This document shows positions 1-56,349 of a DNA stretch of 56,349 bases, piece by piece. The notes beneath the pieces were generated by a model, which saw only the letters and a list, made by a program, of their open reading frames with translations, did not search any database and was not told the origin of the DNA. The stretch is from a virus: positions 1 to 56,349 of IMG/VR virus record IMGVR_UViG_3300020477_000031. The stretch is one strand, 5' to 3'. The number at the start of each line of letters is the position of its first letter. The stretch's first letter is position 1. The position numbers and the translations under genes were made by a program.

Positions 1-1
1 G

Positions 2-2392
2 TTATTTGAAGTCAATGAAGCTAATGTTACTAAATCTTTGGCAAAAGCAGCTATTGGTTGGAAGTCACGACCTTATATATTTTTTATAGTAGATAAAAAT
101 GGTAATGAAGTAGTTGGTGGTGAAGCGAAACAAGCAAGAACAGCTTATAATAATATGCATGATATTCTAAAAGACCAACCATATAAAAGAGGTGATTTAG
201 CTATTATTGATAAAAGAAATATGAAAATTATAAATCCAGCAAGCATATGGGGGAGTCAAGGATTTCAAGGATTTAAAAATAAATCAATAATGAAAAAATT
301 GGGTTTGAAAGAAATAGAAGTTCCAATTAAAATTGGCGATACGGTTCTAATGGGTAAGTTTAAAAATAAAAAAGTTGTTATTAAATCTATTGATTGGAAT
401 GAAAAGGGTGATTTGATGATAAATGGAAGGCCGGCATTAAAGTTTAGAATGTTAAAAACGGATGTTGAGGAAGATGTTAATGTTACCAAGAAAAAAGGAA
501 AAGATGGGGGTGATTATCGTGACTATGATGCCGAATCTGATTCTGATTGGGAACAACCTGCTAGAGGTGAAAATTCTAAATATGTCAATCAAAAGAAATT
601 AAAAAAAGAAACTATTGAAGATTTTCTTGTTAAATTTGATATAAAAGATATAATTGATGAAGTTAATAGCACAACATCTACTGGTGGTGCAGCTATCGTG
701 GATGATGGACCAAGTGCATTTGTGGGTGGTATTGGAGGTTATGCTGGTAGAAATAAAAAATTGGCACAACAATTGGGATTTGATGTTGTCAATTATATTT
801 TTGATGTCGATGTGGAAAGTGTACCCCCTACAAAAAATGATTTAGAAAATGATAGGGTAGATTCAGTTTCATATTTTCCTGCAGGTGATGCTAATGTATT
901 GACACCAAATAATCAACAAGATTTGGCTGGATCGAAGGCTATGAAAATTTGGAAAAATTATATAAAAAATGTAGCAACAACAGCTGGTATGAAATTATTA
1001 CAATATATGGATAGTGATGAAGAAAAAATTGCTAAAAAAGATTCCGTAGATTTATTAAAAACACAAAAACAAGATTTAAAAAAAGAAAGTATTTTAACTA
1101 AGGATTGGTGGGGAAAAATAATTAATGAAGAATTAGTTGCAAAAAATGTTTTAAAACCAAGAAGGAAGGAGTTATTACTTATGGGAGGAGCTTATGGTCA
1201 CATGGCACATCCTTTTGATGACAAAGATTTAACTTTTGGTGATTTGAAAAAAATTATCACATTAGGTTTAGGTGGTCAATTAAATAGAGAAGATAATGTT
1301 ACGGAAAAACTTGATGGGCAAAATCTTATGGTTTCTTGGATAGATGGGAAGTTAAGAATAGCAAGAAATAAAGGACATATAAAGAATTTTGGAAAAACAT
1401 CATTAGATGTCAGTGGTATAAAATCAAAATTTGAAGGTAGAGGTGAAATAGCAAACGCATTTAATTTTGCTGTTACAGATTTATCTAAATCTATAAAAGG
1501 TTTATCACAAAAACAAAAAGATAAAATTTTTGATAATGGTAAGAATTGGATGAATTTAGAAGTAATGTGGCCAGCATCAGCAAATGTAATTGATTATGAT
1601 GTTACTCAAATTGTATTTCATGGTGCGTTAAAATATGATGAAAGTGGAAGTGTGATAGGTAGTGTTACAGATAGTGCTAGAATGTTAGCTGGTATGATTC
1701 AACAAATCAATCAACATATTCAGAAAAAATATTCAATAGGAAAACCAGTTGGTTTAACAATCCCAAAACATCAAGATTTCGGTAAAATGAAAAAGAAATT
1801 TTTATCAAGATTACAGAAATTACAATCTAAATTTGGAATGAAAGATAATGATACTTTAGCTTTATATCACCAATATTGGTGGGCTGATTTTATTAAAAAG
1901 AAAAATAAAAAAATAGATTTAAAAGTGTTAAAAGGATTAATAAACAGATGGGCATTTTTTAATAAATCATATTCAATAGGCAATATGAAAAAAGATATAA
2001 AAGATGAGAAGTTTTTACAATGGGCATTGAAATTTGATAAACAAGACCATGCTAGACAAGTAAAGGAAAACATGAAACCTTTTGAAGTTCTTTTCTTTGA
2101 AGTGGGAGCTGAAATATTGAAAAATGTTCAAGGATTCATAGCAGCAAATCCAGATAAATCGGTTCAAAATGTTAAGAAAAAATTATCAGCAGCTATATCA
2201 GATGTAAAGTCCGGTGGTGATTTAAAGAAATTAAATAGGCTGAAGGTTCAGTTAGATAGATTGAATGCTATCGGTGGGTTGGATTCAATAGTTCCTTCAG
2301 AGGGAATTGTGTTTAAATATAAGGGAAACACTTATAAATTTACAGGAGCTTTTGCTCCAGTAAATCAAATAACAGGTTTAATGAGTTTTTAA
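2..2392 (+). CDS. 5'-truncated protein with C-terminal ligase-like nucleotidyltransferase domain
   Basis: The frame is open from base 2, so the gene starts before the window; the first in-window start is TTG at 38, used here for numbering. The C-terminal half carries the covalent nucleotidyltransferase motif set of ATP-dependent DNA/RNA ligases: motif I EKLDGQN with candidate nucleotide-accepting Lys424, an Arg/Lys stretch LRIARNKG just after it, a motif III-like NWMNLEVMW (503-511), motif IV EGIVFKYKG (755-763) and motif V YKFTGAF (766-772) at the extreme C-terminus. Residues 1-410 are not recognised. At over 784 residues it is much longer than T4 RNA ligases, so it is a fusion or a large processed protein. 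Nucleic-acid sealing or nucleotidylation is inferred from the motifs; the substrate is unknown. Confidence 0.75.
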   Translation, partial: LFEVNEANVTKSLAKAAIGWKSRPYIFFIVDKNGNEVVGGEAKQARTAYNNMHDILKDQPYKRGDLAIIDKRNMKIINPASIWGSQGFQGFKNKSIMKKLGLKEIEVPIKIGDTVLMGKFKNKKVVIKSIDWNEKGDLMINGRPALKFRMLKTDVEEDVNVTKKKGKDGGDYRDYDAESDSDWEQPARGENSKYVNQKKLKKETIEDFLVKFDIKDIIDEVNSTTSTGGAAIVDDGPSAFVGGIGGYAGRNKKLAQQLGFDVVNYIFDVDVESVPPTKNDLENDRVDSVSYFPAGDANVLTPNNQQDLAGSKAMKIWKNYIKNVATTAGMKLLQYMDSDEEKIAKKDSVDLLKTQKQDLKKESILTKDWWGKIINEELVAKNVLKPRRKELLLMGGAYGHMAHPFDDKDLTFGDLKKIITLGLGGQLNREDNVTEKLDGQNLMVSWIDGKLRIARNKGHIKNFGKTSLDVSGIKSKFEGRGEIANAFNFAVTDLSKSIKGLSQKQKDKIFDNGKNWMNLEVMWPASANVIDYDVTQIVFHGALKYDESGSVIGSVTDSARMLAGMIQQINQHIQKKYSIGKPVGLTIPKHQDFGKMKKKFLSRLQKLQSKFGMKDNDTLALYHQYWWADFIKKKNKKIDLKVLKGLINRWAFFNKSYSIGNMKKDIKDEKFLQWALKFDKQDHARQVKENMKPFEVLFFEVGAEILKNVQGFIAANPDKSVQNVKKKLSAAISDVKSGGDLKKLNRLKVQLDRLNAIGGLDSIVPSEGIVFKYKGNTYKFTGAFAPVNQITGLMSF

Positions 2393-2394
2393 AC

Positions 2395-2412
2395 TATTTA
2401 TATATATAAATA
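2395..2412 (+). promoter_or_regulatory. Late-promoter-like motif, palindromic
   Basis: TATTTATA followed by TA and then TATAAATA forms a perfect 18-nt palindrome, 28 nt before the ATG at 2423. The left half matches the TATTTATA motif found before nine other genes here. The right half equals the T4 late promoter core TATAAATA in the usual orientation. Confidence 0.45.
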
Positions 2413-2422
2413 AGAGGGTATT

Positions 2423-2929
2423 ATGAGTAGTAAAAGTAGAAATATAGAAAAAGTTAAAAGTATGTTAAAAGGTACTTATGTACCAGAACGTAAAATTCAA
2501 GTGGCTACACATATCGATGAAAATGTGCATGAAGGTAGAAAAATTGGTGAAACATGGGAAGATTCTGATGGTGTAAAATGGGAACAAAAAAATGGTTATA
2601 GGATGAAAGTTTCTAAATTAGCTGATAGAGGTATAGCTGATAAATGTAATACATGTGAATATTATATTATAAAGGAATGGGATAAACAATCTTATAATGG
2701 ATTTGGTAATTGTATGAAATGTCAAATAGATTTTGAATCAAAATTAAAATTATATCCAATTAAATATAATAGTTGGGTTAGATTGATGGAATTAAATAGA
2801 ATGGATTCTATTAATGCTGAATTTGAAAAAATTATATTTGAAAAGAGTGATGAAATAAGTCCATTTGATATGACAATTGTAAATGCAATAGCTAACGAAA
2901 ATAGGAAAGATGGGGGAATTAAATTATGA
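2423..2929 (+). CDS. Small protein with CxxC...CxxC zinc-binding motif
   Basis: 168 residues starting at ATG 2423 after GAGGG. Two CxxC pairs about 26 residues apart (CNTC and CMKC) suggest a single structural zinc site, and the residues between are rich in Lys, Tyr and Asn. The N-terminus is Lys/Arg-rich. The stop overlaps the next start in an ATGA junction, so the two genes are probably translationally coupled. Function is not recognised; a zinc-ribbon nucleic-acid-binding role is only a guess. Confidence 0.65.
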   Translation: MSSKSRNIEKVKSMLKGTYVPERKIQVATHIDENVHEGRKIGETWEDSDGVKWEQKNGYRMKVSKLADRGIADKCNTCEYYIIKEWDKQSYNGFGNCMKCQIDFESKLKLYPIKYNSWVRLMELNRMDSINAEFEKIIFEKSDEISPFDMTIVNAIANENRKDGGIKL

Positions 2930-3105
2930 ATTTAGCAAGTAAAAAATTATTATGTGCAGGTGTATGTTTTTTAGCAGCAACTGCTTTCGTTGTTTTGGGA
3001 AAAGCTGAGTTTCAAGCTTGGGCTGATTTCACTAAATGGATATTTGGTATCTATGCGGCAGGTAATGTTGGTGAACATGCATCTAAAACATTAAGTACTA
3101 AATAG
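2926..3105 (+). CDS. 59-residue membrane protein
   Basis: ATG at 2926 overlaps the previous stop and the TAG is at 3103-3105, directly followed by the next ATG. The product has a hydrophobic segment at about residues 8-24 (LLCAGVCFLAATAFVVLG) and a second moderately hydrophobic stretch WIFGIYAAGNVG. The tight packing on both sides supports a real gene. It resembles small phage inner-membrane proteins in layout; a holin-like role is possible but not shown. Confidence 0.6.
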   Translation: MNLASKKLLCAGVCFLAATAFVVLGKAEFQAWADFTKWIFGIYAAGNVGEHASKTLSTK

Positions 3106-3390
3106 ATGGATCCATATACTAAATATTATGATTTAATTTTAGAATGTGATAATCTCGATGAAGCTAAGAAAAAATGGGTAATTCGCAAAGGTAAGGCTAA
3201 GAAAAAAACATTTTGTCCACCTGGTCAAAAGGAAAAGGCTGGTAGATGTGTTCCGATGAAATCAAAGGAAAGATCTAAGAGAAAAATGAAAGCTAAAAAA
3301 TCTGCTTTAAAGAGAAAAAGTAAGATGACAAGAATAAATAAAAAAAGAAAAAAATCCATGAAAAAAAGAAAATCTCGTGGTTGGAAATAA
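3106..3390 (+). CDS. Lys/Arg-rich small protein, possible DNA-binding internal protein
   Basis: 94 residues. The first 25 residues are acidic/neutral and the remainder is extremely basic, with long runs of Lys and Arg after residue 45. A CPPGQKEKAGRC segment holds its only two cysteines outside the N-terminus. The start codon abuts the previous stop with no gap. Composition suggests nucleic-acid binding, and its location at the edge of the head module fits a basic internal head protein (inference). Confidence 0.6.
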   Translation: MDPYTKYYDLILECDNLDEAKKKWVIRKGKAKKKTFCPPGQKEKAGRCVPMKSKERSKRKMKAKKSALKRKSKMTRINKKRKKSMKKRKSRGWK

Positions 3391-3392
3391 CT

Positions 3393-3848
3393 ATGATTAA
3401 GTTAAAAAATTTAATTAATGATTGGAATGATAAATCATTCGAAAATGCACCAAAAAGATGGAGCTCTAAGTATGGTGAATCCTTAACAGAATTTGAAAAA
3501 ATGGGCGGTAAGGATATTGTAACTGAAGGAAAGAATGAATACGCTTCTATCTACAATATGAAAGAAGAAATGAAAGAGGGTAAGTTTGATCCAAAGAATC
3601 CAAGTATTAATGTACATGGACTTGGTGTATATAGTCTAAAATTATTAGAAAAGGCAATTAAGAGAGATTTGGTAAGTGCTGCTAATGATTTGGGATTTGA
3701 ATCAGGAGCAAAAAATTTGAATTATCATTTATATGGAAAGCATAAACCATTGCAATCTAAAATAAAAGGATTGTGGGAAGTGTATCAACAAATGAATACA
3801 TCTCAGTATAAAAGAGCTGTAACTATGTATAAGAGGAAAAAAAGATGA
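3393..3848 (+). CDS. Tagged small head-module protein
   Basis: The start was taken at ATG 3393, giving MIKLKNLINDW, rather than the in-frame TTG at 3381 inside the preceding gene. The MIKLKxLI beginning is shared with the genes at 11856 and 12323. The remaining 140 residues are helical and charged, with no domain I recognise. The stop overlaps the next ATG. It belongs to the set of short proteins with a common amphipathic N-terminus discussed under findings. Confidence 0.6.
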   Translation: MIKLKNLINDWNDKSFENAPKRWSSKYGESLTEFEKMGGKDIVTEGKNEYASIYNMKEEMKEGKFDPKNPSINVHGLGVYSLKLLEKAIKRDLVSAANDLGFESGAKNLNYHLYGKHKPLQSKIKGLWEVYQQMNTSQYKRAVTMYKRKKR

Positions 3849-4075
3849 AATTAACTAAATCAAAACTTAAAGAAATTATTAAAGAAGAAATTAAATCTAT
3901 GCTTAGTGAAGGATTTGAAATAGGCTCTGAAACTGATAAAATAAAAAAATCACAAATATCTAATCAACTTGGGTATAAGATGGTCGGTGAAGTAGATAAA
4001 CCTACATTCGATTTAAGAAAATCATCACAAAGGGGAGATTCAAAATTTCCAAGTGGTAATTTGAAGGAGAAATAA
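3845..4075 (+). CDS. Tagged small protein, canonical N-terminal tag
   Basis: 76 residues beginning MKLTKSKLKEIIKEEI, one of the clearest copies of the recurring tag. The tag contains an I-K-E tripeptide matching the (L/I)xE recognition of T4-type prohead proteases. The C-terminal part is short and polar (GYKMVGE, SQRGDSKFPSGN) and looks unstructured. It overlaps the gene before it by 4 nt. Proposed role: internal head protein or peptide (inference). Confidence 0.65.
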   Translation: MKLTKSKLKEIIKEEIKSMLSEGFEIGSETDKIKKSQISNQLGYKMVGEVDKPTFDLRKSSQRGDSKFPSGNLKEK

Positions 4076-4077
4076 TC

Positions 4078-4392
4078 ATGAAAGCATTAAAATGGATATT
4101 AGGTATATTAGCTGGTTTAAGTGGTGTAATTGCACTTTTTGCGGGAAACAAAAGTAGTAAAAAGGTAAAACAAATTAAAAATGATATTAAAAGTAATGAA
4201 GAAAAAACTAAAAAAATAGATAAAAAGATTGAAGAATATAAAACTGGACAAGCTGCATTAAAAGAAACACAAAAAAATTATGCAAAAGCGATAAAAGAAA
4301 TGAAAAAGAAAAAAGAATATAAACCTAAAGATGTAGGTGCTAAAGAAGCAGCTGATTTTTTAAAAAAATATTCTAAAAAAGGTAAAAAATGA
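4078..4392 (+). CDS. Membrane-anchored coiled-coil protein
   Basis: 104 residues: an N-terminal transmembrane segment (about residues 4-22, WILGILAGLSGVIALFAG) followed by a Lys/Glu-rich coiled coil to about residue 80 and a basic tail. The topology resembles an inner-membrane spanin (N-in, periplasmic coiled coil), and the next gene encodes another small membrane protein, so an i-spanin/o-spanin pair is possible. No sequence homology is claimed. It could equally be a structural or terminase-associated small protein because the terminase gene follows. Confidence 0.55.
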   Translation: MKALKWILGILAGLSGVIALFAGNKSSKKVKQIKNDIKSNEEKTKKIDKKIEEYKTGQAALKETQKNYAKAIKEMKKKKEYKPKDVGAKEAADFLKKYSKKGKK

Positions 4393-4775
4393 TTAAAAAA
4401 ATAGTATCAACTATATTAATAATATCTTTAATTACTGCACAAATACCATGTGATGGTCATTGTTTTTCTGATGAAGAAGTTCAATCGTTAAGAAATTCAA
4501 TATTGACATTGGAAAATTCAGATAGTTTGAATACAGAAATTATCGAAAAATTAGAAAAACAAATATATATGTATATACAATATCAAACGAATGATAGTGT
4601 TATGATTTCTTTATATGAGGAAAAAATTGATTTGTTAGAAAAAAGAGTAGATTTATACAAAGATTTGACAAAAGAAGTTAAACCAAAATGGTACGAAAAT
4701 AAATATCTTTGGTTTGGATATGGTGTAATCAGTATAATTTTACCAACATGGGTGTTAGGCAATGTCACAAAGTAA
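4389..4775 (+). CDS. Exported/membrane coiled-coil protein
   Basis: 128 residues with an N-terminal signal-like hydrophobic segment (about residues 4-18), cysteines at about 21 and 25, a heptad-like central helix (about 30-95) and a second hydrophobic segment near the C-terminus (about 107-123). The cysteines follow AQIP, which is not a good lipobox. The 3' end overlaps the terminase start by 14 nt. It may be the partner of the preceding membrane protein; function unknown. Confidence 0.55.
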   Translation: MIKKIVSTILIISLITAQIPCDGHCFSDEEVQSLRNSILTLENSDSLNTEIIEKLEKQIYMYIQYQTNDSVMISLYEEKIDLLEKRVDLYKDLTKEVKPKWYENKYLWFGYGVISIILPTWVLGNVTK

Positions 4776-6378
4776 ATTAAAACAAGCGATTAAACGAGAA
4801 TATATAGAGTGTGTACAAAATCCAATACACTTTATGAGAAAATATTGCACAATTCAACATCCCAAAGAAGGTAAAATAAAATTCGATTTATATGATTTCC
4901 AAGAAAAATGCTTAACAGAATTTACAAATAATAGATATAACATAATTCTTAAATCAAGGCAATTAGGTATATCAACTCTTTCAGCTGGATATGCATTATG
5001 GACAATGTTATTTCACAATGATAAAAATATTCTTGTGATTGCTACTGGTAAAGATGTGGCAAAAAATCTTGTTACTAAAGTACGTGTGATGTATGATGGT
5101 TTACCTACTTGGTTAAAAACCAATACGGAAGAAATAAACAAATTATCTATACGATTTACAAATGGTTCACAAATTAAAGCAATCGCTTCTAATGAATCAG
5201 CTGGTCGTTCTGAAGCATTATCACTTTTAATAATTGATGAAGCTGCGTTTATTGATAAGGTAGATGTAATATGGACTGCGGCGCAACAAACACTAGCAAC
5301 TGGTGGTGATTCAATAGTTCTTTCTACACCCAATGGTGTGGGTAATTGGTTTCACAAACAATGGGTTGGGGCAGAAGATGGAACGAATGAATTTAATACT
5401 ATAAGATTACATTGGACCAATCATCCAGATAGAGATCAAGATTGGAGAGATGAACAAGATAAGGTATTAGGTCCATCACAAGCGGCACAAGAATGTGATG
5501 CTGACTTCCTAACTTCTGGACAATCAGTTGTTGATCCAGCCATATTACAATGGTATAAAGATACTATGGTTTCCAAACCTGTTTTGGAAGAAGGTATCGA
5601 TAGGAATTTGTGGATATGGGAACAACCAAATTATACTAAAGATTATATAGTGGTTGCTGATGTGGCTCGTGGTGATGGTAAAGATTATTCAGCTACACAA
5701 GTGTTTGAAGTGGAAAATATGGAACAGGTTGCCGAATATAAAGGACAATTATCTACAACTGATTATGGTCATTTTTTGATAGATTTAGCGACTAGATATA
5801 ATGATGCTTTATTGGTGGTGGAAAATAATAATATTGGGTGGGCTACATTACAAACTATTATTGATAGAGGATACAAAAATTTATTTTATCAATCAAAAGA
5901 TATGCAGTATGTTGATACTGAAAATCAAATAAACAATAAGTATAGATCTCAAGATAGAAGTATGGTAGTTGGTTTTTCAACAACATTGAAAACAAGGCCA
6001 CTTATTATAGCTAAGATGGAAGAATATACAAGAGAAAAAATGGTTAAATTACATTCAAATAGACTTTTGGATGAATTATTCGTTTTTATTTATAAAACTG
6101 GTGTATCTCAATCTAAAGCGGAAGCAATGGATGGATATAATGATGATTTGGTTATGTCATACTCTATAGCTCTATGGATAAGAGATACAGCGTTGAGGTT
6201 ACAAAAAGACAAGAACGATCAACAAAGATTTATGATGGATGCTATGTTAGATAACAATGGTAATAAGGATTACACTGCAGGATTTAGTGTCGGTAATAAT
6301 AATAAACCTAAATCAAATCCATACGAAGTGGAACTCAGTGATGGTGAAAAAGAAGATTTAAGATGGCTCATAAGGTAA
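4762..6378 (+). CDS. 17: Terminase large subunit (gp17-like)
   Basis: The ATP-driven DNA-packaging motor and headful nuclease, 538 residues. The N-terminal ATPase has a Walker A region KSRQLGIST (64-72) and Walker B LLIIDEAAF with Asp159/Glu160; an ATPase coupling-type STP motif follows at 188-190. The C-terminal RNase H-fold nuclease has VVADVARGDGKD with Asp300 and Asp308, a central Glu in VVENNN, and a distal YNDDLVMS. The usual GKS/GKT lysine of Walker A is replaced (GIS) and Lys64 precedes the loop. No small terminase was recognised nearby. Identity is well supported by motif order and by the portal gene immediately downstream. Confidence 0.95.
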   Translation: MSQSKLKQAIKREYIECVQNPIHFMRKYCTIQHPKEGKIKFDLYDFQEKCLTEFTNNRYNIILKSRQLGISTLSAGYALWTMLFHNDKNILVIATGKDVAKNLVTKVRVMYDGLPTWLKTNTEEINKLSIRFTNGSQIKAIASNESAGRSEALSLLIIDEAAFIDKVDVIWTAAQQTLATGGDSIVLSTPNGVGNWFHKQWVGAEDGTNEFNTIRLHWTNHPDRDQDWRDEQDKVLGPSQAAQECDADFLTSGQSVVDPAILQWYKDTMVSKPVLEEGIDRNLWIWEQPNYTKDYIVVADVARGDGKDYSATQVFEVENMEQVAEYKGQLSTTDYGHFLIDLATRYNDALLVVENNNIGWATLQTIIDRGYKNLFYQSKDMQYVDTENQINNKYRSQDRSMVVGFSTTLKTRPLIIAKMEEYTREKMVKLHSNRLLDELFVFIYKTGVSQSKAEAMDGYNDDLVMSYSIALWIRDTALRLQKDKNDQQRFMMDAMLDNNGNKDYTAGFSVGNNNKPKSNPYEVELSDGEKEDLRWLIR

Positions 6379-6410
6379 AAGGTTATAATTTAATTAAATA
6401 AGGGGAAATA

Positions 6411-8180
6411 ATGGCTGATAATATTTTTAATAGATTGGGAAATTTATTCCAATCAAATATTATTCTTAGAAAAAGAGATGATGATAAATTAGTTGTAAAA
6501 GATTTGAATTTATCACAAATCGGCTTGACTAATAATATGGTGGATAGATTCAATAGATTGATGAAATCTTCTTATCATGGAGGATCCTATGCTAAGACAC
6601 AACAAGCTACTTATATTATGCAGAGACATGAATTATTCAGAGATTATGAATTGATGGATAATGATCCTATTATATCTTCGGCTTTAGATGTTTATGCTGA
6701 TGAATCTACAGTAGATAATGTGTCAGGTGAAATATTAAATATTAAAACTGAAAATAGAAAGTTATATGAAATATTACATAATTTGTTTTATGATATATTA
6801 AACATAGAATTTAATTTATGGTCTTGGATACGGAATTTAAGTAAATATGGAGATTTCTTTTTACAACTTGATATAGTAGATAAATATGGTGTTGTAAATA
6901 TTAAACCATTATCTGCTTACGATGTTGAAAGATTGGAAGATCATGATGAAATGAACCCTAACTTAATTCAATTTGTTTTATATGGTGATAGCAAAGAATT
7001 GAAAGAATCATATGAAGTTGCACACTTCAGGATGTTATCTGATGCTAATTATTTACCTTATGGTAAATCTATGATAGAAGGTGCTAGAAGAGTATTTAAA
7101 CAATTAACTCTTATGGAAGATGCTATGTTGATTCATAGAATTATGAGAGCTCCAGAAAAAAGAATATTCAAAGTAGACATTGGAAATATACCACCCAATG
7201 AAGTTGAAAACTTCATGAATAAAATGATAAATAAAATGAAAAAAACACCTGTTATTGATAATAAGACTGGTGAATATAATTTAAGGTATAATATACAATC
7301 TGTAACTGAAGATTTCTTTTTACCTGTTCGTGGTGGTGATAGTGGAACATCAATAGATACATTACAAGGATTGTCTAATGATGGTCAAATAGATGATATA
7401 GAATATTTAAGAAATAAACTTATGGCAGCTTTAAGAATACCAAAAGCATTTCTTGGATATGAAGAAGGTGTTGGAAGTAAAGCAACACTTGCAGCAGAAG
7501 ATGTTAGATTCGCGAGAACTATTGAAAGAGTACAAAAGATTATTTGTTCTGAATTAGAAAAAATTGCAATTGTTCATTTATATACACAAGGATTTGATGA
7601 TAAAGAACTTTTAAATTTTGAATTGGAATTAACAAACCCGTCAATGATTCATATGCAGGAAAAACTTGAATTGTTAACACAACAAGTTGATGTGGCTAAT
7701 AATATTATTGAAAATAAAATATTATCTCGTGAATGGATATATGAAAATTTATTTGAATTTAATAAACATGAAAAACATAGTGTTAAAGCACAAATAATTG
7801 AAGATCAAAAAGATAAATTTAGATATTCACAAATAGAAATGGAAGGTAATGATCCAGCAAAATCTGGTGAAAAGGTTGATACTGAAGGTGATTCTATGCA
7901 AGAAGGTGACTGGGGAGGTTCTGAAAAAGATCCTGCTAAATTTGATATTAATCCTCATGGTGCCAATAAGGAAGATTTAAAAAAGGCTACATCTTATGAT
8001 AGAGAACGATATGGTAAAAGAGATTTTAAACATGGAAGTCCATTACATCCTGGTAAAGGAGCTACTTTAATGAAGTCCGAATCCAGATTTAGTGGTATTT
8101 TAGGTGATTTGAAAAAGAAATATGATAAGAAGATTAAATCTGCTAGTATTTTAAATGAAGAATCATTAATTGATGATTAA
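6411..8180 (+). CDS. 20: Portal vertex protein (gp20-like)
   Basis: 589 residues starting at ATG 6411 after AGGGGAAA. It forms the dodecameric ring at the special vertex through which DNA enters and leaves and to which the neck attaches. Characteristic segments include the early NDPIISSALDVYADE, the central VAHFRMLSDANYLPYGKS and IHRIMRAPEKRIFKVD, and the KLMAALRIPKAFLGYEEG-type segment before the long C-terminal helices. The C-terminal 120 residues are polar and low-complexity. Its order terminase-portal-protease is the T4-like head order. Confidence 0.93.
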   Translation: MADNIFNRLGNLFQSNIILRKRDDDKLVVKDLNLSQIGLTNNMVDRFNRLMKSSYHGGSYAKTQQATYIMQRHELFRDYELMDNDPIISSALDVYADESTVDNVSGEILNIKTENRKLYEILHNLFYDILNIEFNLWSWIRNLSKYGDFFLQLDIVDKYGVVNIKPLSAYDVERLEDHDEMNPNLIQFVLYGDSKELKESYEVAHFRMLSDANYLPYGKSMIEGARRVFKQLTLMEDAMLIHRIMRAPEKRIFKVDIGNIPPNEVENFMNKMINKMKKTPVIDNKTGEYNLRYNIQSVTEDFFLPVRGGDSGTSIDTLQGLSNDGQIDDIEYLRNKLMAALRIPKAFLGYEEGVGSKATLAAEDVRFARTIERVQKIICSELEKIAIVHLYTQGFDDKELLNFELELTNPSMIHMQEKLELLTQQVDVANNIIENKILSREWIYENLFEFNKHEKHSVKAQIIEDQKDKFRYSQIEMEGNDPAKSGEKVDTEGDSMQEGDWGGSEKDPAKFDINPHGANKEDLKKATSYDRERYGKRDFKHGSPLHPGKGATLMKSESRFSGILGDLKKKYDKKIKSASILNEESLIDD

Positions 8181-8239
8181 TTTTTTAAATAATAATAATA
8201 TAAATAGTGATAAAATCAAATTATTTAATAAAACAATTA

Positions 8240-8251
8240 TATTTATATATG
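8240..8251 (+). promoter_or_regulatory. Late-promoter-like motif
   Basis: TATTTATATATG, 47 nt before the ATG at 8287, in the 106-nt A+T-only gap after the portal gene. It matches the recurring TATTTATA-RTG element. Confidence 0.55.
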
Positions 8252-8286
8252 AAAAATTGTATTTACAAGTATTGGAGATATAAATT

Positions 8287-9171
8287 ATGAGAAAAAAGAT
8301 AAAACATTCTAAATTAAAAAATACTGCTATAATTTTTGAGTGCTTGGTTAGACAAATTACAGCGGATATTTTTGAAAAAAAGAATGGGAGTAAAGCTGCT
8401 AATATAATAAAGAAATTCTTTAACGAAAATACTGAATTGGGTAAAGAATTGGCTTTATATAATGTATTATCCAATGCAAAATTTAAATCGGATAAAAAAG
8501 CTGATTTTTTAATAACAGAATCTATAAAAGATTATAAATCTATAGTAAAATCTAAATTAAAAAAAGAAAAATATAATTTAATAAATGAAATTAATAGAAA
8601 TTATAATATAGATAAATTATTGTCTTCCAAAATAGATGAATATAAGGTTTATGCATCAATTTATAAATTATTTGAATATGGTGAATCATTGAAACCAAAT
8701 GATAAGACCGAAATATATTTTAATATATTGGAAAATATAACTACCAATAATAAATTAAATAATTTAAAAATGAAAGAAATGATTTCTTCCAAAAAAACTT
8801 CTGATGTGATGAATGATTCTGATTTAAGGATTTTAACATACAAAACATTATTAGAAAAATTTAATGATAAATATTCTAGTTTAAATTCAAATCAAAGACA
8901 ATTATTGAGAGCTTATATCAATAATATAAGCAATTTAAATTCATTGAAGGAATATATACAAAAAAGGATACCAAATTTAAAAGAAAATTTAAAGAAACAT
9001 TTAAAAACTGTTGATAATAAAATTGTTAAGATAAAATTAAATGAATCTATTAATATATTATCTGGTTTATGTAAATCTAATAAAAGTTCTGTCAATGATA
9101 AGACAGTCATAACTATGTTAAGATATTATGAACTTTTAAAAGAGTTGAAATTACATGAAAATAAGAAATAA
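8287..9171 (+). CDS. Conserved-looking helical head-module protein, unknown function
   Basis: 294 residues beginning MRKKIKHSKLKNTAIIF after GGAGAT. Strongly Lys/Asn/Leu-rich and predicted almost entirely helical, with no cysteine pattern, membrane segment or catalytic motif. It lies between portal and protease where T4 has small prohead genes, and it overlaps the next gene by 17 nt. A prohead-core or head-vertex role is inferred from position only. The Asn/Lys/Ile bias reflects the A+T-rich genome. Confidence 0.65.
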   Translation: MRKKIKHSKLKNTAIIFECLVRQITADIFEKKNGSKAANIIKKFFNENTELGKELALYNVLSNAKFKSDKKADFLITESIKDYKSIVKSKLKKEKYNLINEINRNYNIDKLLSSKIDEYKVYASIYKLFEYGESLKPNDKTEIYFNILENITTNNKLNNLKMKEMISSKKTSDVMNDSDLRILTYKTLLEKFNDKYSSLNSNQRQLLRAYINNISNLNSLKEYIQKRIPNLKENLKKHLKTVDNKIVKIKLNESINILSGLCKSNKSSVNDKTVITMLRYYELLKELKLHENKK

Positions 9172-9475
9172 AAAGGAATTAAAGGAATTAGTCAAAAATT
9201 TATTTGAAGAAATAAAAAAGGACGAAGAAGAAATAGAAGAAGTTAATGTTACTTCTGATATAGAGGGGTATAATACCCCATTTGCTTTTAGTGGTAAAAG
9301 TGGTGTAGATAAAAAGAAAAGAAGACGATATTCTACTAATAGTACTGGTTATAAAATGGTGAACGAAGAATTAGACAGTAAAGATTTATCTTTAATTAAA
9401 ACTTTGATACGTGATGTTATTTCTGATGTATTACGTGATATTTGGTTAAAGAGAAACGCATGGAAGGGGAAATAA
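9155..9475 (+). CDS. Tagged small head-module protein
   Basis: 106 residues starting at ATG 9155, inside the end of the previous gene. The N-terminus MKIRNKKELKELVKNLFEE is a variant of the amphipathic tag and contains L-K-E and L-F-E tripeptides. The middle, TSDIEGYNTPFAFSGKSG followed by KKKRRR, looks flexible and basic; the C-terminus is a helix. Proposed internal head protein (inference). Confidence 0.6.
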   Translation: MKIRNKKELKELVKNLFEEIKKDEEEIEEVNVTSDIEGYNTPFAFSGKSGVDKKKRRRYSTNSTGYKMVNEELDSKDLSLIKTLIRDVISDVLRDIWLKRNAWKGK

Positions 9476-9478
9476 GAT

Positions 9479-9838
9479 ATGGCATATGTAAATTCAGATT
9501 CAATAGTAGGACATCCTTTATCTGGATCTAATAAAACTGTACAGGCACAACGTGAATATACTTTGGATCCACATGTAAAAACACCAACTGGTAATGTGGT
9601 TGAAGTAAGACCAGCTTCTGTTATAATAAAAGAAGGTGTGGATGTGGGTGATATATCATTTAATTTTACAACTACTGGATCCGTTGGAAATACCATTGGT
9701 ACTGATGATGGATCTTGGGTTAATTTTGGTCATAAATTTACTGGATCTAATGCAGAATTGGATATACAACCGACAGCTTGGAAGGGTAGTGTGTTACAAA
9801 CTGCTGGTGCTGTTATATTTGTCTATAAAAAAGTTTAA
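9479..9838 (+). CDS. Small beta-rich protein, unknown (possible head decoration)
   Basis: 119 residues, unlike its Lys-rich neighbours: rich in Gly, Thr, Val and Ser with alternating hydrophobic residues, as expected for a beta-sandwich. It begins 3 nt after the previous stop and is followed by the protease gene. Position and composition would fit a capsid decoration or head-surface protein, but no family is recognised. Confidence 0.55.
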   Translation: MAYVNSDSIVGHPLSGSNKTVQAQREYTLDPHVKTPTGNVVEVRPASVIIKEGVDVGDISFNFTTTGSVGNTIGTDDGSWVNFGHKFTGSNAELDIQPTAWKGSVLQTAGAVIFVYKKV

Positions 9839-9849
9839 AGGAGTATAAA

Positions 9850-10476
9850 ATGTCAAAACAAATATTAGTAGATTACATACCATTTGAAGTGGAGCCAGAA
9901 CAAATTAATGAATCTATAACACGTAATGGTGGTAAATTAATTGTTTCTGGTGTTCTTCAAAGAGCTAATGCAAAAAATCAAAATGGTCGTATATATCCAA
10001 GAGAAACCCTAATGAGAGAAGCTGATAAGTATGCACAAGTTCAAATTAGAGAAAGAAGAGCTCTTGGTGAACTTGATCATCCTGATTCTTCTGTTGTGAA
10101 TTTAAATAATGTATCACATAATGTTAGAGAGATGCATTGGAAAGGTGATGATTTACTTGGAACGGTTGAAGTTCTCTCTACTCCAGCTGGGAATATATTG
10201 AAAGAATTATTCAAGTCAGGTATTAAACTAGGTATATCATCGAGAGGTTTAGGTTCGGTTGAAGAATTAAGTGAAGCTGAAGATGGTGAAAATCCAACTG
10301 TAAAAGTTAAAGATGACTTTGAATTGATTGCATTTGATTTTGTATCGAATCCATCTACACAAGGTGCTTTTTTATCACCTATGAGAGAAAGTGTGGGTGA
10401 AAATAATTCAGTTAATAAATGTGGTAAGTATTGTAAAGTAGAATCTATTATAAATGATATACTTCGTGGAGAATAA
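9850..10476 (+). CDS. 21: Prohead core protease (gp21-like, S78/S80-type)
   Basis: 208 residues. This serine protease matures the prohead by cleaving the scaffold, the capsid protein and internal proteins after (L/I)xE sites. The conserved NGRIYPRE and GELDHPD motifs give catalytic His77, and GISSRGLG (128-135) gives the nucleophile Ser131 (or Ser130). The segment DFVSNPSTQGAF near 172-184 is also typical. Start ATG follows AAGGAG. Its presence explains why many neighbouring proteins carry possible gp21 recognition tags. Confidence 0.92.
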   Translation: MSKQILVDYIPFEVEPEQINESITRNGGKLIVSGVLQRANAKNQNGRIYPRETLMREADKYAQVQIRERRALGELDHPDSSVVNLNNVSHNVREMHWKGDDLLGTVEVLSTPAGNILKELFKSGIKLGISSRGLGSVEELSEAEDGENPTVKVKDDFELIAFDFVSNPSTQGAFLSPMRESVGENNSVNKCGKYCKVESIINDILRGE

Positions 10477-10478
10477 TT

Positions 10479-10784
10479 ATGAAATATAGAGATATCATAG
10501 GAATACGTAAGAAAGAAGAAAAGAAGATTGTTAAAGAAAATAAAATTGTTAAGATAAATGAAACTTTGGATTCCATTAAAGACGAATTTGGTTATGTGAA
10601 TGAAACAGTTCCTTATGGAAAACATGATAAAGTTAAATTTAGAAAGTTTATGGATATGGCATTAAAACATGCTGGGACTGATCCTCATGAAATAGCCAAA
10701 TCACTATTTCGTTTAGGTATTCCAAATAAATTTATTAAAAAAATAGGTGATGTTTTTGCTGCACAAGTTAAGGGAATGGGATAA
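10479..10784 (+). CDS. Small Lys-rich protein, unknown
   Basis: 101 residues, 2 nt after the protease stop. The N-terminal third is a run of Lys/Glu/Ile (MKYRDIIGIRKKEEKK), possibly a divergent tag helix. The C-terminal two thirds form a more compact helical unit (KHDKVKFRKFMDMALKHAG, FRLGIPNKFIKKIG). No family recognised; co-transcribed with the protease. Confidence 0.55.
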   Translation: MKYRDIIGIRKKEEKKIVKENKIVKINETLDSIKDEFGYVNETVPYGKHDKVKFRKFMDMALKHAGTDPHEIAKSLFRLGIPNKFIKKIGDVFAAQVKGMG

Positions 10785-10785
10785 A

Positions 10786-11859
10786 ATGCCAGCCAAGTCA
10801 CAAGCACAGCAAAAATTTTTTGGTGTAGTAAAGGGTATCCAACAGGGTACTGGCAAGGGTACTGGTAAAGCTAAAAAAGCAGCTAAATCAATGAGTAAAA
10901 AAGATGTTGATGATTTTGCTTCAACAAAACATAAAGGATTACCTAAAAAAGTGAAAAGGGAAACAAAAGTAAGAAATTTAATTCTGAAGATGGTTCGTGA
11001 GATTATGAGTGAAGAAAAACTTACAGAAAAGGCCAAAAGAGATTACAAAGCAGAATATAAGAAATTTCAATCATCTACTAAATCAAAGAAATATAGAGCT
11101 GAATTAAACAAATACAATAGACAAAAAGGAACTTATGGTAATGGTGATAAGAAAGATGCATCACATAAAGGAGGAAAGATTGTGGGATTTGAAGAACAAT
11201 CAAAAAATCGTGGTAGGAAAGAGAAAAGTAGATTGAAGAAAGAAGGAAAACTTACACCAGAACAACAGTTAAGAGAAATTATTAAAAGTGTGATAAAAGA
11301 ATCTTTTTATACAATAGGAGCTGGTGGGTTAAGCAAAATAGAAGAAGGTGTTGTTCACATAGCAGTTAATTCACCATATTATTTAGGTGCATCTATGGAT
11401 CCAGATTTAATTATTGTAACTAAAGTGGATGATACATGGATTGAATATGTTAAACCTATATGGGATAATAAGAAAAAATTGAAAATCGAAAAACCAATCG
11501 GTGAAAGTTTAATTACAGATGGTACAAATACTTGGTTGAAGACTTATGGTAAGTATTCTGAAAATAAACAATATGCTGATACAATGAAAAAGAATTTAAA
11601 TGGTCAAAAAGGACCAAATAACGGAAAAGTTAAACCATCTGATTATGATAGATATGTATTAACTATTAAAGGTAAAAAAGGTTCGGGTGATGTTTATGGT
11701 ATCGCTAAGAATTGGGGTGTAACTGGTCGTTGGAATGGTAAGAGTGGCGAAGATACAGAAATGGAATTAGAATTGTATAAAATTTATATTCCACTATTGA
11801 AAAAGAAATATTCAAAAGAATTGACAATTGCTAAACAGAGGAAAGGTGAATTGAGATGA
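10786..11859 (+). CDS. Multidomain basic protein with internal tag-like helices
   Basis: The start is ATG 10786 (MPAKSQAQQKFF), not the in-frame ATG at 10747 inside the previous gene, giving 357 residues. Residues 1-60 are Lys/Gly-rich and flexible. Residues 61-77 and 160-173 (QQLREIIKSVIKES) resemble the amphipathic tag that starts other proteins here. Residues 85-150 form a charged module (YRAELNKYNRQKGTYGNG, then NRGRKEKSRLKK). The last 180 residues look globular. It may be a concatenated internal protein cut by gp21 into several products (inference). Confidence 0.6.
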   Translation: MPAKSQAQQKFFGVVKGIQQGTGKGTGKAKKAAKSMSKKDVDDFASTKHKGLPKKVKRETKVRNLILKMVREIMSEEKLTEKAKRDYKAEYKKFQSSTKSKKYRAELNKYNRQKGTYGNGDKKDASHKGGKIVGFEEQSKNRGRKEKSRLKKEGKLTPEQQLREIIKSVIKESFYTIGAGGLSKIEEGVVHIAVNSPYYLGASMDPDLIIVTKVDDTWIEYVKPIWDNKKKLKIEKPIGESLITDGTNTWLKTYGKYSENKQYADTMKKNLNGQKGPNNGKVKPSDYDRYVLTIKGKKGSGDVYGIAKNWGVTGRWNGKSGEDTEMELELYKIYIPLLKKKYSKELTIAKQRKGELR

Positions 11860-12323
11860 TTAAATTAAAGTCACTTATAAGAGAATCGAAACTTATTACG
11901 GAAGCTACTCGTTGGGCAGTTGGTGTTGAAATGCCGAATGGTAAGATTACATCTGTTTATGGACATTACGATGGTTATCCAGAATATGTTGGCAAATTAT
12001 TGAAAAAATATTATAGTCAAGGTGCTGGTAAAGTTAGAGATTTGGTAAAACTTGGTAAACAAGGTATTTCTACTCTAGGGAAGAATTTGGGTAAGAAACA
12101 TGATTTTAATATGCCATATGATGAAAAAGAAAAATTGGGATATACTACTTTTTATGGTAGAGATAGAGGTGAAAAGGGTAATATGACTTCTAAATATAAA
12201 AATATGGAAGAATTTGGTAAGAAATTTACTAAAAGTGGTGGTGCTGAATTTGGATATATTTGGTCTGTAAATGATAGAAAGTGGTATGTATTTGATTACT
12301 ACGGAAAAAAGAAAGAATTATAA
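11856..12323 (+). CDS. Tagged protein with HYDGYPEYVG motif
   Basis: 155 residues starting MIKLKSLIRESKLITEATRW. The tag holds I-R-E and I-T-E tripeptides that could be gp21 sites, leaving a globular body that begins at about TRWAVGVEM. The body contains GHYDGYPEYVGKLLKKYY, a motif often seen in small phage proteins of unknown role, and ends in an aromatic-rich strand. It overlaps its neighbours at both ends (ATGA, TAATG). Function unknown; internal head protein is the working guess. Confidence 0.6.
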   Translation: MIKLKSLIRESKLITEATRWAVGVEMPNGKITSVYGHYDGYPEYVGKLLKKYYSQGAGKVRDLVKLGKQGISTLGKNLGKKHDFNMPYDEKEKLGYTTFYGRDRGEKGNMTSKYKNMEEFGKKFTKSGGAEFGYIWSVNDRKWYVFDYYGKKKEL

Positions 12324-12577
12324 TGATTAAATTAAAAGATTTATTAAAAGAAGCTAAACAAACTCAATTCCAAATACCAATAAGAGATCAACGGAGTGTG
12401 ATGAAAATTTTAAGGACATCCAAATCACAAATGGTTGGGAAATACAAAGAAGGCAGACATTATGATTTTGGTGTTGGTAAAGGTGCTACATTTATTTTAG
12501 CTGTAGATAAAAAATTAGAAGATGAAATACTATCTACTTTAATACAAAAGGGTATTAGGGGTATAAGAACAGTATAA
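12323..12577 (+). CDS. Tagged small protein
   Basis: 84 residues starting MIKLKDLLKEAKQTQF, with an L-K-E tripeptide at the end of the tag. The remainder is a compact alpha/beta-looking domain with no known motif. Both ends overlap neighbours by one base (TAATG), indicating coupled translation. Confidence 0.58.
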   Translation: MIKLKDLLKEAKQTQFQIPIRDQRSVMKILRTSKSQMVGKYKEGRHYDFGVGKGATFILAVDKKLEDEILSTLIQKGIRGIRTV

Positions 12578-13047
12578 TGAAATTAACGGATTTAATAAAG
12601 AAACAGGGTGATATTATACGTAAAGAGACCGGAATATATGAAGTACATACAACCACTTTTACAAAAGATGAAATGGGAAAACTTCATAAAGATGGGAAGT
12701 TAGAAAAAGATGGGCATCTTTATATTTATAAAGAGAATGTAACTGAAGATTGGGCATCGGCTAATCCAAAATGGTCTTCAAAAGAAGCTAAGATTATAAT
12801 GGATCAAAGTGTTAGAGAATATGCAAAAGTATTGAGAAAAGCTCAATATAAAATAGTTAAAGATTGGATGAGAAAAGCTAAATCAGGAGTACTTGATTAT
12901 TTTGATATTAGTAAAGGTATAAGAACTGGAGATGTGTCAAGGGCATATCAATATGAAACAGATTTTCTGGCTGATATGTTGCAAAAAGATAAAATTATAG
13001 ACAGATTTAGAAAGTATTTCGGTGGTCGTAAGGGGAAAAAGAGATGA
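12577..13047 (+). CDS. Tagged basic helical protein
   Basis: 156 residues starting MKLTDLIKKQGDIIRKE, a shortened version of the tag without a clean (L/I)xE site. A beta-rich section (YEVHTTTFTKDEM, DGHLYIYKE) precedes a helical region and a very basic C-terminus (GGRKGKKR). The 3' end overlaps the next ATG. The basic tail suggests contact with packaged DNA (inference). Confidence 0.58.
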   Translation: MKLTDLIKKQGDIIRKETGIYEVHTTTFTKDEMGKLHKDGKLEKDGHLYIYKENVTEDWASANPKWSSKEAKIIMDQSVREYAKVLRKAQYKIVKDWMRKAKSGVLDYFDISKGIRTGDVSRAYQYETDFLADMLQKDKIIDRFRKYFGGRKGKKR

Positions 13048-13406
13048 AAATAACAAAATCACAATTAAAAGAAATTATTAAAGAAGAACTCCAACGATTG
13101 AATGAAGCTACAAAAACATACAAGGGTACTTTTGAATATAATCCAAACGACCCATATAAAGCTGGACAAGCGTTTGAAGAATTGTTTGATGGTGCAGACC
13201 ATGGATATAGTGAAAGTTGGGATTCTTATGATTGGAATGATGATGGTAACTGGGATAAAGCGGTAGAAGAATATCATAAAGAAATGTTTAAGATTGTTGA
13301 TGGGTATTTAACTGCTAAGAAAAAAGCTGATTCATTTTGGAAAACAAAAGAAAAAATATTTAAGAAATGGCGTAAAACTGATAAAAGTAAAGGGGCACCA
13401 GGATAA
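13044..13406 (+). CDS. Tagged small protein, canonical tag
   Basis: 120 residues starting MKITKSQLKEIIKEELQRL, almost identical to the starts at 3845 and 13411. The I-K-E tripeptide of the tag is followed by an acidic/aromatic domain (DGADHGYSESWDSYDWNDDG) and a basic C-terminus. A start-associated GGGGAAAAAGAG lies inside the previous gene. No known family for the body. Confidence 0.62.
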   Translation: MKITKSQLKEIIKEELQRLNEATKTYKGTFEYNPNDPYKAGQAFEELFDGADHGYSESWDSYDWNDDGNWDKAVEEYHKEMFKIVDGYLTAKKKADSFWKTKEKIFKKWRKTDKSKGAPG

Positions 13407-13410
13407 GATT

Positions 13411-13860
13411 ATGAAACTAACAAAATCACAATTAAAAGAAATTATTAGAGAAGAACTTAAACTTACAGAGGATTACAAAAACTCTAAATGGGAAGTATAT
13501 GTTGGTGATGATGCTTATGGTAAGAATAGAAAAGTTGTGAAAGTGGCTAAATCTAAAAGAGCTGCAACTATTCTTTACAATAAATTAATTAAGACAGATA
13601 AGTATTTTGAAGTTGGTATGAGAGCAGTTACAGAAGGAATAGGTGAAGGAAAACTTAACGAAGTTGGTATTAATGTATCATCAAAACCATTCAAAGCTTG
13701 GCAAGAACATGGTGATTATATTAGAAAATTAAATAGAGATTCAATGTGGGCTGCTAAAGCATTTCCATATAAGAAAAAAGAAGCTATGGAAATACGAAAA
13801 CTTACAGAAAAATTATACAATTTGATTGAAATAATCAAAGGTCAAGCTATAGATTTATAG
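13411..13860 (+). CDS. Tagged small protein, canonical tag
   Basis: 149 residues starting MKLTKSQLKEIIREELKL. The tag shares 13 of its first 16 residues with the product of the gene just upstream and contains I-R-E. The body, after about residue 20, has a YVGDDAYGKNRKVVKVAKSK region and a C-terminal helix pair, unlike the bodies of its neighbours. A common start joined to unrelated bodies points to a targeting function of the tag. Confidence 0.62.
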   Translation: MKLTKSQLKEIIREELKLTEDYKNSKWEVYVGDDAYGKNRKVVKVAKSKRAATILYNKLIKTDKYFEVGMRAVTEGIGEGKLNEVGINVSSKPFKAWQEHGDYIRKLNRDSMWAAKAFPYKKKEAMEIRKLTEKLYNLIEIIKGQAIDL

Positions 13861-13875
13861 AAAAGGATAATGATA

Positions 13876-14190
13876 ATGGCAACTAACAAAGATTTATTAG
13901 AAAAACTTGATACAATACAAGAAAAGGTATGTAATCAAGATATAGAACAAATCAAAAGTGATTTGAAAGAAATTAAAGAGATATTGTTGGATCCAGAAGA
14001 TGGTTTAGTTGTTAGAATTAACAAAAACACATACTGGAGAAAAACAATGACCGAAAGTGAAACAAATTTCGATGTCATTAAGGATGATGTTAAAGAATTA
14101 AATAATTTTAAAGAAAATGTAACAAGGGCAATGTGGATTATATATACCGCAGTGTCAGGATTAATAATTAAATTAATTTGGGGAGATTAA
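13876..14190 (+). CDS. Coiled-coil protein with C-terminal membrane anchor
   Basis: ATG 13876 was preferred over ATG 13870 because it is better spaced from AAAAGG at 13861. The 104-residue product is a heptad-type helix (about 5-75) with a single C-terminal transmembrane segment (MWIIYTAVSGLIIKLIW). This layout resembles XhlA-type phage lysis accessory proteins, but it sits in the head module, so that assignment is tentative. Confidence 0.55.
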   Translation: MATNKDLLEKLDTIQEKVCNQDIEQIKSDLKEIKEILLDPEDGLVVRINKNTYWRKTMTESETNFDVIKDDVKELNNFKENVTRAMWIIYTAVSGLIIKLIWGD

Positions 14191-14639
14191 TGTCTTTTTT
14201 AGAAAAGGCCGAAAAAAATATGAATAATTATCTTTTGATAAATGAGATAAGTACGGTGACTACTGCAGGTGGTTTTTCTGGTAGATCAGGTCAAGAGATA
14301 GATACTACATATGTAGGACCTTTTAACCCTGAATATGGTGATATTGGCAATCTTTTAAACAATCAGATAATTGATAGAGATAATAAGGTGAAACGGAATA
14401 ATGAAGTTACTCCCGAAATTGATCCTGAAATGAAATATTTAGATTTGGATATATTGGGTATAGAATATGATAAAAATGAAATGAAAGCTGATGAAAAAAT
14501 ATTTGTAAATGATACAAATGACATGAAAGTTGTTGATTTGGATATAGATTATGATAAAATTAAATTAAATTCAAAAAATAAAATATTTATAAATGATACT
14601 AACGATTGGAAGTATATTTATAACAATAAAAGGAAATAA
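14190..14639 (+). CDS. Small acidic protein with duplicated C-terminal segment
   Basis: The start was set at ATG 14190 (MSFLEKAEKN) after GGGGAG, not the upstream TTG at 14178; the ATG overlaps the previous stop. 149 residues. An early VTTAGGFSGRSGQ loop is followed by a tandem duplication of about 30 residues: KIFVNDTNDMK and KIFINDTNDWK each follow a DLDI...YDK unit. No family recognised. The duplication may create repeated binding sites for a capsid partner (guess). Confidence 0.55.
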   Translation: MSFLEKAEKNMNNYLLINEISTVTTAGGFSGRSGQEIDTTYVGPFNPEYGDIGNLLNNQIIDRDNKVKRNNEVTPEIDPEMKYLDLDILGIEYDKNEMKADEKIFVNDTNDMKVVDLDIDYDKIKLNSKNKIFINDTNDWKYIYNNKRK

Positions 14640-14644
14640 AAATT

Positions 14645-15205
14645 ATGGCAAAAGTAAGAATTAATGAATCAAGTTTAAGAAAAATTATACGAAATGTAAT
14701 CCAAGAACTTACTGGTTTAAATGTTGGATTGGGTGGTGCTAAGCCACGAGGGTATAAATCAGTTGCAACAAAATCGGCCAAAAAAGCATACGATACATCA
14801 GATAGTGAATATAGTAAAAAATCTTCAGATTATTTATCTAAGAAAGATGTATATGATAAAGTGAACTTAGCCAAGAAATATAGAAAGGCTCAACGGGGTG
14901 GTGGTTATCTATATACTTCGGATGTAACTACGGCTAAAAGAGGTGGATATACGGAAAATCCAGAATGGACATCAGCTGATAGTGATCTACGAACTGCGTC
15001 AGGTGATAGGGATAAGGCAAAAGCTGACCGGTCTAGTAAACAAGTAACCTATAAAACAAGTATTGACACTGATGTTGCAAAAACTAAAGCACAAACAACA
15101 GCAAAACCACCTGTAGCTTCTTCAGCCGCGTGGGCGAGTGGTAAGGGTATTACTGGTAAAGGTAAAGGACGTGGCAAGGGTAAAGGTAAGAAGAAACAAA
15201 ATTAG
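14645..15205 (+). CDS. Tagged protein with Gly/Lys-rich basic tail
   Basis: 186 residues. It begins MAKVRINESSLRKIIRNVIQEL, a tag variant with I-Q-E. The central part is Ser/Lys/Tyr/Asp-rich and low-complexity, and the C-terminus is a Gly-Lys repeat (GKGKGRGKGKGKKK). The overall charge is strongly positive. The tag plus an unstructured basic body is what T4 internal proteins look like, so DNA binding inside the head is the best inference. Confidence 0.6.
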   Translation: MAKVRINESSLRKIIRNVIQELTGLNVGLGGAKPRGYKSVATKSAKKAYDTSDSEYSKKSSDYLSKKDVYDKVNLAKKYRKAQRGGGYLYTSDVTTAKRGGYTENPEWTSADSDLRTASGDRDKAKADRSSKQVTYKTSIDTDVAKTKAQTTAKPPVASSAAWASGKGITGKGKGRGKGKGKKKQN

Positions 15206-15229
15206 AAAATAATATATGGAGATAAAAAA

Positions 15230-15745
15230 ATGGCAAAATTAAAAAAAATATTAGAAGAAATAGCATTCGGTATGGATGAGCCTAAAGTTAATAAACATGA
15301 AGTTATTGAAGGCGTTTCTAAATATTCTTCTGTTGGTAGACAATTATATGGTGAAAATAATTTTGTATCCATAGCTGAAGAATTGATTAAAATAGCTGAA
15401 TCAGCACATTCACATATTATTGGTGAACAAGGTGATTGGTTTGATAAAGTAACTGTGAATAAAAACATGAAACAATTAAAAGGTAGTGTTGTCGAATTTA
15501 AAAAAGTTGCAGCTGAAGCTAATTCTATAAACCAAAGACTTACATCTCTATATGAAGATATGGGTCATATACTAAATAGGTATTATGATATATCTGAAGC
15601 TGACGAAGGTGATATGGATAATGATGGTGTTAACGAACCAGATGATGAAGAATATCTTCAAAATAAAAGAGATGCTATCACTAAAGCAGTTAAAGGTGAA
15701 TCTAAAAAAGTTGGTATACCATCTATTGGTCTTTCAAGACGATAA
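15230..15745 (+). CDS. Helical protein, unknown, head module
   Basis: 171 residues starting after TGGAGAT. The N-terminus MAKLKKILEEIAF is tag-like and contains I-L-E and L-E-E. The body is helical (about 50-120), followed by an acidic Asp/Gly/Asn stretch resembling an EF-hand-like loop (DEGDMDNDGVNEPDDE) and a short basic end. Calcium binding is possible from the Asp spacing but untested. No family recognised. Confidence 0.55.
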   Translation: MAKLKKILEEIAFGMDEPKVNKHEVIEGVSKYSSVGRQLYGENNFVSIAEELIKIAESAHSHIIGEQGDWFDKVTVNKNMKQLKGSVVEFKKVAAEANSINQRLTSLYEDMGHILNRYYDISEADEGDMDNDGVNEPDDEEYLQNKRDAITKAVKGESKKVGIPSIGLSRR

Positions 15746-15754
15746 TGAAATTAT

Positions 15755-16108
15755 ATGGATGCCCAACCTATAAATATAAGGACTTTGGTTCATCATATAG
15801 AACATTTAGTTTTATATAGTCTTATTTTATGGCAAATAACTTTATCTATTTGGTTATTATTGAAATGGGTATCCAAAAATATAAAGTTTAATTTTAATTC
15901 ACAACCAATTGTTGTCAGTGGTGGTGAAAATAATAATAGTGTTGAAACTTTTACTGAAAAAACTAAAAAAAATATGGGAGTTATTGATGTAGAAGTAAAA
16001 AAAGAGATATTTATAAGTGACGCTGATAAGTCTGATATAAAGATGGATGAAGTTAAAAAAGGTAAAGTTAAAACACAAAAAGAAAAATTAAGGAAATTGA
16101 GAAAATAA
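15755..16108 (+). CDS. Membrane protein with conserved basic C-terminal tail
   Basis: 117 residues: a hydrophobic helix (about 17-40, LVLYSLILWQITLSIWLLLKW) then a soluble tail. The last 45 residues (VIDVEVKKEIFI ... GKVKTQKEKLRKLRK) resemble the end of the 23334 product (VIDVDIKKQILI ... GKVNNKVDKLRNLRR). Two otherwise different proteins therefore share a C-terminal module. No function known. Confidence 0.5.
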   Translation: MDAQPINIRTLVHHIEHLVLYSLILWQITLSIWLLLKWVSKNIKFNFNSQPIVVSGGENNNSVETFTEKTKKNMGVIDVEVKKEIFISDADKSDIKMDEVKKGKVKTQKEKLRKLRK

Positions 16109-16119
16109 ACGGGAGAAGT

Positions 16120-16533
16120 ATGATGCCTAGATATAATAGAAGGCCAAAAAGAAGTTTAAATCGTAGAACAATGGCTAGAAAACGTCGTTCTGTTTCTGCT
16201 CCAAGAAGAAGTAATAGAAGAATGGCTGCTGGATATTCAAAACCAGGTGCAAGAAGACGTGGTAGGATTGCTTCTAGAAGAAGAATGTCATCTCTTAGGA
16301 ATACAAGAGCTAGACGAATGAATTCTTCATCAAGGATATCCGCTAGAAGTGTTAGAAGAAATTCAGCTCGTAGAATTGGTACTAGTCATGGTGATATAGG
16401 TGGTATGCTTCGTGATTTGAAAAAAGGTACGAAAGCATCAAAGGGTCCAACTGTAAGAGGTGGACAACATCTTAGATTTAAAAGAGTTTCGCAGAAAAAT
16501 AGAAAAGGTTATCAAGTATTAACAAACGTTTAA
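16120..16533 (+). CDS. Arg-rich protamine-like protein
   Basis: 137 residues, starting at ATG 16120 or ATG 16123. Roughly a third of the first 90 residues are Arg, in RR/RRR clusters separated by Ser, Ala and Asn, as in sperm protamines; the C-terminal 45 residues are more mixed (GDIGGMLRDLKKG). No tag is present. It directly precedes the actin-like gene. Role inferred from composition: neutralising and condensing DNA or binding RNA, probably inside the head. A virion assembly role is equally possible. Confidence 0.65.
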   Translation: MMPRYNRRPKRSLNRRTMARKRRSVSAPRRSNRRMAAGYSKPGARRRGRIASRRRMSSLRNTRARRMNSSSRISARSVRRNSARRIGTSHGDIGGMLRDLKKGTKASKGPTVRGGQHLRFKRVSQKNRKGYQVLTNV

Positions 16534-16548
16534 GTTTAGGGGGTTATA

Positions 16549-17577
16549 ATGGCTAAAGGTTTAGATTGTGGTACATCATTTTATATATGTGCAACAGATG
16601 ATAGTATCAAAAAACAGAGGAATGCATTTTTGACTGTGGATGGAGACCCTAACCAGGTTAAACGTATGCTCAAAAGACAAAAAATTCCATTTGTACAAAA
16701 AGGAAATAAGATTCATATAGTTGGCCAACATGCTTTCAATTATGCTCAAATATTTTCATCTACAGAATTAAGAAGGCCAATGTCACAAGGTTTATTGAAC
16801 CCACAAGAAAAAGATGCTTTACCAGTATTGAATGCTATTATAGGTGAATTATTAGGAAAAGCTGGAGAAAATGAAGTATGTGTTTATTGTGTACCATCTA
16901 AACCTATTGATCAAACTCGTGAAGTGTCGTATCATGAAGATGTGTTGAAACAAATTATAGATACTTATGGATATAAAACTAAAGTAATTGAAGAAGCGGT
17001 TGCAATTGGATATGAAGGATTGATTGATGATGATTTAACTGGTGTTGCTATTTCAATGGGAGCTGGAATGTGTAATATATCAGTTATGTATCAAGGTATG
17101 TCTGCATTATCATTTTCAGTGGCTCGTGGTGGTGATTGGATTGATCAAAATGTTGCAAATGATACTGGTTCATCGAAAGCTAAGGTTCAATCGATTAAAG
17201 AGAGTTCAAATAATTTAGATTTAACTAAATCAGCTATAAATGATATCTATCAAGAAGAAAGTGAAGAATATAGTACTATACATGCAATCCGTTCTTATTA
17301 TGGTGCACTTATAAATTATTTATTGGTAAATTTAAAACATCAGTTTGAAAATACAGCTGATGTACCACAGTTTCCAAATGCAGTACCAATTGTTATAGGT
17401 GGTGGAACATCACTGGTTAAAGGATTTTTGGATGTGTTTAATGAACAGTTTAATCAAGATGATTTTCCAATTCAAATTAAAGAAATAAGATTAATTGAAG
17501 ATGCTCACACCGCCGTTTCTCGTGGTTGTTTAAGTGAAGCACAATTAATAGAGGAGGACGAAGATGAAATTGACTAG
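16549..17577 (+). CDS. Actin/MreB-superfamily ATPase-like protein
   Basis: 342 residues with all five sequence signatures of the actin fold in order: phosphate-1 GLDCGTS (4-10), connect-1 VIEEAVAIGYEG (146-157), phosphate-2 VAISMGAGMCNIS (166-178), adenosine IVIGGGTSLVKGF (281-293) and connect-2 DAHTAVSRGCL (318-328). The usual phosphate-2 Asp is absent (Ser169-Met170), so nucleotide hydrolysis may be altered. The C-terminus is acidic. Length fits MreB/ParM/crenactin rather than Hsp70. A filament, scaffold or DNA-positioning role is possible; it is unusual inside a capsid gene cluster. It overlaps the next gene by 14 nt. Confidence 0.8.
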   Translation: MAKGLDCGTSFYICATDDSIKKQRNAFLTVDGDPNQVKRMLKRQKIPFVQKGNKIHIVGQHAFNYAQIFSSTELRRPMSQGLLNPQEKDALPVLNAIIGELLGKAGENEVCVYCVPSKPIDQTREVSYHEDVLKQIIDTYGYKTKVIEEAVAIGYEGLIDDDLTGVAISMGAGMCNISVMYQGMSALSFSVARGGDWIDQNVANDTGSSKAKVQSIKESSNNLDLTKSAINDIYQEESEEYSTIHAIRSYYGALINYLLVNLKHQFENTADVPQFPNAVPIVIGGGTSLVKGFLDVFNEQFNQDDFPIQIKEIRLIEDAHTAVSRGCLSEAQLIEEDEDEID

Positions 17578-18274
17578 AAATCAACTTAAAGAATTGGTAA
17601 GGCAATCAATATCTGAATTGGATATGAAAAAGGCAAAAGCTAATATAAGAAAAACAGATTTGTATAAATCATATGGTGATTTCATGCCGGGATTAAAAGA
17701 TGATACAGATGAAGCAGTTGCAAAAGTTGCTTCAAAAGTATTCCCAACAATAAAACAAATGGCTAAAAAAGCCGCAAAAAATCCTAAAATTAAAAAAGCA
17801 GCAGTTGCTGGTGCCGGTGAATATGTTAGAAAGAAAGTAAAAAAAGAAGGTGGACCTGGTAGTGGTAGAAAAAAAGATGATGATGGATTTGATGTAGGTG
17901 GTCCTGCATACCCAAATGTACCAAAAGGTGCTAAAACTTCAAAACAAGCTAAAAAAATGTTGAAGAAAAAGAAAGTGAAAGAATCTGTTAAAAAATCAAT
18001 CAAAACAACTGTAAAAGAAGTTAAACAATGGATGAAAACATTGGAAGAAAATAGATATAGAAAACTTGTTAATGCAGATTGTCGTAGAGTATCTTGGTTG
18101 GTAAATAATAATTTGGCTGAAGATTATGATCAAATGCCAATTTCAATGCAAAAGAAATGGCCTAAAGCTCAATATGGTAAAGAAAGATATTTAGCTAAAG
18201 AATTTATAAAACATAAGAAAGCTGAACAAAAATTAAGAGAATCGATAAAAAGAATAGTTGAGAGGTTAATATGA
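17564..18274 (+). CDS. Tagged basic protein with GGPGSGRKK motif
   Basis: 236 residues starting MKLTRNQLKELVRQSISEL inside the end of the actin-like gene, after GAGGAGG. The tag carries L-K-E and I-S-E tripeptides. The middle is Ala/Lys-rich with GGPGSGRKKDDD, a flexible linker often seen in phage head proteins. The extreme C-terminus LRESIKRIVERL resembles the tag helix again. Strongly basic overall. Probable internal or core head protein (inference). Confidence 0.6.
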   Translation: MKLTRNQLKELVRQSISELDMKKAKANIRKTDLYKSYGDFMPGLKDDTDEAVAKVASKVFPTIKQMAKKAAKNPKIKKAAVAGAGEYVRKKVKKEGGPGSGRKKDDDGFDVGGPAYPNVPKGAKTSKQAKKMLKKKKVKESVKKSIKTTVKEVKQWMKTLEENRYRKLVNADCRRVSWLVNNNLAEDYDQMPISMQKKWPKAQYGKERYLAKEFIKHKKAEQKLRESIKRIVERLI

Positions 18275-18501
18275 AAAAAAGAAAAAGGGGTAATGAACTC
18301 ACAGGTTTACAAGTAAAGGTTTTTAATAATAATATAGAAAAGGCATTAAGAAAATTTAAAAAGAAAGTCAAAGATAGTAATTTGATGTTAGAATTGAAAA
18401 ATATATCACATTACGAAAAACCATCCGAAAAAAGACGAAAAAAAAGAAATTTAGCTAAATCACGTCAAAGATATAGACAAATTAAGCAAAATAACTATTA
18501 A
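18271..18501 (+). CDS. rpsU: Ribosomal protein bS21 homologue
   Basis: 76 residues matching small-subunit protein bS21 over nearly its whole length: the core VKVFNNNIEKALRKFKKKV corresponds to the bS21 helix with its R-F-K pattern, then NISHYEKPSEKRRKKRN corresponds to the diagnostic Y-EKPS-KR-RK segment. bS21 contacts the anti-Shine-Dalgarno helix of 16S rRNA and assists initiation. Phage copies of bS21 are known from viral metagenomes. Replacing host bS21 could favour late phage mRNAs (inference). It overlaps the preceding gene by 4 nt, placing its expression in the late head operon. Confidence 0.9.
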   Translation: MKKRKRGNELTGLQVKVFNNNIEKALRKFKKKVKDSNLMLELKNISHYEKPSEKRRKKRNLAKSRQRYRQIKQNNY

Positions 18502-18509
18502 TTTTTAAT

Positions 18510-18537
18510 AAAAATTAATTATTTTTTATTAATTTTT
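18510..18537 (+). terminator. A+T-only inverted repeat after rpsU, possible weak terminator
   Basis: AAAAATTAAT and ATTAATTTTT form a perfect 10-bp stem with an 8-nt T-rich loop, 8 nt after the bS21 stop. The lack of G-C pairs makes the stem weak, so termination is uncertain. It separates the small-protein operon from the scaffold promoter. Confidence 0.3.
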
Positions 18538-18538
18538 A

Positions 18539-18550
18539 TATTTATATGTG
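18539..18550 (+). promoter_or_regulatory. Late-promoter-like motif upstream of scaffold
   Basis: TATTTATATGTG in the 160-nt gap before the scaffold gene. This copy is 123 nt from the ATG at 18662, giving a longer leader than the other copies. The leader contains an imperfect repeat around CACCGTTCATTTATACGGTG (18564-18583), whose ends CACCGT and ACGGTG can pair as a hairpin. Confidence 0.5.
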
Positions 18551-18661
18551 AACAATCCTCAATACACCGTTCATTTATACGGTGTCTAAATATTCGATTA
18601 AAATATTAAACTTTCTAATAAGTTTAGATTCCAATAGTAAAAAATTATAGGAGAATTAATT

Positions 18662-19837
18662 ATGTCTGATTTATTAAAAGAGGCTATTGCAGATGCTAAG
18701 GCTGTTCGTGAAACTGCATTGAAAAATGCAAAGATAGCGTTAGAAGAAGCATTTACGCCAAAAATTAAATCTATGTTGTCTGCCAAACTTCGTGAAGAAG
18801 AACCTTTTGAAGACGAAGAGGAATTTGGTGGAGAAGAGGAAATTCCTGCTGAAGAACCTGTTGCTGAAATACCTGCAGCAGAACCTGAATTGGAAGTTCC
18901 TGGTGAAGAAGTTCCTGAAGATGAAGTTGAAGAAAACATCATTGAACTTAATGGTCAATCTTTTCGTTTAGTTCCAGTTATGTCTGAAGAAGAAGATGAA
19001 TTTGGTGGGGAAGAAGAACTTCCTGCTGAAGAACCTTTTGAAGACGAAGAAGATGAACTGGATCTTGAATCTGTGATAAAAGAGCTTGAAGGTGAAATCG
19101 AAGAAGGTGAAGAAGAAGTTGATGAAGGTGCCGAAGTACCTGGAGATGGTCACGAAAAAAATGTTGAAGGTGATGAAAAACCTGAACATGTTGGCGGATC
19201 AATTGAAGGTGGTGGACCACTGAAAGAACAAGAAGACGAAGACGAAGACGAAGACGAAAAAGTTTATGAAATTAATTTAAATGAACTAGAAGATGAAGAT
19301 GAAGAAGAAACTGTAGATGAACAATCTGATTCATCTGATATTGGTAACGGAGATAATGTAGTTGATGTTGCTGATGGCAGTGATGAAGAAGATCCTGGTA
19401 AAAATGAAGATAAACCACTTGATGGTAAACCATTTGACGGTGTCGGACCATTTAAAGAATCTTATCAATCTGTAGTAGCTAGTTTAAATGAACATAAAGA
19501 AGCTGTTAAGTTTTTGAAAGATAAACTTCATGAAGTGAATATTCTTAACGCAAAATTATTGTATACAAACAAGTTATTCAGAGAATTTGTGTTAGCTAAT
19601 GATGAAAAATATAGAATAGTAGAAACATTTGATAGAGCCCAAACGGTTCGTGAAATTAAATTAGTTTATACTACATTAGCTGAAAGTTATTCAAAAGCTC
19701 CAAATGTTAGTAAGAATAAACTTAAAGAATCAGCTAGTTCTAAATCTGGATCAACAAAACCTCAAAAGAAAATTATTTCTGAGGAATCAAATGTTGCAGA
19801 TAGATTTAAATTCTTGGCTGGTTTAGGAAAGAAATAA
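18662..19837 (+). CDS. 22: Prohead core scaffold protein (gp22-like)
   Basis: 391 residues, extremely acidic in the centre (long Glu/Asp tracts, about residues 45-260), with helical ends. It sits directly before the capsid gene as T4 gp22 does, and would fill the prohead core and be digested by gp21. The N-terminus MSDLLKEAIADAK includes L-K-E. The C-terminal part (SLNEHKEAVKFLKDKLHEVN to TTLAESYSK) is a coiled-coil-like core domain. An internal duplication is visible: EEFGGEEEIPAEEP (53-66) and DEFGGEEELPAEEP (112-125). Identification rests on composition and synteny. Confidence 0.8.
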   Translation: MSDLLKEAIADAKAVRETALKNAKIALEEAFTPKIKSMLSAKLREEEPFEDEEEFGGEEEIPAEEPVAEIPAAEPELEVPGEEVPEDEVEENIIELNGQSFRLVPVMSEEEDEFGGEEELPAEEPFEDEEDELDLESVIKELEGEIEEGEEEVDEGAEVPGDGHEKNVEGDEKPEHVGGSIEGGGPLKEQEDEDEDEDEKVYEINLNELEDEDEEETVDEQSDSSDIGNGDNVVDVADGSDEEDPGKNEDKPLDGKPFDGVGPFKESYQSVVASLNEHKEAVKFLKDKLHEVNILNAKLLYTNKLFREFVLANDEKYRIVETFDRAQTVREIKLVYTTLAESYSKAPNVSKNKLKESASSKSGSTKPQKKIISEESNVADRFKFLAGLGKK

Positions 19838-19870
19838 TTTTTAATTTTAAATTGTAAAGGAGATTAGATC

Positions 19871-21547
19871 ATGAGTGATACTAATTATATCAAAGACGCC
19901 CTATTGGATTCGGGGTATCATAGAAAACTTAAAGAAGAATCCAAAGGTCTCGTTAACAAATGGGATAAAACAGGACTATTAGAAGGATTAGACGGTAGTT
20001 ATGAAAAGTCTGGTATGGCTATTTTATTAGAAAATCAAGCCAAACAACTTTTAGATGAAGTGAATGCTACATCAACTACTGCAAATTCTGAAGAATGGTC
20101 TGGTGTTGCACTTCCATTAGTTAGACGAATATTTGCTGAAATATCTGCACAAGATTTTGTGTCAGTTCAACCAATGAATTTACCATCTGGTCTTGTATTT
20201 TATATGGACTTTAAATATGGATCAAATCGTGCTGGTGATGTAAATACTGAATCTATATATGGTACAACTGGTCCTAAATCACCATTTCAAGGTCAAGGTC
20301 AAACAGAAAATAGTTCTCCATTTCCTGAAGGTGGTTTCTATGGTGCTGGTCAGTATGGATATACACATGCTAGTGCATCTACACCAGCTCATGGTACTGG
20401 TGCTGCAGCTGCAACTTTAGCTCAGTTAGATTATGATTCTGATTATTCAGCATCTAATGCTGGTAATTTGACAGCAGTTACATTTGTTGGTCTGGCTACA
20501 GCTTCAAATGCTGATTTATCTTCAGTTAAAGCTTGGACATTCTATTCATCTTCAACAGCTGGTACTGATGATGGGTTATATACTAAATTAGGTACTGGTG
20601 GTGTAATACCACAATTTACTAAAGTATCTGGTAATGATGTAACTGTAGTCATTAAAGATACAGCTCAAGATCTTGTTGATACACCTGCAGATACGATAAA
20701 AACTACTGTTTGGTTTTTACAAACTCCACAATCACATGATCGTGGTGATTTTGAAGATAAGACTGGTGGTGGAATAAAAGGAACTGATATTGATATTCCT
20801 GAAGTAAGCCTTGACTTGAAATCAGATACCATAGTTGCTAAAACTCGTAAGTTAAAAGCTGTATGGACACCTGAACTAGCTCAAGATTTAAATGCTTATC
20901 ATTCAATTGACGCTGAAGCAGAATTAACAGCAATGTTATCTGAATACATTTCAATGGAAATCGATTTAGAAATCCTTGATATGATATCAAAAGATGCAGT
21001 TACTGTTGATTATTGGTCAGCTAAAGTTGGATTCCAATGGGATGGAACATCAGCATTTACTGATAATAGTGGTCAAGCTTCATTAGCTTACACAATTAAT
21101 GAATGGTGGCAAACACTTGGAAATAAAATCCAAAAAATGTCAAATAAAATTCATCAATTAACACTTCGTGGTGGTGCTAACTTCTTAGTTTGTTCTCCAC
21201 AAGTTGCTACTATTCTTGAATCAATTCCTGGATATAATGTAACAACAGATGGTACACAATCCCAATTCGCTATGGGCGTACAAAAAATAGGTAATCTACA
21301 AAATAGATGGACTGTATATAAAAATCCATATATGACAAGTAATGAAATTCTTGTCGGATTTAGAGGTAATAATTTCTTAGAAACTGGTGCGGTATACGCT
21401 CCATATGTTCCATTGATTATGACTCCTCTTGTATATGATCCAGATAACTTCACTCCAAGAAAAGGTGTGATGACAAGATACGCTAAGAAAATGGTTCGTC
21501 CTGAATTTTATGGTAAAATATATGTACACGGTATTGAAACTGTATAA
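19871..21547 (+). CDS. 23: Major capsid protein (gp23-like)
   Basis: 558 residues starting after AAAGGAG. HK97-fold shell subunit. The region VALPLVRRIFAEISAQDFVS followed by VQPMNLPSGLVFYMDFKYG is the typical start of the mature T4-like protein. A likely gp21 cleavage follows L-D-E at Glu63, close to the Glu65 site of T4. The N-terminal 63 residues are helical and scaffold-like. The C-terminus contains the conserved VYAPYVPLIMTPLVYDPDNF-type segment. A strong terminator follows, as expected for the most abundant product. Confidence 0.95.
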   Translation: MSDTNYIKDALLDSGYHRKLKEESKGLVNKWDKTGLLEGLDGSYEKSGMAILLENQAKQLLDEVNATSTTANSEEWSGVALPLVRRIFAEISAQDFVSVQPMNLPSGLVFYMDFKYGSNRAGDVNTESIYGTTGPKSPFQGQGQTENSSPFPEGGFYGAGQYGYTHASASTPAHGTGAAAATLAQLDYDSDYSASNAGNLTAVTFVGLATASNADLSSVKAWTFYSSSTAGTDDGLYTKLGTGGVIPQFTKVSGNDVTVVIKDTAQDLVDTPADTIKTTVWFLQTPQSHDRGDFEDKTGGGIKGTDIDIPEVSLDLKSDTIVAKTRKLKAVWTPELAQDLNAYHSIDAEAELTAMLSEYISMEIDLEILDMISKDAVTVDYWSAKVGFQWDGTSAFTDNSGQASLAYTINEWWQTLGNKIQKMSNKIHQLTLRGGANFLVCSPQVATILESIPGYNVTTDGTQSQFAMGVQKIGNLQNRWTVYKNPYMTSNEILVGFRGNNFLETGAVYAPYVPLIMTPLVYDPDNFTPRKGVMTRYAKKMVRPEFYGKIYVHGIETV

Positions 21548-21590
21548 CTATAAATCATAAATAATAAAGGGTTAAACCTTAAATAAGAAA

Positions 21591-21619
21591 AAGAGCTATC
21601 AAATGATAGCTCTTTTTTT
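21591..21619 (+). terminator. Rho-independent terminator after major capsid gene
   Basis: A 10-bp perfect stem AAGAGCTATC/GATAGCTCTT with a 4-nt loop followed by seven T residues, 44 nt after the capsid stop codon. Confidence 0.9.
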
Positions 21620-21629
21620 ATATGTATGA

Positions 21630-21640
21630 TATTTATAATC
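21630..21640 (+). promoter_or_regulatory. Late-promoter-like motif upstream of neck genes
   Basis: TATTTATAATC, immediately after the capsid terminator and 37 nt before ATG 21667. It matches the recurrent element although the downstream RTG is absent. Confidence 0.5.
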
Positions 21641-21666
21641 GGTAAGTACTATTTTTGGAGAATTTA

Positions 21667-22857
21667 ATGGCAGATAAATTTCAATACACATATTCAGATC
21701 CTACGATAAGCACTAATGCATCTGGTTCTACACCATATGGTATATACGATTCAGATTCAACATTTGCTACTGAAAGTATTAATGTGTGTAAATTTGTTGC
21801 TAGGAGATTAGGACATCCTGTAATGCAACTTGAATTTGATTCAGGTTCAATTTATGCTATGTTTGAAGAATCTGTATCAGAATATTCATTACATGTTAAT
21901 AATTATAATATAAAGAATTGGATGTGGAATCAATATGGTTCTGATGCTAAAATAACTGGATCTCTTGGTACTGGTACTTTACAAACACAGCATCCTAATA
22001 TGGGTACAAGTATAGTTTTATCGGAACAATACGGACAAGCTGCTGTAATAGGTGGTAATGTTAATTTGTATAGTGGATCTATCACTTTGTCAAAGGATGT
22101 ACAAGAATATAATTTACAAGAAATTTATAGTTCATCACTGGCAACTGCTGGTAGTGAAAATAAAAGAATTTCTGTACAAAGGGTTTATAACTATGGACCT
22201 TCAGCTATAACACGATTTTATGATCCATTTGTTGGTGCTTATGATCAAAGAATGATGTTGGATGAATTTGGTATGTCTTCATACGCACCAGCAGCTACAT
22301 TTATGATGAGTCCAATTTATTATGATATTTTAAGGGCTAATTCTATAGAAACTAGTGATAAAATAAGAAGATCTAATTATTCTTTTGAAATAAATAATAA
22401 TAAAGTTAAAATATTTCCACGACCAAGTGATAACGATGATGGTTTAAAAGTATGGTTTGAATATCAAATTAAAGATGAATTAAATTCTACTACTAGGGAC
22501 TATACATCAAATGGTATTTCTGATCCAAGTAATGTACCTTATAAATTTATTGAATATCAAAGTATTAATGCACCAGGTCGTCAATGGATACGTAAATATA
22601 CACTGGCATTATCAAAAGAATTATTGGGTATTATCAGAAGTAAATATGCGTCTATGCCAATCCCTAATGGCGATGTAACACTTGATGGTGAAGGTTTGAA
22701 GGCCGAAGGGAGAGAAGAAAAACAACAATTGTTAGATGAATTAAAAGAATTTTTAGAATCTGTTTCATTAACAGAAAAAACGAAGGCTGAAGCGGAAGAA
22801 GCTGAAGCAAATCAACAAGTATTAAATAAGGCACCACTAAACATTTATATAGGATAA
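21667..22857 (+). CDS. 13: Neck protein (gp13-like)
   Basis: Start ATG 21667 after TTTGGAG; the in-frame TTG 21655 is upstream of that ribosome site. 396 residues. The early segment CKFVARRLGHPVMQLEFDSG followed by IYAMFEESVSEYS matches the start of gp13-type neck proteins, which close the filled head and accept the tail. A long Gly/Ser-rich insertion follows, and the C-terminus is a Glu/Ala coiled coil. Position after gp23 and before gp14/gp15 supports the call. Family assignment is from pattern memory only. Confidence 0.65.
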   Translation: MADKFQYTYSDPTISTNASGSTPYGIYDSDSTFATESINVCKFVARRLGHPVMQLEFDSGSIYAMFEESVSEYSLHVNNYNIKNWMWNQYGSDAKITGSLGTGTLQTQHPNMGTSIVLSEQYGQAAVIGGNVNLYSGSITLSKDVQEYNLQEIYSSSLATAGSENKRISVQRVYNYGPSAITRFYDPFVGAYDQRMMLDEFGMSSYAPAATFMMSPIYYDILRANSIETSDKIRRSNYSFEINNNKVKIFPRPSDNDDGLKVWFEYQIKDELNSTTRDYTSNGISDPSNVPYKFIEYQSINAPGRQWIRKYTLALSKELLGIIRSKYASMPIPNGDVTLDGEGLKAEGREEKQQLLDELKEFLESVSLTEKTKAEAEEAEANQQVLNKAPLNIYIG

Positions 22858-22861
22858 CATT

Positions 22862-23332
22862 ATGGCAACTAAACCATTTTTTGTACCAAGTAAAGAAGTA
22901 AGTTTTATTGATTCTGTAAATGAAGAATTGATTGATGCGGTTGTTGGCCAATCAGTTGATATTTATAAAGTATCTTTAGATGAAACTAATTCTAATATTT
23001 ATGGTGAAGCTGCAGATGGTATCAAAACATTCGAAAAAGGATTTAGAGTTAATTGCTTGATACAATTTAATGCACCTGAAACATTACAAGATGAATTCGG
23101 GCCAGATACAAATTCAAGTATTGAATTATTTTTTCATAGAAATTCCTTGAGTGGTTCTAATTTTTATCCTGAAATTGGTGATATAGTGGATTGGAATGAT
23201 TTCTATTGGGAAATGAATTCTGTTACAGAACCACAATTAATAAGTGGTCATTATGATTATAAACATCAAGTAGTAGCAACAGCGCATAGAACTAGATTGT
23301 CTAATGTTAATTTTGAACAAAGGGTGATGTAA
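22862..23332 (+). CDS. 14: Neck protein (gp14-like)
   Basis: 156 residues, beta-rich, with DIYKVSLDETNSNIYGEAAD, the type of segment found in gp14 proteins of marine T4-like phages, then a domain containing PEIGDIVDWNDFYWEMNSV. It is shorter than T4 gp14. With gp13 and gp15 it would complete the head-tail connector. Starts 4 nt after the gp13-like stop. Confidence 0.6.
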   Translation: MATKPFFVPSKEVSFIDSVNEELIDAVVGQSVDIYKVSLDETNSNIYGEAADGIKTFEKGFRVNCLIQFNAPETLQDEFGPDTNSSIELFFHRNSLSGSNFYPEIGDIVDWNDFYWEMNSVTEPQLISGHYDYKHQVVATAHRTRLSNVNFEQRVM

Positions 23333-23333
23333 T

Positions 23334-23675
23334 ATGTCAGTTAAACCTTTAAAAGTTGGGAAAAGTTTTTTTATACAAAGTAATTTGAAAAAACAAGTTA
23401 ATAAACCAGTTCATAAAGTTGAAAAAATACAAGAACAAAAAAATCAAAGCATTGATATAAATGACTTGATGGGGAAATTAATCAATAAAATAGATAATAT
23501 ACCAACTAATGTTTATGGTGAAAATTATAAAAAGACTGATGTGATAGATGTTGATATTAAAAAACAAATTTTGATAGATAAAGTTGATAAAAATGCAGTT
23601 AAGTCACAAGTATTTGAAGGTAAAGTTAATAATAAAGTTGATAAACTAAGAAACCTAAGAAGAAGGAATAAATAA
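23334..23675 (+). CDS. Small Lys-rich protein sharing a C-terminal tail module
   Basis: 113 residues, very polar and Lys/Asn/Asp-rich, probably unstructured. It starts MSVKPLKVGKSFF; the next gene also starts MSVK. The C-terminal VIDVDIKKQILIDK ... GKVNNKVDKLRNLRRR is alignable with the end of the membrane protein at 15755. It lies between the gp14-like and gp15-like genes and overlaps the latter by one base. Function unknown. Confidence 0.55.
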   Translation: MSVKPLKVGKSFFIQSNLKKQVNKPVHKVEKIQEQKNQSIDINDLMGKLINKIDNIPTNVYGENYKKTDVIDVDIKKQILIDKVDKNAVKSQVFEGKVNNKVDKLRNLRRRNK

Positions 23676-24544
23676 TGTCAGTTAAAGAAATAAAAACAGG
23701 AATAAAAGAACCTATAATTCCAGGTCCAAATCAAGTTGATTCTGTTAATAGAGCTGAACAAGTATCGAGAAAGAATTATAAAAATAGAAGTGGTAATAGA
23801 GAATCTACAGTAACACCTGGACTTAATTTTTCAACAGATAATGAAATAAATATAAAGGATTTGGATACAGTCGTTATCAGTCATATGAAAAATATAATGA
23901 AAATAAAAATTAATATTAACAATGAAATGGTTGATTTACCAATTTTATATGGTAATGAAGAAAGATGGGCATCAGCCAGAAAAAATGGTTTGTTGCGAGA
24001 TAAAAATGGATCTTTAATTTTACCACTATTGATGTTGAAAAGAACTGTAGTGGAATTTAATGAAGAAATACCATCTTATAAACATGATTTGACTAATGAA
24101 TTTGTACAAGTTGTTAGGTCTTCATCATATTCTCAAGATAATATATATTCCAATTTTAATTTACAACAAGGTATAAGTCCTGTTAATGATGTAGTTGTTA
24201 CTGGTTTACCTCAACATGTGATATGTAATTATGAATTTATAATATGGACACAATATATAGAACAGATGAATAATATAATGGAAGAATTTATAAGTCAACA
24301 TGGTGTTTATTGGGGAGATAAAACATCTTATAGATTTTTGTGTAGTGTTGATGGTGGGTTGAATGATGCATCTGAGATAGATCAAGCGGGTGATAGAGCG
24401 GTTAAAACTAATTTTAATTTATCGTTGAAGGGATATTTATTGCCAAGAATTATTAAAAATGTTGTTGAAAAGAAAAGGTTTAATGCCCGTAAATTTTCTA
24501 CACCAAAAAAGATTGTTTTTGAAGAAAAAATTGAACTTTCGTAA
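23675..24544 (+). CDS. 15: Tail terminator/sheath stabiliser (gp15-like)
   Basis: 289 residues. The central MVDLPILYGNEERWASARKN and the following PLLMLKRTVVEF strand match the pattern of gp15, the hexameric ring that caps the completed tail and holds the sheath. It lies after gp13/gp14-like genes and before the sheath gene. The C-terminal 30 residues are basic and look flexible. Assignment comes from motif and order; T4 gp15 is 272 residues, similar in length. Confidence 0.65.
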   Translation: MSVKEIKTGIKEPIIPGPNQVDSVNRAEQVSRKNYKNRSGNRESTVTPGLNFSTDNEINIKDLDTVVISHMKNIMKIKININNEMVDLPILYGNEERWASARKNGLLRDKNGSLILPLLMLKRTVVEFNEEIPSYKHDLTNEFVQVVRSSSYSQDNIYSNFNLQQGISPVNDVVVTGLPQHVICNYEFIIWTQYIEQMNNIMEEFISQHGVYWGDKTSYRFLCSVDGGLNDASEIDQAGDRAVKTNFNLSLKGYLLPRIIKNVVEKKRFNARKFSTPKKIVFEEKIELS

Positions 24545-24554
24545 AATAAGTATA

Positions 24555-24566
24555 TATTTATATATG
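24555..24566 (+). promoter_or_regulatory. Late-promoter-like motif
   Basis: TATTTATATATG, 41 nt before ATG 24596, identical to the copy at 8240. Confidence 0.6.
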
Positions 24567-24595
24567 ATTATTAGTATAAGTTACAGGAGGTTATA

Positions 24596-24868
24596 ATGTC
24601 AGAAGAAATAAAATTCACTGATAAAGAAGTGGAATCTTTGAAGGAATTACAAAAAAATTATTTGAAGATTCAAAATGAATTTGGTCAAATAACAATTACT
24701 AGAGTTAATTTAAAAAAACAATTAGAAGAATTAGATAAAATAGAAACTGAAAAACAACAGGAATTTGAAAATATTCAAAATAATGAAAGAGATATCGTAG
24801 ATGAACTTACGAAAAAATATGGACAAGGAACTCTTGACCCATCCACAGGAATTTTCACAAAAAAATAG
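24596..24868 (+). CDS. Small coiled-coil protein, unknown
   Basis: 90 residues with its own late-type promoter and a strong AGGAGG ribosome site. About 65 residues are a Glu/Lys/Gln coiled coil, followed by a short motif KYGQGTLDPSTGIF. It lies between the tail terminator and sheath genes, so a tail-assembly accessory role is plausible. No family recognised. Confidence 0.6.
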   Translation: MSEEIKFTDKEVESLKELQKNYLKIQNEFGQITITRVNLKKQLEELDKIETEKQQEFENIQNNERDIVDELTKKYGQGTLDPSTGIFTKK

Positions 24869-24911
24869 ATCATATCTATTATAATTGTAATTGTTTGACA
24901 GTAACATTTGA

Positions 24912-24923
24912 TATTTATTAATG
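24912..24923 (+). promoter_or_regulatory. Late-promoter-like motif upstream of sheath
   Basis: TATTTATTAATG, 41 nt before ATG 24953. A TTGACA at 24895-24900 lies upstream but has no well-spaced -10 box, so the late motif is the better candidate. Confidence 0.55.
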
Positions 24924-24952
24924 TATAAAATTAAATATTTAGGAGAAATAAT

Positions 24953-27319
24953 ATGGCAGAAAGAATAGTAAGCCCAGGTGTATTTACTAATGAAATTGAT
25001 GTCTCGTTCCTACCTGCAGCTATATCAGAGCTGGGAGCAGCATTAATTGGTGTATGTGATAGGGGACCAGCATTCACACCAACACAAGTAGAAAGTTTTG
25101 CAGATTTTGAAGTGAAATTTGGTTCAGTTAATAAAGATCTTTATTTGCCATATGCAGCTAAAAGTTATTTAAAAAATTCTGGTACAGCTACAATTGTTAG
25201 AGTACTTGGTACTCAAGGGTATACAGTAAAACATGGTATACAATTAGCTGTTACTGAAAGTAGTGGTGATACAATTTTATGTTCTTTATACCCACAAAAA
25301 AATACAGCACAAACTGAATTTGATTTAGCCGCTGTTGTTACTGAATCTGCTACAGGTGATAGTTTGAATCAAGTTGGTAGTTTTGTTGTTGATTGGGTTG
25401 GTGATGGTAGTAATTTATCACCTACTATGTCTTTGAATAGTGCTGACAGTAATTATGTATTAGATGTATTGGGTGGATCTCCTAATACAGCTTACGCAAC
25501 TAATGTACCTGCATATGTTCATGCTATATGGAAAGAATCCGCAGATAGTTTTAATAAAACTGGATCTATATCTTTTTATACTGGTAGTGCTTCTAGTATA
25601 ACATATGGTACAAGTACTAATGGGTATGCAGCTGCTCAAACACCAATGATAACTGGTCCTCAGGCTGGTTCGGGTGATGCTGTTGAATTATTTAGATTTA
25701 AAACATTATCTGATGGTGACGCATCTAATCAATTTATAAAAGTTGGTATATCTAATATCAGAGGAGCTGCTGATGTTGCTGGTTCTGATTTTGGATCTTT
25801 TGATGTTATTGTTAGAACATTTGATGATACTGATAAGAAAGCTAATGTATTAGAAACATTTACGGCTTGTAATTTAGATGCATCTTCACCTAATTATGTT
25901 GTTAGGAAAATTGGTGATATGGTAAGTGCTTATGATTTTACTACATCTAAAGTTAATGTTACTGGTGATTATGAAGTTAAATCGAAGTATATAAGAGTAA
26001 CAGATGTAAATGATCAAATAAAAAATGGTATAATTGGTGAAACTCTAAATCCATTTGGATTTAAAGGGTATGCAGCACCTATTAATTCTGGTTCAGATCC
26101 AAATGCAACTGAAATGGCAAGCTTAGTCACAAGAAATATACCTGATATGCCTTATTTATTAAATCAATCTGGTAGTGATTCTACATTTAATTCTAAATAT
26201 TATCACGGTGTAGCTTTTGATAGTTCATCTAGAAAAAATGATATTTATCCATATTTAAATGCGACTGTAGATACGACACATTTAAGTAGTTCAAATTTTG
26301 CATTGGATACACATGTTGGATTAACTATCAATTCATCACTTAATAATAAGAAATTTATTATGGGATTCCAAGGCGGATTTGATGGTTGGGATCCAAGATA
26401 TAATGGTGGAGCTTATCATGGTTTAGGAAAGGCTAATCCAGCAAATACAAATGATAATTCTGATAATGATATAACATCTTGGAAAAATGCTATAGCTACT
26501 GTTTCTAATCCTGATGAAATTGATATTAATATGTTGGTGATGCCAGGTATAACAATTAAGAATCACGGAAAAGTTTATACTAACGCTCGTGATATGGTTG
26601 AAGATAGAGGTGATACATTCTTGGTGGTTGATCCAGGTGGATATACTAACACTTTAGCTGAAGTAAAAGATGCGGTATCAACTGAAGATACAAATTATGT
26701 AGCAACTTATTATCCATGGGTTAAGATTCGTGATGAAATAAGTGACTTAAATGTTTGGGTACCTCCTTCTGTTGTATTACCAGGTATAATTGCTTATACA
26801 GATAAAGTATCACATCCATGGTTTGCACCAGCTGGTTTAAATCGTGGTGGATTGACTGAAGCACTTATGGCAAAAGAGAGACTGACTCATGATGAAAGAG
26901 ATACACTTTATGAAGGCAGAGTTAATCCAATTGCATCATTCCCAGGTGAAGGTGTGGTAGTTTGGGGTCAAAAGACTTTACAAACTAAACCATCGGCACT
27001 TGATAGAGTGAATGTAAGACGATTATTGATAGCTTTAAAGAAATTTGTAGCTTCAACATCAAGATTCTTGGTATTTGAACAAAATAATTCATCATTGAGA
27101 AATAGATTTTTAAATATTGTTAATCCATATTTGGAAACTGTACAATCTCAAAGTGGATTGAATGCATTCAGAGTTGTAATGGATGATTCTAATAATACAC
27201 CAGATGTGGTTGATAGAAATGAATTGAAGGGTCAATTATTTATTCAACCAACTAAAACAGCTGAATTTATTGTATTAGACTTTATCGTACAACCAACTGG
27301 AGCTTCATTCCCTGAATAA
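24953..27319 (+). CDS. 18: Tail sheath protein (gp18-like)
   Basis: 788 residues after AGGAGA. Contractile sheath subunit. The N-terminus SPGVFTNEIDVSFLPAAISE and the C-terminal half (WFAPAGLNRGG, VNPIASFPGEGVVVWGQKTL, DRVNVRRLLIALKKF, PTKTAEFIVLDFIVQPTG) are diagnostic of myovirus sheath proteins. The Ser/Thr/Gly-rich middle is the variable protruding domain and makes the protein longer than T4 gp18 (659). Single-gene transcript with the tube gene following. Confidence 0.95.
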   Translation: MAERIVSPGVFTNEIDVSFLPAAISELGAALIGVCDRGPAFTPTQVESFADFEVKFGSVNKDLYLPYAAKSYLKNSGTATIVRVLGTQGYTVKHGIQLAVTESSGDTILCSLYPQKNTAQTEFDLAAVVTESATGDSLNQVGSFVVDWVGDGSNLSPTMSLNSADSNYVLDVLGGSPNTAYATNVPAYVHAIWKESADSFNKTGSISFYTGSASSITYGTSTNGYAAAQTPMITGPQAGSGDAVELFRFKTLSDGDASNQFIKVGISNIRGAADVAGSDFGSFDVIVRTFDDTDKKANVLETFTACNLDASSPNYVVRKIGDMVSAYDFTTSKVNVTGDYEVKSKYIRVTDVNDQIKNGIIGETLNPFGFKGYAAPINSGSDPNATEMASLVTRNIPDMPYLLNQSGSDSTFNSKYYHGVAFDSSSRKNDIYPYLNATVDTTHLSSSNFALDTHVGLTINSSLNNKKFIMGFQGGFDGWDPRYNGGAYHGLGKANPANTNDNSDNDITSWKNAIATVSNPDEIDINMLVMPGITIKNHGKVYTNARDMVEDRGDTFLVVDPGGYTNTLAEVKDAVSTEDTNYVATYYPWVKIRDEISDLNVWVPPSVVLPGIIAYTDKVSHPWFAPAGLNRGGLTEALMAKERLTHDERDTLYEGRVNPIASFPGEGVVVWGQKTLQTKPSALDRVNVRRLLIALKKFVASTSRFLVFEQNNSSLRNRFLNIVNPYLETVQSQSGLNAFRVVMDDSNNTPDVVDRNELKGQLFIQPTKTAEFIVLDFIVQPTGASFPE

Positions 27320-27357
27320 TAATTGAATGAAATATTGAATTTTTTTTATTATATTTA

Positions 27358-27371
27358 TATTTATAGATATG
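27358..27371 (+). promoter_or_regulatory. Late-promoter-like motif upstream of tail tube
   Basis: TATTTATAGATATG, 53 nt before ATG 27411, in an A+T-rich gap after the sheath gene. Confidence 0.5.
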
Positions 27372-27410
27372 AAAGTATAAATGTAATTAATCATAAACGG
27401 GAGATATATA

Positions 27411-27899
27411 ATGGCAACATTGATTGATGCTAATGATGCGATGTTTACTCCATTTGAGCCGAAATTAAAAAATCGGTATATAATGTTGATAGATGGCATA
27501 CCATCTTATTTAGTGAAGGCTACTCAAAGACCTACTATTAATTTCGAAGAAGTTGAACTTCATCACATGAATGTTAGGCGATATATAAAGGGTAAAGGTA
27601 ATTGGGATCCTATTACTGTAACATTGTATGATCCAGTTGTTCCTTCAGCTGCTCAAGCAGTTATGGAATGGGTTAGATTATCTCACGAATCAGTAACTGG
27701 TCGTGATGGATATGCTGATTTTTACAAGAAGGATATTTCATTTCAAGTGTTAGGACCTGTCGGTGATATAATAGAAAGTTGGAAATTAAAAGGTACTTGG
27801 GTACAAAATGCTACATTTGGTGATTTGGCTTTTGAAGATAGTACTCCTGTTGAAATTACTGCAACTTTACGATATGATTACGCTATATTAGAATTTTAA
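27411..27899 (+). CDS. 19: Tail tube protein (gp19-like)
   Basis: 162 residues (T4 gp19 is 163). Inner tube subunit through which DNA passes. Conserved segments are KNRYIMLIDGIPSYLVKATQ, the VRRYIKGKGNWDPITVTLYDP strand pair and the C-terminal FGDLAFEDSTPVEITATLRYDYA. Location directly after the sheath and before a terminator fits abundant tail-tube expression. Confidence 0.94.
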   Translation: MATLIDANDAMFTPFEPKLKNRYIMLIDGIPSYLVKATQRPTINFEEVELHHMNVRRYIKGKGNWDPITVTLYDPVVPSAAQAVMEWVRLSHESVTGRDGYADFYKKDISFQVLGPVGDIIESWKLKGTWVQNATFGDLAFEDSTPVEITATLRYDYAILEF

Positions 27900-27922
27900 T
27901 ACACTCACATATCACATCACGC

Positions 27923-27957
27923 AAAAAAAGGACTTATTTATTAGGTCCTTTTTTTTT
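27923..27957 (+). terminator. Rho-independent terminator after tail tube gene
   Basis: Stem A7-GGACTT/AGGTCC-T7 (one G-T pair) with loop ATTTATT, ending in a run of nine T residues. It lies 24 nt after the tube stop codon. Confidence 0.85.
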
Positions 27958-27965
27958 ATTTGGTA

Positions 27966-27979
27966 TATTTATATATATG
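27966..27979 (+). promoter_or_regulatory. Late-promoter-like motif upstream of lysis cassette
   Basis: TATTTATATATATG, 30 nt before ATG 27996, directly after the tube terminator. Confidence 0.55.
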
Positions 27980-27995
27980 AAATTGGAGAAAGAAT

Positions 27996-28256
27996 ATGTC
28001 AATAGATAAGAAAATACCAACTGGACCTGATATTTATGGTGGCGGTGATGGATTACCAGATTGGATGCAATTTACAATAACAGCTGGTATGTTTGGATTA
28101 TTGGTATGGATACTATACTTACTATTTCACCCAACATTACAACTTGACGATACACACAGAGATTTACTGAATATTTTATTGGGTAGTTTTATAGCTTCAT
28201 TTGGTAAATGTATAGATTTTTGGTTTAGGCATTCAAAGAAAAAAGAGAGTAAATAA
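27996..28256 (+). CDS. Holin-like membrane protein
   Basis: 86 residues with a transmembrane helix at about 25-45 (FTITAGMFGLLVWILYLLF) and a second hydrophobic helix at about 57-76 (LLNILLGSFIASFGKCIDFWF), then a positively charged end HSKKKESK. This topology and the one-base overlap with the endolysin gene support a class II-type holin that permeabilises the inner membrane to release the endolysin. No homology search was possible. Confidence 0.7.
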   Translation: MSIDKKIPTGPDIYGGGDGLPDWMQFTITAGMFGLLVWILYLLFHPTLQLDDTHRDLLNILLGSFIASFGKCIDFWFRHSKKKESK

Positions 28257-28738
28257 TGTTAACAAAATTTGATGATATAATAGATATAGTTATAAAACAC
28301 GAAGGTGGATACGTAAATGATCCAACTGATTTGGGCGGAGAAACTAAATACGGTATTACAAAAAGATTTTATCCGGATATTGATATAAAAAATTTAACAA
28401 AAGAACAGGCTAAGAAAATTTACTATGATGATTATTGGGTAAAGAATAAAGTACCTCAGATGCCTGATAATCTGAAACACATATATTTTGATATGTGTAT
28501 CAATCAAGGAAAAGGTACAGCAGTAAAAGTGTTGCAACGAGCTGTTAATTCAAAAGGTGGTAATTTGAAAGTGGATGGTGGATTAGGACCAATGACAATT
28601 GAATCGATCAATAAATACAAACCTTGTGATAATAGAACTCGTTGTTATAGATTAAAACACTATTACGATTTAGTTAATAAAAAGCCCGAACAAGAAAAAT
28701 TCTTATTTGGATGGTTTCGTAGGGCATTAGAAGTATAG
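28256..28738 (+). CDS. Endolysin, GH108 N-acetylmuramidase
   Basis: 160 residues. The N-terminal motif IVIKHEGGYVNDPTDLGG followed by ETKYGITKRFYP is the signature of glycoside hydrolase family 108, with probable catalytic Glu16. The following KEQAKKIYYDDYWVKNKVPQ and FDMCINQGKGTAVKVLQRAV segments complete the fold, and VDGGLGPMTI resembles the peptidoglycan-binding part. It degrades murein at lysis. It forms a two-gene cassette with the holin-like gene, inserted between tail genes. Confidence 0.93.
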   Translation: MLTKFDDIIDIVIKHEGGYVNDPTDLGGETKYGITKRFYPDIDIKNLTKEQAKKIYYDDYWVKNKVPQMPDNLKHIYFDMCINQGKGTAVKVLQRAVNSKGGNLKVDGGLGPMTIESINKYKPCDNRTRCYRLKHYYDLVNKKPEQEKFLFGWFRRALEV

Positions 28739-28750
28739 GAGAAAAAAGTT

Positions 28751-28930
28751 ATGAGTACTACAGAGTTATATAACGAAATTAATGATTTATTTGAAACATT
28801 TCAAGAAAACCATAGAAGTTTTACAGAAAAAGGCAATAAAGCTGCCGGTGGTAGAGCTAGAAAATCTATTGGTGAAATAAAGAAATTAGTTACTGATTAT
28901 AGGAAAGCTTCTGTTTCTGAATCAAAATAG
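28751..28930 (+). CDS. 59-residue histone H1-like small protein
   Basis: ATG 28751 to TAG 28928-28930, with AGGAGAAAAAAG just upstream. The sequence contains EKGNKAAGGRARKSIGEIKK and LVTDYRKASV, the pattern of short helical bacterial histone H1-like (Hc1-type) proteins, which bind DNA non-specifically. It lies between the endolysin and the tail chaperone genes. The role could be genome compaction or host nucleoid disruption (inference). Confidence 0.6.
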   Translation: MSTTELYNEINDLFETFQENHRSFTEKGNKAAGGRARKSIGEIKKLVTDYRKASVSESK

Positions 28931-28949
28931 TTAATTAAAGGAGGTTTCA

Positions 28950-29720
28950 ATGCCAACCAAAAGTAATAAGACGAAATATCCGTCAGAAGTTATAGATTTA
29001 CCAAGTGAAGGAAAATTATATTCAAAAGATTCTCCCTTAGCATCTGGTAATATTGATATTAAATTTATGACAGCTAAAGAAGAAGATATTCTTACATCAC
29101 AAAACCTTATCAAAAAGGGTGTTGTTATGGATAAGTTATTGGATTCATTGATATTAACTGAAGGTGTAACTTCAAATGATTTGATATTGGGTGATAAGAA
29201 TGCTATTATGGTAGCATCAAGAATACTTGCGTATGGACCTGAATATACAGCAGAAATAACAGATCCATCTACAGATGAAAAGTTATCACATACATTTAAT
29301 TTATCAGAATGTGATTATAAAAAGTTACCAGATGATATTTCATATGATGGTAATAATGAGTTTGAAGTAGAATTACCTGTATCAAAGGATAAACTCAAGT
29401 TTAAGTTGTTGACTGGTCATGATGAAAAAAAAATTAGTTCTATAATAGCGGCTAATAAAAAAATGAGAAGTAATGTTTCACCAGAAATAACAGCTAGATT
29501 AAAAACAGCAATTATATCTATAAATGGTGATGATTCAATGGGTGTTATAAATTCTTATGTAGATAATATGTTATCTCGTGATTCATTATTTTTGAGACAA
29601 GAAATACAAAGAATAACTCCCGATATTGAACTTTCACAAACGATAGATTTGGGAGGTGAGATGGTGCAGGTAGATATACCCCTAACCATCGAATTTTTTT
29701 GGCCTAACATCAAAACATAA
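28950..29720 (+). CDS. 26: Baseplate/tail assembly protein (gp26-like, tail chaperone position)
   Basis: 256 residues after AAAGGAGG. The segment YPSEVIDLPSEGKLYSKDSP, then FMTAKEEDILTSQNLIKKG, and later GDKNAIMVASRILAYGPEY match the T4 baseplate-hub family containing gp26. Two genes downstream lies the tape measure, the place where tail assembly chaperones are encoded in other tailed phages. The reading frame ends with GAA followed by seven T residues and then a short unrelated tail, which suggests frameshifting into the downstream +1 frame (see next entry). Confidence 0.75.
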   Translation: MPTKSNKTKYPSEVIDLPSEGKLYSKDSPLASGNIDIKFMTAKEEDILTSQNLIKKGVVMDKLLDSLILTEGVTSNDLILGDKNAIMVASRILAYGPEYTAEITDPSTDEKLSHTFNLSECDYKKLPDDISYDGNNEFEVELPVSKDKLKFKLLTGHDEKKISSIIAANKKMRSNVSPEITARLKTAIISINGDDSMGVINSYVDNMLSRDSLFLRQEIQRITPDIELSQTIDLGGEMVQVDIPLTIEFFWPNIKT

Positions 29721-29907
29721 ACCCATATTACACGATGAATTGTTTACACTTTCATATTACAGTGAAGGTGCGTTTACTCATGCAGATGTCTATGCCCTAC
29801 CAATTTATCTGCGAAGATTTTATATGAAAAAATTAGTAGAAGTCAAGAAAAAAGAAAAAGAAAGTTTAACCAAAAAACACAAAAAATAATTATTTAGATA
29901 TTTATTA
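29686..29907 (+). CDS. Frameshift-accessed extension of the gp26-like gene
   Basis: This +1 (equivalently -2) frame opens after TAA 29683-29685, passes through the T7 run at 29694-29700 and continues for 68 codons to TAG 29905-29907. It contains no ATG before 29824 and no ribosome site, so independent initiation is unlikely. The encoded segment HDELFTLSYYSEGAFTHADV then LPIYLRRFYMKKLVEVKKKE looks like a real, compact chaperone-type domain with a basic end. The fusion would be about 318 residues. A homopolymer sequencing error is the main alternative. Confidence 0.6.
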
Positions 29908-29909
29908 GT
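29898..29909 (+). promoter_or_regulatory. Late-promoter-like motif
   Basis: TATTTATTAGTG, 37 nt before ATG 29935; it overlaps the end of the frameshift extension. Confidence 0.5.
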
Positions 29910-29934
29910 GTAATGGAGTATTGGAGAATTATTT

Positions 29935-30195
29935 ATGCTAAATAAAAAATCATATATGAATGAAAGTGTAATTCTAAAAGAATCATTTTTTGATAAACTT
30001 ATGAAATTTCTTAAAAGGAAAACTAAAGAACATAATGATGTAAAACTGAAAAAAATGATAAAAAGGAGTGGTATTTTAAAGAATATAGATACCATAAATT
30101 CGGAGAGAGAAAAATTAGATAAAGCTTTTGAAAAACAATTTGGTGTAAAAATAAAGAAAAAAACATATGGTTTAGATGACTTTGTTAAAATTTAA
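29935..30195 (+). CDS. Small basic protein upstream of tape measure, unknown
   Basis: 86 residues after TTGGAGA. The N-terminus MNESVILKESFFDKLMKFL contains L-K-E and is tag-like but not closely similar to the head-module tag. The rest is Lys-rich and helical with a conserved-looking end TYGLDDFVKI. Its location between the chaperone region and the tape measure suggests a tail-assembly factor; unproven. Confidence 0.55.
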   Translation: MLNKKSYMNESVILKESFFDKLMKFLKRKTKEHNDVKLKKMIKRSGILKNIDTINSEREKLDKAFEKQFGVKIKKKTYGLDDFVKI

Positions 30196-30212
30196 TTTTT
30201 AGGTGAATATTA

Positions 30213-32384
30213 ATGGCTAATAGAAAATTTGTAAAAGATTTAAAAGATGTACAAGATTTATCCAAAATGATGGATAAAATGGTTGGCCAGTGGGATAAAC
30301 TTTCTGATGCACAAAAACAAAATGTAGATTTGGTTAAAGATTATGCAGAAGGGATGAAGGAAAGTAAAAAATATAGTAAAGAAAATTTGGATAGTGCGTC
30401 AAACTTATCTAAAACCGCGAAAGTTGCATTAAAAGGTGGTGTTAATAGAAATAAATTACATTTAGCCGGGTTGAAAATAAAACAAAAAATGTTTGGTATT
30501 GATACAGCAAATCAACAATCCTTGGCAAAACAAGCCATAGCTATGAAAAAGGCAAATAAATCTGGTAGTAGAATGATGGGTAGTATGAAATCTGTGGGTA
30601 AGTTTGTTTCTGGTATAGCTATGAAATTGGCTGCATGGTTAGCTCCACTGTTGTTAATAAAGAAGATATTTGTAGGTTTTTCGAAAACTATAGATGATGC
30701 TGGTCAAAGCTTTGGAGCTATTGGGTTAAAATCTGAAAAATTGCTGGGAGTTTATAAACAATCCGATAATGAATTAAGAGGTATGGGATTGAATATGAAT
30801 GATGTTGCTGGTGCTGTGGATTCCATGGTATCTGGTATGGGTTTGAGTAATGCTGAAGCTATAAAGATGGCAGTTAATACTGGAAAATTAAGTAAAAATT
30901 TAGGTATAAGTACAGATACAGCAGCTAAACTTATTGAAAACTTCACAATGTTATCTGGTTCCACTGAAGAACAAGCTGTTCAACTTACAAATGCTGTGGG
31001 AATAATGTCCGGTTCTGCTGGTGTTTCACCACAAGTTGTATTAAGAGATATGGCTGATAGTCAAGAAACTATTGCTAAATTTGGAACAAAAAGTGCTGCT
31101 AATATAGCCAAAGCTGCAGTGAATGCTAGAAAATTTGGTAATAATTTAGGTACAGCTGAAAAAATGGCAAGTAGTTTATTGGATTTTGAAACTTCCATAG
31201 CTAAAGAAATGGAAGCTTCTGTATTGATAGGAAAACAATTAAATTATAATACAGCTAGACAAAAAGCATTACAAGGTGATCTTAGTGGGGCAATGGAAGA
31301 TATAGTAACTCAATTGGGTGGAGCAGCAGAATTTGAAAAAATGAATGTTATTCAGAGACAAGCTTTGGCAGATTCTATAGGTGTAAGTGTTGGTGAAATG
31401 GCCAAGTTTATGAATAAACAAGAAGAAGTTAATGATTTGGCAGAAGCTGGTGCAGAAGAAATGGAAAATATGAAACCAGAATTTAATCCTGAAGATGCTA
31501 TGTCAGCAATGACACAAATGCAAAATTCATTTGACCAATTAATGTCAACACTTCAAAATGAATTAGGTCCTGTTTTGGAAAATATAGCACAAACACTATT
31601 TGGTTGGTGGGAAACATTGACTAAATCTGAAATCGTGGTGAAGGGTATAAAATTTATTGGTGATGGATTAGCAACCATATGGGAAGGATTGACAACTAAG
31701 ACTGGTGAATTAAATGAAGAATTAAAAGGAAAAACAGAAGCTATTTTAGAGAGGGTGAAAAGTATACTCAAAGCTGTTTGGGAAATTTTAAAACCTATAG
31801 TTGATATTTTTATTGAAATGTTACCTAGTTGGGAACAATGGGGAAATATGGCGTTGGCAGTTTTGGATACGGTTGATGGACTTCTTAAAATAATACAAGG
31901 TATTATAACTTTGGACTGGGGATTGATGAAAGAAGGTTTTAAACAAACCTTTGAAGGTATGAAAGAATTTATGATAAATGCATTTACAAATACATTCAAT
32001 GTTATAGCTGATTTGTTTAGGGGTTTAGGTAATGTTATAGTTGAAGGATTAGAAGCAGCAAAAACTGCAATTTCTGATGCAATAATGTGGCCATTTAATA
32101 AAGCTAAAGAAGCACTTGAATGGTTGTGGCCAGGATCACCATCACCATTAGCTGATGCTATAGCTCAAGGTTTGGTATATGGTGGACCTAAAATAGAATC
32201 AGCTTTAACAGAACCATTTGAATCTGCTGCATTGAAAACATCAACTACTACTACTACAAATACTGGTGGTGGGAATGAAGGAACTATTGCTGTTGCAATT
32301 AGAGATGCTCTGAATGGTTTGGAATTAAAAACTACAGTTACAAGAGAACAACTTAATTTTATATTAACGCCTTCTAATAGTTAG
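30213..32384 (+). CDS. Tail tape measure protein (gp29 equivalent)
   Basis: 723 residues. The Lys-rich helical N-terminus is followed by a repetitive Ala/Gly/Met region (about 190-430) with FTMLSGSTEEQAVQLTNAVG and IGKQLNYNTARQKALQGDLS, characteristic of tail tape measures. Hydrophobic segments occur at about 130-155 and in the 490-640 region, where Trp-rich LLKIIQGIITLDWGLMKEGF repeats are visible. It sets tail length and is ejected with DNA. Short relative to some myoviruses, implying a comparatively short tail (inference). Confidence 0.82.
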   Translation: MANRKFVKDLKDVQDLSKMMDKMVGQWDKLSDAQKQNVDLVKDYAEGMKESKKYSKENLDSASNLSKTAKVALKGGVNRNKLHLAGLKIKQKMFGIDTANQQSLAKQAIAMKKANKSGSRMMGSMKSVGKFVSGIAMKLAAWLAPLLLIKKIFVGFSKTIDDAGQSFGAIGLKSEKLLGVYKQSDNELRGMGLNMNDVAGAVDSMVSGMGLSNAEAIKMAVNTGKLSKNLGISTDTAAKLIENFTMLSGSTEEQAVQLTNAVGIMSGSAGVSPQVVLRDMADSQETIAKFGTKSAANIAKAAVNARKFGNNLGTAEKMASSLLDFETSIAKEMEASVLIGKQLNYNTARQKALQGDLSGAMEDIVTQLGGAAEFEKMNVIQRQALADSIGVSVGEMAKFMNKQEEVNDLAEAGAEEMENMKPEFNPEDAMSAMTQMQNSFDQLMSTLQNELGPVLENIAQTLFGWWETLTKSEIVVKGIKFIGDGLATIWEGLTTKTGELNEELKGKTEAILERVKSILKAVWEILKPIVDIFIEMLPSWEQWGNMALAVLDTVDGLLKIIQGIITLDWGLMKEGFKQTFEGMKEFMINAFTNTFNVIADLFRGLGNVIVEGLEAAKTAISDAIMWPFNKAKEALEWLWPGSPSPLADAIAQGLVYGGPKIESALTEPFESAALKTSTTTTTNTGGGNEGTIAVAIRDALNGLELKTTVTREQLNFILTPSNS

Positions 32385-32394
32385 GAGATAAAAA

Positions 32395-34440
32395 ATGGGC
32401 TTGCAAAATTTAAATAGTGCATTTGATGATATAGTTAGTAAACTTAGTGACAGTAAGTTAGAAACAACGGCTAAGGCACCAATCCCAGTTAATAGAGAAA
32501 AATTAACTACTTTATGGGAACAAAGTGCGTTAGAAACTGATGAATATAAACCTGTACAATTGGGTAGAGGTGATTATACATTTAGTACTTTATTCACAAA
32601 CGATCAAAAAGTAAAAGTTGATAGACCAACAGGAATGTTACCAGGTAATTCAAGATTAAATTTAAATCCTGGTGGGTTTAAATTACTTCATCAATCTGGT
32701 TTCAGAGGTGATGAACCATATGTTATAAGTAGAATAAATGAAAATAGATTCTTATATAAAACGAAATATTCTTCAAGATTTTTACCATTAGGTAGAGCTA
32801 CACAAGATGTGGAAAGATTGGGTAAATTTGTATTATCAGCAGCTGGTATAACATGGATGGTAAAAGAAAATATACTTTCCAGATTTAATACTTATTCTCC
32901 AAAATTATATAATCCACTCTCATTAGGATCTGCTATACCATTAGTTGCGGGTGTTAAATTTAGAATGTCTAGAGGTTTTTTGGTTGATGAAGGTAAATAT
33001 CCATTTCATTATGTGATGGAAAATCCAAAAACTTTATTTAATGCTGATGAATTGACAAATCCTGGTATGGTGGGATTCGTTACTGCTGGTAATATGGCTG
33101 CAGGTTATAATACTATGGGTGGAAATTTATATCAAGCTGCTGGGTTAAATGTATTAGGTGGTCCACCAGACTTTACTAATGTTGGTATAGCACCACACGA
33201 TAATCCAATTACATATTTTCTTGGAGCTGGTGTTTCTAATTTAGAAAGAACTTATAGATCTTCTGAATGGACACGAACATTTTATGATAAAAAGGCTGAA
33301 GGTACTAAAATATTAGGTGGTGATGTGGAAATAACTGGTAGATCAGCTGATTTGGTTTTAGGGCAATATTCTGTGTTAGGTGCTACAAATTATATACAAT
33401 TTAGAAATTTAATAGAATCTTTGCCAGCTGCTGGTGAAGTACCAACGAGTGCTGATGTAATGAAAAGGCCTTCAGCTAAAAAGTTACAAGCACCATTGGC
33501 TACATTGGGTGCACTTGGTAAGAATAATGCTTTGATAAAAAAATTAGATGAATTTGCTAGTAAAGGTACAACAGATGCTGAACATGATAAAGTTAATAAC
33601 AATATAGAATTAACTAATGAAGATGAAACATTAGATAATAAATTAAAACCATTTCTTAAATATAGTGAACGACCTGAATCTGATACTGGTAAAAATGTGG
33701 ATAAAAATTATACAAAAAATAAAGTACCAAGTGATTATTACCCACATCAATTAGATCCAAGAGTTCAAAAAACTCCACTAAAAAGTTTACCTGGAGATTT
33801 GATGACTGTGATGCCCGTTAAACCTGGTGGTACTATAAATGAAGCTTATTCAGAAGAATCTATTACATCAGAAATGTTGGAAGAAGAAAAGAATGGTTAT
33901 TTACTTTATTTTAAAGATTTAAGGGATAATTCTTATTTGTTTTTTAGGGGATATGTTGAAGGGTTAACTGAAACTGTAACTCCAAATTGGCCTGGAACTG
34001 CATATGTTGGTAGAAGTGATCAAGTTTTTTCTTATGAAAATACTGAAAGGACTGTTGATTTTACATTACAATTATTTGCACAAACAAGTAGTGAATTGGA
34101 TGCTATTTATGATAAAATTAATAAGTTAACTTCATTTTGTTATCCTCAATTTAAAAAGGATAGTGTTAATTTTGATACTAAACTTAGAAGTAAACCACCA
34201 CTCTTAAAATTTAGATTTGCAGATTTATATGGTAAAAAAGATAATGAAATTTTAGGATTTATAAAGTCATTGACATATGCTTTCCCAGAAACTTCACCAT
34301 GGGAGATAGAAAGTGGTAAGAGAGTACCAAAACATGTTACTGCTACTATATCATATCAAGTTATTCACAATGAAATTCCTAATATGACTACACAATTTTA
34401 TGGTAAAGAAATAACAAATAATATTCATCATATTGATTAA
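32395..34440 (+). CDS. Baseplate tube-cap-like structural protein (gp48/gp54-like, tentative)
   Basis: 681 residues after AGGAGAT. The N-terminal two thirds are polar with Gly/Asn loops. The C-terminal 200 residues (FFRGYVEGLTETVTPNWPGT, SYENTERTVDFTLQLFAQTS, LKFRFADLYGKK) have the alternating beta pattern of tube-fold baseplate proteins, which start the tail tube on the hub. Position after the tape measure and before a gp53-like gene supports a baseplate role. It is about twice the length of T4 gp48 or gp54, so exact equivalence is uncertain. Confidence 0.55.
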   Translation: MGLQNLNSAFDDIVSKLSDSKLETTAKAPIPVNREKLTTLWEQSALETDEYKPVQLGRGDYTFSTLFTNDQKVKVDRPTGMLPGNSRLNLNPGGFKLLHQSGFRGDEPYVISRINENRFLYKTKYSSRFLPLGRATQDVERLGKFVLSAAGITWMVKENILSRFNTYSPKLYNPLSLGSAIPLVAGVKFRMSRGFLVDEGKYPFHYVMENPKTLFNADELTNPGMVGFVTAGNMAAGYNTMGGNLYQAAGLNVLGGPPDFTNVGIAPHDNPITYFLGAGVSNLERTYRSSEWTRTFYDKKAEGTKILGGDVEITGRSADLVLGQYSVLGATNYIQFRNLIESLPAAGEVPTSADVMKRPSAKKLQAPLATLGALGKNNALIKKLDEFASKGTTDAEHDKVNNNIELTNEDETLDNKLKPFLKYSERPESDTGKNVDKNYTKNKVPSDYYPHQLDPRVQKTPLKSLPGDLMTVMPVKPGGTINEAYSEESITSEMLEEEKNGYLLYFKDLRDNSYLFFRGYVEGLTETVTPNWPGTAYVGRSDQVFSYENTERTVDFTLQLFAQTSSELDAIYDKINKLTSFCYPQFKKDSVNFDTKLRSKPPLLKFRFADLYGKKDNEILGFIKSLTYAFPETSPWEIESGKRVPKHVTATISYQVIHNEIPNMTTQFYGKEITNNIHHID

Positions 34441-34448
34441 GGATTATA

Positions 34449-34724
34449 ATGGCAAATAGATATGAAAATACTAAAATAACTAAAGATAAAAATGGAATTA
34501 ATAAGTATGATACCACAATTTATAATAAAATTCCAGAAAAAAATGATGACATATATTTAATGTCTACGGAAGGTGATAGATTTGATTTATTAGCTAATCA
34601 ATATTATGGTGATCCACATCTTTGGTGGTATATAGCTAAAGCTAATAATATGAAATTTAATAATATAGAAGTTGGAAAGGTCATACGAGTACCCGCCACT
34701 ACAGAATTTGCTGAAGGTAATTAG
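34449..34724 (+). CDS. 53: Baseplate LysM-type protein (gp53-like)
   Basis: 91 residues. The segment GDRFDLLANQYYGDPHLWWYIAKANN followed by VGKVIRVP is the LysM/tail-protein-X pattern shared by gp53-type baseplate wedge and hub-adaptor proteins. The N-terminal 35 residues are extended and polar. It is shorter than T4 gp53 (196) and keeps essentially just the LysM fold. It lies between two large baseplate genes. Confidence 0.7.
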   Translation: MANRYENTKITKDKNGINKYDTTIYNKIPEKNDDIYLMSTEGDRFDLLANQYYGDPHLWWYIAKANNMKFNNIEVGKVIRVPATTEFAEGN

Positions 34725-34726
34725 TT

Positions 34727-37213
34727 ATGAATATAAGTGACAGAGTTTTTGGTTCTGATTTTAGTCCCGAAATTAAAAAAAAATTATTGGCAAGACAGGC
34801 TATAACTGAAAATGCAAAAGCAAATGAATCTATTTTATCTGACATAGGAAAACATAATTTTAATGGTGAAGCTGAACTTTCATCTAGAAAGGTTTGGGCT
34901 CGTATGTGGACAGCTGTTTCTGTCTATCGTGTGGAAAATGCAGGTTCTGAAAATCAAGTAGCTAGTGATCCATTAGAAGTTAAAGTTTATGCCGTTGGTA
35001 ATAACAATTTAAGTGATTATGAACAAAATAATACATCCGCAAATGAATCTATAATGGCGGATTTTTTATCTAATAATGATTATATGAAACCAAACGCTGG
35101 TATAACCAACATATCCTCTGAATTGACTGGGTATCTAGGTACTATAAAGAATACTACAGTTAATTTTAAAGTATTTAACTATTTTGATTATGATAATATA
35201 GTAACTAATTATTTTTTAAAACCTGGTGCTACTGTATTTGTAGATTGGGGATGGGATACATCTTTAGCTTACGATCCTCTGGAAGAATTTAAAAAGAATT
35301 CTTCACTTTCTAATATAGAAGAATTTTTATATGGAAGTCCAACTAATCCTAATGGGTTAGTACAAAAATCTAAAGGTGATTTAGAAGTTGTTTTTGGTTA
35401 TGTAACTAAATATGATGCCAAAGCTAACTCGGATGGTAGTTTTGATTGTACAATAACTATTACTTCTAAAAATTATGCTATAATTGACCATGATCAATCT
35501 GGTTTAGTAAAATTGGATAATCTATTTAAGAATACTATTACAGATTTAGCTTTAAAACGATTGGCTGAAGAAATGGGATTGGCTGAAATATATGATTTGG
35601 ATTGGATAATATCATCAAAAAAAGGTGGTCAGTGGAGAAAAGCTGTTGCAAAGAGTGTAGCTTCTACTGAAACTAAATTATCACATCAAACTACAGGATT
35701 TAAATATCCAGTTATACCAGAAGCTTCTTATAAGAGTGGTATATACTTTCAATATTTAGATGATGATGTTGGTGATAAAAAGAAAAAAATACCAGATTTA
35801 AACAATAATATGTATGTTACTATAAAATTCTTTGAAGATGAATTTATGAATAATACATTGGGTATTAAAATGGACAATTCTGACAATGATGTGGGTTTTA
35901 ATTCTGAAGGCCAATATGTAAAATTCAATGAAAATTTATATAAAAAACAATTATATACGAAAAACAAATCTTCTTTACATTTTTTATATCCTGATAGAGA
36001 TATAGATAAAGTCAAATCTTCTGGTAGTGTTCCAATAAGAGATTTATTTATAAAAGTTAGTTTAATTAATAGTGAATTTTCTATAAATACGGATATAAAG
36101 GTAGCACTTAAAAATATATTAGATAAGATATCAGGTGATTCATTGGATGTGATGAAATTGAAATTAATGTCTATAAATAATGGTAATGGCTTTTCTATTG
36201 TTGATATAAATAACCCACTGATATTATCAGATATAAAAAATAGATATGATTTGGGTGAACGTAAAAAGGAAGCTTCTAAAGAAAAGAATTTTGATGATTT
36301 ATTTATGTTTAAACCATATTCTCCTAATTCTATGGTATCATCAATAGATTTGACATTAACTACACCTAATAGTGGGTTAGCTAATATGATAGCTATTCAA
36401 TCACTGGGTGGTGATAAGAAAACATTTCCAATATCAGAAAATATATTAAATAATCTAGCTTTAAAATCATTAAATATTGATGGTGATATACACTATGAGC
36501 ACTTACCTACTGTTGATAAATCTGAAAATAGGGTAGAAAAACAACAAAAAAATGAAGTCATTATACCATCACAAGTTACGATGGAAATAGAAGGTGAAGA
36601 TAATGATTCTGAAATTTTAAATACTATTGATAAATTTTATCAAGGTGGATCAGCAGAGTCTGTTGATTTTGTAAAAAAACTGAATGAAGATTATAATTAT
36701 GCTGTTAGTGCATCATCTGCTGTTAAAGTATCTAAATCTGAAAAAGATCAATTTTCTGATGAAGTTGCAGATGATACAGTAGTGACTACATCTCCTAGTA
36801 GATATTTTGAACATAAAGTTAGAAAACATATGGTAACTGGTGGTAATTATACACCCATATTACCATATTCCTTATCATTTTCTATATACGGTATATCAGG
36901 TATATCACCTGGTAATTCATTTAGAGTTGATTATTTACCTAAATTACAAAGAGAAAAATCATTTTTTTGTATTACTAAAGTTACACATGATATTAGTACA
37001 TCTACATGGACAACTAAAATAGATGCACAAATGCGAATGAGAAGTGATAAACCTCTTACAGAATCACATATAATAAGTACACCTCCCATTAAATTATCTA
37101 AAAAGGCTTTGAAGGGTATGGGTTATAGTAAAGAACAAATTACTGATATATGGGAAAATAATTTAAATTGGGAAGAAATACCCCCAGATCCTCCAGAAGT
37201 AAAAACTGCATAA
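34727..37213 (+). CDS. Large baseplate hub-region protein (gp27-like, tentative)
   Basis: 828 residues starting 2 nt after the gp53-like stop. The N-terminal half has FLKPGATVFVDWGWDTS, a strand-rich element found in phage hub proteins. The C-terminal part (YSLSFSIYGISGISPGNSFR, FCITKVTHDISTSTWTTKID) has the pattern of hub domains that form the tail-tube-like ring. The central 300 residues are variable and Asn/Asp/Lys-rich. Likely to link spike, wedges and tube; the exact T4 equivalent cannot be decided here. Confidence 0.55.
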   Translation: MNISDRVFGSDFSPEIKKKLLARQAITENAKANESILSDIGKHNFNGEAELSSRKVWARMWTAVSVYRVENAGSENQVASDPLEVKVYAVGNNNLSDYEQNNTSANESIMADFLSNNDYMKPNAGITNISSELTGYLGTIKNTTVNFKVFNYFDYDNIVTNYFLKPGATVFVDWGWDTSLAYDPLEEFKKNSSLSNIEEFLYGSPTNPNGLVQKSKGDLEVVFGYVTKYDAKANSDGSFDCTITITSKNYAIIDHDQSGLVKLDNLFKNTITDLALKRLAEEMGLAEIYDLDWIISSKKGGQWRKAVAKSVASTETKLSHQTTGFKYPVIPEASYKSGIYFQYLDDDVGDKKKKIPDLNNNMYVTIKFFEDEFMNNTLGIKMDNSDNDVGFNSEGQYVKFNENLYKKQLYTKNKSSLHFLYPDRDIDKVKSSGSVPIRDLFIKVSLINSEFSINTDIKVALKNILDKISGDSLDVMKLKLMSINNGNGFSIVDINNPLILSDIKNRYDLGERKKEASKEKNFDDLFMFKPYSPNSMVSSIDLTLTTPNSGLANMIAIQSLGGDKKTFPISENILNNLALKSLNIDGDIHYEHLPTVDKSENRVEKQQKNEVIIPSQVTMEIEGEDNDSEILNTIDKFYQGGSAESVDFVKKLNEDYNYAVSASSAVKVSKSEKDQFSDEVADDTVVTTSPSRYFEHKVRKHMVTGGNYTPILPYSLSFSIYGISGISPGNSFRVDYLPKLQREKSFFCITKVTHDISTSTWTTKIDAQMRMRSDKPLTESHIISTPPIKLSKKALKGMGYSKEQITDIWENNLNWEEIPPDPPEVKTA

Positions 37214-37230
37214 AAACGTTGTTTTGTATT
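37212..37230 (+). promoter_or_regulatory. 19-nt promoter-like repeat, copy 1
   Basis: AAAAACGTTGTTTTGTATT, identical to 53419-53437. It begins in the stop codon of the hub gene and precedes the tRNA locus by 36 nt. TTGTTT (37219-37224) could serve as -35 with TGTAAC (37241-37246) as a weak -10; TATAAT at 37232 is too close to pair with it. A TAACGTA block follows at 37243. Confidence 0.5.
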
Positions 37231-37266
37231 ATATAATATTTGTAACGTAAAGTATGATATGAAACA

Positions 37267-37341
37267 CGAGATGTAGCGAAGTCCGGTTATCGCACTTGCT
37301 TTGGGAGCAAGGGATCGTAGGTTCAAATCCTACCATCTCGA
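37267..37341 (+). tRNA. tRNA-Pro (anticodon UGG)
   Basis: A complete 75-nt cloverleaf. Acceptor CGAGATG/CATCTCG with discriminator A, D-arm GCGA...TCGC, anticodon arm CTTGC-TTTGGGA-GCAAG with TGG at positions 34-36, variable loop GGATC, and T-arm GTAGG-TTCAAAT-CCTAC. CCA is not encoded (CTA follows). CCA is the commonest Pro codon in this window by eye, so the tRNA suits the phage codon bias. Confidence 0.95.
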
Positions 37342-37350
37342 CTACAAATG

Positions 37351-37468
37351 GGGGATGTATTGGTATCGATTGGGCTTGTTTAACACGGAGTGGTGTTAAA
37401 TGACATTAGTTGACTCAATGATATGTCATAATAAGTTCAAGACGGCGGTTCGATTCCGCCCATCTCCA
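37351..37468 (+). ncRNA. 118-nt tmRNA/tRNA-like RNA without a tag reading frame
   Basis: It starts 9 nt after tRNA-Pro. The ends form a 7-bp acceptor GGGGATG/CATCTCC (one G-T pair) with discriminator A, next to a perfect T-arm GGCGG-TTCGATT-CCGCC. The 5' side TTGGTATCGATTGGG (37360-37374) closely matches the D-loop region of bacterial tmRNA. Between them are a CTTG/CAAG closing helix (37375-37378 with 37438-37441), an 8-bp hairpin TTTAACAC/GTGTTAAA (37379-37400) and a second hairpin TGACAT/ATGTCA (37401-37428). There is no anticodon arm and no ALAA-type tag. It may be a reduced tmRNA or a Y-RNA-like tRNA mimic. Confidence 0.7.
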
Positions 37469-37501
37469 CTATTGTTACAAACTGTTACAATTTATTTTAC
37501 G

Positions 37502-37512
37502 AAAAACGTTGT
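37502..37512 (+). promoter_or_regulatory. Partial copy of the promoter-like repeat
   Basis: AAAAACGTTGT, equal to the first 11 nt of the 19-nt repeat, 70 nt before the preferred ATG at 37572. A TAACGTA block follows 27 nt later (37532), at nearly the same spacing as in copy 1 (28 nt). Confidence 0.4.
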
Positions 37513-37571
37513 AAGATCGGCCAGAATGTGTTAACGTATATTGTATGGTTAACGATAAAAGAAAGGCATTT

Positions 37572-39719
37572 ATGAGTTTTAATTCAAGAGATTTTAAGGG
37601 TTTCACTTTTCGTAGTGGCCCAGCTAAAAAGAAAGAAAATAAATCGTTTTCTTCTTTTTGGGATAATTCATCCGACAGTTATGATGTTGATGAATTTTTA
37701 GGTTTAGATAGTGATAAACCTAAAGGTAAAGATTTAGTTGCTTTGGCTGGTTACAAAAGAGCCATTGGTAACTTTGTTAATATTGTTACTGGTGAAAATA
37801 TTCCTGTTACTTTTAATTCAAGAGATGAAAGTTATACTGATGGTAAAAAAGTTGTCATTGGTTCTAACTTGAATGATAAGAATTTTGATGTGGCTGTTGG
37901 TTTAGCACTTCACGAAGGTAGTCATATTAAACTATCTGATTTTAATTTATTAGCTAATTTAGAAATGAATATTCCAGCTGAAATATATGTTTTGGCTGAA
38001 AAAGTTGGTGTTGATAGGATGACTACTGTTAGTACTGTTAAATCTATTCTTAACTATGTTGAAGATAGAAGAATTGATAGTTTTATTTTCAGAACTTCAC
38101 CTGGTTATAAAGGTTATTATCATTCAATGTATAATAAGTACTTTTATTCAAAAAACATTGATAAAGGTTTGTTGTCGGCTGAATTTAGAACCGAAACTAT
38201 TGATTCTTATTTATTCAGAATTATTAATCTTCATAATAAAAATCGTCAATTGGGAGCTCTTAAAGGTTTAAAAAATATTTATGACTCTATTGATTTAAAA
38301 AACATTAAATTCGTAAAAGATACGAATGACGCTTTGAATATAGCTATTGAAGTTATAACTTTAATTCTTTTAAATATCGACCCAATTAAAACTGAAAATG
38401 ATTCACAAAATGAATCACAAAGTCAACCTGGTGGTTCTTCTGATGACAATACAATGTCAGATGAAAAATTTGAAGATTTACTTGATTCTATTGAAAATGG
38501 TAATGGAAGTTCAGATGAATCAGAAAATGGTAATGGAACTTCTGTTCAAATTCCTACTGATAATCCTTCTTCTGGTAATATGTCAAATGATGATGGTTCT
38601 GAACCAGTTGAACTATCAGATAGACAAAAATCTTTATTGAAAAAAGCTTTTGAAAAACAAGAAAAGTTTATGGATGGTGACATCAAAAAAACTATGTTGT
38701 CTAAAAAAGATAAAACTGATGTTTCATCTATTGATGAAAGTAATTCTACTTATGAAACTGTTGGTGGTGGTATTAATACTAGTCATTGGAATTCTAAAGT
38801 TGGTAATGGAACTAAATGTTTGGTTGTTAGAAATCTTACTCAAGGATTGATTGATACAGGTGTTTTCAGATGTGCTACTTCTTGGAATCAATCAAATTAT
38901 AATCGTAATTCTGATTATAGTTATAGTAGAAGAAATTATAATTTTGTTGAAGAAGGTTTAAGACTTGGAACTATGTTGGGTAGAAAACTTCAGGTTAGAG
39001 GTGAAGAATCATCATTGAAATATACAAGAAAAGATACTGGTAGATTGGATAAGAGATTAATTTCTGAATTAGGTTTTGGAAACTCTAATGTCTTTAGTCA
39101 AACTTTCACTGAAAGATATAACAAAGCTTACTTACATATTTCAATTGACGCTTCTGGTTCTATGTGTGGTGATAAATGGAACAAAGCTATGACATCCGCA
39201 GTCGCGATGATTAAAGCTTGTGATATGGCTGGTAACATTGATGTGGTGGTTTCAATTAGAACTACTCACGGTGATGGGAGAAATGATGTTCCAATGATTA
39301 TGGTTGTGTTTGATTCACGAAAAGATAAATTACAAAAAGTTAGAGCTTTGTTTCCAGCATTGGATGTTTCAGGTACTACACCTGAAGGTTTATGTTTTGA
39401 AGCGATTATGAAAGATTTAATTCCTGGTAATTCTAATCAAGATAGTTATTTCATTAATTATTCTGATGGACAACCTTACTACTCTAATTCTGAAATTTAT
39501 TATGGTGGATTTGAAGGTGAAAGACACACCAGAAAAATGGTTAATGATATGAGAAATATGGGATTGAATGTTTTAAGTTATTTCATTGGTGGTGATTATG
39601 AAAGTGAAAGAGATAATAAAGCTTTTACAAATATGTATGGTAAAGATGCTTCATTTATCAACGCTACCAATATGATGCAAGTAGCAAAAACAATGAATGA
39701 AAAATTCTTAGAAAAATAA
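37572..39719 (+). CDS. vWA-domain protein with HExxH-like zinc-site motif
   Basis: Start ATG 37572 (MSFNSRDFKGF) was chosen because GAAAGG lies 6 nt before it; ATG 37545 lacks a ribosome site. 715 residues. The N-terminal domain has LHEGSHIKLSDF (His114, Glu115, His118) and a downstream YVEDRRIDSF that could supply a further ligand, as in minimal metallopeptidase or CobT-like proteins. A Ser/Asn/Asp/Gly-rich linker follows (about 285-350). The C-terminal von Willebrand A domain has a MIDAS motif DASGSM (Asp526, Ser528, Ser530). Role unknown; vWA proteins commonly act with AAA+ ATPases or bind RNA (Ro60). Confidence 0.8.
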   Translation: MSFNSRDFKGFTFRSGPAKKKENKSFSSFWDNSSDSYDVDEFLGLDSDKPKGKDLVALAGYKRAIGNFVNIVTGENIPVTFNSRDESYTDGKKVVIGSNLNDKNFDVAVGLALHEGSHIKLSDFNLLANLEMNIPAEIYVLAEKVGVDRMTTVSTVKSILNYVEDRRIDSFIFRTSPGYKGYYHSMYNKYFYSKNIDKGLLSAEFRTETIDSYLFRIINLHNKNRQLGALKGLKNIYDSIDLKNIKFVKDTNDALNIAIEVITLILLNIDPIKTENDSQNESQSQPGGSSDDNTMSDEKFEDLLDSIENGNGSSDESENGNGTSVQIPTDNPSSGNMSNDDGSEPVELSDRQKSLLKKAFEKQEKFMDGDIKKTMLSKKDKTDVSSIDESNSTYETVGGGINTSHWNSKVGNGTKCLVVRNLTQGLIDTGVFRCATSWNQSNYNRNSDYSYSRRNYNFVEEGLRLGTMLGRKLQVRGEESSLKYTRKDTGRLDKRLISELGFGNSNVFSQTFTERYNKAYLHISIDASGSMCGDKWNKAMTSAVAMIKACDMAGNIDVVVSIRTTHGDGRNDVPMIMVVFDSRKDKLQKVRALFPALDVSGTTPEGLCFEAIMKDLIPGNSNQDSYFINYSDGQPYYSNSEIYYGGFEGERHTRKMVNDMRNMGLNVLSYFIGGDYESERDNKAFTNMYGKDASFINATNMMQVAKTMNEKFLEK

Positions 39720-39729
39720 GGAGATAGTA

Positions 39730-40179
39730 ATGAGTAGAATAATTAATATTATTATTTTGTGTATGTTGGCCATAGGTTGTTCGGATAATATGTCCAATCA
39801 AAATTCAATAGAATATGAATTTACTGTTGAAACTGGATTGCCATTGGATGGAAATGGATATTATCATTTTGTTATGGAAACCTATGGTACATCACAAGCA
39901 TTAACTAAATTTACAGTTCATACAAATAATCCAATAACTCAATTTGTTTATTGGGATTGTGATACTCAATTTGATTATCAATGGCAAAATCAAAATTTTG
40001 ATGTGGATATAATTAATCATTCATCTTATACAAATGATGTTGGTGATGCATTTACTATGTTTGGTCCTCAAATATCCATGGTTGGTGATACAGTTACTAT
40101 ATATGTTGGTTATGTTGATTATGAATATGATATAGAATATAGTGAATATTTTTATGTTATATTAGAAATTGATGAATAA
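39730..40179 (+). CDS. Predicted phage-encoded lipoprotein
   Basis: 149 residues after AAGGAGA. The N-terminus MSRIINIIILCMLAIGCSDN is a short lipoprotein signal with acylated Cys17 predicted; the lipobox (AIGC) is slightly atypical at -3. The mature part is beta-rich and acidic with many Tyr residues and no Lys-rich tail. Exposed lipoproteins made by phages often block superinfection or modify the envelope; that role is inferred only from type. It lies between the vWA protein and the polymerase gene. Confidence 0.65.
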   Translation: MSRIINIIILCMLAIGCSDNMSNQNSIEYEFTVETGLPLDGNGYYHFVMETYGTSQALTKFTVHTNNPITQFVYWDCDTQFDYQWQNQNFDVDIINHSSYTNDVGDAFTMFGPQISMVGDTVTIYVGYVDYEYDIEYSEYFYVILEIDE

Positions 40180-40187
40180 ATAATATA

Positions 40188-41435
40188 TTGTTTGCATTAA
40201 TTCCAATATTTTCGGATCCATTTTTACATCCATATCATCATGATAACGATTTATCTCTATTATATGTACGCCATTATGGTGATAGGGAAGGTAGAATGAT
40301 ATGTATAAATCATCCAGATTGTGGTGATAAGGAATCCATCGATGATATAAAAAACAATAATGTGAATTTTTATCTAACGCCTGATAAGAAAAAACTTATG
40401 AATATATTTCCTGATACAAGATTGATTGATGTGAATATGATGACTTGGTTGAAAACAAATAAACCATTAAATTTTGAAGATATAAGAATAAATGCATACG
40501 ATTTTTTCCACAGTAAATATTATAATGTCAAAAATTTAAATTTAATAATACCATTGGTTAAACATAAAGAATATTGTGATAGAGTCTTTGACAGAATTAC
40601 CGAAAATATACATCAAGTTTATGAAGTGATGTATACAGAAGCTATAGAAGCATTTAGTTCAATAGAAAAAAATGGTATACGAGTAACTAATGATGTATGT
40701 GATATATTTGATGAAAGGGTAAGAAAACATATATCCAATGGTAAGTTATATTCTCAATATAATTTATGGACATCTACAGGAAGACCAAGTAATTCATTCG
40801 GTAGTGTTAATTTCGCTGCATTAAATAAAGAACAGAGAAAGGCATTTATACCTGAAAATGATATGTTGGTTGAATATGATTATGATGCTTATCATTTAAG
40901 ATTGATTGGTGAATTGATTGATTATAAATTTGGTGATGAATCTGTACATAAACATCTTGCAGAATTTTATGGGTGTTCATATGAGGAATCAAAGGCAAAA
41001 ACATTTAAATTATTGTATGGTGGTATTAGTAGTGAAATAAGAAAATCTATACCTTTTTTTGACAAGACACAAAATTTTATGGATAATTTGTGGGAAAAAT
41101 TTAATGGTGCTAATTATATAAAAACTTATATTTATAATAGAAGAATAAAGTTTTCAACAGATTTAACAAAAAATAAGTTATTTAATTATTATATTCAATC
41201 TTTTGAAACTGAGCATAATATAAAAAGAATCGTTGAAATACAAAAAATCTTAAAAGATTATAAATCCAAAATGGTTTTATACGGATATGATTCATTTTTA
41301 ATAGATTTTGATATTTATGATGGGATAGATTTATTGAAATTAATAAAAAGTGAATTACAGGGTGATAATTATATGGTAAAAATTAAATCTGGCAAACAAT
41401 ATAATAAATTGAAAGATATTACACATAAATTATGA
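40188..41435 (+). CDS. Short family A DNA polymerase-like protein without exonuclease domain
   Basis: The only nearby start is TTG 40188 (ATA codons also lie upstream in frame), so the N-terminus is uncertain. 415 residues. The C-terminal half has family A motifs: STGRPSNSFGSVNFAAL, motif A VEYDYDAYHLRLIGEL (catalytic Asp231), motif B KAKTFKLLYGG (Lys269, Tyr277) aligning with KAINFGLIYG of Pol I, and motif C YGYDSFLIDF (Asp368), where the usual His-Asp-Glu reads Tyr-Asp-Ser. No 3'-5' exonuclease motif is seen. T4-type phages replicate with a family B enzyme, so this may be an auxiliary polymerase. Overlaps the next gene. Confidence 0.75.
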   Translation: MFALIPIFSDPFLHPYHHDNDLSLLYVRHYGDREGRMICINHPDCGDKESIDDIKNNNVNFYLTPDKKKLMNIFPDTRLIDVNMMTWLKTNKPLNFEDIRINAYDFFHSKYYNVKNLNLIIPLVKHKEYCDRVFDRITENIHQVYEVMYTEAIEAFSSIEKNGIRVTNDVCDIFDERVRKHISNGKLYSQYNLWTSTGRPSNSFGSVNFAALNKEQRKAFIPENDMLVEYDYDAYHLRLIGELIDYKFGDESVHKHLAEFYGCSYEESKAKTFKLLYGGISSEIRKSIPFFDKTQNFMDNLWEKFNGANYIKTYIYNRRIKFSTDLTKNKLFNYYIQSFETEHNIKRIVEIQKILKDYKSKMVLYGYDSFLIDFDIYDGIDLLKLIKSELQGDNYMVKIKSGKQYNKLKDITHKL

Positions 41436-43318
41436 TTGATTTTAAAAACACAATAAATAATATAGTAGATGAATGGTCTAATAGAGTATATAATGGTCAG
41501 CCTGATTTTAAGGATCCTGGGCATATATTAACGTTAAGAGAAGTATTGACTGACTTCAAATTTAAAGATAATGTTATAAATGAACTTATAAATAATATTA
41601 TAGAATCCAATGAATTTTATGCTAAAAGCAAAAGTAGTGGTAAAGTTGTTAAATTTTTGAGTAAGGATAGTTGGGAAGATGCTATAAAATCTGGTTCACA
41701 TGAAAAAGTTGATTCTGGTTCAGTTAAAAAGAAATCAACTGAAAAACCTTCTGTGGATAAAAAAGATGATGGGAATAAATCTGAAAAACCTCAATCTAAA
41801 AGTGTTGGTGATAAAACTCCACCACAAAATAAATCATGGAAAGATGAACCAGAAACTGGTGATATTGCTCATGATTTAAAAGTTGATGCGGATAAGAAAA
41901 CGGAATTGATGAAGTTGAAAAAAATAGAATCATTGTCTAATGAAGATGATACTATTACAGATAAACAATTAATGATGACTAAAACTGATGCATTGAATCA
42001 AGCATTGTCAACTGAATCTAAAGATGTTGGTGCCGGTACTGCTGAGTCTAGAGCTGGTGAAGCTATGGTACATAAAGGTCTGCGTATGTTGAAAGATGGG
42101 AAATCTGTTGATGAAATTAGGGGATATTTTGATGATCTCGTCAATTCGAATGATCATGTATTAAATAGTAAAGAAGGTAAAAAATGGGTAGGAGCTTCAC
42201 TATCTACAATAAATAGAATAGATAATGAAATAGGTATAGATAATATAAAAACTGTATCATGGGATACTAAAGTTGGTAGACAATCTATAGGAGTTGATCC
42301 AAATTTAGAAACATCATCTGATATGTTTGTACAAACTAATGAAGGTAATGTTATAGGATTATCACTTAAAAAATCTGGAGCTGTATTTTTAGCTAACAAG
42401 GGTTGGGCTAAAGAATCTAAAAGATTATTGAGTGATTTAAAAGATTCACTTTCACCAGAAGCATACAATCAATTGGATAAATCTATGTCAATTCAATCTT
42501 ATAACACCAGTTTATCTAATAAATTTAAAGATATAACATCTAATATAGATAGTAGTTATATAAATGATTTATTTAATAGATTGCAATCGGAAGATGATAA
42601 AATTATAACTAAATATTTTGGTTCTAGTAAGAAACGTGAAAAATATTTTGAATTATTAAGAAATCCAGATGATTTATTGAATGCTGCTAGGACTGGTAAT
42701 TTAAATGGTAATCAAAAGAAAGTTATAGCTAAATTAACTTCGGTTTATGATAAAGATAGATATAATCATTTAAGACGTGTTGATTCCGAACTTACTGGTA
42801 ATACATTTAAAACATTGAATAATTATCCAGAAGCTAAATTCGCTATGAAAAAACATATAGTAAAATCTATGCATATATCAGAAACATTGTCTTTGAATGA
42901 AAATATAAAACAAGGTGGTGTTAGTGGATTTATGACTCTTTATGGAATTGAACCTGATGGTGCTGTTTTAAATGAAGAAAAATTAGTTGATTTATTTGGT
43001 TCAAAATTTGCTAGTATATTGGGAGAAGTTAGAGCAGGTACTATGGATATTAATGATTTGGAGAATGTTATTATGGAATCTATAGAAATGGATTATGAAA
43101 CTGGCAATATATTATTTAAACATGAAAATAATAAAAAATATCCATTATTTTTTATGAAAGCTAGAACTCGGGGTATTGGTGCTAGCCCAACTATGGAAAT
43201 GGCACAAACTCCACTTATGGCTTACGCACTTAAAATGGGAACATTTAATTCAGATAAATGGCCATTGGATATACAACAAAAATTTAAAAAACATATAATA
43301 TCAGCAGAAGAATTATAA
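41432..43318 (+). CDS. Large protein of unknown function with possible PD-(D/E)xK-like segment
   Basis: 628 residues. The N-terminal 60 residues are helical, then a KSSGKVVKFLSKDSWEDAIK motif, a low-complexity Lys/Ser/Pro region (about 90-150) and a helical centre. The segment SSDMFVQTNEGNVIGLSLKK (about 290-312) places Asp, hydrophobic strand and S-L-K in the order of PD-(D/E)xK nucleases, but the match is loose. The C-terminus contains FMKARTRGIGASPTMEM. Start overlaps the polymerase gene by 4 nt and the stop overlaps the next ATG. Confidence 0.6.
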   Translation: MIDFKNTINNIVDEWSNRVYNGQPDFKDPGHILTLREVLTDFKFKDNVINELINNIIESNEFYAKSKSSGKVVKFLSKDSWEDAIKSGSHEKVDSGSVKKKSTEKPSVDKKDDGNKSEKPQSKSVGDKTPPQNKSWKDEPETGDIAHDLKVDADKKTELMKLKKIESLSNEDDTITDKQLMMTKTDALNQALSTESKDVGAGTAESRAGEAMVHKGLRMLKDGKSVDEIRGYFDDLVNSNDHVLNSKEGKKWVGASLSTINRIDNEIGIDNIKTVSWDTKVGRQSIGVDPNLETSSDMFVQTNEGNVIGLSLKKSGAVFLANKGWAKESKRLLSDLKDSLSPEAYNQLDKSMSIQSYNTSLSNKFKDITSNIDSSYINDLFNRLQSEDDKIITKYFGSSKKREKYFELLRNPDDLLNAARTGNLNGNQKKVIAKLTSVYDKDRYNHLRRVDSELTGNTFKTLNNYPEAKFAMKKHIVKSMHISETLSLNENIKQGGVSGFMTLYGIEPDGAVLNEEKLVDLFGSKFASILGEVRAGTMDINDLENVIMESIEMDYETGNILFKHENNKKYPLFFMKARTRGIGASPTMEMAQTPLMAYALKMGTFNSDKWPLDIQQKFKKHIISAEEL

Positions 43319-43722
43319 TGAAGACACAATTATTAGCCACATTTACATCTAAAAAATCTATTGATGATACTATTGAATTAATTAAAAAGTATTATGATAT
43401 AGCTTTTGGTAAAATATATGTATTTCAAAATGAAGAAAAAACATCAGATTTTATATGTACATATAATGTTATAATCGGTGAAGGTAAAGAAGTTGATTAT
43501 AATATATTAGAAAATACAATTTCTATTCATAGGAAAAAATATTCTAACACTTTATATACAATCAATGCATTAAATGAAGTTATCAAAAATCTCAATAATG
43601 GTGTGTTGGACACATCTTTTAATATACCATGGGAAAATTTTCAAAATATGTTATTGGTTGTAAATAAAGAAGGTTTGTGTAGGATATCAACACGAATTTT
43701 TAAAATTCATAAATTAAATTAA
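43318..43722 (+). CDS. Conserved-looking small protein, unknown
   Basis: 134 residues starting MKTQLLATFTSKKSIDDTIE. An alpha/beta pattern is visible, with an ICTYNVIIGEGK strand, IHRKKYSNTLYTINALNEVI and a distinctive NNGVLDTSFNIPWENFQNML. No catalytic motif, cysteine pattern or membrane segment. The single-base overlap with the preceding gene implies co-translation. I recognise it as a type common in marine T4-like phages but know no function. Confidence 0.65.
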   Translation: MKTQLLATFTSKKSIDDTIELIKKYYDIAFGKIYVFQNEEKTSDFICTYNVIIGEGKEVDYNILENTISIHRKKYSNTLYTINALNEVIKNLNNGVLDTSFNIPWENFQNMLLVVNKEGLCRISTRIFKIHKLN

Positions 43723-43753
43723 AAAAAAATAAGCGTTTTAGTTTATATATATA

Positions 43754-43768
43754 TATTTATATAAAATG
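43754..43768 (+). promoter_or_regulatory. Late-promoter-like motif
   Basis: TATTTATATAAAATG, 48 nt before ATG 43802, preceded by alternating TA. It matches the recurring element with a longer spacer before ATG. Confidence 0.5.
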
Positions 43769-43801
43769 AAAGTTTTAATCAAATTAAGGAGATTATAGGT
43801 T

Positions 43802-44692
43802 ATGAGCGAAGCATCGAAAAATAAAAAATCAACAGCTAAAGTGGAGAAGCATGATCTTCTTTATATAATGAGTAATTCATGTGGTTGGTGTAAAAAATCA
43901 CAACCGGTTGTGGATGAACTTGTTAAAGAAGGTGCAAAAATAACAACTTTAGATGTTCAAAATCCAGCGGATCAAGCTAAAATTAATGAAGTAAAACAAA
44001 AGTATAATGCACAATGTGGTACACCATTTTTCATTGATGCTGAAACTGGTAATCAAGTTTGTGGATTTAGAGAAAAAGATGTTTTACAAAAATGGGTAAA
44101 TGGTGAAGAAATTCCAAAACCACCTCAACCTAAATCACCTCCACCTCCACCTCCATCACCTGATAAAATAGATGATGAAACTGCTATAAAAGAGTGGAAA
44201 GGGAAGTATGAAGTTTGGTCTAAGGAAAATGATCATTTACCTAAAATAATGCCAGCAGATACTATATTGACTAGGGTTAAAAAATCATATGAAGCTAGAC
44301 AAAATCAACAAGGAGCTCCTGGAGCACCTGGAGCACCTGGTCAATTAGGTAATGCTCCGTCTGATCCTAATGTTAAAATCAATAGTAAGTTTTATTATCA
44401 ATTTATTAATAATAAAAAAGAAATGGTTATGGCAGATACAGCTTATATAAATTCATTAAAACATCAATATTTACAACGTGAATCTGATGGTCTATTAAGT
44501 AAAGTTGTTGGTGATACTAATTTTAATAAACCAGCTGTACAACCTAATAAACCAGCTGTACCACCCAAGAAGGCTAATGTAAATGGTAAAGTAAAAGAAC
44601 AATTGAGTAAGATGAAAAAAGAACAAGCCAAAAACAAAAAAGAAGCCAATAAAAAAAGTAAGAAAAATACTAAAAAAATAGCAGGTGTTTAA
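43802..44692 (+). CDS. Thioredoxin-fold protein with Pro/collagen-like linkers and basic tail
   Basis: 296 residues after AAGGAGAT. Residues 18-100 form a glutaredoxin/thioredoxin-like domain with CGWC (Cys27, Cys30) and the cis-Pro motif GTPFF (Pro75). A PPPPPP linker (113-118) leads to a helical segment EWKGKYEVWSKENDHLPKIM, then a short collagen-like GAPGAPGAPG (171-180), a further domain and a Lys-rich C-terminus. A soluble redox domain tethered to basic and proline-rich regions suggests a virion-associated or scaffolded redox protein rather than a simple RNR cofactor. Late promoter upstream. Confidence 0.75.
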   Translation: MSEASKNKKSTAKVEKHDLLYIMSNSCGWCKKSQPVVDELVKEGAKITTLDVQNPADQAKINEVKQKYNAQCGTPFFIDAETGNQVCGFREKDVLQKWVNGEEIPKPPQPKSPPPPPPSPDKIDDETAIKEWKGKYEVWSKENDHLPKIMPADTILTRVKKSYEARQNQQGAPGAPGAPGQLGNAPSDPNVKINSKFYYQFINNKKEMVMADTAYINSLKHQYLQRESDGLLSKVVGDTNFNKPAVQPNKPAVPPKKANVNGKVKEQLSKMKKEQAKNKKEANKKSKKNTKKIAGV

Positions 44693-44694
44693 TT

Positions 44695-45204
44695 ATGTCT
44701 AGAAGTGTAAGATTTTCTTCACTTTGGCAAAGTTTAATAGATGATGGATTTGATGTAGGTACTTTCGATGAATTTTCTAAAAAAATGGAAGATTCATCAA
44801 AGTCTTCATCTTTAGAATCATTTTTGAAATCTGAATATAATTTAGATGATCAAGACATAGATAGAATTGTCAAAATGGAAAAGATGTTGGAAGAAGAAGA
44901 AGCTTCCAAAACTAAATTCCCATCAATGTTTAAGATGGGACGGAATTTAGTTAAAGATACTTGGACTGGTATGAAGGCCAAAGCCAAGGGTTATAATTGG
45001 ATGGTATCCGCAGAAAAGGCTGATGAAAGATTAGAAATTTGTAGGCAATGCCCGTTTTTTAAATACGATCAAGTTAATCCAGAATCTGGTGTAGCTGATG
45101 GTAGATGTTTAAAGTGTGGATGTTTTATGAATGTAAAAGCACACTGGGCTCATGCAGAATGTCCTATTGGAAAATGGGGAAAATGTGAAGAAATAAAGAA
45201 ATAA
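44695..45204 (+). CDS. Zinc-binding protein with C-terminal Cys cluster
   Basis: 169 residues. The N-terminal 100 residues are helical and polar. The C-terminal module LEICRQCPFF ... GRCLKCGCFMNVKAHWAHAE, then CPIGKWG has six or more Cys in CxxC and CxxCxC spacing with a nearby His, a zinc-ribbon/DUF6171-like arrangement. It starts 2 nt after the thioredoxin-fold gene, so the pair is co-expressed. Function unknown; nucleic-acid or protein binding through the zinc module is plausible. Confidence 0.7.
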   Translation: MSRSVRFSSLWQSLIDDGFDVGTFDEFSKKMEDSSKSSSLESFLKSEYNLDDQDIDRIVKMEKMLEEEEASKTKFPSMFKMGRNLVKDTWTGMKAKAKGYNWMVSAEKADERLEICRQCPFFKYDQVNPESGVADGRCLKCGCFMNVKAHWAHAECPIGKWGKCEEIKK

Positions 45205-45207
45205 AGC

Positions 45208-45239
45208 TTGACTTATATCACTTTTTTGATATATATTAT
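45208..45239 (+). promoter_or_regulatory. Sigma-70-like promoter upstream of gp32-like gene
   Basis: TTGACT at 45208-45213 and TATATT at 45232-45237 with an 18-nt spacer. Unlike the late motif this resembles a host RNA polymerase promoter, consistent with earlier expression of the replication genes. Confidence 0.5.
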
Positions 45240-45252
45240 AGGAAATGGTTAT

Positions 45253-45310
45253 ATGGTTTTATGTAAACCATAAATAATAAATAATAACAATAAAACACAG
45301 GAGAATATCA
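45253..45310 (+). promoter_or_regulatory. Hairpin plus unstructured A/U leader, candidate gp32 autoregulatory operator
   Basis: ATGGTTT/AAACCAT forms a 7-bp hairpin (loop TATGT, 45253-45271). About 26 nt of G-free A/U-rich sequence follows (AATAATAAATAATAACAATA), running into the AGGAG of the gp32-like gene. T4 gene 32 is translationally autoregulated through a 5' structure followed by an unstructured A/U-rich leader covering the ribosome site. The same layout is seen here; a pseudoknot was not established. Confidence 0.45.
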
Positions 45311-46078
45311 ATGGATATTTCAAAAATAAAAAGTCGACTGAATCAGTTGCAAAAAACAAATTCCAATACTAATAGTTTTTGGAAACCTGCACCAGGTAAA
45401 ACAGTAATCAGAATAGTTCCTTATAAATTTAATAAAGAAAACCCTTTTCAAGAATTGTTCTTTCATTATCAATTAGGTAATAAAACACATTTATCACCTG
45501 CTTCGTTTGGAAGACCAGACCCAGTTGAAGAATTTTCTAATAAATTAAAATCAACAGGTGTAAAAGATGATTGGATTCAAGGTAAAAGACTTGAACCTAA
45601 AATGAGAACTTTTGCTCCAGTTATTATTAGAGGTCAAGAATCTGAAGGTGTTAAATTTTGGGGATTTGGTAAAACAGTTTATCAAGAATTGTTATCAATC
45701 ATAGCTGATCCTGATTATGGTGATATTACAGATCCAATGAATGGTCGTGATATTATGGTTGAAAGACAAACACCAGCGGAAGCAGGTAATCAGTATGGTA
45801 AAACTACAATTCGTGTTAAACCGAATATGACACCGATAACTGAAGATAAGGGTATGTTAGAAAACATATTTGAATCTCAAGTTGATATTACTGAACTCTA
45901 TACCGAACCTTCTTATGATGAATTGAAAGAAGCTCTTCAGAATTATTTAAATCCAAGTGATGAAAATTCTTCCGAAGGTAATTCAGATGATTCTACATCA
46001 TCAAAGAGTGTTACTGAAACATCTACTGAAAAAACAGAAGATGTTGAAGATGCATTTGATAAATTATTTAATGAATAA
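45311..46078 (+). CDS. 32: Single-stranded DNA-binding protein (gp32-like)
   Basis: 255 residues. The N-terminus MDISKIKSRLNQLQKT and the following WKPAPGKTVIRIVPYKFNKE plus PFQELFFHYQLG strand match the start of gp32 of T4-like phages. The core would bind ssDNA at forks and recombination intermediates. A Ser/Glu/Thr-rich linker ends in an acidic tail (TEDVEDAFDKLFNE), the usual protein-interaction tip. Lacks the clear zinc-finger cysteines of T4 gp32. Next gene is uvsX, its functional partner. Confidence 0.85.
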   Translation: MDISKIKSRLNQLQKTNSNTNSFWKPAPGKTVIRIVPYKFNKENPFQELFFHYQLGNKTHLSPASFGRPDPVEEFSNKLKSTGVKDDWIQGKRLEPKMRTFAPVIIRGQESEGVKFWGFGKTVYQELLSIIADPDYGDITDPMNGRDIMVERQTPAEAGNQYGKTTIRVKPNMTPITEDKGMLENIFESQVDITELYTEPSYDELKEALQNYLNPSDENSSEGNSDDSTSSKSVTETSTEKTEDVEDAFDKLFNE

Positions 46079-46097
46079 TTAACTTCAATAAATTGTA

Positions 46098-46173
46098 GTG
46101 AGTGGGATGAAATTACACACAAGAAATTTTGCACTTAAATAACGAATATTCTTAGCATCACTCTCCCGCTCAT
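46098..46173 (+). promoter_or_regulatory. Structured 5' leader upstream of uvsX
   Basis: GTGAGTGGG (46098-46106) can pair with CCCGCTCAT (46165-46173), giving 9 bp with two G-T pairs, and an adjoining GATG/CATC extends the helix across a bulge. The enclosed 58 nt are A+T-rich. The helix ends 22 nt before the uvsX ATG and just before AAGGGGAA. A regulatory leader or transcript-processing structure is possible. Confidence 0.35.
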
Positions 46174-46195
46174 AACATCATAAGGGGAAAATAAC

Positions 46196-47320
46196 ATGTC
46201 TAAACAACGTGATGATTTGGCTGGTATTATTCAGTCAGAATTAAATAAACAATTCAAACACCAACAAGTTGCCTATTTTTTAGGTGGAGATAATGAAACT
46301 CCGACTGATATAAGAGGATTCGTTTCAACCGGATCCTCTATGTTAGATTTAGCGATAGCAAACAAACCTAATGGTGGATTAGCTGTTGGTAGAATAACAG
46401 AGTTGAATGGTTTAGAAGGTAGTGGTAAATCACTAATTGGAGCACATGCCTTAGCTGATTGTCAACGTAAAGGTGGTGTCGCAGTTTACATAGATACAGA
46501 ATCTGCCGTATCAGAAGAATTTCTTCAAGCTATAGGGATAGACACATCAACTATGTTATACGTACATCTTGAAACAGTTGAAGAAGTTTTTGATACAGTT
46601 GAAACAATTGTTACAAAGATTCGTGAATCGAATAAAGATAGGTTAGTTACCATACTTGTTGATAGTTTAGCAGCTGCTTCTACAAAGGTAGAAATGGAAG
46701 CTGACTTTGATAAAGATGGGTGGGCTACTGCTAAAGCAATTATTATAAGTAAGGCAATGAGAAAGATTACTCAAATGATTGCAAGACAAAAAGTATGTCT
46801 TATATTTACGAATCAGTTACGACAAAAACTTGGTGTAATGTTTGGTGATCCTTGGACCACAAGTGGTGGTAAAGCTCTCCCATTTCATTCATCAACTCGT
46901 GTTCGGTTAAAGAATGCTGGGCAAATCAAAGATACCAAAAAGAATACCATAGGTATAAAAATCAAAGCACAAGTAATTAAAAACAGATTAGGTCCACCAA
47001 TGAGGACTGCTGATTTTCAATTATATTTTGATAAAGGTATTGATGATTATGGTAGTTGGTTAACTGTGATGAAAGATCATAAACTTGTTAAATCAGGTGG
47101 AGCTTGGTATACATTACAACATGTGGATACAGATACAGGTGAACTTATTAAAGAATATAAATTTCAATCGAAGGATTTTGAAGACCTCATGGATAATAAT
47201 CCAGATTTGAAACAATATTGTTATGATAGAATATGTGGAGCTTGTATTCTTAAATACGATTCAAAACAACTTGGTGTTGATGATGTAGTTGAAACTGATG
47301 AGGTAGTGGATGAGCTTTAA
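46196..47320 (+). CDS. uvsX: UvsX-like RecA-family recombinase
   Basis: 374 residues after AAGGGGAA. Strand-exchange ATPase that coats ssDNA, working with gp32. Walker A GLEGSGKS (72-79) within ITELNGLEGSGKSLIGAH, a catalytic strand VAVYIDTESAVSEEF, Walker B-type LVTILVDSLAA and the L2-adjacent FTNQLRQKLGVMFGDPWTTS are all present. It lacks a RecA-type C-terminal domain, as UvsX does. Overlaps the following nuclease gene by 11 nt. Confidence 0.93.
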   Translation: MSKQRDDLAGIIQSELNKQFKHQQVAYFLGGDNETPTDIRGFVSTGSSMLDLAIANKPNGGLAVGRITELNGLEGSGKSLIGAHALADCQRKGGVAVYIDTESAVSEEFLQAIGIDTSTMLYVHLETVEEVFDTVETIVTKIRESNKDRLVTILVDSLAAASTKVEMEADFDKDGWATAKAIIISKAMRKITQMIARQKVCLIFTNQLRQKLGVMFGDPWTTSGGKALPFHSSTRVRLKNAGQIKDTKKNTIGIKIKAQVIKNRLGPPMRTADFQLYFDKGIDDYGSWLTVMKDHKLVKSGGAWYTLQHVDTDTGELIKEYKFQSKDFEDLMDNNPDLKQYCYDRICGACILKYDSKQLGVDDVVETDEVVDEL

Positions 47321-48377
47321 TAAGGCAGATTTGAATGAAAAATTCATATCATTTCTTGACCAAGTTAAAGATGAAAAACATAAACCAATAGTAAATCTTA
47401 ATGATAGAGTTTTAATCGTGGATGGCCTGAATACTTTTATTCGGGCTTTTTCCGTTAATCCAGCAATTAATGATGATGGATTACATATAGGTGGTTTAAT
47501 CGGGTTTCTTAAATCATTGAGGTATACATGTGATATTTTGAAACCATCGAGATGTATTATAGTATTTGATGGTAAAGATGGTTCTAAAAGGCGTAGAAAA
47601 ATATACCCAGAATATAAAGCCAATCGTAAAGTTAAAAAAAGATTGAATAGGAATGTGGATTGGGGTACAGCACCTGCAGATGAGGAGGAATCAATGAAGT
47701 TACAAATGGGGCGGTTGATTGAATATCTCGAACAACTACCCCTTTCATTGATTTGTATTGACGGTATAGAAGCCGATGACGGAATGGCTTATATTTCACA
47801 ACAACTTTTACCAGAGAGTGATGTTATATTAATGTCTACAGACAAAGACTTCTTACAATTGGTGGATGATAGAGTTAAAGTTTGGTCACCAACAAAAAAG
47901 AAACTTTATAATAAGAAAGCTGTATTTGATGAATATGGTATACATTCCTGTAATGTTTTAACTTACAGAATATTGGATGGTGATAAATCGGATAATATAG
48001 GCGGAATAAAAGGTGCTGGACTTAAAAGCTTGAAAAAATTCTGCCCACATATTTCTCTAGAAGAAAAATTTGATGTTAAGGATTTGTTAAATTTTGTAGA
48101 AAAATCAGATTCTAAAATAAAACTCTTGGAAAATATAAAAAATGGTAGTAAATTAGTGAAAAGGAATTACTTACTAATGCAACTATCTAATGTGAATATA
48201 TCAAATAATACGAAACTTAAAATACAAGGATCTATTGATAGGGATATACCACATTTGGTGAAATATAAGTTTCAAGCTATGTTTTTAAGTGATAAATTAT
48301 CTACACAAATTAAAAATTTTGATGATTGGATAATGGAATTTACAAGACTTGATAAATTTAGAGGATTAAATGGCTGA
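47310..48377 (+). CDS. rnh: 5'-3' nuclease of the FEN/T4 RNase H family
   Basis: 355 residues. Metal-binding acidic residues sit in VLIVDGLNTFIRAF, CIIVFDGKDGSKRRRKIYPEYK, IDGIEADDGMAY and VILMSTDKDFLQLV, followed by the helix-hairpin-helix ILDGDKSDNIGGIKGAGLK. This order is that of flap endonuclease-type enzymes that remove Okazaki primers. In T4 it is called RNase H. The C-terminal 100 residues are Lys-rich. It overlaps uvsX and the helicase gene, forming a compact replication operon. Confidence 0.9.
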   Translation: MSFNKADLNEKFISFLDQVKDEKHKPIVNLNDRVLIVDGLNTFIRAFSVNPAINDDGLHIGGLIGFLKSLRYTCDILKPSRCIIVFDGKDGSKRRRKIYPEYKANRKVKKRLNRNVDWGTAPADEEESMKLQMGRLIEYLEQLPLSLICIDGIEADDGMAYISQQLLPESDVILMSTDKDFLQLVDDRVKVWSPTKKKLYNKKAVFDEYGIHSCNVLTYRILDGDKSDNIGGIKGAGLKSLKKFCPHISLEEKFDVKDLLNFVEKSDSKIKLLENIKNGSKLVKRNYLLMQLSNVNISNNTKLKIQGSIDRDIPHLVKYKFQAMFLSDKLSTQIKNFDDWIMEFTRLDKFRGLNG

Positions 48378-49731
48378 TAGATTACAAGAATTTGGACATA
48401 ATTTTCAGATAAAATCTGTTGTTTGTTTGATGACAAAACCCAACTTCATTGAACAAATTATAGATATATTGGATGAAAGTCATTATGATAATGACAGTTT
48501 AAAATGGATAGTAAAAGAATGTAAACAATATTTTAATGATTATAAAAAACCTATAACACTTGATGTATTTAAAGTTAATATAAATGAAATAGAAAATGAT
48601 GTATTAAAGACTACTGTTGTTGAAACTCTTAAAGAAATATATAGATATATGGAAGCACCAGATTTAGATTTTGTTCAAGATAAGTGTATAGATTTTTTTA
48701 AGAACCAAACATTAAAAAATGCTATTGTTCAATCTGTTGATATATTGGAAACGAAGGGTGATTATGAACAAATAAAGAATATCATTGATAATGCTATGAA
48801 AGCTGGTACGGAAAGAAATATAGGTCATGAATATATAGAAGATATAGAACACAGATATTCTGAAATGGCTCGTAATACTACTGAAACTCCATGGGATGTT
48901 ATTAATGATTTAACACAAGGTGGTTTGGGTGGTGGTGAACTTGGTGTGATCGTGGCACCAGCTGGTATTGGTAAAACTTGGATATTATGTGCTCTTGGTG
49001 CTGGTTCTATGAAAAAGGGAGCTAATGTTGTTCATTATACATTAGAATTAAATGAAGCGTATGTTGGATTGAGATATGATTCTATATTTACAGGTATAGC
49101 CAATCAAAATCTTAAATATCACAAAGATGAAGTTAAGTCGGCTATTGAAAATGTAGATGGTGATTTGGTAGTAAAATATTTCCCAACTAAAACTGCATCT
49201 GTGCATACTTTAGGTGCACATTTACAACAATTGAAAATGTTGGGTAAAGATTTTGATATGGTAGTTGTTGATTACGGTGATATATTGAGAGATACAAGAG
49301 GTGGTTCTGAAGTTAGGCACGCTCTTGGAAACATATATGAAGATTTAAGAGGATTGGCTGGTGAATTTGATGTACCAATATGGACAGCTTCACAAGCTAA
49401 TCGTTCGGCGTTAGATGAAGATGTCATTGAAGCTACGAAAGTTTCTGAATCATATCAAAAAGTGATGACTGCAGATTTTGTAATTTCATTATCGAGAAAA
49501 GTAGAAGATAAGATAAGTAATACTGGTAGATTTCATGTCATTAAGAATAGATTTGGTCCTGATGGATTGACATACCCAGCTAAAGTTAATACCAATAATG
49601 GTACTGTTGAAATATTTGAAAGTACTACTGTGGATGGTAAAGAAACACAAAATAAAATTGATAACAGAGATAATTTAACGAAGAAATTGTTGGCCAGTAA
49701 ATTTGAAGATTTAATGAGTACTGATGGGTAG
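48370..49731 (+). CDS. 41: Replicative DNA helicase (gp41/DnaB-like)
   Basis: 453 residues. The N-terminal 160 residues form the helical collar domain. The C-terminal RecA-like motor has Walker A APAGIGKT (196-203), the H1a-type VVHYTLELNEAYVGLRYDS, Walker B MVVVDYGDIL, and the H3 TASQANRSAL with sensor Gln. The KNRFGPDG segment is the arginine-finger region. It unwinds the fork with a primase that is not in this window. Starts inside the end of the nuclease gene. Confidence 0.92.
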   Translation: MADRLQEFGHNFQIKSVVCLMTKPNFIEQIIDILDESHYDNDSLKWIVKECKQYFNDYKKPITLDVFKVNINEIENDVLKTTVVETLKEIYRYMEAPDLDFVQDKCIDFFKNQTLKNAIVQSVDILETKGDYEQIKNIIDNAMKAGTERNIGHEYIEDIEHRYSEMARNTTETPWDVINDLTQGGLGGGELGVIVAPAGIGKTWILCALGAGSMKKGANVVHYTLELNEAYVGLRYDSIFTGIANQNLKYHKDEVKSAIENVDGDLVVKYFPTKTASVHTLGAHLQQLKMLGKDFDMVVVDYGDILRDTRGGSEVRHALGNIYEDLRGLAGEFDVPIWTASQANRSALDEDVIEATKVSESYQKVMTADFVISLSRKVEDKISNTGRFHVIKNRFGPDGLTYPAKVNTNNGTVEIFESTTVDGKETQNKIDNRDNLTKKLLASKFEDLMSTDG

Positions 49732-49736
49732 GATAT

Positions 49737-49907
49737 ATGTGGTATAAAATAAGAGCAAGAGATATGAGTATGTTTAAACCAGAAGGTAAAGTTTTAGAAT
49801 TTTATTTGGGTGCAGATTCGAAAGAAAAATTAGATGAAATTTTAAAAGAAAAATCTGAAATAACAGATATTGAGTGGATTAAAGAGGAACCAAACGCATT
49901 TGAATAA
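49737..49907 (+). CDS. 56-residue acidic small protein, unknown
   Basis: ATG 49737 to TAA 49905-49907, 5 nt after the helicase stop, preceded by TAGGATAT. The product starts MWYKIRARDMSMF, contains KEKLDEILKEKSEI and ends EEPNAFE. The stop overlaps the TTG of the ASCH gene, so the spacing supports a real coupled gene. It looks like a small beta-alpha-beta unit, perhaps a partial ferredoxin-type fold. No function known. Confidence 0.55.
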   Translation: MWYKIRARDMSMFKPEGKVLEFYLGADSKEKLDEILKEKSEITDIEWIKEEPNAFE

Positions 49908-50250
49908 AATATTACATCTTAATTTATATAGAAAATACTTTGACGAAATAGCCAATGGAACTAAAACTATTGAATATAGAGATAAGACTGACTATTGGAA
50001 AAAAAGAATTGAAAATAGAGAATATGATGTTATAAAATTTAGAAATGGTTATGCTAAGAATGCACCAACAATGCTAGTTGAATATAAAGGTTGGGGTATA
50101 GATGTTTTTACTGGTGACTATGAATTATATTTAGGGAAAGTTTTAGAAGTTAATTACCAAGATGATTATATATTTAATACTGAATTTGGTAATGGTAAAA
50201 CAGTAGAAGAAATGAAAGAAATAGATAGGAAAAATCGTTATGGAAAATGA
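49900..50250 (+). CDS. ASCH-domain protein
   Basis: Start TTG 49900 was chosen because it yields the usual ASCH beginning (KILHLNLYRKYFDEIANGTK) and lies after AGAGGA; an upstream in-frame TTG at 49870 adds unrelated residues. 116 residues. The motif GTKTIEYRDKTDYWKKR and the VIKFRNGYAKNAPTMLVEYK strand fit the ASCH/PUA-like fold, which binds RNA or modified nucleotides. Role in translation or RNA processing is inferred from the family. Confidence 0.8.
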   Translation: MNKILHLNLYRKYFDEIANGTKTIEYRDKTDYWKKRIENREYDVIKFRNGYAKNAPTMLVEYKGWGIDVFTGDYELYLGKVLEVNYQDDYIFNTEFGNGKTVEEMKEIDRKNRYGK

Positions 50251-50329
50251 AATAATAGGTTATATAGAAATACCAGAAGATTATTGGACATATTCACATA
50301 ATGTAGAATATATTGTGGTGGATGATTAG
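50240..50329 (+). CDS. 29-residue small ORF
   Basis: ATG 50240 overlaps the end of the ASCH gene, and TAG 50327-50329 overlaps the next start. The peptide MENEIIGYIEIPEDYWTYSH is acidic and aromatic. Support comes only from perfect packing between neighbours and AGATAGGA upstream. Confidence 0.35.
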   Translation: MENEIIGYIEIPEDYWTYSHNVEYIVVDD

Positions 50330-50897
50330 ATTAGAACAAGTAAATACTGATGGTCAAAAAAAGGTTGTGAAATATTTGATAGAAAATTATCATTCATATG
50401 TACCATCATCAAAATCTGTTGGTAGAAGAATAGATTGGTTGATATATGATGATGATACATTTCCACTTGAAGCTGTTGGTATGATTGGTATAGGTTCTTC
50501 TGTATATCCACCTCCAAAAGCTATGTTAGAATTTATGGGATTATCTAAATCAGAATATAAAGATGTGTTTAACACTGTTTCCAACAATTGGAGATTCTGT
50601 ATGAAGAAATTTATTAAGAATGGTGGAACACAAATATTAAAACAAGTTAGACAATTAGCACCAAAGGCTTGGAAAGAAAAATATGGTGATGATTTAAAAT
50701 ATTTAATTACATTTGTTGGCGGTGGTAATAATGGGGCAGTATATAAAGCTGATAATTGGTTTATGGTTGGTAAAACGGCTGGATTACCAAAACATAAAAT
50801 GGTATCAATGAAATGGAATACAGGTGAAGAACTTAAAGAAAAGTTTGTTAAACCAACAGGTGAAAATAAAAAATTAATATTTATGAAAAGGTTATAA
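50322..50897 (+). CDS. DUF4338/DruA-like protein
   Basis: Start ATG 50322; the upstream TTG 50313 is less likely. 191 residues. The series VSNNWRFCMKKFI, LKQVRQLAPKAWKEKYGDDL and GAVYKADNWFMVGKTAGLPK follows the DUF4338 pattern (NN-RFL, LA--L--W---YG, T-Y-A-NW--VG-T-G) of DruA from Druantia defence systems. An early segment SVYPPPKAMLEFMGL is atypical. It lies directly before a Mom-like gene that shares the YKAxNxxxxG motif, suggesting related folds. A DNA-modification or modification-support role is inferred. Confidence 0.6.
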   Translation: MIRLEQVNTDGQKKVVKYLIENYHSYVPSSKSVGRRIDWLIYDDDTFPLEAVGMIGIGSSVYPPPKAMLEFMGLSKSEYKDVFNTVSNNWRFCMKKFIKNGGTQILKQVRQLAPKAWKEKYGDDLKYLITFVGGGNNGAVYKADNWFMVGKTAGLPKHKMVSMKWNTGEELKEKFVKPTGENKKLIFMKRL

Positions 50898-50898
50898 G

Positions 50899-51528
50899 TT
50901 GAAAGTAAGTGAATTTACAATAGAACCTGTTATTAAGAAGGCAGTTACACCTTTTATTGAAAAATGGCATTATTCACATTATGCTGGTGGTATACAACAT
51001 AAACAATGTTTTGGGTTATATTCACCTGATGGTCCTTTTGGATTACCACGAATGATTGGTGCTATGATATATGGACAACCAGCAATGCCGGATACAGCTA
51101 AAAAATATAATCCAGATGATCCGATGAAATGTTGGGAGTTACGAAGATTATGCTGTATAGATGACACACCTACAAATACAGAAAGTTATTTTATAGGACA
51201 AACATTGAGATGGATAAGACAAAATACAGATATAGAGGTTATTATATCTTATTCTGATTTACATCAGGGGCACGAAGGAACTATTTATAAAGCAAGTAAT
51301 TTTATAAATTTAGGTCAAACATCACCAGCGAAAGTGTTGATGGTTGATGGTAAAGAATATCACCCGAGATCTATGAATAATAAACATAGACCTTATGGAA
51401 GAGAATTAAAAAGAAGATGGGATAATAAAGATGAAAATATATTTTATGTGGATAGGAAACCTAAAAATATTTTTGTTTATTATTTAAATAAAAAAGTTAA
51501 AAAGAAATTATTGAATCAATATTTATAA
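50899..51528 (+). CDS. Mom-like DNA modification acyltransferase-fold protein
   Basis: Start TTG 50899 after AAAAGG; no ATG fits better. 209 residues. HYSHYAGGIQHKQCFGLY, WELRRLCCIDDTPTNTES, the helix YFIGQTLRWIRQNT and VIISYSDLHQGHEGTIYKASNFINLG are the conserved elements of phage Mu Mom-type proteins (GNAT-like fold), which convert adenine to an acetamido derivative and block restriction. The C-terminus is Lys-rich. With the DUF4338-like gene it forms a probable anti-restriction or DNA hypermodification pair. Which modification is made cannot be read from the sequence. Confidence 0.75.
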   Translation: MKVSEFTIEPVIKKAVTPFIEKWHYSHYAGGIQHKQCFGLYSPDGPFGLPRMIGAMIYGQPAMPDTAKKYNPDDPMKCWELRRLCCIDDTPTNTESYFIGQTLRWIRQNTDIEVIISYSDLHQGHEGTIYKASNFINLGQTSPAKVLMVDGKEYHPRSMNNKHRPYGRELKRRWDNKDENIFYVDRKPKNIFVYYLNKKVKKKLLNQYL

Positions 51529-51560
51529 TTGATTCGCCGAAAATATAGGAGTTACAATTA

Positions 51561-53417
51561 ATGGACATTTCAAAACAAATTTTATCAGATATAACAGTTT
51601 ATATGAAATATGCTAGGTATTTACCTAACTTAAAAAGAAGGGAAACATGGGAAGAATTAGTTACTCGTAACAAAAAAATGCATGTGAAAAAGTATCCAGA
51701 ATTAAGGAAAGAAATAAATAAAGCTTATAAATTAGTTTATGATAAAAAAATATTACCATCAATGAGAAGTATGCAATTTGCTGGTAAGTCGGTAGAAATA
51801 TCACCCAACAGAGTTTATAATTGTGCTTATCTTCCAATAGATAATTGGCAATCATTTTCAGAGGTAATGTTTTTATTACTTGGTGGAACTGGAGTTGGTT
51901 ATTCAGTTCAAAAACATCATGTAGAAAAATTACCAGAAATCCACAGACCTAATCCAAAAAGAAAAAGAAGATTTTTAATTGGTGATTCAATTGAAGGTTG
52001 GGCAGATGCTGTAAAGATATTAATGAAATCATTCTTTTATGGTGGTTCACACATCAAATTTGATTTTTCAGATATAAGACCAAAAGGTGCTGAATTAGTT
52101 ACAAGTGGTGGTAAAGCACCTGGACCACAACCACTGAAAGAATGTATTGTAAAAATTCAAGGTATATTAAATCAAAAAGAAAATGGTGATAAATTAACAA
52201 CATTAGAAGTTCATGATATCGTATGTTATATAGCAGATGCTGTGTTGGCTGGTGGTATCAGAAGAGCTGCTTTAATATCATTATTTTCTGCGGATGATGA
52301 TTCTATGATTTCCAGTAAATATGGAAATTGGTGGGAGGAAAACCCACAAAGAGGTAGAGCTAATAACTCTGCTGTACTGGTTCGTTCAAAAGTTACCGAA
52401 GATTTTTTCTTTGATTTGTGGGAAAAGATTAAATCAAGTGGTAGTGGAGAACCAGGAATTTATCTTACCAATGACAAAGATTGGGGAACTAATCCTTGTT
52501 GTGAAATAGCATTAAGGCCATACCAATTCTGTAATCTAACAGAGGTGAATGTATCAAATGTTGAATCCCAAGATGACTTAAATGAAAGAGTTAGAGGTGC
52601 AGCCTTTATAGGAACTCTACAAGCAGGATATACAGAGTTTCATTATTTACGACCGGTATGGCAAAGAACTACTGAAAAGGATGCTTTGATTGGTGTATCT
52701 ATGACAGGTATTGCATCAAACAAAGTATTAGACTTAGATGTGACAAAAGCTGCGAATGAAGTTAAAAAAGAAAACAAAAGAGTTGCTGATATATTGGGTA
52801 TAAAATCAGCAGCTAGATGTACAACTGTAAAACCTGCAGGAACAACATCATTGACTTTAGGAACTTCAAGTGGTATTCATGCCTGGCATAATGATTTTTA
52901 TATCAGAAGAATAAGAGTTGGTAAGAATGAAGCTATATATGACTATTTATTAAAGAATCATCCTGAATTAGTTGAAGATGAATACTTTAGACCACATGAT
53001 ACGGCTGTTATATCTGTTCCACAAAAAGCACCTGAAGGATCTACATTAAGAACTGAATCAGCATTCCAATTATTAGATAGAGTAAAATTCATTAGTGAAA
53101 ATTATGTTAAAAAAGGTCATAGAAGTGGTATGAATACACATAATGTATCTGCTACAATATCAGTACAAGAGAATGAATGGGACGACATAGGTCAATGGAT
53201 GTGGAATAATCAAAAAGCTTATAATGGTTTAAGTATATTACCTTATGATGGTGGAACTTACAAACAAGCACCATTTGAAGATTGTGAAGAAGCTACTTAT
53301 GAAAAGATGATGGAATCTTTAAAACAAGTAGATTTATTTAAAATAATAGAAGAACAAGATGACACTGATTTAAAAGGTGAAGTCGCGTGTTCAGCGAATG
53401 GATGTGAAATAGTTTAA
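51561..53417 (+). CDS. nrdJ: Adenosylcobalamin-dependent class II ribonucleotide reductase
   Basis: 618 residues after TAGGAG. Makes deoxyribonucleotides for phage replication. LPSMRSMQFAG, Cys88 in YNCAYLP and Cys324 in YQFCNLTEVN form the reducible pair; NPCCEIALRP holds the thiyl-radical Cys313 and Glu315. The phosphate-binding TTVKPAGTTSLTLGTSSGIH loop and the C-terminal redox pair CSANGCEIV are present. The absence of a class I small subunit in the window and this fold indicate the monomeric B12 type, which works without oxygen. Confidence 0.93.
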   Translation: MDISKQILSDITVYMKYARYLPNLKRRETWEELVTRNKKMHVKKYPELRKEINKAYKLVYDKKILPSMRSMQFAGKSVEISPNRVYNCAYLPIDNWQSFSEVMFLLLGGTGVGYSVQKHHVEKLPEIHRPNPKRKRRFLIGDSIEGWADAVKILMKSFFYGGSHIKFDFSDIRPKGAELVTSGGKAPGPQPLKECIVKIQGILNQKENGDKLTTLEVHDIVCYIADAVLAGGIRRAALISLFSADDDSMISSKYGNWWEENPQRGRANNSAVLVRSKVTEDFFFDLWEKIKSSGSGEPGIYLTNDKDWGTNPCCEIALRPYQFCNLTEVNVSNVESQDDLNERVRGAAFIGTLQAGYTEFHYLRPVWQRTTEKDALIGVSMTGIASNKVLDLDVTKAANEVKKENKRVADILGIKSAARCTTVKPAGTTSLTLGTSSGIHAWHNDFYIRRIRVGKNEAIYDYLLKNHPELVEDEYFRPHDTAVISVPQKAPEGSTLRTESAFQLLDRVKFISENYVKKGHRSGMNTHNVSATISVQENEWDDIGQWMWNNQKAYNGLSILPYDGGTYKQAPFEDCEEATYEKMMESLKQVDLFKIIEEQDDTDLKGEVACSANGCEIV

Positions 53418-53418
53418 A

Positions 53419-53455
53419 AAAAACGTTGTTTTGTATTGTCGATCAGTAATATATT
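53419..53455 (+). promoter_or_regulatory. 19-nt promoter-like repeat, copy 2, with -10
   Basis: AAAAACGTTGTTTTGTATT at 53419-53437, identical to copy 1. Here TTGTTT (53426-53431) is followed after 18 nt by TATATT (53450-53455), a credible promoter, 39 nt before the ATG at 53494. Confidence 0.55.
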
Positions 53456-53493
53456 TAAGTACTAAATTAAATTATAAATTTTAAAAGGTTAAT

Positions 53494-54873
53494 ATGTCAT
53501 ACACAACTAACGGAGCATTACAACACGAATCATCAGGAAACAAATGTTTAGATTTATTTTCTGTAATTGGTAATTTACGGGAGTGTAGTCGTACAGATGT
53601 ATTGGAACGATTTGAACAAGCATTTAATGAAAATCCAAAATTAGCTACACAGGTAGCATATTGGGCAAGAGCCGCACGACAAGGTTCAGGTGAGCGTAAA
53701 ACGTTTTATACGATTTTGGATGAGTTAGCAAAGACATCACCTGAGTTCGTTGCTAACAACGCTAATACTTTGGCATCATTAGGATATTATAAAGACCTAT
53801 TGAGGTACTTTAACATTGATGGTGTTGTGACTGCTTTTGCCCAAGCAATTAAATCAAAACATAGATTAGCTTGTAAGTGGGCACCTCGTAAGGGTGAGAA
53901 CGCTCGTAAGTTAAGAGATGAGTTAGGTTTCACTAATAAACAATATCGTAAATGGATTGGTGAACATTCAGAAACCGTTGAGGATTTGATGAGTAGCAAA
54001 CTGTTCAGTAGTGTAAACTATTCATCTGTTCCTGGTGGAGCTATGAGGAAATACAAAGATGCCTTTATGAAAAGAGATTTGGCTAGATTTGATGAATGGA
54101 AGAATGATAAAAACACAACAGCTGCTGTATCAGCCACATATCCTCATCAAGTTATAGAGGTAGCTGCTGGTGATGAAGCATTAGCAGATAAGATGTGGAA
54201 CAATTTAGAAGATTTTATAGTTGAAGGTGAGAACATTTTACCAATGATTGATACAAGTGGTAGTATGATAGGAATGCCTTTACAAGTAGCAATATCACTT
54301 GGTATGTATTTGGCTGAAAAAAACAAATCAGAATTTAAAGATACATTTTTAACATTTAGTGAAAGTCCAGAATTGGTTAGATTAGAAGGTCATGGTGTTG
54401 CTGATAGAATGAGAAACATTGGACAAGCTAATTGGGGAATGAATACAGATTTCACAAAGGCTTATGATTTGATATTACAAAGTGCTGTAACTTATAATGT
54501 AGATAAGAGTTCAATGCCAACTATGTTATTAGTATTATCAGATATGCAGTTTGATGATTCACAAGATGGTTGGAATAGTAATGTACCAAAAGTTCACTTT
54601 GATGACATTAAAGCTAAATTCAATAAGAGTGGTTATGAGATGCCAAAGTTAGTTTTCTGGAATCTTAATAGTTATAGTGGGAACCAATCTACAATGAATG
54701 AAGATGGAGTTTGTATGGTTTCAGGGTTTTCACCATCTATAATGAAAGCAATATTAAGTTGTGAAGATTTCAATCCAATGAATGTCATGATGGAAGCTCT
54801 TGAACCAATAGAGTTAGATTATACAAATTTAAAAGAAAAATTAGATATTGATTATCAACAGGAGGTATTATGA
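53494..54873 (+). CDS. TROVE/DUF2828-like protein with C-terminal vWA domain
   Basis: 459 residues. N-terminal HEAT-type helices: TTNGALQHESSGNKCLDLFS, AYWARAARQGSGERKTFYTI, NTLASLGYYKDLLRYFN and KLRDELGFTNKQYRKWIGEH follow the pattern of TROVE/DUF2828 proteins, whose helical ring binds RNA in Ro60. The C-terminal vWA has MIDAS DTSGSM (Asp253, Ser255, Ser257). It would bind structured or misfolded RNA, possibly with a Y-RNA partner (inference). It shares an upstream 19-nt motif with the tRNA/tRNA-like RNA locus. Stop overlaps the next small gene. Confidence 0.78.
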   Translation: MSYTTNGALQHESSGNKCLDLFSVIGNLRECSRTDVLERFEQAFNENPKLATQVAYWARAARQGSGERKTFYTILDELAKTSPEFVANNANTLASLGYYKDLLRYFNIDGVVTAFAQAIKSKHRLACKWAPRKGENARKLRDELGFTNKQYRKWIGEHSETVEDLMSSKLFSSVNYSSVPGGAMRKYKDAFMKRDLARFDEWKNDKNTTAAVSATYPHQVIEVAAGDEALADKMWNNLEDFIVEGENILPMIDTSGSMIGMPLQVAISLGMYLAEKNKSEFKDTFLTFSESPELVRLEGHGVADRMRNIGQANWGMNTDFTKAYDLILQSAVTYNVDKSSMPTMLLVLSDMQFDDSQDGWNSNVPKVHFDDIKAKFNKSGYEMPKLVFWNLNSYSGNQSTMNEDGVCMVSGFSPSIMKAILSCEDFNPMNVMMEALEPIELDYTNLKEKLDIDYQQEVL

Positions 54874-54953
54874 ACGAAATGCTTATATTTGGTTTAGTAG
54901 TAACAGGTTTAATTTTAATAGCTTGGTTAGCTGAAAAACAACAGAATAAATAG
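54870..54953 (+). CDS. 27-residue transmembrane peptide
   Basis: ATG 54870 overlaps the previous TGA and follows AGGAGG. The peptide MNEMLIFGLVVTGLILIAWL, then AEKQQNK is one transmembrane helix with a short polar end. The strong ribosome site and ATGA coupling support translation. It might tether a partner or affect the membrane; unknown. Confidence 0.55.
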   Translation: MNEMLIFGLVVTGLILIAWLAEKQQNK

Positions 54954-54956
54954 ATA

Positions 54957-55009
54957 GTATTTTTTACAAGGACTTTTTATAGTAAAATGGTATTTTTTAC
55001 AAGGACTTT
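54957..55009 (+). repeat. Two direct repeats of 20 nt, period 33
   Basis: GTATTTTTTACAAGGACTTT occurs at 54957-54976 and 54990-55009. Each copy contains AAGGA and is followed by ATG (54987 and 55017), so each can act as a ribosome site. The first ATG opens only 9 codons. It may also be a repeated operator. Confidence 0.6.
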
Positions 55010-55016
55010 AAGTTAA

Positions 55017-55091
55017 ATGGAAATACTTAATATACATAGTATGTCTAATATTCTATACTTACTATACAGAATAAATAAAAAGAAAGATTGA
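55017..55091 (+). CDS. 24-residue small ORF
   Basis: ATG 55017 after AAGGACTTT; stop TGA 55089-55091 overlaps the next ATG (TGATG). Peptide MEILNIHSMSNILYLLYRIN plus KKKD. Coupling geometry is the only support; it could act as a leader peptide for the following gene. Confidence 0.3.
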   Translation: MEILNIHSMSNILYLLYRINKKKD

Positions 55092-55429
55092 TGGAAAAAG
55101 AAACAGTAGGAAAAATAGAACAATTGACTGAAACAAAAACAGTTGAATTAACTGATATTGCTCCTTATATGGATGACAGGGAATTAACTGATGAGGTATT
55201 GGAAGAACTTGGATTTAATAGAGTTGAAATGACAATGGAAGAAACTGGAGCTGAAGATTTCTATTACTATGAATTGGAATTATTTCCAAATGATATTAAT
55301 GGTGATTTGACTTTACTTTCATCTGACAACAATAAAACAAAAGTTGTTACATTATATCCATACGACAAACCAGAGTTCAAAACTGCTGGCGGGATTAAAA
55401 CACTATTGATGGCAATGAAGGGTGAATAA
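55091..55429 (+). CDS. Small acidic protein, unknown
   Basis: Start ATG 55091 (the ATG is preceded in frame by a TTG at 55088). 112 residues, acidic at the N-terminus, then a beta-strand-rich part (DFYYYELELFPNDINGDLTL, KVVTLYPYDK) and a short helical end. No motif recognised. Typical of the small accessory genes following T4-like replication modules. Confidence 0.55.
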   Translation: MEKETVGKIEQLTETKTVELTDIAPYMDDRELTDEVLEELGFNRVEMTMEETGAEDFYYYELELFPNDINGDLTLLSSDNNKTKVVTLYPYDKPEFKTAGGIKTLLMAMKGE

Positions 55430-55431
55430 GG

Positions 55432-55590
55432 ATGATTAAATATATTCTATCACATATTTTATACTATCTCGGAGATTTATGTTGTAAGTTACATCTCTAT
55501 ACACTATATCAGAAATTTATGGAATGGTCAGTAAAGTTAGACCCAGAATATAAAGTATGGAAGAAACCAGAAAAAGATTATTGGATATGA
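55432..55590 (+). CDS. 52-residue small protein, unknown
   Basis: ATG 55432 to TGA 55588-55590, with AAGGATG at the start. The sequence MIKYILSHILYYLGDLCCKL ... WSVKLDPEYKVWKKPEKDYW is amphipathic and aromatic; this short type recurs in T4-like phages. It overlaps the next start. Function unknown. Confidence 0.6.
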   Translation: MIKYILSHILYYLGDLCCKLHLYTLYQKFMEWSVKLDPEYKVWKKPEKDYWI

Positions 55591-55844
55591 AAATTAAGTC
55601 AGTAATTTGTCCGTATTGTAAGGACATAATATATTCAAGAGCACGCTACGACTTCAGGTCTTGTGGTTGTGGTAAAACATCAGTTGATGGTGGCAATGGT
55701 GATAAAGATAATTGGGAATATGAAAGAGTAGTATATTCCAACGATGAATTACCTGAAAGTATTCAAGTTGAAGTAGATACAACACCACAAGAATTGTATG
55801 ATGATTGGAATTATAGAAAAAATAAGTTTGGAATAATAAATTAA
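55587..55844 (+). CDS. Small zinc-binding protein
   Basis: Start ATG 55587, overlapping the previous TGA, rather than ATG 55557. 85 residues. SVICPYCKDIIYSRARYDFR followed by SCGCGKTSVDGG gives a CxxC...CxC zinc site, with an Asp/Tyr-rich C-terminus. Small phage zinc proteins of this type have no established role. Confidence 0.6.
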   Translation: MKIKSVICPYCKDIIYSRARYDFRSCGCGKTSVDGGNGDKDNWEYERVVYSNDELPESIQVEVDTTPQELYDDWNYRKNKFGIIN

Positions 55845-55901
55845 TCGTTATACACAAAAATCTATGTTAAAAGATAATATATTAATAGTTAGGAATTGAA
55901 A

Positions 55902-56201
55902 ATGAAAACAGCATTTCATTTAGAAAACATATTTGCAGTTCAATGTAGATTGGTTGGCGCTGACTATAACAGCGTAGATAGAACCAAACAAGATTGGTAT
56001 CTTGAATATCAATGGGATGAAGAAACAGAAAAACAATTTGAAGATTGGATGACGGACTATCTACATAAGTTACCAAAGGCACAATTAGAATTATACAATC
56101 GTAAGTATATGAGAAAAGATGAATGTAGAGAAGCAGTTAAAATGTTTCTACTTTCATATGGATGGAAAATGAAAACAAGTTGGAGGACAGAAAATGTCTG
56201 A
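55902..56201 (+). CDS. Small helical protein, unknown
   Basis: Start ATG 55902 after AGGAA; the upstream in-frame TTG is 55896. 99 residues, Lys/Asp/Tyr/Trp-rich with LEYQWDEETEKQFEDWMTDY and a C-terminal helix ending WKMKTSWRTENV. No family recognised. Overlaps the next gene by 8 nt. Confidence 0.55.
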   Translation: MKTAFHLENIFAVQCRLVGADYNSVDRTKQDWYLEYQWDEETEKQFEDWMTDYLHKLPKAQLELYNRKYMRKDECREAVKMFLLSYGWKMKTSWRTENV

Positions 56202-56349
56202 AAAAGGTAAACCAGCTAAAGATGGTTATACAAAAAACTTTTGGGGAGAAACAATAGAATTAAAATCATTTTCAACTGGTGTGTTTGTAGAATTACCAGA
56301 AGAATTATTAAAAGAATTAAAGTGGAAAGCTGGTGATGAAATAGAGGTA
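56194..56349 (+). CDS. 3'-truncated AbrB/SpoVT-like protein
   Basis: ATG 56194 after GGAGGAC, cut by the end of the window after 52 codons. GVFVELPEELLKELKWKAGD then EIEV is the swapped-hairpin pattern of AbrB/MazE-type DNA-binding domains. It is either a small transcriptional regulator or an antitoxin-like protein; the rest lies outside the window. Confidence 0.5.
   Translation, partial: MSEKGKPAKDGYTKNFWGETIELKSFSTGVFVELPEELLKELKWKAGDEIEV

Follow-up and report, generated by a model that had tools for sequence, protein, structure and literature searches.

We find that the window, i.e., the whole 56,349-nt stretch of viral DNA analyzed here, encodes a 118-nt RNA that, by its sequence and predicted fold, is a tmRNA without the mRNA-like part, a tag-less tmRNA. 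The RNA begins 8 nt downstream of a tRNA-Pro gene, and the two are probably carried on one transcript. The locus is composed of the following features.

37267-37342, + strand: tRNA-Pro (TGG), called by ARAGORN; Rfam 69.6 bits
37351-37468, + strand: tag-less (tRNA-like-domain-only) tmRNA, from RF00023 and model R1; 118 nt to the discriminator A73
37351..37357, + strand: P1 (acceptor) 5′ strand GGGGATG, pairing with 37461-37467 (sequence and fold)
37361..37369, + strand: D-loop analogue TGGTATCGA (Rfam alignment), with U17, C18 and G19 of the SmpB-binding surface
37370..37379, + strand: P2 5′ strand, 10 bp with 37431-37440; MFE fold z -2.6, P2 covariation in relatives
37380..37429, + strand: two hairpins in place of the entire mRNA-like domain and pseudoknots
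37441..37443, + strand: GAC linker, whose A corresponds to A334
37444..37460, + strand: T arm, 5 bp, loop TTCGATT (Rfam alignment)

The segment 37351-37468 aligned to RF00023 over the full model (1-374 of 374 positions) with 62.7 bits (E 2.3e-24; gathering score 47). About 290 model positions are deleted in this alignment, and the mRNA-like domain and the pseudoknots are absent. The tRNA-like domain (TLD) of tmRNA is intact, comprising P1 with G3·U70, the D-loop analogue, the T arm and A73, directly followed by an encoded CTA (to 37471). In P1, G3 (37353) lies opposite U70 (37465), which is the identity pair of alanyl-tRNA synthetase (AlaRS). SmpB is known to contact D-loop residues of tmRNA, and A334 forms the pocket for SmpB Trp122 (PMC8363625). 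The RNA thus has the make-up of a TLD-only phage tmRNA: a TLD with P2, no mRNA-like domain, and a phage as its source. Examining the fold and the reading frames, we saw no plausible tag frame in 37380..37429. A sequence-only reading of the window had proposed that the RNA is tRNA-like; it is indeed a tRNA mimic, but of the tmRNA type.

ARAGORN reported no tmRNA at 37351-37468. It also overlooked the mini-tmRNAs described below at every locus scanned, and phage annotations may therefore omit them systematically. A permuted two-piece tmRNA (RF04321) was rejected, as its matches were sub-threshold (31 and 19.7 bits against a cut-off of 47), and one of them merely joins the complete tRNA-Pro to the mini. 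An exact fragment of the 118-nt RNA, an over-specific pattern, had no matches in IMG/VR, and the matches listed by blastn of the RNA locus against cultured phages were to the tRNA-Pro.

We performed pattern scans and detected 73-85-nt mini-tmRNAs on at least 120 viral contigs, with 90 distinct compact sequences among the matches listed, as well as 103-136-nt forms resembling the window RNA. Mini-tmRNAs are nearly restricted to viruses: 84,980 bacterial and archaeal genomes gave 2 matches, both on MAG contigs. The search pattern fixed G3, G4-C69 and a large part of the D-loop and T-loop, so that conservation of G3, G4-C69 and these loops is no evidence. Position 70 was left free in the pattern, and U70 was present in all 120 viral minis listed; freeing this position gave the identical 120 stretches. 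T also occupies position 70 in 15 of 15 mid-size relatives. The SmpB-pocket adenine, which was not part of the pattern, is A in 88 of 90 compact minis versus 35 of 185 in the tRNA control. The structure is under strong selection, with 97.8% paired cells in the mini alignment versus 67.6% in shuffles, and a covariation score of 0.785 versus 0.175. Model R1, built from the compact minis alone and excluding the window RNA, scored the latter at 61.8 bits (E 1e-11), while tRNAs scored at most 33 and full tmRNAs at most 24. The apical hairpin carries a 24-nt insertion in one of two nearly identical loci (L027 and L151), which are further distinguished by a compensatory change in P1, indicating that the interior of the mini is no conserved message.

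The minis often sit in phage tRNA arrays. No shared partner gene was found beside them, the neighbors being varied (exonuclease, RNR, DNA polymerase A, terminase, HNH, NlpC/P60). Single-linkage clustering by shared ORFs lumped 97 of the loci together, and the number of lineages is accordingly not firm. SmpB genes were present in 0 of the 46 records searched, so host SmpB would be needed. Full tmRNAs are encoded by five relatives (G002, G048, G050, G052 and G053), at another genomic place than the window mini. In a 484-kb relative (LR756508.1), a full tmRNA coexists with a mini, which would be odd if the mini simply shut down trans-translation.

We think it probable, though well short of assured, that the window RNA is an alanine-chargeable decoy tmRNA that blocks host trans-translation. 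It would represent a phage tmRNA cut down to the TLD and a branched P2 arm, sharing a transcript with tRNA-Pro and matured in the manner of a tRNA. Host AlaRS would charge it with alanine through G3·U70, and the charged RNA would bind SmpB and EF-Tu of the host, entering stalled ribosomes instead of the host tmRNA. With no reading frame, and hence no resume codon, it would inhibit host trans-translation in a dominant-negative manner, through SmpB titration, ribosome blocking or both, to the presumed benefit of the phage. According to PMC4131195 and PMC11915505, which cite Mao 2009, the TLD-only RNA of mycobacteriophage DS6A or a similar molecule is a strong inhibitor of tmRNA in E. coli, whether charged or not. 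Ribosome binding has been described for a TLD fragment together with SmpB and EF-Tu (PMC8363625). As the reported inhibition needed no charging, the invariant G3·U70 suggests a role beyond SmpB titration. A wider proposal, to which we would give somewhat less than an even chance, is that the minis form a widespread class of viral counter-measures, in which alanyl-TLD·SmpB enters stalled host ribosomes and traps them or frees the chain without a tag; phages would thereby turn trans-translation off or divert it during infection. In that case, charging and not mere SmpB titration would be the selected function behind the invariant G3·U70.

The same invariant pair, implying that charging is important, would also suit a tag-less rescue, where alanyl-TLD with SmpB frees stalled ribosomes occupied by the phage, the product stays unmarked, and a release factor or ArfB-type enzyme finishes the reaction. 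Jakobid mitochondria, which retain a CDS-less tmRNA and import SmpB (PMC11915505), provide a parallel. We nevertheless regard such rescue as unlikely, since the absence of a resume codon leaves no known way to finish, and the single phage-type TLD RNA that has been tested inhibits tmRNA. A decoy independent of SmpB is a poorer prospect: an alanine-tRNA mimic lacking the anticodon arm might soak up AlaRS, EF-Tu or a tRNA-targeting defense enzyme, in keeping with the intact acceptor and T arms and the frequent location in tRNA arrays. However, the conserved tmRNA-type D loop, P2 and the adenine of the GAC linker are features of the tmRNA-SmpB interaction, needless for a generic tRNA decoy.

The full tmRNAs of the five relatives raise the question of whether the window RNA is a decayed remnant of such a gene, under no selection. 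We consider this very unlikely, given that every helix of the RNA is intact, the mini family shows massive covariation and the relatives' tmRNAs lie at a different genomic place. Least probable of all is that a micro-tag survives and the RNA is a very short yet complete tmRNA. Some bacteria do have 2-aa tags (PMC11915505), and an ACGAAA..CCCAA motif with a short frame ending in PK-stop recurs in three mid-size relatives (L182, L183 and L185). In the window RNA, however, the interior is paired, the sole short frame (GLFNTEWC-stop) lies in these paired bases and differs from the relatives' tags (GNYNTYNVAYA/GNTYNFAYA), and the ARAGORN search called no tmRNA there.

Among known systems, the DS6A RNA (tmRNA Website 11587) appears, from its published description, to be the closest precedent for the window RNA. 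As described in PMC4131195 and PMC11915505 from Mao et al. 2009, it is phage-encoded, has little beyond the tRNA-like domain and carries no tag frame; DS6A is the sole phage with a TLD-only tmRNA named in these two papers. Unlike the window RNA, which is 118 nt long with a branched P2 arm and belongs to a T4-like phage, it comes from a singleton actinobacteriophage. A Flavobacterium phage is among the nearest cultured capsid relatives of the window phage. The CDS-less tmRNAs of jakobid mitochondria and Mallomonadaceae plastids are likewise tmRNA homologues without a tag coding sequence (PMC11915505), but they are organellar, reductive and non-viral, and their SmpB is imported into the organelle (PMC11915505). 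Full-length phage tmRNAs (Melnitz PMC9004378; Stenotrophomonas and Streptomyces phages; the five relatives above) have the same tRNA-like domain and are phage-encoded, but retain the mRNA-like domain, pseudoknots and tag frame. What the present data add to DS6A is a class found commonly in viruses and hardly ever in cellular genomes, whose structure is under strong selection. Such a class would amount to a naturally occurring set of RNAs that inhibit trans-translation, itself under study as an antibiotic target, and would let one ask directly if phages disarm ribosome rescue, and for what reason. The minis are unannotated even in cultured Streptomyces phages; Streptomyces phage Shaeky carries a compact one.

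The sequence-only reading had instead joined the RNA to two vWA proteins in a Ro60/Y-RNA-like particle, with a 19-nt motif (AAAAACGTTGTTTTGTATT) as the link. The features concerned are these.

37212..37230, + strand: AAAAACGTTGTTTTGTATT copy 1 (exact search), upstream of the tRNA-Pro/mini-tmRNA unit; promoter-like, -35 half
37472..37498, + strand: TTGTTACAAACTGTTACAATTTATTTT element
37502..37512, + strand: 11-nt partial motif
37572..39719 (frame open from 37545), + strand: vWA (MIDAS) protein with an LHEGSH motif and a C-terminal vWA/MIDAS DASGSM
53419..53455, + strand: AAAAACGTTGTTTTGTATT copy 2 region, motif at 53419-53437, TATATT at 18-nt spacing (53426-53455)
53494..54873, + strand: DUF2828/DUF7788 protein (Pfam DUF2828 E 6e-27, DUF7788 E 6e-46; phrog_850 'RNA-binding protein')

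The 53494 product had been described as TROVE/Ro60-like. It matches DUF2828 and DUF7788 and not the Pfam TROVE domain, whereas the likeness in fold stood up. Its AlphaFold model is of moderate confidence (pLDDT 65), and the top Foldseek PDB matches are all Ro60/Rsr (E 1.9e-6 to 8.8e-4), led by the Ro60 of Thermus phage phiLo (E 1.9e-6), Deinococcus Rsr and vertebrate Ro60. The model thus predicts a Ro60-like fold, with a HEAT-like ring and a vWA domain. This fold and the promoter motif common to both loci favor a particle in which the RNA is a YrlA-like ligand of the DUF2828 protein and the second vWA protein a partner, and bacterial Ro60/Rsr has Y RNAs (YrlA) that hold a tRNA-like part. The RNA, however, is a tmRNA relative, and cmscan up to E 10 listed no Y RNA family for it. 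The DUF2828 gene is widespread in phages (680 records) and not linked to the mini-tmRNA: it was found in 0 of 44 records with a mini, and an 83%-identical relative carries it on a 97-kb contig without tmRNA or mini. Two of the three outcomes set beforehand as speaking against the particle were therefore observed, namely DUF2828 without the RNA and the motif as a general promoter element. We judge the particle highly improbable.

The second vWA protein is present as had been claimed. Its gene likely starts at ATG 37572, because relatives begin MSFNS there. The low-confidence model of the product (pLDDT 54) reveals no more than a vWA domain at the C-terminus. Relatives keep this gene without a mini-tmRNA, and we take it as a separate gene, with no sign of its partnering the RNA. 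PADLOC gave weak HNH and DruA matches, and nothing else, on seven window proteins.

The motif itself was correctly counted. Exact copies of AAAAACGTTGTTTTGTATT lie at 37212 and 53419 and nowhere else in the window; one further place matches at ≤3 mismatches (chance expectation 0.13), and the first 11 nt of the motif recur at 37502 ahead of the vWA gene, as had been noted. A 19-mer present in two exact copies is nothing exceptional here: the window has several others, mostly intragenic, while both copies of AAAAACGTTGTTTTGTATT are intergenic. In a relative (L002), promoters with the 19-nt motif as the -35 half lie at at least six places, one directly before its DUF2828 gene. By this arrangement, the motif is the upstream (-35) half of a promoter found ahead of many genes there, and it does not tie the RNA to the protein. 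In the window, 53426-53455 reads as a complete promoter-like site. The 37212 copy has the same layout as the L002 promoters but no TATATT at 18 nt, and is a putative promoter element. The partial motif at 37502 sits where relatives have the -35 box of the promoter for the vWA gene. The TTGTTACAAACTGTTACAATTTATTTT element, outside the RNA and probably regulatory, is also found upstream of the vWA gene in three relatives (L154-L156) and elsewhere in the genome G001.

A search of Rfam assigns 37351-37471 to RF00023 (62.7 bits against a cut-off of 47; E 2e-24); the alignment runs from model position 1 to position 374 and leaves out about 290 positions. The RNA, which follows a tRNA-Pro at 37267-37342, is a tmRNA without its message. 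Inspecting frames and fold, we find its interior paired and no credible tag frame; the sole GGC-to-stop frame, GLFNTEWC*, is unlike the tags of related phages. The fold comprises:

P1: 7 bp
D-loop analogue: TGGTATCGA
P2: 10 bp, with two short hairpins at its end
GAC linker, then the T arm

P1 carries G3·U70, the wobble pair through which alanyl-tRNA synthetase recognizes tmRNA (PMC8363625).

We scanned viral contigs for places where the signatures of the tmRNA 5′ and 3′ ends lie close together. Spacings of 31-61 gave RNAs of 73-85 nt on at least 120 viral contigs, a lower bound on abundance, and spacings of 62-123 gave five additional RNAs of 103-136 nt; a relaxed form of this mid-size scan yielded seven more loci. 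Scanned at the 31-61 spacing, 84,980 genomes of bacteria and archaea returned two matches, both on MAG contigs. Including these two, there are at least 122 loci and at least 90 distinct compact sequences. The Rfam cut-off was passed in 36 of 39 records searched that bear such tag-less (mini-) tmRNAs. A second, full tmRNA was found in none of those 39 and an SmpB gene in none of 46 records searched, which is weak for any single record as the contigs are often fragments. Three cultured, and hence testable, Streptomyces phages each carry one mini in a tRNA region, not so annotated:

LuckySocke, OR725497.1 17977-18057: tag-less tmRNA, unannotated
GiJojo, PP725410.1 17025-17105: tag-less tmRNA under a hypothetical CDS
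Shaeky, MT701595.1 42932-43013: tag-less tmRNA, unannotated

Several mid-size minis (L182 6550-6655, minus strand; L183 1120-1223; L185 3371-3475; partly L025) share an internal ACGAAA(A/G)GCCCAA...ACGAA motif accompanied by a short frame ending PK*; the motif is a micro-tag or else part of the structure. On one viral contig, a Pistol ribozyme (L026 10932-11017, minus strand; 39.5 bits, above cut-off) lies about 10 kb from a mini-tmRNA.

The structure is under selection. Among the matches listed (122 loci, 90 distinct sequences), P1 is paired 7/7 in all, while P2, among the 90 distinct sequences listed, is paired 7/7 in 66, 6/7 in 18 and 5/7 in 6. P2 covaries throughout the minis though it is absent from the search pattern. 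In 61 sequences, 97.8% of cells were paired versus 67.6% when shuffled and at most 51% when slid, with a covariation score of 0.785 versus 0.175. A covariance model (R1) built from these 61 sequences, the window RNA left out, gives the window RNA a score of 61.8 bits (E 1e-11), as against at most 33 bits for tRNAs and at most 24 for full tmRNAs. L027 and L151, the same locus in close relatives with flanks 97-98% identical, differ by a 24-nt insertion in the apical hairpin and a compensated P1 pair.

Selection on function shows in individual bases. With position 70 left free, the scan listed all 120 stretches again and nothing beyond them; U70 is thus present in all 120 listed. The CTCCA ending occurs throughout the relaxed mid-size set. 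In tmRNA-SmpB-ribosome structures, A15, U17 and A334 form the pocket that takes up SmpB Trp122; G19 is essential (PMC8363625). Counting along the E. coli tmRNA ourselves, we assign A334 to the adenine of the GAC linker. This A, not part of the search pattern, is found in 88 of the 90 listed compact minis and in each of the 15 other minis examined, the window RNA among them, against 35 of 185 tRNAs of the same loci. The window RNA has both U17 and G19; in other minis these are fixed by the pattern and unusable as conservation evidence.

From its tmRNA-like features, we infer that the window RNA, if expressed, is probably a decoy of host trans-translation. Once charged by the host's AlaRS and complexed with host SmpB and EF-Tu, it would be brought to stalled ribosomes, where it would offer no resume codon. 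The closest precedent is the TLD-only RNA (tRNA-like domain) of mycobacteriophage DS6A; in the accounts of Mao et al. 2009 given by Hudson et al. 2014 (PMC4131195) and Nawrocki et al. 2025 (PMC11915505), a molecule of this type strongly inhibited tmRNA in E. coli whether chargeable or not, perhaps through SmpB titration. The invariant G3·U70 nonetheless hints that charging is useful to the phages, which would favour action on the ribosome. As candidate benefits, a decoy may keep phage proteins untagged where mRNAs are cut in the course of infection, or it may disable host recovery.

Relatives were gathered by searches with the vWA protein encoded at 37572 and the DUF2828 protein. Full tmRNAs, 320-342 nt long, are present in five of them (G002, G048, G050, G052 and G053), located elsewhere than the window's mini; G001 (97 kb) and G049 (169 kb) show neither a full tmRNA nor a mini. 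ARAGORN read the tags GNYNTYNVAYA and GNTYNFAYA in the relatives' full tmRNAs, and our own reading of the L161 sequence is GNYTNYNVAYA. Tags usually end in -LAA. Those of L006, L161 and L163 (GNYNTYNVAYA, GNYTNYNVAYA and GNTYNFAYA) end in -AYA, and tagged products may thus escape direction to ClpXP. LR756508.1 has both a full tmRNA (92434-92880) and a 109-nt mini (414804-414912), which lets one ask if the two act at different times.

The sequence-only reading had joined the window RNA and the DUF2828 protein in a Ro/Y-RNA-like ribonucleoprotein. Its observations hold: the 19-nt motif AAAAACGTTGTTTTGTATT has two exact copies in the window, at 37212 and 53419 only, a copy of its first 11 nt lies at 37502, and the DUF2828 product is Ro60-like by structure comparison. 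For one phage Ro60, that of Thermus phage phiLo, a structure is already available (9l5y), and TROVE proteins were noted earlier in jumbo phages (PMC7824862). The proposed link itself fails, as DUF2828 occurs in 680 phage records and in 0 of 44 mini-tmRNA records. Nor is the motif a specific tie between RNA and protein; it is the first half of a promoter, TTG...N18...TATATT, that stands before different genes in a relative (L002). The fuller version has six copies in 21 kb there, with 0 expected by chance, one of them directly before the DUF2828 gene:

L002, 6699, 7745, 9938, 15387, 16186 and 16751: highly conserved promoter copies, TTGACTNNTATTATAAAAANGTTGTATATT

A site of like layout lies at 45208 in the window, upstream of a gp32-like gene at 45311. 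A separate repeated element, TTGTTACA-N3-TGTTACAATTTAATT, occurs at 37472-37498 of the window, at L015-L017 in G001 and, in L154-L156, ahead of the vWA gene, and is probably a regulatory site of this phage group.

The window is a T4-like genome fragment, with portal, terminase, sheath and major head protein (PHROGs) and gp32 and DnaB-like proteins (Pfam). Its closest capsid relative overall is LR756508.1, an uncultured 484-kb phage (53%), and among cultured phages Flavobacterium phage immuto (51%) and Microcystis phage Mel-JY01 (50%) come closest; from these relatives, our guess would be a Bacteroidota host. Single window proteins match Volactin (actin-like), Mom, DruA, ASCH and ribosomal protein bS21 (Pfam, as a set, genes not individually placed). 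A phage bS21 and a tmRNA decoy in one genome would be two translation-directed factors.
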